A stretch of 64,000 bases of DNA from Amphibalanus amphitrite. Lineage: Eukaryota > Arthropoda > Thecostraca > Balanomorpha > Balanidae. The DNA is taken from contig NW_024881592.1 of NCBI RefSeq assembly GCF_019059575.1, forward strand, positions 682,001 to 746,000. Reading direction: 5' to 3'. Below are positions 1 through 64,000 of the stretch, one piece after another; the stretch's first letter is position 1, and each line of letters opens with the position of its first letter. Below the pieces are notes generated by a model, which did no database searches, was not told where the DNA came from, and was given only the letters and a program-made list of their open reading frames with translations. A program made the translations under genes and the position numbers.

Positions 1-235
1 GGCTATTTGAAGTTTGCGTCTGTGACGCCGAAGTTTGCCGTGCAGGGGTCTAGAAAAATCGACCCTGTGACGTCATCAAGGGGGCTAGGTCCAAATTTTT
101 ACTTCAGAAGATGTAAAATTGATGGGAGAAAAGGTACTGAAAGTTTCGCTTTCCTATCCCTAAGCGTTCGGGAGCTATCGCAAATATTCGCCAGGAGGGG
201 GGGGGGGCGAAAAACTCTGGGCCCGCGAGGGTTAA
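1..235. mobile_element. Right end of a piggyBac-like TTAA element, cut by the window edge
   Basis: The segment ends in GGGCCCGCGAGGGTTAA, with TTAA at 232-235, matching the terminal pattern of the other TTAA elements in this window (AGGGTTAA on the right, TTAACCCT on the left). A G-run lies about 35 bases before the end, as in the family. It also contains a TGACGTCA palindrome near 70. The left end lies outside the window. No transposase reading frame is visible. The assignment rests on the end motif and on resemblance to the complete copies. Confidence 0.55.
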
Positions 236-472
236 TTTTTTCACTGGTGGATCCAAGGGGGCCAGCCGGTTCAAAGGCTTGGTCGGCCCTCTTGGAGGGG
301 TGTGACAAAACTGGACCCCCCCCCCCTTCCCTCTGCAGTAAGACAGCAAGCAAGGTCCACCTCGGACCTTGCAAAGTGGTATGAAATTACGATTTCATGC
401 AATATGTAATTGAGGCAAGTTGAAAATTGAAATAATTTCCAACCACACAACATATTTCCCTCATTATTTCCC

Positions 473-1922
473 TTAAAGGGACTATCCCACCTTTAACCCT
501 AGAACGCCTAGGGGGGGGGGTTGTATCAACCCCCCCCCCTGAGGTTTTTTCGAAGTGCACGCTAAACGGCTTGTCGTAGCGGGCTGAAATTTTCAATACC
601 CTCTGGGGCAACCTTTGCGCATCTTTTGCCGAAAAAATTGATCGGGTCATGTCAGGTCACGGAGTTATGACGTCATAAGAGGTACAGCCTCCGGTCGGAT
701 TTTCACAAACTGAGTGCCAACGCCCGAGGTTTCCTGCCGGTGGTACGGACATCGGTTGATGGATCGTGATGAAACTTCCCATGCATGTTGGGGCAAGTAT
801 TTGCTATCATATGGTATAAGAAATTTGACCGGGTCAGGTCAGGTCACGGAGCTATGACGTCACAAGAGGAACAGCGTCCGGTACTATTTTTGAAAAGCGC
901 CCGAACTACTATTTTGCTAATTCTTGTCACCTCAATGGGAATATGCAGCAATATTAGCTTCTATAGGGAGCAAATGGACCTCCCAAATCCAAAAATACAA
1001 TCAGATTTCAAAAATTTAAATTTTGATTTTTCGAATTTCTGCCGCCGACTGTGACCTTGCCGACTTCCGGCGCTCCCAACGCGCCATTTTTAGAGCTAGG
1101 GAAACGAAATACATACCAAACGATAGAGAATTGATCAAGGAACACGATAGTGAAGGTTTCAAGTCGATATCTCCCACCGTTTTGCCGCAATCGCCGCGGA
1201 AAGTTGAAAAAGTTTGATTTTTTCGGAAAATTTGACCTTTGACCGGTCATAAGTAGGTCAAATGTTGACCTAGGACCAAAAAATATACCACCAATCGCGA
1301 GATCTCGTTGAGAGCCATCCGTTGGTTTTTTCCGCTAAGCTCTACGACCTTCCGTTTCGAAACGCCAGGGGGGGGTCATAACAACCCCCCCCCCCCTGGT
1401 CGTTCTTGTTATGAGAAATGGCCTGGTCGTGCGAGGGTTAACATGGGGTTTGAGTTGAGATAGCCAAGTTTGCGGCGAGGTTCAGAAACCACTATCCGTC
1501 TAGGTTGCAACCCCCGCGGCCTCTTGGTGGTGAAGAAATTCGTTCCCTTCATTTGAAAATGGGCCTTGTACAAGGCCCTATCTTCAACATGGAACGACCG
1601 TTAGTGTGACGTCACCTCGTTTAGTCATTCTGATTTAAATGGGTTTGTTCGTTGAAAAATCGCTTAAAACTTGGTCTGAACTTTGTTGTGGTATCTACAG
1701 AGTAAAAAGAATCAGCTTTATGACAGTAATGTGGCCTGGGGAAGGAGGTAATTTTGGGCTGTGACGTCACATATTTGAAAGTTTGTGTTTGGAATATGGG
1801 AAGCCTAAGATGTTTAATGAAAAATAAATGCCAGAACCGTATTCCTGGTCATCCAATCTATAAAGTCGGGCACAATTTAACTGGTTTTAACAACATTTTA
1901 GAAGGTGGGATAGTCCCTTTAA
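473..1922. mobile_element. TTAA-bounded inverted-repeat element, split by a nested element
   Basis: The ends TTAAAGGGACTATCCCACCT (from 473) and AGGTGGGATAGTCCCTTTAA (to 1922) are inverted copies of each other. A related empty copy lies at 23402-24022 in the opposite orientation. That copy shares the subterminal stretch about a TTGAGTTGAGATAGCC motif, seen here at 1450-1470. Here the element is interrupted at an internal TTAA by the element at 493-1441, and the 23402 copy shows the uninterrupted sequence at the same point. Its right TTAA is shared with the element starting at 1919. It is non-coding and probably a non-autonomous DNA transposon. Confidence 0.8.
493..1441. mobile_element. piggyBac-like non-autonomous element (949 bp) nested at TTAA
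   Basis: It starts TTAACCCTAGAACGCC and ends GTCGTGCGAGGGTTAA, with TTAA at both edges. TTAACCCTAG matches the canonical piggyBac terminus. Just inside each end is a hairpin: about ten Gs, TTG-TAT-CAA, then about ten Cs at 511-540, and a G-run, a TCATAACA loop and a C-run at about 1370-1397. The right end has a second, internal copy of the CCTGGTCGT repeat about 30 bases inside the terminal one, an asymmetry reminiscent of piggyBac. GGTCA repeats and TGACGTCA sites lie near 645-670 and 832-860. No transposase gene is visible. Confidence 0.8.
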
Positions 1923-2131
1923 AGGAAATAGTTCACTTTCACGAAATTATTTTTTTGCAACGGATTTATGATTTTTTATGTTCAAAATAATCAGCAAAGA
2001 AAATAAAACCTTTTTATAACAAAATATTATTTTCTATATTTTCACATAGGAAGAACTTTTCAGTTTCTGTAAGGCACACGCGATCCAGTATGAAAAGAGC
2101 GGTCCCGAAAATTCTTCAGAAACAGAGAAAT

Positions 2132-5100
2132 CAGGGGCGTCGCCGACGGGGGGGTCGGGGGGGTCGTGACCCCCCACTCTTGAAAACTGGGGGTGTCGAC
2201 CCCCCCCCCCCCACTTTTTGCGATGCTGAGTATGCTTTTTTAGCTTTTATGTCAGTGAAGCAGGCGTCAGCAACACCAACAAATACATCAGATTCAAAAT
2301 CGCTTCAAGAGCTCCTTAAAGCCAATTAGCCAATTACCTAAAGGTCAATTAGCTGTGGGCGGGAAACACCAGCACAACAATGTTTTTAAGTAGCCCCCAT
2401 CCTAGTACCTTTTTATCCCTCAAAGGATTGGACGCGCCAAAACTGCCCCGAGCGTTCGTCTGATCGTTTAAAAAAAAAAATGGTCGCAGTCGATTCGTCG
2501 GATCAGTACCTACCTAACTACAAAACTACAAACTAGCCTCAGCCCCATGGCTACCGTCACAACTAGCTGTACAGTGCACATGTAGGGGAAAGGGAGTCAG
2601 ATGGAACCGTCTCGGGCTTTCGCAAAGAAGTCGCGCAAAAAGGAGCCGATTGCAACAAAACTTCCGGTGCGCTCGAGTTAATCACCTATTTAAAATAAAT
2701 CGATATCCCTGATTCAAATAAAGATGACCTTAGTTCACTTTTTCATAACGTGCTTTTAACCCGCGCGGGGCTGGGGGGGGGGTAAATTTTACCCCCCCTC
2801 GCGAATTTTTGCGATATCTCAAAAACGGCGGCGCGCAGCGCCGCCAAACTTTCAGTACCTTTTCTTACATCAATTTGACACCTTCTCTGAAAATTTGAGC
2901 GAAATCCGTCGGAAAATTTTAGAGAAATTGACGTTTTAGTGACATCATGTTCGCCATTTTCGCCTCAAAAACGGCAAAAGTTCAAACGCCGCTAACATCT
3001 TCATTTTTAAAGGAATCAAGACGTAACAAAAAAGCTTATACGTAATTTTACTTTGTCTATCAAATGGCTATCTCGGTTTTTTGAAAATTTTGGATTTTGG
3101 CCTAAATTTTTTCAAAAAACTGATTTTTTTGGGAAAATCATTATAAAATCCAAAATTTTGAGTCTATCGAAAAAACCGGAATATATGTCAGAGAAGTGGT
3201 CTATGTGCACCTACATACCAAATTTTAGAAGAATCGGTTCAAAAATGTGGGAGTTATTCAAAATTGTATGACGTCACGACACACAAAATTTTTGAAAAAT
3301 GACTTTTTTGGAAGTTCTAGACCTCGTACGGAAACAAAAATAGCACCATTCGATTCGCCGTGAAAAACTGCATCAGATAGACACCTTTTTAGGCCTTAAC
3401 AACCAACTTCAAAATTTGACCTCACTTGACCTGACCTTGACCTGACCTCGACCTGAAATTCATCCAGAGGTGGTCCATATCACTTATTGAGTGTGCCTAT
3501 TGAATTCTATGAGTAAAATGACCCATAAAACATGTGTCGCACATGCCCTTTTCTATATTTTGTTTTTTGGTGACCTGACCTGACCTGACCTGACCTTGAC
3601 CTTGACCTCTGAATGATATTGTATGCAACTAATATTGTCTTGGTAGCCTAAGAACACGTTTTGGGCGATCAGTCTCAGTCCATGACTCCATCCTTCGGCA
3701 ACTACGGTGCAAGGCCGATACTGTAGAAACTTGCAATTTGTACCCTTGACCTGACCTTGACCTTGACCTCAAACTTTAAATTAAGTACATGTTTTTAGTA
3801 GTTCGTGATGAGAGCTTTCGATTGGCGTTTGAATTTTCCAAATCGGACCATTAGTTCGGGAGATAACAGGGGGGGTAAAATTTACCCCCCCCCCCAGCCC
3901 CGCGCGTTCGGCTGGAGACCCCAGCCCCGCGCGGGTTAATTGATAGGGTAGTTTTTGGAGCTGATTTTGAACTTAGCGCCCATCTGAACATTTAAGAAGT
4001 AGTTGTGTTGCTTATTCATATAACATGCTAGGAAGCAGTCGGTGGTGGTCATCCACTATTAGGTACTGGTCGATCTGACCTGACCTGATCTACCCCAAAT
4101 GCATGTAGTCATCATCTTCGTTCAAAACTAAGATAACATTCGTAATCAGAACCTCGAAAAACCATCACAACTTACATTCGTTAAGTTCTAGCAGGTTCCG
4201 AGTTTCTCTACTTATTGGCGATGACCTGAGTCCTGAGATGACCCGAAAACTTGTAAACGGGTATCATCGGCTTTCTCTCGTCACGGGCAGCATGCTCTTT
4301 TTTTCCGCAAACCTGTAGATCGATCAGGGGTCGAAAGCATGCCTCAGCGTTAGTTTAGTATACGATATACGTTAGCGACTGGGAAACCACCAATAGAAGG
4401 GCTACAGTGAAGCAGAAAACTATTCGATAGTTCTTTTAACGCTCTTTCGCTAGCTTCGCGTTAGATTTCATCTCAGGTCTATGTTTGGCCCATAAGAAGG
4501 CAAACAGCTAACTGGACAGATTCTGCCGAAACATCTGCTTTGCAATAACTTTCGATTCCGTGAATTTGTATGGTATGTACATATGTTGTCTTGTCACCAC
4601 CGTCTTGATCTCTTTGAGACGCGTCACATGAGTTAAAATTTGACCATTCAGAATTAACGTTAAAACGACCTCAGGTCAACGTTATGTCCTGATCGAAAAA
4701 GGACCTCCTGCTGCATATGAATGGATCCGTGTTGTTGAGCTGAACACTGAACAGTGAACACCTTCCAGGTGCTGTCATCGCTCTACCGCGTCTTCGTCAA
4801 AAGTTGTAGAAAAAAATGCTGGTGGCCATCGATGGACATTTCCACTAATGACCTTTCGAGTCATCACTCGCCATAAGTTGCACCCTGTCCCTGGCAATGA
4901 TGAGCTGATTTGTCATGGCTCCAAAGATATTTTGCGTTTCTGACGAACTTTTTCAAAGCAGGAGGCATTCGTGCTTTTTCTAATTTCTCATTATTTTCTA
5001 ATGATGAGGTCACGTATTTGAACTGCCTTCAGATCATAGATGTAAATCCTCAGTTAGAATCATGAATTGCTGACACGTAGGTATAACCCCATACATTAGG

Positions 5101-5439
5101 TACCTATACAGTGTACCAAATTTCGAAGTTATGGGAGAAAAGCTACAAGAATGGCGAGAGGGGAAAGTTTTTATAGAGGTATACCGTATAACTGAACTTG
5201 ACATGGCGACCTGACCTTAAGTGACCAGTGATAATTTTTACGCAAGTGATGTAGGTAGGTATACCTACCTAATAGGCTATACCAAATTTGGCGGCGCTGC
5301 GCGCCGATTTGTTACACACGCACACACACACATACGCACGCACAAAACTGGGAAGTGTGGCAAAAAAAAACACCCCTACCCATCGAGTGAAGACTAGAAA
5401 CCCGACCCCCCCACTCAAAAATCCGTGGCGACGCCCCTG
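2132..5439. mobile_element. hAT-type transposon with 8-bp target duplication
   Basis: The element begins CAGGGGCGTCGCC and ends GGCGACGCCCCTG, which are inverted copies. It is flanked by identical 8-bp direct repeats AGAGAAAT at 2124-2131 and 5440-5447. An 8-bp duplication with CAGGGGCG-type ends is typical of the hAT superfamily. Subterminal G-runs and C-runs lie at 2148-2213 and 5400-5412. The interior contains the TTAA element at 2756-3939 and otherwise non-coding sequence, including a short CA-rich stretch near 5317-5345. No transposase frame is visible, so it is non-autonomous or badly decayed. Confidence 0.85.
2756..3939. mobile_element. piggyBac-like TTAA element, 1.2-kb subfamily
   Basis: It starts TTAACCCGCGCGGGGCTGG and ends CCAGCCCCGCGCGGGTTAA. 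Both ends carry a G-run/C-run hairpin: core GTAAATTTTAC on the left (about 2770-2806), and its reverse complement GTAAAATTTAC on the right (about 3870-3897). The right end repeats the CCAGCCCCGCGCG motif internally, about 35 bases before the terminal copy. Runs of the 5-bp unit TGACC lie at about 3420-3455, 3571-3606 and 3746-3770. Length and layout match the elements at 25360 and 34695. No coding sequence. Confidence 0.85.
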
Positions 5440-5786
5440 AGAGAAATTATCGCAGCCACCGGCATTTGGGCGATCTGCTCGATCTGATAATGTTCCCCTG
5501 AATGTCCTAATTGATCAGTACGAGAATTTCTCTAGAGTTCTCGTAGATAATTTCTCTAGTTTCTGAAGAATTTTCGGGACCCATGCTCTTTTCATACTGG
5601 ATGGAAATATATGCAAGGCACACATCCTCAACGCAAGACACCTTTTTCGGGACGAGAAATAGAATATCTTTGCCTAGGGTGATCGTTGGGCTGTAAAAGC
5701 TCCTGATTTATGCTCGTCTCAGCCCAAGCTACGGAACTGCTATTCCAGCTCAAAACCCATGTTAAAAAGTGAACTATTTCCTTTAA

Positions 5787-6041
5787 GCAAGGTAATATGT
5801 ATCACTCAATATACCCTGATATGTATTACCTATCAACACATCTACATTCTTGAAGCTGGCGAATAATTAGTAGGTACGCTTCTATGTATGTACATACATA
5901 ACCATGCGTGCATTGAATGAGCAGCAGCTCTTGCATGACACTGCCACCTGGTGCCGATTGAGAGCAACTACTAGTCGATAAGGCTCACCACGATGCCCTT
6001 GAGGCGCTGAGCAGCTTGGAAAGTGAACCTAGCTGTTGTAT
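5787..6041. other. Short unannotated spacer
   Basis: Between the TTAA element ending at 5786 and the 16.5-kb interval starting at 6042 I see no open gene and no repeat. It ends in TGTTGTAT at 6034-6041, the left copy of the duplication flanking the next element. Confidence 0.5.
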
Positions 6042-6053
6042 GATTTTAGGACT

Positions 6054-6389
6054 AAAGTACGTATCGCTAAAGTACGTAGGACAAAAGTACGTATGCAAAT
6101 GTTCGTACGCAAATATACGTAGGCGCTAAAGTTCGTATGCCAAAAGTACGTACGCAAATGTTCGTACGTAAAAGTACGTATGCAAAAGTACGTAGTGCAT
6201 AAAGTACGTATGTCAAAAGTACGTACGCAAATGTTCGTACGCAAAAGTAGGTACGTATGAAAAAGTACGTAGTGCATAAAGTACGTATGCCAAAAGTACG
6301 TACGCAAATGCTCGTACGCAAAAGTACGTATGCAAAAGTACGTAGTGTAAAAAGTACGTATGCCAAAAGTACGTACGCAAATGTTCGTA
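6054..6389. repeat. TACGTA-rich tandem array, left arm
   Basis: The array has repeated units such as GCAAAAGTACGTATG, CCAAAAGTACGTACG and CAAATGTTCGTACG, with a higher-order unit of roughly 70 to 80 bp ending in AGTACGTAGTG. It is interrupted at a TA by the element at 6390 and resumes in phase at 15663. Long open frames across it are by-products of the repeat. Confidence 0.9.
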
Positions 6390-7153
6390 CACTGAAAAAA
6401 TAGTACACCTGGGTTACATTTTTACCACCCGTCATGCAAGATATTTCTATCCGGTTTACACCAGTTTTAGGAGTACTTATACTCTTTTCCTAAAAAAGTG
6501 AGTGCAAAATTACACCTGGGTGCATTACTATTCCATTATAGGAAAGAGAAGTGTACTTTCACTCTTTCATACATTGTACGCTCTGTTTCATAGGGTGCAT
6601 AAATACTCCACTAAGAGTTATTTTCAACGAAGCGTAATTTGACACCAATTGTCTAGTGTAATTCTACTCCATGATTGGTAAGCAGAGTATTTTTAGAACA
6701 TATTCAGAGTAAAATTTCTATCTGAGACATAAAAATATACCGGGCGTCAGGAACGTCTGAAATAAAGCGTACACTGAAAAAATAGTACACCTGGGTTACA
6801 TTTTTACCACCCGTCATGCAAGATATTTCTATCCGGTTTACACCAGTTTTAGGAGTACTTATACTCTTTTCCTAAAAAAGTGAGTGCAAAATTACACCTG
6901 GGTGCATTACTATTCCATTATAGGAAAGAGAAGTGTACTTTCACTCTTTCATACATTGTACGCTCTGTTTCATAGGGTGCATAAATACTCCACTAAGAGT
7001 TATTTTCAACGAAGCGTAATTTGACACCAATTGTCTAGTGTAATTCTACTCCATGATTGGTAAGCAGAGTATTTTTAGAACATATTCAGAGTAAAATTTC
7101 TATCTGAGACATAAAAATATACCGGGCGTCAGGAACGTCTGAAATAAAGCGTA
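6390..7153. repeat. Tandem duplication of the element's 382-bp left end
   Basis: Two copies, 6390-6771 and 6772-7153, look identical base for base. Each starts CACTGAAAAAATAG preceded by TA, so the 9.27-kb element has two potential left termini. The unit contains several ACACCTGGGT/TTTACACC-like motifs that also occur near the right end at 15240-15650. The near-perfect identity implies a recent duplication or an assembly artefact. Confidence 0.9.
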
Positions 7154-7159
7154 AAAGCA

Positions 7160-7366
7160 AACCAGCATGGCGGTGGGGTGGAGTGAAATTACTCTTTGAA
7201 AGTTGATTTTGCACCTATATTTGTAAATTTGCACTATAGGTAGCACGTGCACGCTGCACATGGTTTCCGGTTGCCGCCATTTTCTGGTGTTTCAGTTTGC
7301 GGTTGGTTCTCACTGCTGCAGTGTAAAACGGTGATTTTGCGAAGAGCAACAAGTCGAACTGCGAAG
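7160..7366 (+). promoter_or_regulatory. TATA-less promoter-like region and candidate 5' exon with donor
   Basis: After the duplicated left end comes a GC-richer stretch with GGTTTCCGGTTGCCGCCATT around 7260-7280. This combines an Ets-like TTCCGG with a YY1-like GCCGCCATTTT, a common arrangement at TATA-less promoters. A splice donor follows: GCGAAG at 7361-7366 then GTAAGT. The frame that joins in phase to the exon at 9047 is open through the end of this exon, with a TAG upstream and no in-frame ATG. Either it is untranslated leader, or the start lies in an unrecognised exon between 7373 and 9046. Confidence 0.45.
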
Positions 7367-7617
7367 GTAAGTCAAAGTGTGGATATTGAGATTGAGATGT
7401 GGTGTTAATTCAAATTAGTGTATTGCTATTTAGGGAAAATGATCCAGGAACGCAGCTAAGTGAGGTGTTCAATCAGGGATTTGGCTTCTATTTTAGGTTT
7501 GCAGGCTTCAGCTTCTGCTCAAAATTGTCATCTGTGACATCACAAATCAGTCTTTCCCTATTTACCAGGCCACATTTCTGTCTAGTAAATTTATTTTTTA
7601 ATCTATCACAATAATGC

Positions 7618-8532
7618 TTAACCCTCGCCCGCACATGCCATTTTCCCATCCTAGAACGCACATGGGGGGGGGGGTTGCCACCCCCCCCGCGCCATTTCGT
7701 TCCTGTTGGAGATAGAGCTTAGTAGTAAAGACCAAAAAGATTCTTTGGGAAGAGACGAATCCAATGATACCCAGTTTTACCTTCTCAGGTCAGTCATTGA
7801 CCTTCCAAGTTCCAGGTCAGGTCAAACTAAAAAATGTTGCTGTTTTGGGTCACCGTTGGATATCAAGTGCGCTGCTTATCAGATACCGATGACGATGCTG
7901 TTTTCTGGTGCCAAGCCAGCTAGAACCTCTTTGTCACACTATCCAACCAGAATTTTGCTGCTGAGGTCATTTCAGGTCAAGTTAGGTCAAGGTCAATTAT
8001 ATGTGTTTGTATGTCTGTGTGTGTCTGTGTGTATACTGATGTGTGCACCGATTGTTTTTGGGTCCATATCACATGAAATCATGATCTGAGAAGCTTTTAC
8101 CAAAAATGCAGTCAAAAAACTTCACAAAAAGTAAATTCAGCTTGCCTAAAACGCAATTATCTTAGATGACCTAGGTTGACCTTGACCCTGACCTTGACCC
8201 CTGTACATCGTCGAACAACATGTTCCATGATAGGTGGGAGGTAAGACTGGCAAAAAAGGCCGAAATCAGGGTGTCAAAAGCTCACAAGGCCCATGGCAAA
8301 CGCAAGATGTTGAGAATTGGCCATTTGGGTCATGACATGACCTGAAAACAAAGTCATATCTCCAAAACCAAAAATCACAGAAACTTGAAATTTTCAGTGG
8401 ACATCAAGAAAGGATAGACGAGCAGCTATACGAAAAATCAGCCTTCTAGCTATAAAAATGTTGAGTGCAGAGCAAAAAGACTGCCTGGGGGGTGGCAACC
8501 CCCCCCCCCCCCCATGTGCGGGCGAGGGTTAA
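7618..8532. mobile_element. piggyBac-like TTAA element (915 bp), young subfamily, copy 1
   Basis: The ends TTAACCCTCGCCCGCACATG and CATGTGCGGGCGAGGGTTAA are perfect inverted repeats with TTAA at each edge. Hairpins lie just inside: a G-run, TTGCCA and a C-run on the left (7663-7690), and a G-run, TGGCAA and a C-run on the right (8490-8515). The left end has a second internal copy of the GCACATG repeat. AGGTCA and GGTCA repeats are at about 7790-7830 and 7965-7995. It is nearly identical to 42218-43122, so the family was active recently. It lies between the 5' exon and the exon at 9047, that is, in an intron. Apparent reading frames inside are not genes. Confidence 0.92.
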
Positions 8533-9046
8533 ACCACGTTTTAGGCATTTTTCAACGAACAAGTCCATCTAAATGGGACAAAATTAATAGAACATCCCAA
8601 TTCCAAAATGGAGACTCTCACCACCAAATTGGGTTATATCGGCACCAGGAGACTTGTCCCACCAACTTTTCATGCATTTTTATTTTCGAAACCAGTTCGC
8701 AAGACATGTCGAATGTGTTGTGCGGTCAATCTAACTTTTCCAGTTTTCGAGTTACGGTTGCATTTATCCGGTAATGTCCGAAATAGTCAATTTTTGCCTG
8801 GGATTTCCTGTTAAGCGAAAAATGGTCGAGGCAACTTCATGAGTTGTGTTTATATATCACCGAGAGTATGGTTGTTCTGTATTAGCATGTCTTCTTTTAC
8901 TTTTTGGCCTTCAAGCGTGGTATTCTCAATATCACAGTGCGATTTTCTTATCGTTGTATGTGTTTTTAAAGTTATGAATGTACGGGCTGCAGGCAGGATC
9001 ATAGTTAGCAGGTGCCAAGTCCAACCTCCTGTTCCCCTCTTTTCAG

Positions 9047-9185
9047 CTATGGGAGGAACTGGCCCGGATAAGGGGCGTCGAAGAAGACGAGGCGCTGAAG
9101 AAGGAGGTAACTGAAGAGACGCGTCGGCTCTGCCAGGAGTTTGCCAGTCGACTGCTTCTAGGTCTTGATTCCAGACCGAACAGTG
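9047..9185 (+). CDS. Internal exon of a spliced gene of unknown function
   Basis: The exon is preceded by a strong acceptor (CCTCCTGTTCCCCTCTTTTCAG) split here as a pyrimidine tract ending in TTTTCAG at 9046, and followed by donor GTAAGTG from 9186. Reading CTA TGG GAG from 9047 gives 46 open codons plus one base. The product is charged and helix-prone (begins LWEELARIRGVEEDEALKKE) and ends LLLGLDSRPNS. The leftover G joins AC of the exon at 11195 to make an Asp codon, so the phase is conserved. The ATG at 9050 is in another frame and soon hits a stop, so it is not the start. I recognise no family. The gene lies wholly inside the 9.27-kb element. Confidence 0.6.
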
Positions 9186-9246
9186 GTAAGTGTATAATCA
9201 TTCCGTTATAGGAGCGTTCCAGGACAGATCACCAAGGCATGTACTT

Positions 9247-10876
9247 TAGGGTGGGGCGAAAAACACTTTTTGGAAAGTGCTAAGTACATCTAGTGAAAAA
9301 CTTGGGCCATAGTTTCAAATGAACACATGCAAAATCTTAGCCGATCGGTCAAGCATAGACATGAGCGTATTTGCGATGGATGAAGATCTGCAAACGCTTT
9401 CAGGCGTTGCAGTCTCTAATGCTAAGGAGCCGTTGCGATTGGTGTGTAACACCGGAATAAAAGCGATTCGCGAGAAAAGACGAGATCAGTGGACTAATGA
9501 TGGCGTATTTCATCAATAATGAATCCCACGGGCCGGCCCAGGGTCCCTTTATCATCAGCATGGATCCGGATCCTGGATCTACCGGATCCCTGGATACAGG
9601 ATCCGGATGTCTACATATATCCTTATATTAGTTTTCAAAGTCAATGCATAGGCTAATTGTTCATCCGTGTATGCCGAATCCTGGATCCAGTGGATGCCGA
9701 AACCTGGATTCACTGGATCCCAGGATCCAGAATCCAGGTAGCTACATTCGTTCATTTGCTGTGTCATCAGTGATAATGGAGATAGAAATTTGCGGTCCAT
9801 TCCATTCGAGTATCAAGGGAGAAGGTGTGCTAAAGCCGGTGCCGTCCACATATTATCTGACATGGATCATCAATGGCTCATAATGAAGAGAGACAGAGAG
9901 AATCGAGCCGCTGAAGCTACAGTCAGTTCTGATGGCTACAATAAGTGTCCAGCTACATGACGGCTCAGGGCTCACCCTGACGGTAGTGCTGAAGCGGCAC
10001 GAAGAAAACAACCTGTTCAAGGACTAGACACAAGCGGAATCCAGTCAGCTTCAGACTGAAAACGTATTTCATTTCAAGCTGGTGTATCGAAGGCAGCTGA
10101 ACAGCTGAACCGTGTCGTTTGTGCTACCGGAAGCCGAAAGGCATCACCGCGCTGTTGGTCATATCGGCGCAAAGCGGCATGAGGACAACCAGCAGCTGAC
10201 AGCAAATCCCCGCCCAATTCGAGAGGCTGGAGGATCCGCTGATATTGGCGAATGAAGCTGCTCTCAGTATCGAGGGCAAACGTTTAGCCAACCTGTTCTG
10301 CGAGAATTCGTACTTGCAGGCAAATTTCTATCTGCCTTATCACTGATGACACAGCAAATGAACGAATGTAGCTACCTGGATTCTGGTCCTGGGATCCACT
10401 GGATCCAGGTTTCGGCATCCACTGGATCCAGGATTCGGCATCCATGGATGAACAATTAGCCTATGCATTGGCCATTGACTTTGAAAATATAATATAAGGA
10501 TGTATGTAGACACCCGGATCCTGTATCCAGGGATTCGTTAGATCCAGGATCCGGATCCATGTTAATGATAAAGGGACCCTGGGTCGGCCCGTGGGATTCA
10601 GTATTGATGAAATACGCCATCATTAGTCCACTGATCTCGTCTTTTCTCGCGAATCGCTTTTATTCCGGTGTTACACACCAATCGCAACGGCTTCTTAGCA
10701 TTAGAGACTGCAACGCCTGAAAGCGTTTGCAGACCTTCATTCATCGCAAATGCGCTCATGTCTAGGCTTGACCGATCGGCTTAAGATTTTGCATGTGTTC
10801 ATTTGAAACTATGGCCCAAGTTTTTCACTAGTTATACCTTGCACTTTCCGAAAAAAGTGTTTTTCGCCCCACCCTA
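9247..10876. mobile_element. hAT-like element with arms of about 540 bp, intronic
   Basis: The ends TAGGGTGGGGCGAAAAACAC and its inverted copy lie at 9247 and 10876. They are flanked by ATGTACTT (9239-9246) and ATGTACAT (10877-10884), an 8-bp duplication with one mismatch. The arms run to about 9793 and from about 10318, and carry clusters of GGATCC, CTGGATCC and CCGGATCC units (9560-9605, 9675-9735 and their inverted counterparts). The loop of about 520 bp has no recognisable gene. It sits in the intron between the exons at 9047 and 11195; without it that intron would be about 380 bp. Confidence 0.85.
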
Positions 10877-11194
10877 ATGTACATACACCATGGCCCCTTC
10901 CAATTCGCTCAAATTTTGCACCTATGATGCCCTATATAGAACAAAAATTTTGACGTGGTTTTTAGCGCTCAGTCGCAAATGGAAAATGCCGATCGCTAAA
11001 CGCTCGCGCTTGCGTTAAAGGGATATCTCGGAATAGGTTAACTGTTCCACGCCAGGTTATCCAGGAAAACGTTTTTAGTTATCCTCTGGATAGAAACTCC
11101 TCTTCCATCCTCCATTAAAACTTCTGCACCTTGGTGGATAGCGCAACGTTTAAAGTAGCATTGGAATCATCTATATTTCTCTCGCTTTTCACAG

Positions 11195-11496
11195 ACGAAG
11201 AACTCATGTCGTTCCTCGCCCACGGCTGCGGCACCACGGTGGGGGAGCTGGCGGACCCCCGGAATGCGGTGAGATGCATTGAGGGTTCAGGATTGGAGGT
11301 TCAGGGAGCGGAACTCCCGCTTGATCAGGAGGCACCGCTGGCAGCTGTGGCCGCAGCAGCTGCGGCTCATGCGGTCTTCTACTGCCCATTCAGAGGGCCT
11401 TCCAAAACCCTGATGGAGGTCATCTATTATAGGGCGGTGAAAGGCAGGATTCCGCTCAGCAAGGCCGCGAAGACAGTGCTCGGTGTGGAAGTGTAG
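11195..11496 (+). CDS. Terminal coding exon of the same unknown gene
   Basis: The acceptor is TTTCTCTCGCTTTTCACAG ending at 11194. Joined to the exon at 9047 in phase, the frame reads Asp-Glu-Glu-Leu-Met-Ser-Phe-Leu and continues 100 codons to TAG at 11494-11496. The sequence contains AHGCGTTVGELADPRNAVRC, an alanine-rich stretch (AAVAAAAAAHAV), then FYCPFRGPSKTLMEVIYYRA and a basic tail ending KTVLGVEV. Together the two exons give about 147 residues of open frame. The high GC and codon regularity contrast with the surrounding AT-rich introns. I cannot name the family. It could be the element's own accessory protein or a captured host gene. Confidence 0.6.
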
Positions 11497-12141
11497 GAGT
11501 ACAGTGTAGGAACGGTGTAGGAGTAGTTTCAGTGGATGTAGAGTTTAAACGTACATTCCCGAAAAAAAACAATATCCCAGGTGCTGGAACTCACCTTTCG
11601 TATTTAAACGCTCCATCGTTTACCAAACAAATCTCGATCGCGGAATGTGAGCCCATCACCTCGATCACGGAATGTTAGCTCCATCACCTGGAATATATAT
11701 TTTTTTTCTTCTGGGAATATATCTTCAAATAAAGTGGTGAACGCGAGTGTGCGAAACAAACACGCCAGTGTAATCGAGCTCGCGACCTCCCTGCCGTGAT
11801 GATCACTGGAACTGTTCGCGGGTAGCCATAGCCAGGGCCATACAAAAGTGGCCACAGCCAGGATACTTACGTGTATTGTGTTGTACCGTCAACCAGGGTA
11901 ACTTTGAACGCCTTTTCAGCGGTGGCGCATTGCGGCCGGTCGAGACGAGATTTTATCTCCCAGTTGAGCAGCTCCTCTCAACATGAGATGCAAAATTCTG
12001 TCTCTGCCGGCCGCCAGGTGCCGCCACTGGAATGGCGTTCAGTTCAGTCACCTAGGCGTTCAAAGTGACCCCGGTTTACGGTACCTATTTTATTTTTATA
12101 CGACTTCAGAGTCATCTTGTTTTACTCAAGTATGTTATATA
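11497..12141 (+). other. 3' UTR of the unknown gene and following spacer
   Basis: After the stop codon there is no convincing coding sequence. A short near-repeat (TCGATCGCGGAATGTGAGCCC / TCGATCACGGAATGTTAGCTCC, each shortened here in comparison) occurs around 11633-11690, and a T-rich tract at 11697-11710. The poly(A) signal at 11728 suggests cleavage near 11745-11760. The rest, to the fold-back repeat at 12142, shows nothing I can name. Confidence 0.4.
11728..11733 (+). promoter_or_regulatory. Poly(A) signal AATAAA
   Basis: AATAAA lies 232 bases after the stop of the terminal exon, in the sequence TTCAAATAAAGTGGTGAAC. A GT-rich stretch (GTGGTGAACGCGAGTGTGCG) follows directly, the usual downstream element of a cleavage site. 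Confidence 0.55.
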
Positions 12142-12519
12142 TCAGAATAATATTTATCGGAGTAACTTGAGTGATAGGTACATACTCGTATATATTCAAA
12201 AAAATATATGCAAATACAGGGGCGTAGGCAGGGGGGGGGCACTGGGCCATGCCCCCCCCCCCCCCCTTGGGCGCCGAAGGCGCCCTTTGCGATTGGAGGG
12301 CGCCGAAGGCGCCCTCCAATCGCAAATGCAATTGTGATATAATCGAATCGAAAAACAATCGCGACTGGAGGGCGCCCTCCAATCGCGAATGTGTTTACAG
12401 GGAAAATACGGATGAAAGGCGCCCTCGGAGGACGCCCATTCCAAATACGCCCTCCAAATACGGTTGGAGGGCTCCCTCGGGCGCCCTCCAACCACATGTG
12501 TAGGCTGTAGCTCTCTAAG

Positions 12520-13320
12520 CGTAACGGTGGTCGCCTATGTAAGCCGCTGTCCTGTAAATAAGCGCCCTCTCACCCGAAGGCGCCTTCCTGTAGGTCACCA
12601 CCCTGCTACACATTGCCGCCCTTCTGCTGATCGGCGTCCTCATAATTATTGGCGCTCTTCTAACTATTGCGCCCTCATGTGAAATTTTGAAGGCCGCCTT
12701 TCTCCCTTTTGGCACCCTCTTGTTCAGTGCCGCCCTCCTACCTATTGGTTCCCTAGTCCTTCCTGTTGAATGCTAATCGGGGCCCTTCTCCTATTGGCGC
12801 CCTCGTGTTGATCGCCGCCCTCCTAACCACTGGCACCCTCCTGTTGATCACCGCCCTCCTATCTACTGGCACCTTCCTGTTGACCAGCGCCCTCCGCACA
12901 GACGCCGTCCTGTTCGTGTCATCCTCTTGAGCAAAGGCGCCCTCCTCACCATTGCCACCCCCATTTTAATCGTCACCCTTCCGCTCATTGGCGACTTGCA
13001 GTTGATGACCGCCCTCCCACCTATTGGCGACCTCTTGTTGATCGCCACCCTCCTATTGGTGCTCTCCTGTTCCTCGCCACCCTCTTACCTGGTGGCGCCC
13101 TCCTGTTGATTGTTGATCGGGGCCCTCCTACCTATTGGTGCCCTCCTGTTGATCGCTGCCCTTCTATCCATTGGCGCCCTCCTGCTGCTCGCCAACTTCC
13201 TACCTATCGGTGCCCTACTGTCGAAACTCGGGATGTTGATCGGGGCTCTTCTACCTATTAGCGCCCTCCTGTGGATCGCAGCCCTTCTACCTATTGGCAA
13301 CATCCGTTGATCGCTGCCCT
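12520..13320. repeat. Minisatellite with 18-bp unit (36-bp higher order)
   Basis: Units resemble GCCCTCCTACCTATTGGT alternating with GCCCTCCTGTTGATCGCT. Divergence is high at the left and lower toward 13090-13310. Because the unit is divisible by three, all frames stay open over long runs and produce artificial leucine/alanine-rich or arginine-rich reading frames on both strands. The array lies inside the hAT at 12217-14202 and seems to have replaced much of its interior. Confidence 0.85.
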
Positions 13321-13339
13321 CCTATCATTTATTTACTCC

Positions 13340-13552
13340 TTTGGCATGTTCTTCAACTTAGTCGTTCTATTGCACATAGTTGATGTCTTGCCTGTGAAAA
13401 CTGCCACAAATGAACGTGCATTCAGCACAATGAATGAAGTACCTATACCTACCAAAACTATCTACGCTCTACGATGCATAAAACACGTCTTTGGTCTTAA
13501 CGGATTGATCCTACTTTACGTGCATCATGGCATCTATATGTATTACGATTAA
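13340..13552 (+). pseudogene. hAT transposase C-terminal dimerisation domain fragment
   Basis: The frame ending at the stop at 13550-13552 contains LPVKTATNERAFSTMNEV followed by ALRCIKHVFGLNGLILLYVH. This matches the pattern of the hAT C-terminal dimerisation region: a proline, then a TAT-x-ERxFS core, then a conserved leucine-rich segment ending near an LxxVH. Only about 70 residues remain. The RNase-H-like catalytic core, the BED finger and the rest of the protein are absent, the upstream sequence being replaced by minisatellite. It is a non-functional remnant that independently supports the hAT assignment of the enclosing element. Confidence 0.7.
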
Positions 13553-15033
13553 GTATTGTCAACAGGTTCGGCCGCAACAGCAGGCATCTGAAGTTTCGGT
13601 GATTGAAACTGGTTATGTGGGTACACTGTATGCACCTGTGAGAAGGCTATGAAGGCTGGTCTGAGGTAATTTGGATGATGTTTACGCATCTCGCGCTCCG
13701 GTATCAATCCGATACGGTGATCTGGTGCGTAGATATGCCACCGCCAATAAACTTTTATACATCGACACCCATGAGCCAAGCTTTCTATACAGTTTGTGTG
13801 GCAGCGGCCCGACCAAACCTTAGGTATTTTTTATACCTTCAAATTTGGTAAAAGAGCGAGAGGAGCTTTGAACAGTGATCGTATAAAAGGCGTGCCTAAA
13901 AAGCGGAGGAAAAGGTTGTTTTCAAAAATTTCGCGCGCCTTCGGCGCAGCATTTCAAGACCACTTGACCTTTTGTGACCTGGAGTATAAAGAATACACAC
14001 GATGCAAAATCAATGCAGCACGACCTATACGAGGTTACGCAAAAAAAAAAAACTGGTGGCATGGTAAAAAACGCCTCCCAACCCCCCCCCCCCCCCCCGT
14101 TGAGTGATTTTTTATCTCGCGACCGTATGGCGCCCTCCTTGGGTGAGGTGGCGCCCTCCAAACCCTTGGCCCCCCCTTCGCGATTTTCTAAATACGCCGC
14201 TGTGCAAATATTTCGACACACTTTGCGATAGTCTTTTTCGATGCAAATGGCACACAGTGCTAGTTTGTTAGGTACAACAAAAATCATCATTTTCCATGCG
14301 ATCGATAGAGCCGGATCCTTCACTACGATTATTAAACTAATTTATCACATCAGCGAAAACACTATATGTACACTATTTACTACCATATCTAAGTTTAAGT
14401 ACCTGGACATGGACCTGGACAAGTACCTGTGACTGGAGTCACAGGTATATAAATTTAGATGTGGTAATAGTAAATAGTGTAGTTTTCGCTGATGTGATAA
14501 ATTAGTTTAATAATCGTAGTGAAGGATCCGGCTCTATCGATCGCATGGGAAAATGATGATTTTTGTTGTGCCTAACAAACTAGCACTGTGTGCCATTTGC
14601 ATTGAAAAAGACTACCGCAAAGTGTGTCGAAATATTTGCATGTATTTTTTTTTTTTTTTTGAACATATATGTACCTATCACTCAAGTTACTCCGATGAAT
14701 ATTATTCTGACATTTTATTTTTGTTGAATATGCTATCGAAGCATCATATCGCAGCATATCATAGAAACACAGACGGCATATGAGTCCGTTTCAGTCCGTT
14801 GCAATGGTTGTGATAACGCACGTACATACCTTCAGGAGTTTACATGCACCATGTGATAAAGCTCAGAATAAACGGTCTTTCATTGAACTTGTTTCCTTTG
14901 CAACTCGATAAAAATCACGCGCAGAGTCTTCATATAGAATAGTATTCAATTTGTCGATCGTGCCGCCGTGCACTCACCTGCACTGCGCTTTATCACTTGT
15001 ATCTGCTTGAATGACGTTTGTATAATATTTCAG

Positions 15034-15226
15034 GGGCTGTGAATTCTGTAATGCATGGTATGCAGTTGCACATCCCGAAGGCCTGGAGGGGATTATGAGC
15101 GCATCTTTTGGATGTCCTGACTGGTCCATTCCAAAGGATGCGCTCTGCCCCTCCATGCAGGATGATGCGACTGCAATACCTATTTCACATCCCCTGTTAT
15201 TTTTGCACCAAGAGTGTAAAAAATAA
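15034..15226 (+). CDS. Candidate terminal exon with a Cys-rich start, unknown
   Basis: An acceptor-like GTATAATATTTCAG ends at 15033, with a possible branch point TTGAATGAC upstream. In phase 1 the frame is open for 63 codons to TAA at 15224-15226. It begins GCEFCNAWYAVAHPEG and has further cysteines in FGCPDW and DALCPSM. The C-x2-C-x2-WY pattern recalls the start of a PHD-type zinc finger, but the other ligands do not fit well. No partner donor was identified. This could be a further exon of the gene inside the 9.27-kb element, a decayed transposase piece, or chance. Confidence 0.25.
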
Positions 15227-15481
15227 TTTGGATATAAATACACCGTAGTGTAAATTTACTCTCACATGCTAAATTTATTATATTGCTTATGTGCTATTTT
15301 CACACCTTTTGGGCTGGTGTAGTTTTTGGGCACGGTGCAATTTTACTCCAAACGGGGTGTATTTTGACGATAATTAGGTTACTATTTATATCATGGGTAG
15401 TAAAATTACTCTTCCACTGGTGCAAGTTATGGTTGCTATTTTTACCACGGGTGGTAAAATTATTCTTCGAAAAGAGAAAGA

Positions 15482-15650
15482 AATTACACCAGAACTTTGG
15501 AGTAAATCTACGGTGCCAAAAAATCCAATATTTTCTGGTGAGTTTTTACTCCGGCGTAAGTTTACTCGAGTTTTTACGCCGGAGTAAAAACTTACCAGAA
15601 AATATTGGATTTTTTGGCACCGTAGATTTACTCCAAAGTTCTGGTGTAAT
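15482..15650. repeat. Perfect palindrome with arms of about 80 bp next to the right end
   Basis: The sequence from AATTACACCAGAACTTTGG to TTTTTACTCCGGCGTAAG is followed after a few bases by its inverted copy, centred near 15566. It ends 8 bases before the CAGTG terminus of the 9.27-kb element. It includes TTTACTCC and GGTGTAA motifs, also found in the duplicated left end. Confidence 0.9.
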
Positions 15651-15662
15651 TTTTTTTCAGTG

Positions 15663-15915
15663 TACGCAAAAGTTCGTATGCAAAAGTACGTAGTGTATAA
15701 AGTACGTATGCCAAAATTACGTACGCAAATGTTCGTACGCAAAAGTACGTTTGCAAAAGTACGTAGTGTATAAAGTACGTATGCCAAAAGTACGTACGCA
15801 AATGTTCGTACGCAAAAGTTCGTATGAAAAGGACGTAGTGTAAAAAGTACGTATGCCAAAAGTACGTACGGTTCGTATGCCAAAGCACGTAGTGTATAAG
15901 TACGTATGCTAGAAG
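15663..15915. repeat. TACGTA-rich tandem array, continuation of the left arm
   Basis: Same units and orientation as 6054-6389 (GCAAAAGTTCGTATG, CAAATGTTCGTACG, AAAGTACGTAGTGTA). It resumes in register after the element at 6390-15662. Confidence 0.9.
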
Positions 15916-16059
15916 TAGGGTATAGTAGTGTAAGTTGAGCCACTTTTTCTTTATTGCTGCCCTCTTGCCATACTATAGGGAACTCATGATAAATTCATAT
16001 AGGTACCAAACAAGATATCTTGGCTCGCTACGCGTCGCGTTGGCCATAAAGTGATTAAG

Positions 16060-16215
16060 GAGAAAATTTGGGACCGATTGGTGTTCGTTACGTGTTGTTC
16101 GGACGTCTAGAAGCGTAGCTATTCGCGAAAAACTTATGAGAAAATTTGGAACCGATTGGTGTTCGTCCCGTGTTGATCGGACGTCTAGAAGCGTAGATAT
16201 TCGCGAAAAACTTGT
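16060..16215. repeat. Two tandem 78-bp units
   Basis: Units start GAGAAAATTTGGGACCGATT at 16060 and GAGAAAATTTGGAACCGATT at 16138. Each continues with GTGTTCGT..GTGTTG and AGAAGCGTAG.TATTCGCG, with few differences. They lie in the middle of the 16.5-kb composite. No coding content. Confidence 0.85.
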
Positions 16216-16230
16216 TGAACTTGCCAAAAT

Positions 16231-16625
16231 ACCTGCCAGCTTGCTGTATCACCTGCTACTTGCTAATGTACTGAAAACTTGCTAATTTACTTGGTATTTA
16301 CATGCCTAAATACCGTGAAAAGCTTGTGACGCGTATCCTGGGGCTTGATTGTATCAATTGTTCACCTGCCAGCTTGCTGTATCACCTGCTACTTGCTAAT
16401 GTACTGAAAACTTGCTAATTTTCTTGGTATTTATATGCCTAAATACCGTGAAAATCTTACAATCTTAATTTACCTATTCCCAATGTTCCCTTTCCTGGGG
16501 CTTGATTGTATCAATTGTTCACCTGCCAGCTTGCTGTATCACCTGCTACTTGCTAATGTACCTACTGAAAACTTGCTAATTTTCTTGGTATTTACATGCC
16601 TAAATAACGTGAAAATCTTTTAGCT
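16231..16625. repeat. Three irregular tandem units of 133 to 157 bp
   Basis: Each unit starts ACCTGCCAGCTTGCTGTATC (16231, 16364, 16521) and continues with CACCTGCTACTTGCTAATGT and a CATGCCTAAATACCGTG-like stretch. The unequal spacing is due to extra sequence before the third copy. They are part of the interior of the 16.5-kb composite. No coding content. Confidence 0.85.
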
Positions 16626-16765
16626 GTAACTTACCTATTCCTAATTTCTCCTTTATTAACCACTTACAACGACATGAATTTGTTCCTAGTATGCCTTGTA
16701 ACAAATGCTCATTAAATAAAGAATAAGAAAGGTATTACACATTGATCAACTTACCCCATGGGTGG

Positions 16766-16840
16766 GGTACGTACTTTATACCCTACGTACATTTGCTATA
16801 CGTACTTTTGTCCGTGACGTACTTGGTCCACACGTAGGGT
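16766..16840. repeat. Short TACGTA array in opposite orientation
   Basis: Units such as ACGTACTTTATACCCT, ACGTACATTTGCTAT and ACGTACTTTTGTCCGTG are reverse-oriented relative to the 6054-6389 array. The array is cut off at 16840 by the element starting with AGACCGGGGC and continues at about 22008. Confidence 0.85.
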
Positions 16841-18539
16841 AGACCGGGGCAAGTCGCCCCGCCGAGGTAAAACGCCTGGCGGCCTCACCGATATCTCTCG
16901 GAACTGACTGGGGAAAGGTCCTCTCTTCTGTTCAAACGTGCACTATATGATCATTCTGGAAAGAAATTGTGATAACTCTCTGAGAGATATAGCCAAAAAT
17001 GTGTTGTTTTTTTAGTGATTTTTATGTTTGGTCATCTGATTATGCATCCTCGCGTTCTTTTGTAGTCCACATCAGGTTAAAGGGATTATCAGGGTTTAAA
17101 AATTGAAAGGAATCGGCATAAATTTCCAATCAATGAACTCCCCAGACTCTGCCGATTCTAAATATATGCATAAAATGTAAATCGGTACCAAAATTTGCGA
17201 GATATAGCCGTTTCAAAATTGACAAAATTGTACTTACTCACGCAAAACAAGTACTTGGGCGGCCAAGTTGGCCCATCACTAAAATGTAAACAAAGAGCAG
17301 CCTTGGGGAATTTCGCCAAGGCCGCCGCACCGCACTGTCGATTTCCACAAGACGGGCCTTGTCTGTTTTGTTTTTGTCTGTTGTTTTTAGGGCCTTGCAA
17401 CAAGATTTCAGTGCTTGGCATTGAATTTGGATATGAACAAATTGAAGATTTGCTTTTCAATAAGACAGCAAGAGTTTCAACATTGCCAAAGTTATTATTT
17501 TGATTTGGGTGTGATTTGAATAGCTTGAGCTTGTTTGCTGATCATCAAATCTTGATTAATATCATTTAAATGTCAACAATTTTCAAGGGTAAATTTGAGT
17601 GTTTTATTTCAATAAATTGAAATGTAAGTGCATCAGGCACAAGAGCTAAGTTTCAATCTGATTATTTTGTCAAGAGTGGTCAATCTAATGTAACGTCTTG
17701 CGAGAAAGCTTACCTAAGTGACTGAAGAAAGCGCTACCTACAGTTTTTCAAGATCTATGTTGATCTGTTTTTTCGAACAACAGGTTGTACAACATGATGT
17801 TGTGACATGACCTCTGTGTCCTGTACGTCTCCCCTGCTGCTGCAGCAGAGCCCCGGCTTCAACTATAGTTTGTTATGGGTGGGCTCTCCGTGAACGTCTT
17901 GGTGCGTTTCTACATATTGCTGCTGTGAAAGGACGGTACATGAAAAAATATGTAACTTGTATGTTTTTTATTGCCCTGGTACCTACTTAATGTATATTTT
18001 TGTTGTTTATGAGTGATAAATGAATATATTTTGAGGAAAATTGAGGCATTTCAGTTTTAGTTTGTGGAACAGAACAGAAGAAGCTGCTGAGTGCGGATCA
18101 TGCTTCAATTGAGAGAATCATCCTCAGTTATCTACATATAGGCATGCTTTGTAAGCTCCTTGCATTTTGCCAGCTTCTACTTGCTAGTCAAAGTTGTAAG
18201 AAGGGTTAGGGAGAACAATTGGTACACATGCCACCATGTGCAATCACCAAACGAATGAACGTGAGGGCCAAGTCCTTCACACAGCATGGATGCTTATAGG
18301 TACTGCACTAATGTATAATGTTCATTATGTTCATATTAGCAACTCACCCAGGCAGCCTGCCTTGTGGTATTTCTGAGTTTAAGATTTTGTAAGACTCACA
18401 CTAATCATAAGGTAAATTATATTGATATGTATGGATGAACAATGTGCAAAGGGGTCGCACGTGCCTGCTCAGTGCTCAGCCATGGATGCACGTGCCTTCT
18501 CAACAATGGGCGTGCTTGCAGACATCCCCATGGACGAAC

Positions 18540-19290
18540 AATGTGCAAAGGGGGGGGGCGTGCCTCCGCGGCCGCCTGTTGGCTCAGCCGCTGCTGCTGC
18601 TTGGCGCCGCTGCTGAGCGCTGCCGGAGACGCTGCTCGCTGCCGGAGCTGCCGGAACAGTCACCGGAGCTGCCGCCCGCTGCCGGAGCTGCGGGAGCCGG
18701 GCCCGCCGCTCATCTGTCAGGACCGCCGACGGCAGCACGCCCGTCTGTCAGGGCCTGTCAGTGCCGGCAGTGGACGCGCGCGGGTGCGGGCCGGGTACGG
18801 ACGCGCGCGGGTGCGCGCCAGGTACGGGTGTGCGCCGGCTATGGACGCGCGCGCGCTTGCGTGCCGACGATGGGCGCGCGCGCGTGTATGCCGACCATGG
18901 CTGCCGCCCGCTGCCGGAGCTGCGGGAGCTGGGCCCGCCGCTCATCTGTCAGGACCGCCGACGGCAGCACGCCCGTCTGTCAGGGTCTGTCAGTGCCGGC
19001 AGTGGACGCGCGCGGGTGCGGGCCGGGTACGGACGCGCGCGGGTGCGCGCCGGTACGTGCCGGGTACGAACTCGCTTGGGTGCGCCCCGGCTGTGGACGC
19101 GCGCGGGTGCGCGCCGGGTACGGACGCGGCGTGCTCGCCGGGTAAGGACGCGGCGCGCGCTTGCGTGCCGACGATGGGCGCGCGCGCGTGCATGCCGGCC
19201 ATGGCCGCGCGCGTGCGCCCCAGCCATGGACGCGCGCTAATGCGCGCCGGCGATGGGCACGCACGTGCCTGCTCGGCAATGGATGAGCGA
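18540..19290. repeat. GC-rich minisatellite with a duplicated block of about 150 bp
   Basis: Units of about 27 bp such as GACGCGCGCGGGTGCGGGCC with GGGTACG dominate 18770-19250. A block starting CTGCCGCCCGCTGCCGGAGC is present at about 18670 and again at about 18900 (period near 230). Long frames on both strands over 18435-19398 are by-products of the GC-rich repeat, with no start or splice evidence and reading equally well in several frames. Confidence 0.8.
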
Positions 19291-19851
19291 CGAGCGTGCC
19301 TTCTCGGAAATGAGTATACATGCAGACATTTCATGGATGAACGCTTTCAATATGTTCAATGTGTTGAGACGGATCTGAGTAAACTGGAGAGAAACTAGGA
19401 TAGTTTTAGTCCTGCTCAACTAGTTCTGCCAATAAGTACAAACACCACCTTGCTGCCAACTGCTTACCAAATACCGCATCTGTTGTACCCTTGCATGATG
19501 CATATGTACATACAGAAAAAAATACAGTCTGTTGAAATCTGAAAACATACACTGCTGAGCACTGTGGATGAATCTGTATGAACCCTGTGGCTCAGCGAAA
19601 CCTTCTGGCCCAGGTTATAATTGACAGTGAATTAGGAATCAATCCTTGCGAAGAGAAAATAGATCATTGTGCTTTAGATGAGCATAATGAAGAAGCGTTC
19701 CTGAAGTTGAGTTAGTGACTTTCCATCATCCATGCCAGATGGCCAAAACACACCATTTCAATACTGTCCCAAAAATATATTTCAAAACACTTATTGCATG
19801 GCTATACACACCAGCTTACTCAGTCACCACACTCAAACCAAGGCCATATAA

Positions 19852-20020
19852 GGGTAGTAGTATAGCAGGCGTCACACTTGTTTTTTTGCAACCATGAACG
19901 AACGAAGAGAGGCGCTGTAGGTTAGGTTTGGTTTGGTAACGTTTGGTGAGAAAGCATCTCTGGGTATAGCGCATCTCCTTGGTTGCAAAAAGAAGTGTGA
20001 CGCCTGCTTTATGACTACCC
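19852..20020. mobile_element. 169-bp MITE with 40-bp inverted ends and ATATAA duplication
   Basis: Left end GGGTAGTAGTATAGCAGGCG and right end (other strand) GGGTAGTCATAAAGCAGGCG are followed by a common TCACACTT and TTTTGCAACCA. Direct repeats ATATAA lie at 19846-19851 and 20021-20026. A short GGTTAGGTTTGG stretch lies in the loop. No coding capacity. Confidence 0.85.
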
Positions 20021-20928
20021 ATATAAGTAGACTCAAACACAGTCTACTGATACAAACGTCACTGGTCTCAAGTCTGCGCTCAATGCACCAGATGTACACT
20101 ACTCACAATACGTCAGGACTCAACGTCAGCCACCAATTTTCTACATCAAAATTCACATCAGGTTTTCAAAGTAACAATGTATGTGCCACTTCTGTACTTT
20201 GTGCTACAAACACAGAATAAATGATATCAGTCAGCAATGCATTGCTCATTGTCAGCCAAAGTCTGCAAAGTCAGTCCGCAGGCTTTGCAAGTAAGTGCAA
20301 AGTCTGCGGAGATCAGTTGCTTTACACACGACCAATATATGCTGCAATGTGCTCAAAACATGCCTATACACCAACAACAAAGCACAACCATGAAGCACCA
20401 CTGATAACACTTAACCTCAAAGCACACAACATGATAATTTATTTATTTTGAGTACCTACAGAAACAGAATGTCTCAAGGCCACTCGTGCTCACTCCGAAA
20501 TCTGCCAGTCGCTCAGCCTTGAACATTGACATTATTTCATCTGAAATCTATTTTCTTCACTTGATCAAAGTTGATCTGCGTCAAACATCTTACAACGGAT
20601 GTCTCGAATTATTGGTAACGTTCAGCACTTAGCATTAAAAATGATACGGGTAACTTTGATTCAACACTAGTTCCATCCAAGCTTCTTCATTGCTTGAGCT
20701 ATATCACTTTCAAGTTTAATTACTTGAACTAAGACATTCTTGAATTACACTCGGGATGAGCTTAGTTTGAACGCACACAACACAATTTTTTAATTTGAAT
20801 TATTTTGATAACCCACAGGATAACTAGAATGAGAAGCTGAGAAGAATGAGAAGAAGGTTGTGTTCGTTGTGTTACGGACCTATGCTATATTTCCCTATTT
20901 TGTCTTGGGAAAATATAATGGAGCATGT

Positions 20929-20991
20929 AATCCATTATATTTTCCCTAGATCCATTATATTTTCCCTAGATCCATTATATTTTCCCTAGAA
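20929..20991. repeat. Three tandem 20-bp units plus an inverted copy
   Basis: ATCCATTATATTTTCCCTAG occurs three times in direct tandem, and an inverted partial copy (GGGAAAATATAATGGA) lies just upstream at about 20908, so the region can form a hairpin. It lies inside the 5.1-kb element. Confidence 0.85.
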
Positions 20992-22007
20992 ATATTTAGA
21001 AAAGTCTCCGCTAGTGTAAACCCTATGGGCGTTTAGAGATGGACCACCAAGTACTCGCAAGTTTACGCGGCTGGCAGCCGCGAAAACTTTGGAGGCCCAC
21101 CATTGGAAAATTAGGCAATTTTGAGACGAATGACTTTGGATTGGGGCTTCAGTCACCTTCTTCTACACGTTTCACTGAGTAAGTCCGAAATTTTGGAAAA
21201 AAACCCTGATAATACCTTTAACGACTTTTATGTATTTTGAACAACTATTGTCTAACGCTTATAATGCCGGGTTGGTTCGTGTTAAATTATGTCTTGCTGG
21301 AGCGCAAGGCGCTGTTCGCTGACCGAACTACATGATGGGGTAAAACGCCCCAGTAGGTCGCGGGGCAAAAAGCCCCATGGCCCATGGGGCGTTTTACCTC
21401 ATGTGTTGTTCGGACTACCCACTTCCTAATGTTCGGTAGCTGGCGAACAGCAAGTTTCTATGCATTTATATATATGTATTTTTCTCAACAACTGTATGGC
21501 AAAGGAAGTGTATTGTTAACTGATTTGCATTGCAATAATTTATTATTTGGCCTTATGAGGCACGTGAAAAACCTGCTCATACAATAGTGTCATAGCTGAA
21601 CACCTGATAGGATGGAAGGTGCTAACTTCAGTGCCGTGCCTCCAGCGGTCTAACGGATCTCTCATATAAGATTTAGCCAACTACCATGTTTAATCTTTAA
21701 GCTAGACTCTAGAGTATGGGGCTTCTTGCCTCAGGCCGTGGGGCGTTTTGCCCTGGGGTTGGGGCAAAATGTCCCATTTGCAGTTGCTTCACAAATCACT
21801 TCCTAGCTGGGAGTCCGATCATAAGTGAATGAATTTGAGGGGTGGAATTTAAAGTAAAATGTCCAAAGAATACATTGAGCACAAATTTGGCCTTCCAGGT
21901 GATGTAGCACAAAATTTAGGTCGGCCTGGTAGGCCTATGCAGCAAAATAGATTATCTGGGGCGTCTTGCCCAAGGTCTTTACCTTGCGTCTTTATCCTTC
22001 ATTATAC

Positions 22008-22556
22008 CCTACGTACATTTGCTATATGTACTTTTGTACGTGACGTACTTTTGTCCATACGTTTACGTACTTTATACCCTTACGTACTTCTGCCATACGT
22101 AGGTACTTTTGTCTGTGACGTACTTTTGTCCATACGTACTTTTTACCCTACGTACATTAGCTATACGTACTTTTGTCCGTGACGTACTTTTGTCCATACG
22201 TACTTTATACCCTACGTACTTCTGCGATACGTACTTTTGTCCCTGACGTACTTTTGTCCATACGTACTTTTTACCCTACGTACATTAGCTATACGTACTT
22301 TTGTCCCTGACGTACTTTTGTCCATACGTACTTTATACTGTACGTACTTCTGCGATACGTACTTTTGTCCCTGACGTACTTTTGTCCATACGTACTTTAT
22401 ACTGTACGTACTTCTGCGATACGTACTTTTGTCCCTGACGTACTTTTGTCCATACGTACTTTATACTGTACGTACTTCTGCGATACGTACTTAAATCCTA
22501 CGTACTTTTGCTTACGTACTTTTGTCCTACGTACTTTAGCGATACGTACTTTTGTC
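22008..22556. repeat. TACGTA-rich tandem array, right arm
   Basis: Units TACGTACTTTTGTCCGTGACG, given here in parts as TACGTACTTTTGTCC and GTGACGTACTTTTGTCC, alternate with ATACGTACTTTATACTG and TACGTACTTCTGCGATACG, in a higher-order repeat of roughly 60 to 70 bp. Orientation is opposite to the left arm. The final units match the outer units of the left arm as an inverted repeat. Frames through it are not genes. Confidence 0.9.
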
Positions 22557-22573
22557 CGTAACCCCTGTTGTAT

Positions 22574-23203
22574 ATGTACTACTGCCACCTAGCAGGAATT
22601 CATGAAGCAGCGCTTATAAGGAACTTCTATAGATGACGTGGTGTCATCAGATTTGCCTTCATTTATCAGTGAGAGCTATCGCATGGGCTGAGAGAACAAA
22701 AGATGTATCGCTCAGCTCAAGTATGTAATACAAAAGTAGGCACGGTAACCCTCACCCGTATAGGCGTTTCCCCAAACATTGTTTAGTTTTCGTTTTATTG
22801 TCGAATAAACTCAATTTTTGTCGACATCTCGCCTCGGGCGCTACGGTTGTGAGGGGGGAGGCAGTTGCCCCAAATGCCTTTTGCCTACCACCACCCCTCC
22901 CCTGGATTCACCAGTGGGCAGTGACTGTTTCGTGAGCATATTAAAGCATGAGTCTTACATTTTTAATAGCATTATTTTTTACTTCTATCCGTTTTTTCGG
23001 CTGCGTACCGTAGGTACATACCTACCCACTCAACCAAAATTTTGTCGTCACTAACAGAAGATGAGTCTTCAAAATCACTATGAAAATAAGTTTTAACATA
23101 CTTCATGCACACTATGTCCAAATAAGCCGTCAACGTCCGAAGAGAGTCCTCGAACCAATACCTCATTCACACTAAGAGGTGTCTCTGAATGATCAGTTTG
23201 GGC
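22574..23203. other. Gene-free spacer
   Basis: I see no supported gene. A G-rich/C-rich stretch at 22850-22915 contains a GAGGGGGGAGGCAGTTGCCCC segment (shorter parts GAGGGGGG and TTGCCCC) that resembles the subterminal part of the small hAT elements here, but no end pair or duplication could be found. Confidence 0.4.
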
Positions 23204-23365
23204 CAGTGGCGGCGGAACACCTTCAATTAGGTAGGGGGGGGGGGGCACTGCCGACTTTTGGTCCCATTGGCCCATTCTTGTCATGCAATGCCCATGGGCT
23301 AATGTTAAAATACAAAAATCAAAGGGGGCACGTTGCCCCAGTGCCCCGCCGTTCCGCCGCCTATG
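23204..23365. mobile_element. 162-bp hAT MITE with 8-bp duplication
   Basis: It starts CAGTGGCGGCGGAAC and ends GTTCCGCCGCCTATG, with GTTTGGGC at 23196-23203 and 23366-23373. A subterminal G-run (23233-23247) is followed by GGCACTGCC, and GGGGCACGTTGCCCC lies near the right end. It is non-coding and was probably mobilised by a hAT transposase acting in trans. Confidence 0.88.
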
Positions 23366-23401
23366 GTTTGGGCTGCACGCCTGCACGTGTGCCCGTTATG
23401 T

Positions 23402-24022
23402 TTAAAGGGACCCTCCCACCTTCAAAAAAGTTTATGAATTGGCATGAAAGTGATGTCGCTCGGTTCAGAAAGAGCGAAAACGAATATCTACCAAATTTCA
23501 CCGAAAAATATTCACCGATTTTCAAGATATTAGACTTGAATCTATGACCGGTTTCCACCGGCGGTATATTGAGCAAACAGTGAACATGATGAGGTGCAAG
23601 TTCATATACAGGTGGCGCTACTGGCGGGCAGGGAATAGGAACAGGAATAGGAACTTTTACTTTTGTTTACTTTTTGGGATCTCCGCTGTTCCTATAAGCG
23701 ATTTTATTTGGAAGCAATATTTTGGCAGCTGAAAGTGCGGCACTTGTTGCGCGCAAAGCAGCATATACTGCACCGCGTGCTACAAAACGTTTTAGTCAAA
23801 CATTTAAAAATCGTTAGATATCTGCGCTGACGTCACACATTCAGAGGGGTATTCCTATGCATTAGCCCTCTGAATTCAAAATGCTGCAATTTTGAAATTC
23901 AATATTTCCGATTTAAGGCATTTCTCGATGTTGTGAGTGCCGAAACCGGTACTTGTGAGCCAGGGACCCCATTTTGGCTATCTCAACTCAAATCTAATGT
24001 TAAGGTGGGAGGGTCCCTTTAA
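23402..24022. mobile_element. TTAA-bounded inverted-repeat element, uninterrupted copy
   Basis: The ends TTAAAGGGACCCTCCCACCT and AGGTGGGAGGGTCCCTTTAA are inverted copies. It is the same family as 473-1922, in opposite orientation, including TGGCTATCTCAACTCAAATC near its right end. It shows the empty site (CCACCTTAACAT on the reverse strand) at which the other copy carries its 949-bp insert. No coding content. A TGACGTCA motif lies at about 23829. Confidence 0.85.
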
Positions 24023-24182
24023 TGTTGATTACCCCAACTTCGCTTCCACTCCGAGCTCTACAGACCACGTTCATGAATCTTCAAGAAGTATCCTAATTTG
24101 AACCTGAGCCCCGAAGTTCGAATTACTCCGATCACCGATGTGTTGTAAAACTATCATACCTGCGGTGGAGCAACTAAAGACC

Positions 24183-24441
24183 TGGCTACACTATGCGTTT
24201 TCTGCGTGCGTTTTTTGCGTGTTTGCGGGTTTTGCGTAATATTGTTCTAGAAAAAAGGTTATTATTAATTAAACTTCTTAAATAAGTATACACAAGAACA
24301 AGTTGATAAAACGTTAATGTTAATTAAAAGTTTATATGAAAAACATATAACAAAAACGAAATGTCGTTTCTTTCTAGAACGATATTCCACAAATCACGCA
24401 AACTCGCAAAAAACGCACGCAGAAAACACATAGTGTAGCCA
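24183..24441. mobile_element. 259-bp MITE with TGGCTACACTATG ends
   Basis: The left end TGGCTACACTATGCGTTTTC and the right end (other strand) TGGCTACACTATGTGTTTTC are followed by TGCGTGCGTTTTTTGCG on both sides. The AT-rich loop contains TTCTAGAA-type inverted motifs (24247 and 24373). No clear target duplication was seen, so the superfamily is left open. Confidence 0.8.
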
Positions 24442-24559
24442 CTGCAGTCTGCATAACGCTTACAGTTTACACTTGGTTTACACTCCAACTCCAAGTCAAA
24501 TGCATGAAGTTACACCGGTTACACCGGCCTGGCCGTGTATACGGATCCAGTTGTGTACT

Positions 24560-24715
24560 GCATTCTGATTGGTCGCAGGAGCCGGCGTGGCTCTACCAAG
24601 CGCTCTGATTGGCTGCCGGTGGCTGTAGCAGAAGACCGGCTGGACGCCACGCTAGTTGCGAGTCGGTAGTGAAAGTGTGGGGTGTCGCTCCGCGTCGCTG
24701 GAATTCACCGCTCAG
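24560..24715 (+). promoter_or_regulatory. CpG-rich promoter-like region with two inverted CCAAT boxes and a 5' exon
   Basis: ATTGG (inverted CCAAT) occurs at 24568-24572 and 24608-24612, each within CTGATTGGYYGC, a spacing of 40 bases. GC- and CpG-rich sequence follows and ends in a donor: CCGCTCAG at 24708-24715, then GTAAGC. This looks like a TATA-less promoter with an untranslated first exon starting near 24640. The downstream exons were not identified with certainty. Confidence 0.45.
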
Positions 24716-24953
24716 GTAAGCCATCTGCCGCCCCTCCCACCCTCTCTCTCTCCTACCGATACTCTCTCCCCAGTGGCCAGAGAGAGTGGTGCACTGACCC
24801 CTCCCTCTGCCGGCGCTGGGGGGCGAACCGCCACGTGTCTGTCTCCCGACCAGTTGATCGAACCCCCCCCCCCCCCCCCGCGGCGGTTTTCCTGGTACCC
24901 CATCGCCACCCGACTCCGGAATACATCCATCAGAGACCTGTCGACCCAGAGAG

Positions 24954-25235
24954 ATGCAGCAGCGTCGTTCCGCGCCACCGACTGCGGCCATGACGCCGAG
25001 TAGCGGTCCCTGCCGGCCCGGCCAGGTCCGGTTCGCTCCAGGCAGCCCAGCTCTGCCGCCCGCCGCCCGCGGCCCGGCAGGCCGGTCGATCGATTCAACT
25101 CCAGGCCGGCGCGGCGGCTGGGGCAGTGGCCTACCGCTCATCATGTGCGCTGGGCATGTCTTCTGGGCCGCCATAAAAATTAGGGGCGAAGTTTCCCCGG
25201 TGGATTACCGTGGAATGCTTCCAGTCTGGCGTTGA
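24954..25235 (+). CDS. Possible coding exon downstream of the CpG-rich promoter, unknown product
   Basis: An ATG at 24954 in GAGAGATGCAGCAG opens a 93-codon frame. It is rich in Pro, Arg, Gly and Ser (starts MQQRRSAPPTAAMTPSSGP) and ends PVDYRGMLPVWR. Composition is what any GC-rich stretch would give, and frames on the other strand are just as long, so the call is weak. It follows the promoter-like region by about 240 bases. No domain is recognised. Confidence 0.15.
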   Translation: MQQRRSAPPTAAMTPSSGPCRPGQVRFAPGSPALPPAARGPAGRSIDSTPGRRGGWGSGLPLIMCAGHVFWAAIKIRGEVSPVDYRGMLPVWR

Positions 25236-25359
25236 GACGTCGCAATCGAGACTGAAGTTTTCGACGCTATTAATGGCTGCAATGCCTTCATCGACTTTAA
25301 CTTGAAGTTACATGGCTACCGAAAACTGCCGCAGCCTCTCTCCTGTTCTTCCAAGTCCC

Positions 25360-26553
25360 ATATCCTTCGCCCTGGTGGGGGGGGCCATTTTGGCCCCCCC
25401 CCCTGTGGTTTTTCAGCGATAACTCAGAAACCACTTGAGTTAGCGCCCTGAAACTTTGTATAGCTGTTTATTCAACATTTTTACATCATGTCCTTTTTTG
25501 GGGGGTTCGGGTCAGGTCAGGTCAGGTCACAAGGTCACCAAAACTGACACCACCTCTAAAAAAGTTCAAAGCTCTCTCAAAGGCACAGCTTTTATCCGAT
25601 CGATGTAAAATTTACAGTACTTGAAGATGTCACCCAGCTCTACAAAATGGCTATCTCGGATTTTTTATAAATGTGACCTAAGGTCAGGTCAGGTCATCGC
25701 TGCTCCCCATTATAAGTCAATGGGAGAATCGAAAAGTAGTTGTTTTTCAGCTAAATCGGGCGTGATTGTTCCTATATTTCGTTATTGAAGTGTCCTGGGT
25801 CAGCAAATCACAGCCCATGTGAAACCATTTGCTTGTGACCTCGCTGAGGTCACGCTAGGTCATCTCCCTGGTGACCAGAGGTCACCAGCGGTTTTTCTGC
25901 ACTTACTTGTTATTGAATAGAGATAGAGACTCCGTTCGACGTTTATCGTGTTTGTCTCGTCAATGCGGATCGAATGATATGCAGCATGACCTATTTCGGT
26001 AAGGTCATGACCTTGACCTGAGGTCAAATTTTCAAAATGACCTTTCGAGGTCAAACTATATATCATTCGACGCGTCTCGACGAGCCAAGCACGATGGTGC
26101 ATGAATCGTTTCTCTATTTTCTCGTGAATGCATGCTATAGTTAAAAACATTTTCAACGAAATTTGCCAAGTTGACCTTGCATGACCTCTGTAGGCCAAAC
26201 CGTTGAGCTGAGGTCAAATCTGACGAACCTTGGCGAAAGAGCTTGAAAAGAGCTATCGATTGCTTTTTTCCGCGGCTCTCTAGCTCTTCTAGTTTCCGAG
26301 CTACAGCGGAATATGTCCGGCAACACCGAAAACACTGAAATTTGACCTATGATGACCTCTAGCGACCTCAATATTGACCTTAGCGAAAAAATGACCGAAA
26401 TACTTTCGAACGTACTTGTTATGGGCTTTCGTTTGCTTTTTTCCGCGTCTTCCTAGCCCTCTTCGTTTTCGAGTTAGACGGGGGGGGTCATTTTGGCCCC
26501 CCCCCCCCCACCAGGGCGAAGGTGGCTCAGACCCACACCAGGGCGCGGGATAT
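25360..26553. mobile_element. 1.2-kb member of the TTAA family with ATAT at both ends
   Basis: The layout matches 34695-35890 (1194 against 1196 bp): TIR, G-run/C-run hairpin with CCATTTTGG core (25377-25403), GGTCAGGTCAGGTCA repeats (25509-25530), CCCCATTATAAGTCAATGGG (25707), and a second hairpin (26480-26510). The right end again has a duplicated TIR: ACCAGGGCGAAGG, then CCAGGGCGCGGGATAT. The left end reads ATATCCTTCGCCC and the right (other strand) ATATCCCGCGCCC, where the relative has TTAACCCGCGCCC. Both edges thus carry ATAT instead of TTAA. No coding sequence. Confidence 0.75.
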
Positions 26554-28118
26554 GATATCCTCATCCCTGTGAGACGTTATTTGTGCCCTCAGTCGGTAAT
26601 TCGTGACGGCCTGCCTGAAAGCCCCCCCCCCCCCTCCGTAGTTTCTGCCCTTGTGTGCAAATACCCACGGGATACGAGGGCGACACCGGACCCTCGCCCC
26701 TGTGGACAGGGGGTGACCCCAGCGGTGGAGGGGTCGTCCGCGGAGGGGAGGGGTGTCGGAGGAGGGGAGAAACAGCACAGATGGACTCGCGCCCTGCCAC
26801 AGTGGACAGGAACCAGGGACCCGCCTGGGGTAGCTCTGCAGAGCTCGCAAACATTCGTTGACCAAGCATTTCCTGATGGTGGTACAGTGTTTTCAAAGTG
26901 GTATTTCCTTGCGTGTGCGGGTTATCGACTGTTGATTCTGTTTCATAACTAATTTACGCAGATGTCCGTCGAACTCTATCGATTGGTGGACCTGTTGTTT
27001 TCGTCGGTCGGAGGGTGAGGGTAGCTCCGCATTATTTACCATGCCTGCCGTCGTCCTGCGGTGATGTGAGGTTGAGGGAGGGATGGAGGGTGCTGGGGGA
27101 TGGAAGTGGAACCCATGCAGTGTAGGGACGATCCGACTGAGTATGACCTCGTGCATATGATGGCTTGTATGGCCGCCTGCCGCGCCCCGTCTCCCTCTAT
27201 AATTCGGTTCACATTGAGATAGAGGCAGCGAATCCGCTTCTCTGTTTTCAATCACTCATTGTTTATATTTCGCCACGACGTCTACATTTTGTGCCCCCAT
27301 CCTCGAGCTGAGAGCAATCCGCCGCCTCTTCAACATACATTTTGCAGTCATATATATTTCAGTTTTTATTTTGACATTTGCATCCAATCACCGATGGCAT
27401 TTGCACTGACCTCTGACGTCATCAAACCTTGTATCCGAGCTATGCCAGACACTCCGGGCTGCCACTGCCGAGCACCCTATCTTCGGTAAGCAAACACGAT
27501 GCCGCTAATTACTGCAGAGGCAGCCGGCCAGTCTGTGGGGCCTGGTTAGTGTTATCAGCGGGCCTGGTGCAGAAGTGACTGGTAATGTAGAAACAGGATC
27601 TGATGTGGGTGATGTCTGAAATCAAAAACTCAAGTAGGATGCGTTTTAACCGTACTGATCCAGAGACTGGTGTGTTCAACGTAGTTTGCATGTCGGTGCG
27701 ATATTACTATAATTATATGTCCGTCATAAGTAACCACCCTATAGGAGCCTTGTGTGGCTTCCTACCACAAGTCGCCACCGCAAAATGGTATAGGGTGCTG
27801 TTTCCAGTAGGGACTATGCTCTAATATCCTCAGTGCACAGCAAAACTCAAAGCAATATTGAGAAGTTGCAAGCAAATGCACATCCATCTGTTTACCGTCC
27901 TAGCGTAACCCTACATATGTAAATCGCTTCCACAACCCTGACTGCAGGTTCCTGACTTACTGGCTAACGTCGAGTCAATTCCCACTGCGCCTGGTTTGTG
28001 AACCCCTGGTAACTTCCGGTGAGCCCGTGCCGGGGGAGGGGCGGGGAGCGGGAGGGAGTGGGAACAGGTGGGAGCGCCCGGCCGCCCCAGAGTCCCACGG
28101 GGTGTCCGTGCTCCCAGT
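26554..28118. other. Gene-free or unrecognised stretch
   Basis: It contains a C-run (26622-26635), the GC-rich segment 26640-26830 and moderately AT-rich sequence. Short frames exist on both strands, but none has recognisable domains or convincing splice borders. A TGACGTCA lies near 27414. Confidence 0.35.
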
Positions 28119-28127
28119 CCCGCCGGT

Positions 28128-29536
28128 GGTGTCACATGCTAAGCTGCTGGCTAAGCTTGCCCTCTACGGAATCGACACTGAGTGGTTTCGTAGCTATCTG
28201 TCCGGCCACACGCAGCAGGTCCGCGTGCAGTCGACCGGAGGGCGTCATTTATTGTCTCGCACTCGAATGAACAGCATAGGAGTATTCCAGGGAGGAGCGC
28301 TCAGCTGTATCCTCTATATGCTTTTTGCAAATGATTTGAGCCTGAGGCTGCCCAGTGACGTCACAATAGTGCAGTACGCCGATGATACGCAGCTCCTAGT
28401 GTCCGGCCGTAAATGCGATATCCAGAGGCTTATCGGTAGCATGGAGGACGCGCTCTGTCATGTGTATGACTGGTTTTGCCACAACGGCATGAAACTAAAC
28501 ACTAAAAAGACACAGATGATCGTGCTAGGAACGCCTGCAATGCTCCGAACACTGTCGCCTGTCGTTGTCCGTTTTTGCGGGGACATGATTACCGACTCGA
28601 GAGAGGTCAAGAACCTCGGTGTGTACATCGACCGTCACCTCAATTTCGAAGCTCACGTGACATACATCTCACGGAAATGTACGGGTATTCTGATAGGGCT
28701 GTCACACGCGCGTCACGTGCTACCGAAACAGACATTGAAGGTGATTGTGGAGGCGCTGGCGATGTCAGTGGTGCGATATTGCCTGTCCGTGTACGGCACA
28801 TGTGGTGTGACCCAGCTCGGCCGGATTCAGAAAGTTGTTCACTTTTGTGTTCGAGTCGTGACGGGCAAACGACGCTTTGACCATGTCAGCGGGGCGCTGC
28901 AGGAGCTCCGCTGGCTGAACGCAGAGCAGCTTGCTGCCTACCACACTGTGTGTGCGCTAGCGCGTATAATTGAGACGGGACAGCCTGAGTACCTGTACAA
29001 CACCATTGGACCGAGAGCGGACCAAAGGCATGCCCATGCAACACGACAGTCGGGGCTAATCACATGCCCCAACATTCGTACCGAAGCTGGAAGGAGGAGA
29101 ATGTGTTTTCGGGGAGTGAGATTACTGAACAGTGTGCAAGCTGTTCCCGGCGAGCCTGGGTTCCGCCGTACTGTCAGGCGGCTCGTGAGATCGGCTGTTT
29201 GTTTGTTTTGTTGGGTTAGGCCCTTTCGGTCGACAAGACCATTGCAGAGCCGGAAGGATGGTAGGAATTAGGGGGAGACATTGGTCTGGGCAGGCACCCT
29301 AGTGAGTCGCCGGGGCTGAGCCCGTCTAAAGACAGGCCACCCAGCCCCAAGGCACTCACTGCACCCGGCTACGGGGTGCGCTCCATCAGGAGCAGCGGTG
29401 CCGCTCCAAGGGAGCAGCCCGCAAGAGATAAAGTTGCCTGTCCAGCCCGGAGGGGGGTTGCGGCGTGGAAGAGAAGGATTTCAGTATCCTGAGGATAGAA
29501 GCACGGATAGGTCAGAGATCGGCTGACGCGCTGTGA
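28128..29536 (+). pseudogene. LINE reverse transcriptase, 5' truncated and interrupted
   Basis: An RNA-dependent DNA polymerase fragment of a LINE that would prime on nicked chromosomal DNA. It lacks the endonuclease and reverse-transcriptase motif A, so it cannot be active. About 357 codons are open to 29197 with no internal stop. The frame then runs into the reverse-oriented insert and acquires a false C-terminus (VCLFCWVRPFRSTRPLQ) shared with the isolated insert copy at 38656. Joining 29197 to 29526 gives the true end, Arg-Ser-Ala-Asp-Ala-Leu-stop. The open frame suggests the copy is fairly young. Confidence 0.8.
29198..29514 (-). mobile_element. SINE-like retroposon, copy 1 (317 bp)
   Basis: It is flanked by the 11-bp direct repeat GAGATCGGCTG at 29187-29197 and 29515-29525, and the host LINE frame is restored by removing it. 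Read on the minus strand it starts ACCTATCCGTGCTTC and ends in the A-rich tail CAACAAAACAAACAAA. The same start and tail occur in the copy at 38656-38975, so both look full length rather than randomly truncated, which favours a SINE over a LINE tail. I found no clear tRNA A or B box, so its origin is open. Confidence 0.85.
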
Positions 29537-29669
29537 GCAGTTGGTGTATGTATGATGGGTTTGTGTGTTTAGTGTAAATGTGTCCTCATTGTGTCCGCAT
29601 TGTAACTGACGTAGAAGAATGAAAAGCCATATTGTATGGATTTCTTTTGAATACATCTGTATCTGTATC

Positions 29670-31232
29670 TGTACGAGCCCTGGGCGACGGCGGGGCGCCC
29701 GGAGAATAACAACCGATTAACGAGCTGCTAATGCGGAAACAATGAGAAACACCGGCCAACCCGGCGATCTCGAGTCTCAACTTTTGCTCATTGATTCATT
29801 GCGGAAATCAAGGCACGAGGAAAAAATCAATTGATACTCCGTTATGAATGTTATATTGAGGACAGATAAAGTCAAATGATGAGGACAACTAGCAAACCGC
29901 TCAACAACAAAAACCGAATTCGACTGCTTGAGTGCGGATCTATACCAATCGTAATCCACATGCACGGCGGCGGTAGTCGAAGTGGCGGCGGCCTCATATC
30001 TCCATCGCCAATGTCATCCCGATGTTTGTTGTCTCTCAGCGTCTCCGTCGTCGTCCTGATGCCTCTGTTGCTATCCTGATGTCTGTCTTACTCTTGTCGC
30101 CCTGATGTCTCAGTTGCCGTCCTATTATCTCTGCTGCTATCGTGATCGTCCTACCTGGTTACATGCTGAGCCGCGTGTCCACACTCCACAGTCCACAGTG
30201 ACGCCTTCTCGGCGGTGGTTGGGAAGGGGCGGTGACGATAATTCGATATCCTGTCGCCGACTTCCCGCAGTCGGGAACGTCTGTGGGAAAAACAGGGCGA
30301 TTAGGCGGCGTTCGATTTCTGAGCCGCCACATACCAATATGGCTTCAGGAAGGTCATTACCAGTTCCGTTGTCTTCCTCTGAGGCAGCAAACCGAGACGA
30401 CTGATGCGGTGATGAGAGCCCTAGTGCAGTGCTTACCTACCGTCGTGCTGAGGCGATCACTTCTGCTACTTACTATATGTACTCTCTTTTTTGATGGCAT
30501 GGCCTATTTTGGTAGCCAGCTTTTCGTGTTCGATCAATGATCAATAACCAGTGTCATTGACCAGCTCTGACTCATTTAGATTGTTTTGTATTTATTTCTT
30601 TGGCAATCATAGGTGCATTGTGCGTGGTCGCTAAGGCAACAGGCTGTTGCATCGATTTAATTGTCCGTTTTGTCGGTAATAATTGTCCGCTTTTAATTGC
30701 CCGTTTTTGCACGGATGTGAATGCGCACACGGCTGCGATGATCTTGGAAATTATTCATAAAGATACAGCTGATGCAAGGTTACCTATGTTATACACATTT
30801 TCATAGACCACCTTATTACGGAGTAGTCTGTGACATTTTCAATGTCATGCGCATGGCATCATTATTCAGTAAGCCGCGCCGGGTTCGAACTTAGCACACA
30901 GGCCAGCTGCATATTATCGTTGGCGGTGGTTTTGAGACTTTCCGGCGTCTAGCGTCTGGAATTCGGATTACGCAATTGCCGGCAATACCCATGGGCTTTG
31001 AGCCAACACTTGTGATATGCCGTCAAGCATCGATGCTACGGTGGTTAAGTTTCCAACCATTGGATCCGGCAGCGCACACAAGAGACATTCTTTGACTATT
31101 AGAGTCGAGCTAGAGTTCACCCGCCCTTTTTATCAAAGTCTGTGATTGTAACGACTAACGCGAACCGTGCAAAGTGGTTGAAGTTCGGGCAGAATTCAGC
31201 GTTTTCCGGAGTTCTTGTCCTGGCAAAGTCTT
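29670..31232. other. Unrecognised stretch
   Basis: Mixed-composition sequence with no supported gene or repeat. Short frames at 30105-30404 and 30232-30540 overlap each other on the same region and show no domain. GGGTTCGAACTT at about 30889 resembles a tRNA B box, but no A box or cloverleaf accompanies it. Confidence 0.35.
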
Positions 31233-31472
31233 AAAAGGCGTAGGAACAGGGGGGAGCATGCCCCCCACTTTTCAACCATTTTTTAAATAAAATCTTTATA
31301 GTTGATTTAAATACAAAGCTAAGAGCAGGAAATGGTTCAGCAAGGTGATATGAGCACAAAACTGCGAAGAATTTCTTCATAGGGATATTGGGGCTCCCAC
31401 AAAGTGACATTGAAGTTTCTCTGCCTCCCCCCCCCCCACACACACACTTTTCGCTAGGTTCCTACGCCCATG
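31233..31472. mobile_element. 240-bp hAT MITE with 8-bp duplication
   Basis: AAAGTCTT lies at 31225-31232 and 31473-31480. The ends share GGCGTAGGAAC and its inverted copy GTTCCTACGCC, close to the CAGGGGCGTAGG ends of the hAT at 12217. Subterminal G- and C-runs are at 31249-31267 and 31427-31438, the right one followed by CACACACACAC. The terminal four bases differ between ends (AAAA and CATG in TIR orientation), suggesting mutation. It is non-coding. Confidence 0.8.
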
Positions 31473-31480
31473 AAAGTCTT

Positions 31481-34400
31481 CCGAAATTGTGCAGTTAAAG
31501 GAGTCGAAACTTGATTTGCGGATGGTCACACAGCTAAGAGATAAAAGAGGGAGTAAAGGCGGAGAGTCGAGACTGGCTGGTGATCAATTTCTCTTGGGGC
31601 TTGAGTGAACGAGGTGTGCTAAAAGGCACTTAAAAGGTTTCCTGATCGTTCGTGTGGGCGGCGGTGGTAAAAGGGTCACCGTAAGGTCCGACCGTGAGCT
31701 ATGCGATGGCGTGCATAGCACTAACGGTGCCGACGGCCTTGGTTTGGAGTGATCAACAATTGGTGATTGTAAAACCGACACTCGGTGCTTGTTTGTGGAC
31801 TGGTGCGGTAGGAGAGGCTCCACGGCAAATTTATTCTACGATCTTGAGAAAGGACTAAAATATTCCAGATGGCGTTGTATTACTTGATCCTTTGTGTGTT
31901 TTTATCACGTGTAGGTTTATTGTGCAATGTGCATACTTTAGATTTGCCATGCACCCAAATGTTGTACTCGTATGCGCACTCTACCACAGTGTACCTACAG
32001 AGCTGCGCTTTGCCTGCAGCTACCTGTCACTATGCGTATGAAAATCGCCACATTGATCAGACCAATTAGTCGCGCCCTCTATCAGCACCGATAATGTGCA
32101 CAGGCCCGCCGGCGGTCAATATTGTCACACGCGGATACCAGACCGATCCTGACCGACTCCCACAAATGTTTTCGATAGTGGACACCGGATATTGAGTTCA
32201 GGAGTTTTGTGATTACCAACGTTTTGCTACATATTACCTAAAGAAGGGTCGGTGTGTTGAGTCGCGTCTGTCGATTACATTGTTTCCTATGGATTTCACT
32301 TGTCTTTGAGGGGATATGGGGTTCTTTTGGTTTGGCAGTTGACCGATGTGAAATGTGTTTGCATTAGTACGGCCGATTCCCGCACGCACTCGAGAAAAAT
32401 GAAGTCTCAGACCTCCCCTGAACAGAAATTCCACACTGGTCACTGCATCCCAATTAGACGGGGCTAAACTGGAACCGTATCCTTCAGCCAATGAAAACAA
32501 AAACAAGTCCCGGGAGAGACGAGTGCTGCAGTGAAGTGGAGCCAGTTATCACCTGTCTCTGGGGAATGTATGTGGGATATTTCGATACGGACAGCGCTAT
32601 ACATTGGGTCCATGTTTGCAAAAGTTCATGTTTCAGTTTTCTACTTTCTTTGTTGGTGACATTCCATCTAGCAAAGCACAGGACAGTTTCTGCCATTTTT
32701 CGTCTTCCGGGTAACATGAAGTTTTTTTTTAATTCAGGGACTTTGCAAGGGGGGTCGCGGGTGTCCGGATTCCCCAATAACTTGACTTTCGTAATGTAGC
32801 CTAATGTACAAGGGTGTACATGTTTTGGGCTTGAACCCCCAATCCTATGACCGTGGCCGAGCCCATGCCTCAAACACCTTCGAAGGCTCAGTTCAAAAAC
32901 ATTTGCGATCGGAATATGCACCTGAGCTACGCCCACATCGACTTGCAAAAAGAAAAAAGAAAAACATTTAATATTGATAATGGGCTAAGTCTCTGGCCAA
33001 TAGCCATAACCACATTTGTACAGAGGCTCCAAGTTACATGTGTATTGTGTTGATTATGATTGCTGGTGAATGCGGTTGATGTGCATTCATCCTGATTCCT
33101 GTGTCGACCTGAGGCTTTGCCATGCTTATCCAGAACAGAGAAACGCCACCAATCATCATACGTCTCCCTGACTGCCCGGCTGTACAGTTCCTCGTGAAAG
33201 TAAACCAACGAATTCACGTGCTGAGAAAACGTTCATTCAACTGCTCACCAGCGCGTGAACTGCATCGCGTTAATGCCCGTCGCGCAGAGGACCAGAATCT
33301 GACGTCTCCAGTCTCCCTGCTCGTTGTTAGCTCTCTGGTAATGATCCGGCTGAGCCCTGTACCAGCCTTGGGGCGTCGACAGACCGGTTCTGGTGTTGTG
33401 GTGTCTGTAAATCTGCGGTATCAGAGGTTCCATCGGGGCCGGTCGGCGGCGAGCCGTGTGCAGTGTGCATGCCGCTAATCTTCAGCGCCCGGCAGTCGGT
33501 GCAGCCAAAGGTAAAGCGAGGGTACAACGCCTCATAATGACACCCGCAAAATTGAGCGATGTAGTCATAGTCGGGAGCGTTGCAATCACGCCCCGTTGAA
33601 AATGTTCCTCTATAGCGTATGTTGGATGTGATGAAATTTGAAAATGCAGATCATCAAAAATGTCCACTGTCGGCACTGAGCCGACAGGGGCGCCTGGAAC
33701 TGGTGTCTCTTCATCTCGTGGCGCCTTTAGGGCGTGATCGTCGTCAGAATGGGCAACTGAATCGGTGCTCGACAACCGCGCTCAGCTACCACCTCATTAT
33801 GCACGAGAACTTGATGCTGGTTCTTATAAATCATGCATTATATTAGGCCTGTAAAATTGGATACCTCCAGCGTTATTCCAGCGTTTTCCTGCGACAGGAA
33901 TGACATTAGTCATCCGGAAGGCAGTGCCATGCACGTGACGGCGGCTAATGGTGGTGGTGCCGCCGGCGTATTAAACGGCTTCACGCAGGGTTTCGCGCCC
34001 TGGTCCTCCCTCTCCGGCCGGAAACGGCTGGCGTCCGGTGTGGTGTTCCGCAGGGGTCGAGTTCAGGGCCGCTGTGCTCTGAACCGTGTCAGAGCATAGA
34101 TCGGAAGCTTGATGGCCCACAGAGAATGGGGAAATGACCTCATATCTCATGGAAAGATACGAGTATGTTTAGGTTGTTCAGTGGCATACATAAAATGCCC
34201 TCCTTGCGTTAAACGTTAAGCATCGGCTTTATTTTTTTTTTTCTCCTCCGACCAATCTCACTAGTGTCGGTTCCAAACTGTGACCGATTCGTCACACATC
34301 TGTTAGCGATATCGCTGTCGATAGTTCCAAGAACACAACACCTGCGTCGGTATCGCCGCACTCTCTGAATCTGCCAGAGAGAGTGGCGGACTCAATAGCT

Positions 34401-34694
34401 GTGCCATGATGAGATGAATCCTTTCAAAATTGAATTCTGTTTAAAACCGGCGATGAGTGACTGAGGTAGGTATGTTGTGATGTTTTTGACAAAGTAGCGT
34501 GGAATGATAACTGATACATATGACAGTCTAAATATTCCTTCGCCGCGTATAAGCTACCTTTGACAATTTTACGCTGATCTATGGTAGCATTTCCAAAACA
34601 TTTTGCCTTGTTTCACATAGCCAGCATTCTGGTATGCTGCTGTTTCAAAGGCCGATCGATTTACGTACCAAAGCCCCACTTCCACTGAGGTGCA
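31481..34694. other. Unrecognised stretch
   Basis: I see short overlapping frames on both strands (for example 32484-32948 minus and 33122-33478 plus) but no domain, no reliable start and no clear splice pairs. No tandem repeats or inverted-repeat elements were found. Diverged genes or exons could be present but cannot be supported from sequence alone. Confidence 0.3.
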
Positions 34695-35890
34695 TTAACC
34701 CGCGCCCTGCTGGGGGGGGGGGTGTTTGAACACCCCCCCTTGTGGTTTTTCGCGAATATCTCAAAAACGGCGGCGCTCCGCGCCGCCGTTTTTGGTACAC
34801 CTTATCATGCATCAATTCTACACATGTTGTGAAAATTTCAGACCAAGGTCATTCAAGGTCAGGTCACCAGGTCACTTGAAGTGACCTCACCTCATAAAAA
34901 GTTTCAATGTCTGTCATAGCTACACCGAGTGACCGATCGCTTTGAAACTTTCAGCGATTGCTAAGAGCAATAGCATGTACAAAATGTATATCTCAGAATT
35001 TTGATATCGATGACCTAAGGTCAGGTCAATTTTGCGACCTCCCCATTATAAGTCAATGGGAGAAAATTGAAATGCGTCTCTTTTGGACGAAAGACATTAT
35101 AAACACTCCCAAACACTGAATTACAAGTGGTTTAGACACACTGAACATGAAAATGGTGTCCGTGACCCCTGTTTATGCCCTGAGGTCATCTTAGGTCACG
35201 AATGGTATCTAACAGTTTTTCGCAAATAACTTTTGATAGAGGCATGCTAGAGCGATGAAAACACATTAGATGTGTTCAGCTCGACGATACGGATCGACTG
35301 ATATGCAACATGACCCTTTCTGGTCAGGTCATGACCTTGACCTGAGGTCAAATTTTCAAGTTGACCTTTCAAGGTCAAGTTATAGTTCATTCGATGCGTC
35401 TTGACGAGAGGAACACGATGCCGGTAAAAAAAGCTCGTACAAGGCTTGGGTCAAAAGTTATTGCAGAAAAACTGTTTCCGAAAAAATCGGCTATTTTTGC
35501 AGTTTTTGCCCCCTGCAGGCAAAACCGTTGACGTTAGGTGAAATCTGAGAGAATTACTCAGAAAGGGCGTTAATAGGGCTATCCAATGCGCTTTTCCGCG
35601 GCGCTCTAGCTCTATTGGTTCCTGAGTTATGCGTAGGCTTCTTGGAAATTTTCGACATTCGACCTGGAAATCGGCGAAATTTTGCCTTCAATGACCTCTG
35701 GTGACCTGACCTTTGACCTGACCAAAAAATTGACCGAAGTGATTTCGTCATTATTTTTGACGCTCTTTCGAACGCCGCCTTCTGCGTATCGCTACGTGGC
35801 CCAGGAGCCGAGTTAGAAGGGGGGGTGTTCAAACACCCCCCCCCCCAGCAGGGCGTGGAAATCCAGGACCCCCAGCCGGGCGCGGGTTAA
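34695..35890. mobile_element. piggyBac-like TTAA element, 1.2-kb subfamily
   Basis: It starts TTAACCCGCGCCCTGCTGGG and ends AGCCGGGCGCGGGTTAA. The left hairpin core GTGTTTGAACAC (34720-34738) and the right core GTGTTCAAACAC (35825-35840) are reverse complements. The right end has an internal TIR copy (CAGCAGGGCG) about 45 bases before the terminal one. GGTCA repeats lie at 34857-34875, 35018-35030 and 35322-35370, and CCATTATAAGTCAATGGG at 35043. It is closely related to 25360-26553. No coding sequence. Confidence 0.88.
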
Positions 35891-36716
35891 GAGGTGACTG
35901 ATGCTTAGTGGCTGGTACTTTGATCACCTCAGGCTTGCCAGGATTTCAGGAAACGGCTCCTGCAGCACGAACTGCGCGGAAGAAGCGACCACCGGCATGC
36001 ACTCTCCATCTCATCCTTGCCGCCATCCTATAACCACATGACTTCCGCAAGCTGCATGTGATTTCCGCCTGTCTGCTCCAACTACGAGATGTGCAAAAGT
36101 TCCGTTTCCTTTGAGCGTCTGTTTCGGTCTGGCCTGTGGAGGTCAAGTCATCTGATTGAATTACTGTGATTTAAGTAAGGAATCTACCTCTCATCCTGTG
36201 ACATACCATGGAGCATTGTGACGCAAGTCGCAGCCTTTTGTGGGTCACAATGTTTCCCCTCCACCTTTTGTCCCCGTGATATCGGCCTCTGTCGACCCGC
36301 AGCAGCTGTTCAGCCATGCACGTCGCTGTTGGTTTAGATGTCACCGATAGGTGTCGTAGCCTGGGGCCAGGGACATGTCTCTGATAGCAGCTAAGTGAAA
36401 TGGGCTCCCGGCGGTGATGTGACCCAAGTTGGTGGTCGTTGCTGCGGGTCCTGTCAGTGGGGCTAGAGTGATTGGTGGTCCCTCCAAGTTTGAGTTGTCA
36501 TAAAGTGATCAGTCGCAGCATATATGCAGACTTGCGATGGCTTCAGTGCCTTAATGGGTCTCAGTCAGTTGCGAGAACCGGAGATTTTGTTGCTACTTGC
36601 TGGGCAAGATCGCTCTGTAGCTTATACCTACATTATTGATGATGATGTTGTTTGACTTCGATATTTAATCTCGAACTACCTGTGCTGTGCCCTTTGCCTG
36701 ATTTCTCATATAGGTA
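35891..36716. other. Unrecognised stretch
   Basis: No supported gene or repeat between the TTAA element and the TA-flanked MITE. Confidence 0.35.
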
Positions 36717-37612
36717 GGGGAGAGTGGGGCAAAGCGGCCACCCGGGGCAAAGCGGCCACCCATCGTTTTAGCCCTTCATAGCTGGCGTCAGTTCCAATTT
36801 ATGGTTTCCAATTATACTTCTCTTCACGGTCGTTCGAATGAGCCAGACCGCGGTTTCAGGCCCATCACCGTTGTTCTGTGAAACACGGAAAAGCATTTCT
36901 TGCCAGGTTACCAACTATGTTTGCAATTTTTAAATGTTATGTTATTCCATAACCCTTTGGAATTTTTATAAGCGTTCTTGTCCATGCATTGCATGGTTAT
37001 CGTACATGTATTCTACCAATTTTAATGTTTTTTACCCCACTAATAGCTAAGCTGGAATATTTTTGTCTCGGACGGTATGCGCGGGGCAAAGTGGCCGGGG
37101 CAAAGTGGCCACCCCCCATTTGGCCATAAGCTGCTTCCATCTGGATAATAAACATTATTTATATTCAAATGTGTCGTCATGCATTCATCTTGGCCACTTT
37201 TCAGTTGCATGAGTTACCAAATAATGCAATTAAATGTTTATTTTCATGAAAATCCTTTCTTTGTTTACCTACAGGTGGAAAATGATAAAGTAAAAATCCA
37301 TCCTCGCTTAACCTTGTCACCATCAAATACCCTAGTCGTACACGAGGCAACTATTTTGTTTCTCATATCGGGATTTGAGAAGACGCCGGTGGCCGCTTTG
37401 CCCCAGGGTATGGGGCAAAGTGGCCAATATGCGTAGGTTTAAAGTTTTGTCAATATCTTTCATATGTGAACGCCTTTGGAAATAAAACGCAGTTGAAATA
37501 AAAGGCAACTTAATAGGGATCACATTGGTATAGAAAGAATCTTTCCAAGTTTAACAATCAAGCGTTGACATCGTGAGAAGCGTTAGGGTGGCCGCTTTGC
37601 CCCACTCTCCCC
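36717..37612. mobile_element. 896-bp inverted-repeat element with GGGGCAAAGYGGCC motifs, TA target
   Basis: The left end GGGGAGAGTGGGGCAAAGCG and its inverted copy at the right end continue to GGCCACCC, at least 27 bp in all. TA precedes the left end (36715-36716) and follows the right (37613-37614). The motif GGGGCAAAGYGGCC recurs at 36727, 36746, 37083 and 37098, and in both orientations around 37388-37425, so it is a subterminal and internal repeat. A TA target suggests a Tc1/mariner-type or related mobiliser. No transposase. Confidence 0.8.
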
Positions 37613-37614
37613 TA

Positions 37615-38643
37615 TGCATAAAACAATTATGGTTCTAGTTCTAGACTTTCCCCTTGCCAATCCTCATCCTACAGCTCGTGCCGACATGCAGCGTTTGACC
37701 ATCTGTCGTCGTGTGCAGTGAAGACACTCCCCGTGAAATAGCTGCCCACCGCCGCGCCGCCTGCCGTCTGCCCGGTCCGGTAACCCGGTGACCTGCTGGT
37801 GAACGGTGACCCGTGACCAGGCGCCGCGCGCTGCTGAGCACGAGCACGGTGAACGGGTGAAGAGAGGGTTAGAGAAAGTAGAAGAGGGGGAAGAGACGCG
37901 TGATGGTCGGGAGCATGGATGATTGTCTTGAACAGTGAAGCGACTGGTTTCTAAGTAGTGCAATCTACAATGAGCGACTGGCTGGTCTTTCAAAGCAAAC
38001 TAACTTTAATCACGGTTTTTTTGGGAACTGAAGGTGCTTCTTTTATATGTGGGAGATCTTGGCCAGTTCAATTTGGACATGGTCAAGTCACTCAGCCCCG
38101 TTCCCACATAAGCTGCCGACTGTGCGCATATGCTCGCTCATTAGGTGTAGTCTGAGGCGCCTGCCGCGCCGCAGTGTTTTGTTGTCATGTAGGCGGTATT
38201 CATTGGCCATGACGGAACCTGGCTGTTTGCCACATTCCGCTTTATACTTCGGGCGTTCCAGCTCCCCGTCTTCTGCATGAATCAGATGAGTGTTATATGT
38301 GTCTCGTGATGTTTTTTTTCCAGGGTGAAACTATGCTCTTCTAGAAATCAACTATATTACATTAGTTGGCTTATCTTACCTGTGCGAGGAAATTAAAATG
38401 AACGACGAACAAAGGCAGTTTTTCCCTCCGAACGTTTTCTGGTCTCAATATCAGGTCACTGGCACGTGGCGTGGAACATTCACCTCGCCATTTCAGGTGC
38501 CGCACGACGGAAATGAGCAACAAAGGATTCCATCCTTCGCACCATTCCTCTTTGATAGCCCCCCCCCCCCCAGCTCCTCTGAAGTGGGGGGGGGGGGGGT
38601 AAGGACCTCGCCCGCCAACGAAGGGCGGGCGGAATCAACGTTC
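37615..38643. other. Unrecognised stretch
   Basis: It contains CG-rich sequence (37740-37840) and, at 38560-38600, a C-run followed by a G-run separated by about 18 bases (CAGCTCCTCTGAAGTG). This could be a hairpin resembling those of the TTAA elements but without end motifs. GGAATCAACGTTC is present twice in tandem at 38631-38656, next to the SINE-like insert. Confidence 0.35.
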
Positions 38644-38655
38644 GGAATCAACGTT

Positions 38656-38975
38656 TGTTTGTTTTTGTTTTGTTGGGTTAGGCCCTTTCGGTCGACAAGA
38701 CCATTGCAGAGCCGGAAGGAAGATAGGAATTAGGGGGAGACATTGGTCTGGGCAGGCACCCTAGTGAGTAGCCGGGGCTGAGCCCGTCCAGAGGACAGGC
38801 CACCCAGCCCCAAGGCACTCACTGCACCCGGCTACGGGGTGCGCTCCCTCAGGAGCAGCGGTGCCGCTCCAAGGGAGCAGCCCGCATGAGATAAAGTTGC
38901 CTGTCCAGCCCGGAGGGGGGTAGCGGCGTGGAGGAGAAGGATTTCAGTATCCTGTGGATAGAAGCACGGATAGGT
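38656..38975 (-). mobile_element. SINE-like retroposon, copy 2 (320 bp)
   Basis: Direct repeats GGAATCAACGTT lie at 38644-38655 and 38976-38987, with a further copy at 38631-38642. On the minus strand it starts ACCTATCCGTGCTTC and ends in an A-rich tail of CAAAAC-type units. It differs from the copy at 29198 at only a few positions, so both are young. No RNA polymerase III box is evident. Confidence 0.88.
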
Positions 38976-38987
38976 GGAATCAACGTT

Positions 38988-40923
38988 CTTGGCTGATGGC
39001 TCTTAGATCCGCGACGATGCGTGTCCGGGCCTCCACGTGCACTCGTCACGGTGTTACTCCTGGTCCGTGACGACCCGTGACCTCCGTGACGGCTCCGTAC
39101 GCTGGGCCGCTGCACTGTGTGACGATGTTGTGACGTGACCTCTGTAACGCGTTACACGCTCGTGACGAAGTTAATGTCTGCCATTGACGTGGTGACTGCG
39201 TGACGTTGAAGGAAAGACAGCTCACTCATGTATCATATCTATCTAATGCCCTTTTTGTAAACGTTTTGGTAGTTAAACAATTTGCTGAAGCATGAGTACT
39301 TGCGAGTCGCGCATTATCCATGCGTCAGAACTCAGATGTCACGGCAAAAGTGAAAGCTGTTGGCCCGACAAAAATGTGATAAGTGCCGTGCGGTGCTACT
39401 GTCGGGAGCACCTGGGATTCTTCTGTCCAACCTGTTGGGACTCAAGTGTCTGCTCTGTCGGAATGCCACTCTCACTGTCTTTCTTTGCGTTCTACGGAGC
39501 AGCTTTACTCTCCCACGATTTCTAGATTGGATTGGTCTTCCCTGATTTTTACTTCATAGCTTCTGTTCAAGCTTTGTGGTTGCCGGGCATGTGTGCCGGT
39601 GCATGCTGTTGGTGTTGATTTCGTAAGTAGCTGCTTTCCATAAAGAGTAACGGTGCTCCCGGGTGGTTTTTCCCATATTTCAGCGGCCCTTCACCTCACC
39701 AGTGTTGAATATTCACCCCATGTCATCCACTTATTCATGACTTTATTTAAAATTGAACGGGAAAGGTTTTTCTATAGAAGTTTATCATGCCTCTTCTCCA
39801 TTCTTTTGGAGACTTGACATCTTATAAAGTTAATTTGGAGGCTGTGCGAGCAAAGCAAACTCCTAAGAAAATAATGACGTTATAGTCATGAGATTACTGT
39901 TACACAACGGTCAAAGGTTCTGGACGCGTGTCCTGCGCTTCTATTTAGGAGTTCCGGACGGATGCAGAAGCGCTATGGCTCACGCTATTCTCACTCGTCT
40001 GGCTGCCTTGCGATGACCTGTTGGACCTACAAATTGCCATATCTTATCTGATGGCACGGTGACCTTGTTTGTTGACCTGCAGGTGACCTGATGATCCATA
40101 GCGATGACCTGATGGCCTGGCATGGACCTGATTACCTTCGCTAGTCAGGTGACTCCTGATCAACTTGCTGACCTTGCATTAGACTGACAATCAGTGGCGT
40201 TACCCTGATGATCATACACTGACTTTCACCTGGGTCAGTACTGGCGCTCGCGTGCGCGCCCATCCCATCGACCACTGCCCGTCAGTCGCGTGCAGTTCTG
40301 ACGGTGATCTGATAAATTGGTAGGTAGGTGAGCTATTGGACGCGACCTGTGCCTCACCCGAGGATGAGGGGCCTGCCGGGCTCGTCCACCTCTTCCGGAG
40401 ATGCATTAACTACTAATGTTCATTAGTTGTATGTGTTTCCCATCTGACTACGCAGTGCACGTTGCACGAATGCACAGCTTACTTTCTGATTCTAAAAACC
40501 AAAACCCTTTCGGAATCTGCAAGTGTTAGATATTGACTGTGGCCTATAACATGTCCTTCCTGAATTTGGTGATTATAAATTATAGGCCAGATGCGTTGCA
40601 AATCTCCAGTTGTATGACATTACCACGGTTACTGACCGAACCTTCTCATGTTCATTTTCCGTTCCCTCGCCACCTTACACCGCCCGGCTGTCACCGATCC
40701 CATCCGACACAGCGCTGGCCGTGTTGTATCACGGTGCAGCCGACCCAAACACACGGTCAGCTCAGCCGGGCCGTGCACAGGGCGCGTCCTGTCTGCCACA
40801 TTCCTGGCGTGACTGGACGGTGCGGTGCACGGTGGGCTGATGTGGCCCACCGCGATCCCCAGGGATAGACGTGGGGAGGGGCTGCCCCGGGGTGGATGGA
40901 TATCCCAGTTATAGCGGACTGCC
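38988..40923. other. Unrecognised stretch
   Basis: The 39000-39210 part is rich in GTGACG words (for example CGTGACGACCCGTGACC). A small frame at 39360-39545 contains two CxxC pairs (KCDKCRAV and LKCLLCRN), but nothing else supports a gene. Runs of TGACCT occur at 40060-40180 without a family context. Confidence 0.3.
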
Positions 40924-41103
40924 CTACTGTGGACGTCAAACCGCGTGGGACGCGACTTTTTCGCAATAACTTTTGAATACGTTGCCTTTCACGAACGAAA
41001 CGTCGGCAATGGACGTTTCAGACCCCGGCCTAATTTTTATTACTAAGGTTTTTCAATGTCCGATCAATGTTTAGGGCACTTCCCGTTCACTCGTAATGCT
41101 AAG
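40924..41103. repeat. Left 180-bp arm of a long-range inverted repeat flanking the LINE
   Basis: From CTACTGTGGACGTCAAACCG to CTCGTAATGCTAAG this is the inverted copy of 47293-47472, with only a handful of differences (about 95 percent by eye). The LINE, its nested element and the CT microsatellite lie between the arms. Possibly the two ends of one inverted-repeat transposon into which the LINE inserted. Confidence 0.88.
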
Positions 41104-41337
41104 TGAAATATCAGCCCGGATGGCGGCTATCGTCAGGCTGCTCGCTTGAAGATAGAAAGATGAAAGATATCCTGGAAAACAGGTAACTACGTGTTTTCTT
41201 GCTCCGTGATCGAGATCGACTGCATACAATCTTGCACGTTTTTTGGATCAACATAAACGTGACGTTGTGTTGCAAGATCTTTCGATCTACCTGAAGAGGA
41301 ATCTGCTGCCGGCAGCGTAACCGGTGAGCGTGTGAAC

Positions 41338-43342
41338 ATGACGACTATTATTAACGAGTTGTTATGTTATGTAATGAATAAAATTGATTTTCTCCCTCAA
41401 GATGCATTGGTTCGTCTTATATCTGAAGCTTTCAACGATGAAGCAGTCGAGGCCGCCAAGAGTCTGCTGTGTTGTCATGTACCCGAGTCGATCAAGGCAG
41501 GTAGTCGACGTGGACAAAACAGGAAACTTTTAAACTTGCAGGACATCTACAAGATGGCTCTTGAATGCGACAGAGCTGAGCTTCCACATTTCGTCGCTCT
41601 TGACCTGAACAAGCTGCCGCCAGTGTCGGTGGACTGTATCGATGTCAGCGCGCTGATGCGAAAACAGCAACTCATGGAAATGGAGATGACGGAAATGAAA
41701 ACGATGATGAACAGCATTATGCAAGTGAGTGTCGACATGTCGAAGAAAGTGGAGAGCGTGATGTCACAGACGCCTGTCATCCCCACTGCATCTCCGAAGG
41801 CTCTTGCGACTGCTGGGAGTTCTTCCGCCGGCCAGGCCGCAGCTCCGCCCCGACCGCGGCCAGCTGCTGTCACTCCTTCGGCAATAGGCCCTGCGGTAGG
41901 TGGGGATGCGAACGGTCAGCCGTGCAGCAGTGGCCGGGACGCTGCTGGCCCACAACAGCCCCGGCGTGATGATGACGGTGCCGGGGCTGCCTCGTACGCG
42001 GCTGTGGCAGCGGAGCCTCCTGGTGCTGAGGGTTGGAGTGTGGCCAACAGGGCCAAACGAGGTAAGCCTCCTGCTGTCAAATCGACTTATCGAGTAAACG
42101 CTGAGCCGAAAAGTGTTGTCGGACAACAGATGTCCAGTCTGATCAAATCTGTAAAGAGTGTAAAGCGCCTGTCGCTGTTTGTGTCCCGCCTGCCCCCTGG
42201 TACTGATGCTGAGGTGGTTAACCCTCGCCCGCACATGCCATTTTCCCATCCTAGAACGCACATGGGGGGGGTGGTTGCCACCCCCCGCGCCATTTCGTTC
42301 CTGTTGGAGATAGAGCTTAGCAGTAAAGACCAAAAAGATTCTTTGGGAAGAGACGAATCCAATGATACCCAGTTTTACCTTCTCAGGTCAGTCATTGACC
42401 TTCCAGGTCAGGTCAAACTAAAAAATATTGCTGTTTTGGGTCACCGTTGGATATCAAGTGCGCTGCTTATCAAATACCGATGACGATGCTGTTTTCTGGT
42501 GCCAAGCCAGCTAGAACCTCTTTGTCACACTACCCGACCAGAATTTTGCTGCTGAGGTCATTTCAGGTCAAGTTAGGTCAAGGTCAATTATATGTGTTTG
42601 TATGTCTGTGTGTGTCTGTGTGTATACTGATGTGTGTACCGATTGTTTTTGGGTCCATATTACATGAAATCATGATCTGAGAAGCTTTTACCAAAAATGC
42701 AGTCAAAAAACTTCACAAAAAGTAAATTCAGCTTGCCTAAAACTTAGATGACCTAGGTTGACCTTGACCCTGACCTTGACCCCTGTACATCGTCGAACAA
42801 CATGTTCCATGATAGGTGGGAGGTAAGACTGGCAAAAAAAGGCCGAAATCAGGGTGTCAAAAGCTCACAAGGCCCATGGCAAGCGCAAGATGTTGAGAAT
42901 TGGCCATTTGGGTCATGACATGACCTGATTAACAAGGTCATATCTCCGAAACCAAAAATCACAGAAACTTGAAATTTTCAGAGGATATCAAGAAAGGATA
43001 GAGGAGCAGCTATACGAAAAATCAGCCTTCTAGCTCTAAAAATGTTGAGTGCAGAGCAGAAAGACTACCTGGGGGGGGGGGGTGGCAACCACCCCCCCCC
43101 CCCATGTGCGGGCGAGGGTTAAGGAGTATGCAAAGGAACAGGTAGGGGCAGCGGAGGTCGTCGTGACCAAGCTGAAGACCAAGTACGACTCTTATGAGTC
43201 ATACAGGCTAGACGTGACAGATCCGTCAGTTGACAATGTTCTCGACCCTGAAATTTGGGCACAGGGGCTTTTAGTTCGACGCTTCTTTTCAAAGAAAGCC
43301 GATAACGCGCTGTCTGAAGGTCATGCGACTGCTACAGTATGA
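41338..43342 (+). pseudogene. LINE ORF1 protein, interrupted by a TTAA insert
   Basis: ORF1 proteins of this group bind the element's RNA in a ribonucleoprotein. I take ATG 41338; an upstream GTG codon is open but is not a likely eukaryotic start. The N-terminus reads MTTIINELLCYVMNKIDFLP, followed by ELPHFVALDLNKLPPV around residues 80-95, a Met/Glu-rich coiled-coil-like stretch (about 105-140), a Pro/Ala-rich linker (about 150-245), and after the insert a lysine- and tyrosine-containing tail with RRFFSKK. The 905-bp insert lies after codon 294. Joining 42221 to 43123 gives one frame of about 367 codons ending in the TGA at 43340-43342. As it stands the protein is broken. Confidence 0.8.
42218..43122. 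mobile_element. piggyBac-like TTAA element (905 bp), young subfamily, copy 2
   Basis: The perfect inverted ends TTAACCCTCGCCCGCACATG / CATGTGCGGGCGAGGGTTAA are identical to those of 7618-8532, and the body is nearly identical throughout. Differences are mostly in the G- and C-run lengths and a few small indels. TTAA is duplicated. It sits inside ORF1 of the LINE, and removing it with one TTAA leaves the frame intact (GTT AAG GAG). It must therefore have moved after the LINE inserted. Confidence 0.95.
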
Positions 43343-46136
43343 GGATGCGTGCTGGGGTACTCGGGAACTGTATCATGAGTGTTGCCTTATTTTTACTGTG
43401 TTTCCTCTTCTCTGTAAATTTTATGAAGGTCAGCACATACAATTGTCAGTCATCGAAACGTAATATTGGTAGTATTCAGTTGCTTTGTGACAGCTCTGAT
43501 ATCATCTTCTTGCAAGAGCACTGGCTTTTTCCCTCCGATCTTCCGAGCTTAAATAATATCAATTCTGATTTTATGGCGTATGGCGTATCTTCTATGAAGC
43601 CCGAGGATAATATTGTTATAGGGAGGCCTTATGGAGGGGTAGCTGTAATGTGGAAAAGAAAGTATGCACCGTTTATGAGAGTAGTGACCTTTGATGACGA
43701 CAGAATTATTGGTCTGGAATATTGTTCTAACGAGTTTAAGATCTTGTTCCTTGGAATTTATTTGCCCTATAACGCCAATCATAATTTTGAGGAGTTTGTG
43801 TTCTGTTTAGGGAAGATAAGAGCAATCATTGAAGAGTTTGACTCTCCACTCGTCTATATACTTGGAGATTACAACGCTGATCTGGTTAAACTTACGGCCT
43901 TTGGCAGAGAGCTTCAATGTTTTTGTGATGACTCTAGTTTGATTGTAGCGGACGACTTACTTCTTGACAGAAATTCCGTTACTCATGTCAATGATGGGCA
44001 TGCCTCAGAATCATGGCTTGATCATGTTGTATGTACTTCAAGTGCTTACGATCTTGTTCAGCAAATTATTATCTCTGGTGACATTCATGGCTCTGATCAT
44101 TTTCCCATGACCGTAACGCTTGCGACCCCTGATCCTGGACATGTGACAGCTCCTAACGAAGAGGTTGGGAGCACTAAATGGGTTGTGGATTGGTCGTCTC
44201 TTGACGAACATAGTATAGCGATGTACCGCAGTTGTGTCGAGGAATTTCTCCAGGACGTAGACGTACCGTACCATGTCCTTGATTGCACAGACGCTGCTTG
44301 TAGAAGGCACTCAGATGAGATAGACAAATACTACCAGAGCATAATGGCATGCCTGCGCGAGTCTTCACGCCGAAGCATTGTCAAGGCGGTAACAGGGAAT
44401 GGCAAGGCCATCCCAGGGTGGAATGACTTTGTCAAAGAAGCCCACTCAGTTCTCGGGGACATATACTGTCTGTGGGCGTTCGTAGGTAAACCAAGAGATG
44501 GCTACATCTATGATCAATTGAGACTGGCTAAAGCTCGATTCAAGTATTCATTGCGTTGGTGCCTTAGGAACGAAAAAGATCTACGGGCTAAGTCGATGGC
44601 CGATAAGCTAGCCAGGTATCCACGAAATGTATCCTCTTTTTGGAATGAAGTTAGAAAGCTCAACAGTTCGCCACCGCTAGCATCTACGGTTGGTGGGGTC
44701 ACTGGTGCTTCTAATATTGGTGAAATGTGGAAGAGCCATTTTGCTGAAATACTTAATTCAGTAACGGACCAAAGCTTAAGGCCTTCCGTACTGTCACAGC
44801 TTGATGCTGACCTTCCTGATATCCCACTTATTTCGGTTGCTGAAGTTTCCAGATCGATACGTGATCTGTCATCAGGTCGTAGCCCAGGGCACGACGACCT
44901 ACAGACGGAGCATTTAAAGTTCGCACCTCAATCATGTGTTGTTCACCTCTCGCTATGTTTCAGTATGATGGTAAAGCACGGGCATCTGCCTCATGCCCTT
45001 ACTAAAGTTGTATTGGTCCCAATCGTGAAGGATAAATCTGGTAATATCTCGGAGAAGGACAACTACAGACCAATTGCTTTGGCCAGTGTTAGCTCTAAAC
45101 TTCTAGAGACGTTGATCTTTATGCGCTGCAAGGAGAACCTAAAAACAACTGACCATCAATTTGGTTTTAAGCCAGCTCATGGTACTGATATGGCAATATA
45201 TGCAGTCAAAGAAATTTCAGATTATTACCTTAGAAACAATAGTGCCGTGTATGTTTGTTTTCTGGATGCATCAAAAGCTTTTGATAGAGTGAATCACTGG
45301 AAACTCTATGACAAACTTTTAAAGCGTGGAATTGATAAAAGCCTCGTTAAACTTCTAGTTGAATGGTACGGTACTCAGCTTTTTCACGTCAAATGGGGTG
45401 GTGTCACAACTGGCGGTTTTAATGTAAGTAACGGCGTGAGGCAGGGAGGTATATGTACTTTCCCCCTTCATGTTCAATGTGTATATAGACTCTCTTTCTT
45501 CAGCACTGGATGAAACTGGCGTTGGCTGCCGTTATTTAGGCAGCATGAATCACATTGCTTATGCTGATGATGTCATCCTTCTTTCGCCATCTCACCATGG
45601 CTTGCAAGTGCTCTTGAATACTTGCGAACGATTTGCAGAGGAGTATGATATCAAGTACAACACAAAGAAAATTGTATGCTTGATTATGCGTCCAAAGGCT
45701 TTGAAAAATCTTAAAACTCCTGAGCTGTCTCTTTGTGGCACAATATTAAGAGTTGTAAGTGAGTACAAATATCTTGGTTACTTCATGACTGACAATGTGC
45801 GTGATGATCTTGAGATTCAGCAGCAATATCGTATGCTGTGCTGTAGAACCAATTCGCTCATTCGCAAATTTGGCATGTGTACTTATGCTGTGAAAAAGTA
45901 TTTATTCACGACCTACTGTGCTTCTGTGTACTGTGTTCACTTGTGGCGTGCTTATAGTGCTGCGGTTATAAGAAAATTCAAAGTGTGTCTTAACAATGCT
46001 GTCAGAATATTCTTTGGCTAGTCAGAATATTCTAGAATATTCCACCAACGCGATCATCAATGTCCTGGTTGACAGTGACATACGCCGGCGATCACCGCTA
46101 AGAGCGGCATGGAATGATGCTCTGGGAGTGCCATGA
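43339..46136 (+). pseudogene. LINE ORF2: endonuclease and reverse transcriptase, frameshifted
   Basis: It starts at ATG overlapping the ORF1 stop (ATGA). The N-terminal third is an exonuclease-endonuclease-phosphatase domain with STYNCQSSKRN, IIFLQEHW, LGDYNADL, SWLDHVVC and GSDHFPM. The reverse transcriptase follows with KDNYRPIALASVSSKLLE, YVCFLDASKAFDRVNHW (motif A Asp), NGVRQGG and, after the shift, FNVYIDSLSSAL and HIAYADDVILL (motif C). A frameshift at about 45451-45457 separates NGVRQGG from LSPFMFNVYID; four extra bases ATAT, or one inserted base, would explain it. A second break at about 46015-46040, where GTCAGAATATTCT is duplicated, cuts the C-terminus, whose remaining codons run to TGA at 46134-46136. 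Not functional as it stands. Confidence 0.85.
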
Positions 46137-46181
46137 ATCTTCATGTTATGTAGCATTGGACTAAGTGTCTGTAAATACAAA

Positions 46182-47046
<865 letters not shown>

Positions 47047-47292
47047 TCATCGTAATATTTGGCGCATATTTCTTGCAGCCCTTAGGGCAAGCATGAATAA
47101 CGTACGCCATGCGGCTGGGTGTGTTGGCAGGAAGCACCGCGTACCAACCCCTACGGACCGCGACTGACCGGTCTCGGGTCAGGTAGCGCCTCAGGCAACG
47201 GCCAGCCGAGGCGGAGCTTAGCTCCAACGTCACACTATGGCTCCGCCCTTGTGGAGTAGCCTCTGCTCACCGAGAGAGTTTCAGGAGCAAAA

Positions 47293-47472
47293 CTTAACAT
47301 TACGAGTGAACGGGAAGTGCCCTAAATATTGATCGGACATTGAAAAACCTTAGTAATAAAAATTAGGCCGGGGTCTGAAACGTCCATTGCCGAAGTTTCG
47401 TTCTTGAGAGGCAACGCATTCAAAAGTTATTGCGAAAAAGTCGCGTCCCACGCGGTTTGACGTCCACAGTAG
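47293..47472. repeat. Right 180-bp arm of the inverted repeat flanking the LINE
   Basis: Inverted partner of 40924-41103, from CTTAACATTACGAGTGAACG to GACGTCCACAGTAG. The 250 bases between the CT tract and this arm (47043-47292) hold no recognisable gene. Confidence 0.88.
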
Positions 47473-50400
47473 CTGCGTGGAGGCTGTCCCGGAAGATTGG
47501 TGTGCTGGATGCTATGGCTATGAGGGCACCTAGCCCGTCTTTTCCCAGTACCTATTCCTTGCTAGTTTTTTTTTTAGCTTTTTGTGATTGGCGATGGTAT
47601 CGATTGCTAATATCGACTCGAGGCAGCTACAAGCTCGATGGAGAGAAACGGATGGCATCATTTTCATTACACCAATTTAACACCGGTATTTTGTGTTGTT
47701 TTTTTTTTCGGAGATATGTGTGGCATGCGAGCTAATAGAAAAGTAATCGTGTAGCAAATGAACTTACTGGTTATGCTGCTACTGTGAATACCATTTCGGG
47801 GTCCAATTACATTTCCGGTCGGTTCCAGCCCAGTCTAGGACTCTTCTTCCACACAGTTTCCTTTGCTATGCCTCAGTTCCCGGCCTGCTCAGTTTTGTTC
47901 CCATTTACGTCGAAGTTCGTCTTCCGTCGCGTCGTGATAGCGCCGCGCCGTAAGCCGTATTGACCGCAGACAACTCCAATACGCCGGACGTTCAATGACT
48001 CATCTGGGAGGGGTGTGGGCCGTCAATCTTTGACGTTTTACCCAAACAACTGACGACCAACTCTGCCTCGCATCGGCCGAGCACCAGCCGCTGCTCAAAG
48101 ATGGAGTCGTAGCACCAACTGTCGGCCTTTTTACCAAAGTGACATTGAGCTAACGCTTGTCAAAGGTTGCGTTGAAACAAAGCACTCAGTGTGAATTTAT
48201 TATTTAATAACAGTGGAATGTTTTTGATACTGTCAAAGTGTGGGCGCTTATTAGTTCTGATTTTTGGATTGATCAACGAAATTTCTGCACTGTGTGATGA
48301 ACCGAAGTTAGGCTTGACCATTGTGGGGTATTCTCGCTTCTCCGTCCATTAGAAATGTTAAAAGTGGCGAGTTCGGAACCGGTGTGCTGCTTTTCAATTT
48401 ATCTAGCATACCAGTGTAGTTGCTCGATATGTGATTGATTCTGTTAGCAATCACCTTGCCCCATCAACACTCCCCTCACGTTATTTTTCACTGCCGCTGA
48501 TGTTGTTTCCATCTCTACCATCCACGCATCTCGCGCGGCGCGGCCTCCCCAGCATCCTCCCCCGCTCTCTGAGCTCCCCTTCTCGCAGTCCCCGGGTCCC
48601 CGGTCCCTCCACACTCCCAGTTCAGCCGGCAGTATTGATCAGCCCAGCGGACCGGCCACGTGGCGGCCCGGAGAGCACGCCCAGCCTGCCGACAGTGCGC
48701 CTAGGAGCGTGTAGAACACCCGACCGAGGGGTCCAAATGGCCGCCGACCGGGTGTGGAGTCCCACGGTCGTGAAAGGGAGAAGAATGAATGAATAACTCA
48801 TTAGGGTGTTGTGGTGCAGTGTGATAAACATGTGTCCAAGCCTTCCTCTATGGTTCCTCGATGGATGAATCGACACAAATAATTGTTCATAATTTCACCT
48901 TTATTTCGGGACGTCACACATTTTCAGATGACATTGATCAATTTAACATTGATGGTTATTGGGTGGTTACGACGAACCTGGGTGCCGCTAAGAAGAGCTT
49001 ATGCAACACCACGGAATACGGATCCACCACCGCACTGAAAGAACATTTTTTTTTTAAGGCTGTTAATTGACTTTTGCTTGTTTTTTGTTCCTCGTCTTTT
49101 CCCTTCCTCCTTGTAGCTCTGACGCTCATTATTACTGTGTTTACATAGCAAAGCAAATGCTGTCTTTTCAACTACTTTATTTGAGAAGTGCATGGTAATC
49201 GTGATTCTGGCGTGATTCTGGCGTGATTCTGCCTGTCACTGTGCGCTGCGGCAGGCCAGGTGCGCCCACGCTGTTTCGTCGTGCAGGCTCTCTCCTGGCT
49301 ATTATTTACCGTTCACCGTCTGCCGAACTCACTCATGAACTCACTAATAAAGTCATGTTCACTTTCCTTGTGTCATGTTTCAGTGAAATCTGCATAGCTT
49401 TCCCTGGTTTTGTTCCGCTTGGGTGGCGATTTATTCCACTAAAGCGTTAGTCAGTTGATGGATAGTTCAGGAACGAAGCTGGATGCAGCGTATCCGCAAC
49501 TTATGCAAGTTCTAGTGTCCATGAATAGGTTTTAAGCGAACGCAAATATTATAATGCCGTTAACGGGTTGACAGTACGCAGACTCCTTTCTACAGACTTC
49601 TGTAGGTGTGATATTCCTGTCAGACTTATCTCGGCCAGTCAGTTCGTTTATTCTTGTCGTCAGTCCCAACTAGTTTCTGTATGCTTTAGATGTGGATTTG
49701 GCAGCTTGCCAGGCCAGTCCGTTTCCAAGATATACCGTATCACGTGTTGCTTTACTCGGCCCCTGGCAACCGATTTGTCCCAAACAAGCTCTGATAATAG
49801 CTGGTCTGGAATGTGCTGCAGACATCACGTGATGTCTCTCCTGTCACGAACTACCGATTCGTGATGCTTTGGAGTTGTTTTTATCCATCCAGTGAATAAC
49901 TGAACGGGCACTAGAAAGGCTGGCATATAACACTGCAAGTGAATCTTGTATGGAACCTAGAAACAGACATTTTGGGACGGACGAGACATTTGACCCTCCT
50001 CCTGTGTTGAGCCCGGAACACAGTTTTCAAGCGCGCAGACCGCGTTTCAGCTCCCCCTAAAGAACTGATGCGAGACAGCTGGTAGCGATCCCCCGGCGGG
50101 TGACTGCCGTCTGCGACTCTGCCCTCCCCCAGTCCTGCAGAGGCCGCTGGCCACATATCCTGTGTCCGGCCAGCTATCACTACCACGTGTCCGGCTCCCG
50201 TCGGTGGCTCCTTCCCGCTCAGATAGCTGCAGTCCCCTGCCCTTCCTGTCTGGAATACAGCCTACCACAGATTGGCGAATTTCATCGTGTGGTTGCCCAA
50301 TTTGTTCTGTGGTTAGGGTCGCGCTGCCACATGTAAATGTAAAATCGGCCCTTTGTGTGAGCTACCGCTATTTGGTGATTGCCAATCAAAACGGCCACCT

Positions 50401-53400
50401 TATGCCTTATGAATTCCCATTTCGAGGAACTTTTCGACATTTGGTCCATAAAATTCGTCAAAGATATGATGTAGACATCAACTGCACGATACCCATGACA
50501 TCGACGCAGATGTGTAGGCATGCTCTCCGGTATAAGATTTTGAATCATGCGTCCGCCTAAATGATTATAGCTCGCTGCGTTTGTGTCTCCGAGAGCGTTT
50601 GATCCGTGCTGTTCAGGAGTCATTTGGTGCGTGCAGCCCCTAGGGTGTTGGATGCGTGCAGCCCCCCAGGCGTTTGATGCGGCTTGCGTGTGCCTCACGA
50701 TGATGACCATCACGCTCTCCCATCAGTTTGACATCCGACCAGACAATGCTTTGTTATTGACGCGATCGTGGAATTCAATAGCAAAATGTTGGCAATTCGA
50801 ACTTCTTCCGGGTTAACGCGGTTGGAGCATGTGCATTGTGCAAGATCTTGCGGTTATATTGTTCAGGAATGTTGATTTTAGACTGTTGACGAAAACCATA
50901 TCGTGAAAGACTTCGGCATTCCTCCGCGAGTGGCAGTGTCTGTTGTTGTTTATGCTGGCTTTCTGATGAAATGGCCCAATGAACGGTTCGATCTTTCAAG
51001 TCTAGTGGTTGTTTCTAGTGGCGGACGCGGAGATAACTGCATTGGTCTGGTGTGGAATTGAATAGATCGACCGAAGTTCGGACTCTGGCTCGATATGAAC
51101 GATGGTCGGATGTATCAATGGCACGTCTCACTGAGCGGCTCGTTTGAGTGAAAAATTAACTTTATCATGTCTGGGAGAACATTTTAGTGCTCTTAGGTAG
51201 CTCATTGATGTTCAATGGTTCACGCCTGCTGGTCACTGAATTCATTGAATTCAGCACTGTGTTCCAAATGCACTTGGTTGCTCACTGCTCAGTTGAGCTA
51301 CATTTCTGTAACATCTGCATTCCATTGCACATGAAGCTGTTTTCTCAAGATTGAAATAATTCCGAGCCCCACAAGACGTCTTCTATTCATGCTTGCCCTG
51401 CCGCAGTGTCCTCGGCTGCCCTGTGAACCCACCGTTTTCTCAGTCTGAGGCCGATCTCGGCGCACGTGGGGCCGACCGACGACCCTCGGCCCCTCCAGGT
51501 CGTCGGTCTCCGTCGGCGTCGACGCCCCCCGTCGAGATCGATACACGGAGGGGGGCGTGCGGGGGGGGGGGTACAATGGAGTCGGCACACCGGATGACAT
51601 TGCAACCGGCCTCCGGTGAGCAGTCCAGCGTGAGAGACCGAGCAGTCTGGTCTGAGTGTTAGAGCGGTTTTCTGTCAGATGTCAGTGGTCCAGAGGTGTG
51701 AAGTGTGAAGTCTGGCAGAAGTCTAGCAGGAGTGTGGAGTAGTAAAATTGGTTCTGTCAGCTACCTAAACTTGTCGTGACTCGTAATACAGTCATGGATT
51801 AGAAGAGAGAGACACGACTTTTGTGTCTGTAAGTACTGATTGCTTGACGGTTATAATATTTCAGTTGTTTGTAGATGCCAGTCGATTCTATTTTGGTGAT
51901 GCTCAAAGGACCTTAGGAGGCTTTGTGACTAACACCATGCTTGTAGATAATTTGTGACTTTTCCGCGGTGAGATGTCAGCAGGTTTGTGACATCTCATTA
52001 CTGCAAATTTCTTGTTTGCGTCGTTTTAACATGTTACTACCCCCCCCCCCCCCTAGTCCAGGATTACACTTTATGTCATCGGCAGTGCAAAGGTCACGCT
52101 TATTGTTGTAAACGTTTTCATTCTTCGCTTTCTGAAGTAAAACAGCTGTGAATATGTGTTTCATGTAGTCATATAGTACCTTTTCTCAATGTAGCGAACA
52201 TGTTTGGTCGTACATGCACGGCGGCCTCTTTTATATAGTTTTATGGTGATTTTATGAGAAGGATTTACTGAAATCCAAGCCCCTGCTGACATCCCTGCTT
52301 AATCAACTCCATCGTCGCCTCTATATTCCTCGTTATAAGATATGCCGGCGCCCTACCCTCAGGCCCTCATTTTTATTCTGCTAATCACCATATCCATCAA
52401 CGATATCTCAGTTTCTGGGGGGAAAGGTTATGGTTAATGTTGATTTTCGGAATTCTGATTTGGTGGATTTATTTGCCGTTATTCCTACCCTTCGTGCTCG
52501 CAATGAACCTCTCTAAGTGAGTTAAGCTATTCGCCTGATGACCTTGCATTTTGATTGCGTGATGGGCGACTGATGACTTGAGCATTTCAGATATAAAGTT
52601 AGTTAACAAACAATCGAAGATAATAGTTTGCTACCATAATATATCATACGTTTTATGCGCAAAATGAGGAAATTTTTAATTTTCGTATACCCGCCTGCCC
52701 CGTCTTCCCCTTCCCTCAGCGCGGCAGGCAGCCCCCGTCACTGAGATTTAACCAGCTGTCGAGTGACGGGCGTCCCCGCCGCTCAGTATATGTTGACCGG
52801 TCAGCGGTGATGGACCGGTCTGACCCCAGGCGACCACTCACGCTGCCAGGGGCTATATTGAGACGGACGGTATTTTTGCCACGTCGTAGTCGAAGGGCAG
52901 GATATATTTGGACATGGGCAAGTTGCTTGGGGGGGGGAGGTCTCATTGGGCTCTTGAATGAAAGCTGCTAAGAAGGTGACTTGAAAAGTTTGCTGATATC
53001 TTTCAGGAGTATGAGTCCTGGCTCTGAAATATCACTCTGATATCTTGCTGGTTGTTCTTTTGTGCTGCTTTCCCTAAAGACAGCCTTCAGTATTTTAGAT
53101 TGCTCAATAATTCCACGTTTCCATCCGGAAAATTATGCATTTGCATCCACAGCTAGTTTAGAGAGCATTGCAGGCAACACTGTACTGCAGGGTTTTCAAC
53201 GTATGCTTGCATGCATTTTGTTTCATCTGGCCAAGCTCTGTTGCTCAGAATGTGACAGAACTGGACGCAGATGCCGGTCGTTTCATGGAGCGATGGTCTT
53301 ACGAACACTGAATAACATTCCTGTTGTTTGGCTAAGCAATAGTTACATCGAGCCGGCTCGGCTGTGCGGAGACCAAATATTGTTACATGATACAATGCCG

Positions 53401-54215
53401 TCACCATTTGTTGCTGAAAGCTGGCGAGCCGCTGCCTGATGGCGTTACAAAGAGGACGGTGCAGGCAGCGGACTTGCTCCCGTACGGACATACCGTTAGC
53501 TTTTGCAGCCAGCTTCTTTCCTCGCCATAGTATCCTTTTCAATACCTCATCGCAAGTCGTCAAGGCGGCAACCACTCTACCACAATCTCGTGCTATGCTT
53601 TCTCAGGCCGTTTGTCCTCTGAGCTGTTAGTTTGCGGCACGCAGATAGCTGCTGGTTTTTGAAACGGCTAAAGAGAAAATATGCTGAACGGTAAATAACG
53701 CCTGCTGTGTGTCTGTTCTGTTTAAAAGGGAAGCGGCATCTCCTGTAGGCCCACCTGGCAAGCACAAGAGGTTTTCGTAGCAGATGGTATCAGAAAGCGT
53801 TCTACGAACTCAAACAATTACCAGAGACTGATCAGAAGATCGGAACAGATGTTGTTATGTCTTTATGGTAATATGGTTTTCATATTTAGCGACTAACTCT
53901 TAATTAAAAAAATGATAATTTGAAGCTAACATAAGAAGATACAGGCATTTACATTGTTCGCCGTTGCCACTTCCCTTACTCATTAAAAATGAAAAGAATT
54001 GTTCCGCCCGTAACGTCGCTGTAATGCTTCACCACAGATCCTTGGAGCAGACTGTTGCATCAGCTATGATATCACTGAATAAAGGACTCTTGTAATGATG
54101 ATGCGTATCAGTTATCGCCACTCTGCACAACGGGACCTTTGACTGTTACAAATGAACACATTAGCGCAAGGCCATATATAGTAGGTAGCGACACTGAGCG
54201 ATTTGTTTACAGCCA
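47473..54215. other. Long unrecognised stretch
   Basis: I found no supported gene. Overlapping frames of 60 to 140 codons occur (for example 50162-50560 plus and 53153-53575 minus) with no recognisable domains. CG-rich segments with C- or G-runs occur at 48500-48760, 51460-51570 and 52037-52053. Single exons cannot be excluded. Confidence 0.3.
49201..49232. repeat. Three tandem 11-bp units
   Basis: GTGATTCTGGC occurs twice, followed by GTGATTCTGC. A minor local tandem repeat. Confidence 0.9.
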
Positions 54216-54336
54216 GTTTCGATCCCGATGACGCAAATGTGTCGTCACGAGACAAAACAATATGGCCACCTATAATGAGAACCAAGTGCAATAAGTTCCC
54301 GGATGTAGACAGCACTGACGTCACCGGGATCGAAAC
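54216..54336. repeat. 121-bp short inverted-repeat unit
   Basis: GTTTCGATCCCGATGACG at 54216 is repeated inverted, with one mismatch, at 54319-54336. It could be a small MITE, but no target duplication is evident. The end motif also resembles a tRNA B box by chance. Confidence 0.4.
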
Positions 54337-55186
54337 CGACGATATCAGTACTGGACCTATGGCGAAGCAAAGTAGTGACATCCCCCTGCATTAGCGAGTC
54401 CCGTGTTCACTAAGCCATTAGCATAGCAATCGGAATTCCTTCCCATCCCACGTGTCACTATATGCAAGCATACTCGTACGTATCGACGGCCGATAGCTGA
54501 CAATGAATAGGGTTGGGACCTATCTGCATGCTCTGTATGTTTTGGTAAAATAAAAAAGTTCAGAATTTTTAATGATTTAATTTAAAATCACTTTGTTAAA
54601 AAAATGTCTAGTTAGTTCAGAAATTAATTATTTGTGGCTGAAAACAACTTGCTTCTGATTGGTCGGGCTAATCATGACGTCACATGTAGGTATATAACTG
54701 TCTGTATATTTGGCGCAGTTGAGACATACATTTTCTATGTATTTTCCTATGGTAAATCGGAGTGATTGGTCGTGTTTTCAGTGTGCTCTTTATTTTGCGC
54801 TGGTATTGCGTGGCTAAGAAGTTTTATCAAGAATGGCATATACTAAAATGTTCCTTTAATAATGGAGCTTCAATATCTGTGAGTTTTATTGGCAAGCGAA
54901 AACTGATTTCGCTGTTATTTTATCTGGAAATTACTCATTTTTTTAGGTCAATATTCAAAATATTTTACGGGAACAAGTTGGCACTTTTCTTGATTTTTGC
55001 ACTCAAATCGCGTGCGATTCAACTGTATTGGAACTTGCAAAGAAGCTTGGTGATTAATTAACTGTGTTGTTATGGCACTGTTTGCAAAGCATGGATAATG
55101 AAACTCTGCCAAAGACTTAGCTACATAGCAATGCCTCAAGTAATACGCAGGAGGGACAGAATTCAGAGTCCGATCGAGAAGAATCG

Positions 55187-55549
55187 GTGCAAATGCTACG
55201 AAGACCAGGCAGCTCTGATACAATAGCTAGTCGTCTCACTACTCTCACTCCATTAGACCAGCTGATTCCTGACAGCACCGACTCGGATGCAAAGATGGAG
55301 CTCATCTTCCAAGCCAGAAACCAGTTCTTTGATGGAAGATGTGATGCTGCCTCTGTCTCTGCTTTGTTGGCCACTTTGGACGGGGCGGAGCTCTGCTCCT
55401 TGCGTGAGCGGTTATTCGCCTGTCATCCAGAAATAGTTCCTTCGTTTGCTGGCCGTTCCCTGATTAGGTGCAATACGGGGAGCTGTAATCAGGGAAGTAA
55501 CTTTCCATATGAAAGGGGTGCAGGTGCACCCCCGTCCCCCATCCACTAG
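55187..55549 (+). CDS. Open frame of unknown nature, possibly a gene fragment
   Basis: An ATG at 55187 opens 120 codons. The first 85 have ordinary soluble-protein composition: GSSDTIASRLTTLTPLDQLI, then MELIFQARNQFFDGRCDAAS and LLATLDGAELCSLRERLFAC, suggesting a helical fragment. After about residue 100 the composition changes. No family is recognised and no splice sites were assigned. A CC-rich stretch with CCCCC runs and inverted GGTGCA/TGCACC follows at 55520-55562. It may be a decayed element gene or an exon. Confidence 0.2.
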   Translation: MQMLRRPGSSDTIASRLTTLTPLDQLIPDSTDSDAKMELIFQARNQFFDGRCDAASVSALLATLDGAELCSLRERLFACHPEIVPSFAGRSLIRCNTGSCNQGSNFPYERGAGAPPSPIH

Positions 55550-55961
55550 AAGTGCACCCCCATAGGCTAAGCGGCGCCCCACACGCCGCCCCACACGATT
55601 AGCTCTAGAGCAGATGGCGAGGGTGATTTCCCGGCTACATTCCATCTCGGCGTCGTGATGCTTGTGGGCTTGGAAAGCGTCCAGTCGCATGTAGGGTAGT
55701 GTAGGGGTAGGGTTGAGTCAAACTCCGCCCAACTAATATTAATAAACATTACAGCCAAACTAATGGCCTAAATAAAAATATATCTCAAATCCTAACAGTT
55801 ATCGCGGGTGATGGCGCCATGAGTTGCTATTATCCAAAACAGATGCAAATAAACATGTTTGTATGTCCTATGTATGTTTGTTTTAAAAACGTTGCAGCGG
55901 CGCTGGGAACTGCAGTCTTAGATCTGGGTATGTTTGGCATCTGCAACTCTTCATATACACA

Positions 55962-56454
55962 TTAACCCTATTTCGGACGGGGAGGCCTTTCAGGATTTTC
56001 TTGTACAATTGCCAAACGCCGCGAGACATTCAGCTCATATTTGGTGACTTTTCCTAAATGCTCATTGCGCACATCTCAGCAAAAAAAAAAATAAAAAAAT
56101 GCCGGGTCAGGTCAGGTCAGGTAACCAGAGCGGGTTTGTTGACCCCACCTCAGAAAAGTTTGCAAACACGTCAGAGCTTGAGTTTTTCACGAAGTTATTT
56201 CCTCTCATCAAGTCTTCAAAACAGTACCTGCAGTATGTGTCGTTTGTATATCTCAGAATTTTTGATCTGTGACCTGAGGTTAGGTCAGAGTCGTGACCTT
56301 TTTACATTGCAAGCCTATGGAAAAGTATTGAAATGCGACCTGCACCTCGAGGTAAACGAGTCAAAACCACCCAATTCTTTAAGAATTATGACAAATTATC
56401 TTATCTGTAATGATCCAGGTGCCATTTACTGACAGGGACACCGGGGAGGGTTAT
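55962..56454. mobile_element. Diverged or deleted member of the TTAA/GGTCA family
   Basis: TTAACCCTATTTCGGACGGG at 55962 resembles the left end of the family, and GGGGAGGGTTAT at 56443-56454 a mutated right end. The interior has GGTCAGGTCAGGTCAGGTAA (56105-56124), TATCTCAGAATTTTTGATC and GTGACCTGAGGTTAGGTCAG, as in 25360-26553 and 34695-35890. The G/C hairpins are missing, so this looks like an old or internally deleted copy. Confidence 0.5.
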
Positions 56455-59400
56455 CTGAGCCGAGATCATGTGAGGTGATATCTACCATACATCAATGCTC
56501 ACAATACTTAAAATATTGACAATGCTTTTGCTTACAACACTTACAATACTTACGATGAGACCAGCAAGCACTCTGCCGTTACAGTTCTAACTTCTGTTTC
56601 GAAAACCGACGTTACACACATTCGCTGCCAGCATAACATGTATTGTTTGACAGTAACAAAATACAATTGACATCTGAACCCCAAACGGACCGCCATCCAC
56701 TCAAATTTTATAACCCTGACCGGTCAGGGGGCGAATGGAGGTCATCTCCTGGGCATTACACTCAGCCCTTGCACAAAATATCTCACCTCACAGTGATCAT
56801 TACAACAATAGCACCGACTTGATAGTGGATTTCAAAGTACTTGCATCAGCTCTTCCTGCTATTGCAGACGATCATCTCCTCAGGGTAATGTTGTTCGGGA
56901 CATGAACGAAGATCGTTTTCGGAGTTTCATAAGTGCTACTGCAACAGCCTGGCACAAAACAGGGCTTGTACGCTCTTCTCTGCACTTTGCCCTTCAGTAT
57001 ATCACAAAAGAATTGTTTAGAATCCATCTTACGCTTCTTTCACAGTCTCCCTTGCCACCGTAGGGCGTAGATAGATTGCTGTTGCTGGTAACTTAAGGCA
57101 CGGTAGATAGAAATTACCTCGGTTCTCAACACCTTAAGTTATTTTCATAAAAAAGAACAAATAAATGATCAATAAGATGACAGGAATGTAAACATTTTAA
57201 TCGTAAAGTAGTCCAAATATTGGAATGAGCTTTTGCTTTTCAGCATCCTCCGATTCATCATCTTTATCATTTGAAAATTCGAGGTACATAAAATGTTTAT
57301 CACGCGCTCAATGTTAAGTGGGAATATAGTACACGGCAGACACATCAATTTTTGACACTGAACATTTCATCCGTAAATGTTTTAGCATAATTTAAAGTTA
57401 AAAACAGCGCGAATGGCAGAGTGAAACAAACAACAACTTTCACCCATTGATATAACATGTAATCTGTGGTGCGCCAGATGCGCCATTATTTGTCAACCGC
57501 AGAAGGTGACATGTGACGTAACAGCATCAAGAGCATCTTTTTTCAAGAACTTTTCAAAACAAGTTTCCTATCTTTCTTCCCCCATTTCTCTCAGCATATT
57601 GATTTTATGAGGCAATGGTATGCACCATAAATTCTGTGAAAATAGTTTGATCATTTTCATGCATTCTTAAAAAATCGAGTTCCCAACCCCATTGTGACAA
57701 AATAGCACAAAGACAAAATGACGAAATGACAATAGACAAAATGAGAGCCTAGACAATTTTTACACGCTACACTGCACTCTACACTCCACACAGTCTTCAG
57801 TGCTTCATAACAGTCTGGAGTCGAAATGTGTTTTTTATAGTTTGTTTCTTACACATATTTTACTGTTTTATTTGTTGTGTTTATTTGTATGTGTTAGCTT
57901 CCTTTGTTGTTGACTGACTAAAGTGATTCAGAAGCCTGAAGTTCTGTACTGAAAAGTATCTTGTCCAGAGATGTGTAGTCAGGTAGATTCTGTTCAGACA
58001 TGCGACATTCCAAGGATCATCGTCATTCAAATCTAACCGTTTATAAGTGATGTATTCACATCTGGTGAGGGCCCGATCGGGCGACCTATCAGCGGGCGGT
58101 GAGGCAAGGTTTGGCACGAGCTACATCGCCTGGTCTGGCTTGATGTCGCGACTCGGGATCTTGTTTACCTTGCTCGTGAGGTGTAACCTTGCCTGGTCTC
58201 TAAAGAGGTTATATTTAAGTTCTTGGTAAGAAGTTGCATCAAATTATTTGTACATTTCGTCATAGGTATAAATTAAGAGCAAAACAAATTGCGTGTTTCC
58301 AGGCGATTTGTTTGCTCGGTTCATAGTGGGTTTCCTGCTTGTGACTTTGTGAGTCGTGTCAATCCTTGAACCGTGTTTGGATCAAATTAGCTCTCGAACC
58401 TATTTGCCCATATTGCCCATTCAAATTGCTATGTCAGCCTGTGACTTTCTTTTTTCATGATATTTCTGTTAACATGCACCCTTTGAATCTCATTAATGAT
58501 ATGCGCCATACCCTACAAAGGCTATGCCATGTCTTTAGTAGGGATGCTTTCAGCACATACAGGTGAAGTAGGCGTTATGAGGTAATGCCTGTTCGCTAAT
58601 CAAATTTCCATATGAAATAGATTTTGACGTGGGCCTGCCTTTGCCCTGCTATTGGCATCTGATCTGAAGTGAAAGCCGCCAGCTGTCGGTCAACTCTCCG
58701 TCCGGTGTTTGCGTGCCTTCCAATTACGTGGCGCATGTCTGACGTGCGCCGCAATTGTCACCAACACGGAACGCCCCCGGCTCGGGCGGCGCGCGCCGGG
58801 GACCGCCGACCGTGTCTCCGGTCAGTGTCCTTTTGGACTGTGTCCACCTGTCCTTTAGGCGGACAGGGACACTGGCAGGACACAGTAGGGATTGGGAATG
58901 ACTGATAGACGGCAAACTCACTTGTGTCTTGTCGACCTTCCCATCCTGGTTTTGTTCAATGCTTTTCGTAATGTCGATGGATGATATTGACAGGGACTGC
59001 AGGTGTTTGTGTGTGGAATGCGGCGAGCTTTTGTTTTGTCGTATAATGGGATTTTTGCGACAAAACCGATAACAGCTAAAGCTATCGACTGTCCGACAGG
59101 CGAGAGAGACAAAGATCCCTATGCTTGGGCCAGTGAAGGACATTTAGCAAAACAAATCAGAAGGTGCAGGCAGACTATCCGTTCTCTCTCCGTTTTCTCT
59201 TGCCACGGCTACGTCTTGCGCTAGCTTCCCGCCATACCCATCTGCTCCAGTAGCTATTATCGCCCGTCTACGCGCCAGTACCTATCGTCCCTTCTGCGCC
59301 AATCCGGCGCGGCGGGCTGGTACTACGAACGCAGCGGAGCGCGTCACATTGAGAGTCATCGCGTCACAATGCCCAGCACCGGTGTGATACGAACCGTGAC

Positions 59401-61025
59401 GGAGGCCTGTGACGGCGTCACACGGGGCTCGACCGTCCCGTGACAGTGGCCGTGACGGGCGGGTGGCGGCCCGTCGCGTGACTGGGGTCAAATGTCAGTT
59501 CAGTTGTGGGTGGGTCAGTGACACCGAGAGCCACTGAGAGGGGAAAATCGCATGCTATGTGAGCTCCTCCCTTCGTTCGACCAATGAGTGTTCTTTGCCC
59601 CAGAAAAAGAAAAGATCATGTGATGTGTTAATTACTCTTCCTTGGCTGGTTTATAAAATGTCTCCGCCACTGAGGAGTAAAATGTCTCGTGCTAATTGTC
59701 ATGTGACAGGTCACGCATTAATTGATTCGTCTCTCTTCACAGATAACCAGACGTGGCGAAACAGGGACAGGCAGTGGCAAGGTCACTGGCTCCACTGCCG
59801 AGCTGTGCCGAGCTCACGTCCTGCACGCTGAGCTCTGAGCTCGTCTGAGCTCCCGAGTTTGGCTCTGAGCTCATCTGGGCTCGTCCAAGCTTTTATCTTC
59901 TCTGCCAGGACCAGGACCGGTGAGTTCGTTGGGTCCTAGTTGGGAATGGAGTTGTGGGTTTGGTAGTGTTTCTCACAGGAAGGATTGGTGGGGGATATGA
60001 TTATCTGTGGACACTTGTATGGCTGAAACGGACAGGCACGCGAGTTCTGGGCGTTGGTTGCTGGGACCCCTTGCGTCATATTTAACACAATAATTTGTTT
60101 ATCATGTGCTGTCATGTCTTGCTCATGGAAGCTTCAAGTAACGTTTGGTGATGTGGGGGACGCGTGTGTAGTAAGGTTTAACGTGAGAATATGTGCAGAC
60201 TGTATACAATTCAGGCGTTGTTGCAGCCCTGGCATAGACTGCCAAGCTTATCAACTCGCATCCGTAATCAATGTCGATTATTAGACCTTGGCTTCCGACT
60301 TGGCATTGGACAATGGACTGAATGGGAATCGTCATCGATGCTGCACCAACCACAAAAGTAGGAATATAACTATAATATAAGGCAATTTGTGGGTGCACTG
60401 TGGCCATGATATCCGTGCCCACTGCTCCCTTCGCCGCCACCCAATACCCGTACACCTGTCCTTGTCCCCATTAGCACCTCATTAGAGCATTCGGTGCCCC
60501 CTACCACCGTGAAAGCTCCAGCTGTTCTCACCGGGGCGGATCACCTGCCGCGCCGTGAAAGCTCGGGCCCTGTTTAGACTGCTCTTCACGGATCAACTGG
60601 TCTGATAAGGGCCAGATGAAACTGCCAACTCAGCCAAATCGAAGCCCGGATTAGTCCGATGATTGACTGGAAATAGGACACTGATTAGGTGCACCTGAGG
60701 ATGTATTCGTAAGGTGCTGGACTCACACCGGGCGATTCTGCGCTCTGTTTGGAATTATTTCAAACGCGGCTTAGTCGCCAATGCAAGTCATTAGAAGAGG
60801 TGAGCTGTCATCTCGCATGGCCGTAATGAGATGGATGGGCTTAGTTCGTCTGTGTCAACATCGTCTGGAAATTTTCGGTGGTTATAAGACATTCTGGAAG
60901 TCAGCAGGTCATCAGTTGGGTGGCCTGCGGCAGTGCGGTGTGGTCCGCGCGGCTCCGTGGTCTCCTGTGAAGGGCTGAAGCTCTGTGGAAGGACTGCTAG
61001 TGCGCGGGTGGCGGAGAGGGTGGAT
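56455..61025. other. Long unrecognised stretch with GC-rich, CpG-rich parts
   Basis: AT-rich sequence to about 58000, then mixed. A CpG-rich block at 58720-58880 and another at 59290-59480 (rich in CGTGAC words) could be promoter regions. A possible donor (ACCAGGACCG then GTGAGT at 59921) ends a GC-rich stretch. No frame shows a recognisable domain. Confidence 0.3.
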
Positions 61026-61079
61026 ATGTGGAGAGTGGACTTGCCGCCTTCGGGGGCCGAGAGGAGACGGAAGAGAAAG
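61026..61079 (+). CDS. Candidate first coding exon, unknown gene
   Basis: The ATG at 61026 opens 18 codons, MWRVDLPPSGAERRRKRK, ending exactly at a donor: GAGAAAG then GTGAGA from 61080. The preceding 100 bases are GC-rich, as in a leader. The basic tail could be a nuclear-localisation stretch. No downstream exon was identified before 62.7 kb. The frame is also open upstream, so an earlier start is possible. Confidence 0.25.
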
Positions 61080-62784
61080 GTGAGACGGGACTGCCCAGTG
61101 ATAGCTAGCTCAATTTGACTGGATATACGCTTACAAGCAAACGATGCCTTTGAGGGAATCAGCGGACAAAACGTGCTAATTTCAACGTTTTAAGTACCTA
61201 TTTCTACAGTAACGACGTGTCTTTGTAATAGCAGTCTAAATTACGCTGTGCTCAGGCGATATGCGCCAGTACCCAGACTTTCTCGTCCTACACACCACAC
61301 CGCATTGCTCTGATTTATCCGTCGCCGTCGGACTCCGCGTATAGAAAACCCAAAGGAAGGCGGTGACCAGCTTACTGGACTTGATACCAAACTATGAGTT
61401 GGTACTTGTTTATCATCCAATAATGGCATGCATGTGATAATTCTTCTATTTAACGTTGCTGCTGGATAGGTAGAATTTGGAGAGGATTATTTGCCTCTTC
61501 GACCTAAATAGCTCTATTTGGAGAGCTCATTCCATATGTCTCTCCGACGACGCCACCATCTGGGTGATATCTCACATCCGTCAAGCGTCTCTCTGCTCGT
61601 TTGGTCAGTCCCAGTAGCCGCCCAGTTCAGCTGCACTGTGGGACGCATTTCTAGCGGAAAATTTCTGCATCTGCGCCTGCTTTTGATAATAGCCTCTCTT
61701 ATTCTTTCGCTGGTGGCCTAATCTTTTCTGTCCCGGATGACATCTCATCCACAATGTCACTCATCCGGTTCCTTACTCACCCTTATCCATTTTCAGTCAT
61801 CACCATCCTGTCAGCCATTATCCTCTGTCAATCATCTTACATTGTCCTTCAACTATCGCTGAAGCATCTTGAGGTCGCCTTACTCTCGATTTTCGTATTT
61901 TCCTATACCACTTTTCACTGGCCTTCAGCCTCCTTCAGTCATCTTTCTCCTTCAGTCGTCATCCATCATCATGTTCCTCCTTTTGCGGTCCATCACTCTT
62001 CACTCTTCAGTAACCACACCAGCCTTCCTCGCCCTCCAGTCTCGTCCAGCCGGCGACCCAGAACATGCAGCGCGTGGGGCGCCAGGTGTTGTGCTGTGGT
62101 CTCTCTCCCCGTCCGAGCTAGAGGCGGAACGCGGAGAGACGGCGTTCCGGCTGGCTGGCCAGGCTGGAAAGCTCGGAGCCGTTGGAATTGGTCAGTTCAT
62201 TCGGTGTCTAGCCTCCGCGACGAGCAGACGTGCCTGAAGTCAGTGCTGTGTCCAGCGTGGTGTGCAGTGGTGTTGTGGGTGGAAGATATAGAGAATGGTG
62301 GGAGGGCGGCGCTAAGATAAGCTTTCGGTGGCTTGAAAAACAAAAATGTTTGGAAGTCATTTGTTGACTAGCTGCTAATTGTTTCCATTCTTTCGATTTC
62401 GACCACCTAAAAAATGCGAGCATTTACTTGCGCTTATTTCAAGATGCTTCAGAGCTCCACTATGTCATTGTCCGATGTTTATCTGGCGTAAAAAATCCCA
62501 TTTCTTATGTACTACTAAGAATTTCAGTTGTTTATAATTTTCGCTTTCAGTCACTTAGTATCCGTATAGTCCCACCAAGAGCATTTGGTCTTTGCGCCGT
62601 CCCTCCTTGAGGTTGTCGGATGATTCAAAGACCGTCAGTTGGACCTTCCGGACCATCTGACAGTCTTTAAAGGTCATCCGACTCTCCTCAGATCCAGTGC
62701 CGCCGCGTGAGAGACGTTGAAGCTGAGTGAGGTGACGAGAAGTTGTTGTTGAGCTAGTGAGACGTGCTCAGAGCAGTGGTCAGG

Positions 62785-62862
62785 ATGCCTGTGATGTCCA
62801 TACGCCGTCAGTCTGACCTGGACTGGGAGGAGCTGGAGGACATGAGGTTCATCCAGCCGTAT
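62785..62862 (+). CDS. Candidate first coding exon, unknown gene
   Basis: The ATG at 62785 in GGTCAGGATGCC opens 26 codons, MPVMSIRRQSDLDWEELEDM followed by RFIQPY, ending at a consensus donor, TAT then GTGAGT from 62863 (phase 0). The residue mix (acidic helix after a basic serine motif) and the GC-rich purine leader from about 62700 are gene-like. The next in-frame exon would lie beyond the recognisable sequence or the window. I recognise no family. An alternative short frame at 63527-63655 (starts MSLYSTVKLVSRQSRLSQSQ) has a good ACC-ATG context and might be an alternative first exon, but is weaker. Confidence 0.35.
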
Positions 62863-64000
62863 GTGAGTACCGCCACACGGAAGGGCGAGACATCCTCGTC
62901 TGTCAGCTTTCCACTACCTACCTCCCTAGGTGGATATGCCTCGGTTGAGTGATCTTGTGATCCTGTCGATATCATGTGCTAGTGGGGATGTAGAGTGCTG
63001 CTCAGTACATGACATGTAGTGCAGGCTCCTTAAGCGGATTTTAGGGAATTTCATACCCCTGTAGCTCTGATGAGTGCGCTAAGCTATGACATTCTTTGTT
63101 GCTGGAACTGGTTTGGACGTCTTGACTTGTAATGTGGTTTAAATTGCTCCGAAGGTTGTGTCACCGCCTAGCGTTGACGTCGGAAGAGGCTGCAGTGAAG
63201 GTCATCCAATTACCTCATTGTAAAGCTGTACTCCAGTCCCTATATACGGCCTTGCTCCAGTCATGGAAATATTTTTTTTTTTTAAGAAAGCTGGAAGGAA
63301 AAGCAAGCTGCTTGATGTCGTGCCAGACAAGCTGCATGATTCCAAAGCGAAGTCAGTTTCCACTTTCCCACTGGCTGTGCGACAGCAGCCTTGGCCGGCT
63401 GACTTTCCAGGCGGTTTTCCCACACAATCCACGCTCTTTTCCAAGAGCTGGCGACCGCTGGTCTCGATCTCTGCTCGAGCGTACACCTTGTTTGAGTAAC
63501 CCTTTATATCCACGACCGCTCTGACCATGAGTCTTTACTCAACCGTGAAGCTGGTATCCCGGCAGAGCCGTTTGTCTCAGTCGCAGCAGCGGAACTCTGT
63601 AGCAGATATCCGGCAGTTCATGCCGCTATCTAGCGCACTGGGTGAAGGCGTGTAACCCGCCTCTATTGTTGTGTTTTTGTCAAATCATGAGCCCGTGTAT
63701 CACGGCGGTCGGAGGCGGGACACCGGCTTTCTCCGGTGGCGATTTACGACTGAGAAGTGACACTAACGTGCCGTGAGCCACGCCGGCTGGTTAAATTAAC
63801 GGTCGAACGTTAATCACCGCCTTTTATTGAGTTCGAACTGGGCGTGAACATGCTGCTTAAAGGAGTTTCATTAATGGAAAGCCCGATGCGGTTGGAATAC
63901 GGTTGAATGATGAATGTATTGTATAGGTACAATTATATTTTTATGTGACAACATTGGCCTGTCGTGAAGATTTTTAAGCGAGAAGATATGTTGTATTGAG
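62863..64000 (+). other. Probable intron or unrecognised stretch to the window end
   Basis: No domain-bearing frame. It contains a T-run (63271-63282) and the short frame at 63527-63655 noted with the preceding exon. If the exon at 62785 is real, this would be intronic sequence. Confidence 0.3.

Follow-up and report, generated by a model that had tools for sequence, protein, structure and literature searches.

What reads the ends of six small elements that carry, just inside both tips, a stem of Gs and Cs around a core that differs from one element to the next? We addressed this question for a 64,000-nucleotide stretch of Amphibalanus amphitrite DNA (hereafter the window), in which the six elements, E1 to E6, had been noticed in a preliminary description. 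With about 0.9–1.2 kb and no genes, they are best read as small, non-autonomous, MITE-like relatives of piggyBac. It is very probable that they are mobilised in trans by a single clade of transposases whose genes lie elsewhere in the genome, with CRD dimers sitting on the palindromes; the G-run/C-run palindrome is most likely the predicted gripping site of the piggyBac zinc-finger tail (CRD), in an unusual homopolymer form. All six elements and all twelve hairpins were confirmed in the window, where the elements reach to position 43122 and not, as first described, from 493 to 35890 only. The features are as follows, with palindromes listed without strand:

493..1441, plus strand: E1, non-autonomous piggyBac element including both TTAA; left end short, right end long
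511..539: E1 short-end palindrome, G10-TTGTATCAA-C10
1368..1396: E1 long-end palindrome, G8-TCATAACAA-C12 (plus strand)
2756..3939, plus strand: E2, including both TTAA; left end short, right end long
2773..2798: E2 short-end palindrome, core TAAATTTTA
3869..3895: E2 long-end palindrome, core TAAAATTTA on the plus strand
7618..8532, minus strand: E3, including both TTAA; left end long, right end short
7664..7688: E3 long-end palindrome, core TTGCCA
8487..8513: E3 short-end palindrome, core TGGCAA on the plus strand
25360..26553, plus strand: E4, element proper 25364-26549 with ATAT at both flanks; left end short, right end long
25377..25403: E4 short-end palindrome, core CCATTTTGG
26480..26509: E4 long-end palindrome, core TCATTTTGG on the plus strand; direct, not inverted, relative to the left core
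34695..35890, plus strand: E5, including both TTAA; left end short, right end long
34712..34739: E5 short-end palindrome, core TGTTTGAACA
35819..35846: E5 long-end palindrome, core TGTTCAAACA on the plus strand
42218..43122, minus strand: E6, including both TTAA; left end long, right end short
42264..42286: E6 long-end palindrome, core TGGTTGCCA
43071..43103: E6 short-end palindrome, core TGGCAACCA on the plus strand
185..235, minus strand: E0, end of a seventh element running past the window start; by eye, tip and interior as in the short end of L158, palindrome lacking the outer G-run
55962..56030, plus strand: E7, decayed short end, by eye kin to the TTAACCCTATT ends of L137 and L172

No partner end of E7 was seen in the following 2.5 kb. 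E3 and E6 belong to one family (95% identical), the core TTGCCA of the former having become TGGTTGCCA in the latter through a change from T to G, the new G joining the G-run. Among 10 of the 78 window open reading frames of at least 110 aa, Pfam matches were obtained for three, all to reverse transcriptase or endonuclease, and none of the 10 matched a transposase; Rfam and tRNA searches of the window found nothing.

The hairpins stand far above what shuffled sequence yields. TTAACC-anchored hairpin ends number 10 in the window, against a mean of 0.03 and a maximum of 1 in 100 dinucleotide shuffles of it, and G7+/C6+ hairpins number 13, against 0 in 100 such shuffles. Run lengths in the twelve hairpins are 6–15, a slightly wider range than the 7 to 14 initially given. 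Moreover, palindromes occur at 121 distinct ends within the 100 genome sequences examined, and their presence is thus not assembly noise, a concern that had been raised about the G/C runs. The tip TTAACCCGCGC occurs 46,791 times in the genome compared to 142 times for a reversed control; when 30 loci were retrieved by this tip alone, 21 had a palindrome at it by our own rule and the other nine had no clean palindrome (decayed, truncated or none).

In each of E1 to E6 one end is short and the other long, and the palindrome lies 27 bp further inside the long end. Genome-wide, this offset is exactly 27 bp in 35 of 41 pairs, every pair having a hairpin at both ends (42 pairs were listed, from which one spurious E1-E2 pairing was removed). 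Note that short and long ends are defined by the palindrome offset itself, the palindrome starting at bp 13–15 in 62 of 62 short ends and at bp 39–43 in 54 of 58 long ends. The core is 9 or 10 nt long in 92 of 131 ends (not deduplicated). The tip motif is repeated in the long end with an identity of 0.99 for the E2 tip, 0.79–0.90 for the E5, E4 and E1 tips and 0.74 for E3/E6; across families the repeat ranges from weak to clear (0.22 to 0.99), although at offset-39 ends, whose values are among the lowest, the fixed register is possibly one base off. Inside the palindrome the sequence differs between the two ends, while the displaced palindrome retains its core. By arithmetic from the ends, the distance from tip to palindrome centre is mostly about bp 25–33 and shifts with the length of the G-run, compared to about bp 25 in T. 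ni piggyBac; a rigid complex should not tolerate such variation, unless run length is post-insertion noise. The tips start with CCY and have a terminal repeat of about 13 bp, both traits of the piggyBac superfamily. The short/long asymmetry had gone unremarked in the preliminary description.

That description had called the outer ends piggyBac-like and suggested a search for an autonomous relative with the same ends; piggyBac transposases were indeed found in copies with the ends of E1 (L166 and L167) and of E4 (C33). L166 (1843-5817) and L167 (215-4185) carry both the long and the short end of E1, and agree with E1 in end plan and cores except for one base of the long-end core. The open 646-aa transposase frame of L167 (1631-3571; PF13843, E 2.2e-69) aligns with T. 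ni piggyBac (6x67; E 2e-78) over residues 89-638, including the CRD, and its motifs VDE, ADR and GVD fall against IDE, CDN and GVD, which we take to be the catalytic DDD. E1 and L167 have their outer 389 and 315 bp in common (91% and 94%); for the middle of E1, about 245 bp, no match was found in L167. C33 combines the ends of E4 with an open frame that includes a CRD, and its two flanks match E4 1-511 and 510-1192 at 98.8% and 99.1%, which makes E4 an internal-deletion derivative, as expected of a MITE. Among the genome copies examined, none that carries a transposase was found for E2, E3/E6 or E5, and in L134, a 4.6-kb member of the E3/E6 family, by-eye inspection of the open reading frames revealed no transposase.

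Using cysteine patterns of our own definition, we found CxxC..CxxC..CxxH..CxxC in only one of 30 transposase loci (L113) and also in L167, C33 and C702a; the other 29 loci were negative, 22 of them with a different cysteine pattern and some with truncated frames. A tree of 14 transposases places L167, L113 and C33 together on one side of a 100/100 branch. In the flank examined of the clade member C778 (L113) no hairpin end was found, and for C702a and C552 a single hairpin end each was found, assigned by nearness. The palindrome is retained across transposase lineages that are 38% identical. Sixteen tips of other piggyBac lineages were inspected over 60 nt each: one proved to be a long end of the hairpin family with its palindrome beyond the 60-nt cut, and the remaining 15 included two strong palindromes (L086 left, with 1 of 300 shuffles as good, and L112 right, with 0 of 300). 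Thus, over the 60 nt examined per tip, not all piggyBac lineages of this genome show a clear palindrome. Other candidates were discarded. The hairpin near a transposase at L097 faces away from it and is part of a neighbouring element; at L105 a common piggyBac element is nested within the hairpin element, and the transposase is not the latter's own; and the 77 stretches returned by a scan of viral contigs with a degenerate tip were taken as chance, because the tip has few fixed bases and the collection is very large.

The target site duplication is TTAA for five of the six window elements, as first described, and ATAT for E4, which had been counted in the TTAA family. Of 344 genome tips matching the long tip of E4, 284 follow TTAA, 12 ATAA, 9 ATAT and 39 other sequences; TTAA is the main insertion target, and a minority of insertions are at ATAA or ATAT.

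The preliminary description held further that left and right cores are reverse complements of each other in most elements and that the cores change in step, as if a protein or a strand-pairing step matched the two ends. The cores are indeed reverse complements in the elements at 2756, 7618, 34695 and 42218, but not in those at 493 and 25360: read inward, the cores of E1 are TTGTATCAA and TTGTTATGA, and those of E4 are CCATTTTGG and CCAAAATGA, which match better in direct sense, as do the cores of C702b. Across 12 families the mean agreement of left and right cores is 0.892 compared to 0.480 when permuted, with 0 of 100,000 permutations as good; the two cores of L137 agree poorly (0.56). Families thus do show the change in step, as one would expect of a single protein reading both ends. 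It was not seen copy by copy: in the E3/E6 family, the sole family with enough copies for such a test, the association of the two ends was not significant (6/6/2/4, Fisher p 0.64, n 18). There is thus no support for matching or strand pairing of the ends copy by copy, although a weak link is possible.

These data bear on three other explanations. The preliminary description's own idea was that the ends form a real DNA hairpin or cruciform (or a quadruplex-like structure) needed for transposition or amplification, core agreement reflecting strand pairing of the ends. Long G-C stems are strong inverted repeats, as such a structure would have, but strand pairing would need strict agreement in every copy, and E4 and C702b agree in direct orientation, the cores of E1 differ and the E3/E6 copies show no significant association. 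Moreover, a core held mostly to 9–10 nt whatever its sequence is needed by a protein dimer and not by a hairpin loop, and the palindrome at the same place in T. ni piggyBac is a protein site; we consider the explanation quite improbable. Somewhat less improbable, but still unlikely, is that core agreement is ordinary extension of the terminal inverted repeat from the founder of each family, the G/C palindrome having no function beyond belonging to the end. A founder effect followed by amplification would yield matching ends in each family. The ends are not simple inverted repeats, however, since the palindrome is shifted 27 bp in the long end with its core retained and the inner sequence differing; most cores are themselves partly palindromic (some at just 4 of 9–10 positions), and the palindrome has been kept in transposase lineages only 38% identical.

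A homopolymer artefact of assembly or sequencing would account for runs that differ in length between copies (5–15 Gs and 4–18 Cs, the lower limits being those of the search), and for that variation slippage and sequencing error cannot be separated here. As to the presence of the palindrome, an artefact is refuted: cores within the runs are consistent across many loci and contigs, the offset of the palindrome is fixed, and none of the 100 window shuffles contained a G7+/C6+ hairpin. The probability of an artefact is negligible.

We therefore favour mobilisation in trans by CRD-bearing transposases. Transposase-bearing copies were found with the ends of E1 and of E4, and the 27-bp short/long plan, the T. 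ni-type CRD cysteines of this transposase clade and the family-wise agreement of cores were also observed; E2, E3/E6 and E5 would presumably have transposase partners as well. The catalytic core would recognise the tip as well as the tip-proximal motif; in a transposase dimer, each CRD may bind one half of the palindrome, bending it at its centre. The repeated tip motif of the long end, 27 bp deeper, could load a second transposase dimer, as a result of which one long and one short end would be paired in the synaptic complex. The G/C runs may be half-sites that were expanded or left noisy by slippage, and left and right cores would agree because the same CRD reads both. We raise only tentatively the idea that the 9–10-nt core, framed by constant G/C arms, serves as an address and that every transposase lineage (58% to 38% identical to that of E1) recognises its own core. 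If so, a dozen or more end types might coexist in one genome, their families kept separate despite near-identical tips.

PiggyBac is widely used in genome engineering. Here, many matched natural variants of its ends occur in one genome, keeping the 27-bp asymmetry while the palindrome core changes, together with at least two, and probably more, transposases that match them, so that CRD-core specificity and end orthogonality become directly testable. In addition, the tips of a T. ni-type piggyBac clade have expanded very greatly in this genome, and ATAA and ATAT serve as natural targets. The asymmetric ends of piggyBac were termed enigmatic by those who solved its structure (PMC7351741).

In open-access literature, as judged from titles and the beginnings of abstracts, we found no report of G-run/C-run piggyBac palindromes. 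Coral CMITEs resemble the present elements as MITEs tied to piggyBac-like elements with several families per genome, but they measure only about 100 bp, their interior being conserved and their terminal repeats variable, and the available part of their description mentions no G/C palindromes (PMC2872659). PiggyBat of Myotis lucifugus, of the same superfamily, has imperfect palindromes beside a repeated tip-proximal motif that are bound by the CRD (PMC11707139); there they lie at the left end only and the CRD is of another fold, whereas here they lie at both ends and the cysteine pattern of the CRD is like that of T. ni (PMC8086355 was consulted for CRD types).

The closest likeness is to T. 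ni piggyBac. The preliminary description supposed that such hairpins are not a standard piggyBac feature, yet the ends of T. ni piggyBac, LE35 and RE63, have a duplicated motif and a palindromic 19-bp repeat, with a CRD dimer on bp 17–33 (PMC7351741). Both systems have a TTAA target and a CCC tip, the first 8 bases of E1 (CCCTAGAA) being those of the T. ni tip; both have a short and a long end with a duplicated motif, differing by 63 - 35 = 28 bp there and by 27 bp here; and the transposases are homologous, with an identical CRD cysteine pattern. The palindromic internal repeat has a 9-nt A/T-rich core in T. ni, its left end reading GCG-TAAAATTGA-CGC, and GGG-TAAATTTTA-CCC of E2 likewise has a 9-nt core. 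In contrast to the mixed 5-base arm given for T. ni, the arms here are G-runs and C-runs of about 7–12. Tips here number in the tens of thousands, far above the 116 transposase matches scored in the genome. What is unusual in these elements is thus the homopolymer arms, the many cores that vary by family and the occasional ATAT and ATAA targets.

The six elements that the preliminary description had placed in the window (G000:C95:682001-746000; genome searched, 807.6 Mb) are present, and inside both of its ends each carries a core flanked by a G-run and a C-run (together, a palindrome or hairpin). TTAACC-anchored hairpin ends numbered 10 in the window, compared to a mean of 0.03 and a maximum of 1 in 100 dinucleotide shuffles. 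These elements, and other structures that we noted in the window, are as follows (forward-strand positions).

493-1441, hairpin element E1, nested in another repeat (465-1930) with inverted ends TTAAAGGGACTATCCCACCTT and 29-nt arms that are 97% complementary
2756-3939, hairpin element E2, a distant relative of E5 (75% close to the left ends)
7618-8532, hairpin element E3, of one family with E6 (95% identical)
9239-10884, large foldback structure with arms of up to 297 nt, distinct from the hairpin elements
12139-14713, large foldback whose outer arms are 66 nt long, with arms of 93 nt nested at 14203-14640, likewise distinct
23402-24022, pair resembling the inverted ends of the repeat that hosts E1
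25360-26553, hairpin element E4, a distant relative of E5 (66-79% over parts)
27904-29268, LINE-type reverse transcriptase frame
34695-35890, hairpin element E5
42218-43122, hairpin element E6
43318-46018, LINE-type reverse transcriptase, across two frames, with an endonuclease domain
46022-47167, all six frames open together over ~1 kb, probably a tandem or low-complexity repeat

The hairpins are real and abundant. The tip sequence TTAACCCGCGC occurs 46,791 times in the genome (142 for the reversed control), which at two tips per element suggests some 20,000 elements, while a 20-mer of E3/E6 and a 22-mer of the E1 short tip occur 5,625 and 1,591 times, respectively (control 0 for each). With TTAACCCGCGC as the sole criterion for choosing 30 loci, the rule G5+, core 3-14, C4+ identified a palindrome at that tip in 21; it identified none at the other nine, where the palindrome is decayed, truncated or not visible, and tip counts therefore overstate the number of intact ends.

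A feature that the preliminary description missed is that the two ends are unlike in all six window elements. In the short end the G-run begins 13-15 bp from the tip, whereas in the long end the tip motif comes twice, the second copy often resembling the first, and the G-run begins 27 bp deeper. Besides the window we surveyed 99 genome loci, a non-random sample chosen by tip or by transposase; these 100 sequences yielded 131 hairpin ends, or 121 without overlaps: 62 short, 58 long and 1 intermediate. After one spurious pairing across E1 and E2 was dropped from the 42 short/long pairs listed, the offset difference in the remaining 41 was 27 in 35, 26 in two, 30 in two, 29 in one and 23 in one. 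The 27-bp step occurs in families of differing sequence. (Note that E4 also has the 27-bp step but is absent from these counts because it lacks TTAA.) Three same-kind pairings were listed, two in locus L122 and one in L160; L122 201-3251 has a short end of the E3/E6 family on either side and an E5-like end within, and possibly represents truncated or nested copies. Back-to-back element pairs with one common TTAA were seen at L137 1501/1504, L148 2679/2682, L160 308/311 and 1501/1504, and L167 215/218. Median lengths of the outer G-run were 10 (short) and 11 (long), and of the inner C-run 7, from which we infer that the tip motif supplies about four Gs and the palindrome arm seven, with slippage. 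The variation in tip-to-centre distance is the chief argument against a rigid complex.

The genome contains at least 116 matches to the transposase domain PF13843. TTAACCCATTA-type ends are present in 22 of the best 30 of these loci, and the 1.5-kb flanks of all 30 showed no G/C palindrome of the transposase's own element. Contigs C44 and C527 (loci L166 and L167) hold ~3.97-kb elements bearing E1's own long and short ends. The outer 389 bp and 315 bp of E1 match L167 at 91% and 94%, with no match found there for the ~245 bp in the middle. L167 has an open frame of 646 aa (PF13843, E 2.2e-69) that aligns with Trichoplusia ni piggyBac (6x67) at E 2e-78 across residues 89-638, C-terminal cysteine-rich domain (CRD) included, and with piggyBat (9c0f) at E 3.2e-30; in L166 the frame changes close to the C-terminus. 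A protein search with the E1-type transposase gave 71 matches, with 68 of 313 candidates scored. Among those scored were three copies of full length (98-100%, with a TAA in one of them), two at 96-99% that stop near residue 585, C778 at 58%, C702:42168-44031 in two frames (58% and 53%), C33, C257, C431, C702:36117 and C552 at 38-39%, many intermediate fragments, and other lineages at 27-29%.

The C33 copy has E4's ends, and two parts of E4, of 511 and 683 bp with a 2-bp overlap, match its two flanks at 98.8% and 99.1%, respectively; E4 thus looks like a recent internal-deletion derivative. In the C702 58% lineage, whose transposase is split over two frames, both element ends carry a G/C palindrome (read inward, TCGAACGGA in the short end and TCCGTTTGA in the long). 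One palindromic short end each (CCAATTTG and CGTTAAACG), 1.3-1.7 kb from the N-terminal side, was assigned by nearness to the C702 39% lineage and C552; no second end was seen in the flanks examined, nor any hairpin end in the flank examined for C778. Transposase-bearing partners for E2, E3/E6 and E5 were not found among the loci examined.

The frames of L167, C778 (L113), C33 and C702a end in CxxC..CxxC..CxxH..CxxC, as in the 6x67 alignment. This pattern occurs in none of the 29 other loci among the best 30 of at least 116 PF13843 matches, of which 22 have another cysteine pattern and seven neither, some through shortened frames. A tree of 14 transposases separates its three clade members from the rest at a 100/100 branch; C778 was put in the clade by sequence and not by its ends. 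Two other piggyBac lineages (L086 412 and L112 3469) have a strong A/T-centred palindrome near one tip, that of L086 being a perfect 20-bp palindrome, GTGTCCTCATATGAGGACAC.

E4 has ATAT on either flank, and its long tip occurs 344 times in the genome: 284 behind TTAA, 12 behind ATAA, 9 behind ATAT and 39 otherwise, part of which may be truncations or mutations. Moreover, the C702 58% lineage is inserted in an E5-like copy, with E5 1-357 and 354-996 matching on either side and overlapping by 4 bp (354-357, ATAA). Together, these observations indicate that the clade uses minority targets. This insertion (L170/L171) is a clean filled-site case of a non-TTAA target.

The proposal that the cores covary between left and right ends held between families but was not supported among copies of one. 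For 12 families, with cores picked and typed by hand and without the decayed pairs of L143 and L160, identity between a family's own short and long cores in the better orientation was 0.892, compared to a permuted mean of 0.480 and maximum of 0.748; none of 100,000 permutations reached 0.892, a strength that is overstated because the families are related to one another. The own partner core ranked first in 10 of the 12 and second for L137 and E4. Within E3/E6 we took 20 fetched and two window copies, dropping one with two short ends and three with an unreadable or other state; the 18 remaining (T/T 6, T/G 6, G/T 2, G/G 4) showed no significant association (Fisher p 0.64), though in so small a sample a weak one may exist. 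As to orientation, the direct one gives the better agreement in E4 and C702b, the two are equal in L147 and E1, and the inverted is better in the other eight. Such a mixture would suit a symmetric dimer site rather than a strict inverted repeat.

The best explanation of the hairpins is that they are palindromes of the CRD type in piggyBac ends, as shown for the E1 and E4 families and, as we infer from the shared end plan, also in E2, E3/E6 and E5. T. ni piggyBac has asymmetric ends, LE35 and RE63, with LE bp 7-35 almost identical to RE bp 34-63, and in both the CRD binds a palindrome-like internal repeat of 19 bp; the structure described has bp 17-33 of one end in contact with a dimer of the CRD, which bends that end by ~40 degrees at an A-tract (PMC7351741). 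The LE oligonucleotides in that source contain CCCTAGAAAGATAGTCTGCGTAAAATTGACGCATG, whose palindrome, GCG-TAAAATTGA-CGC, has a 9-nt core, the same length as those of E2 (GGG-TAAATTTTA-CCC), E1 (TTGTATCAA) and E4 (CCATTTTGG); that of E5 is 10. Across the 131 ends, cores were of 9 nt in 59, 10 in 33, 6 in 23 (mostly the TTGCCA form of E3/E6) and other lengths in 16, with an A/T-rich centre in many but not all (exceptions, TGGTTGCCA and TCGGATCCGA). On this comparison, the G/C palindrome is best read as the internal repeat. Three features are unusual here: arms that are homopolymers, a variety of cores within one genome, and relaxed targets. The piggyBat element is described as having palindromes too, on its left end (PMC11707139), whereas the A. 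amphitrite elements have them at both ends.
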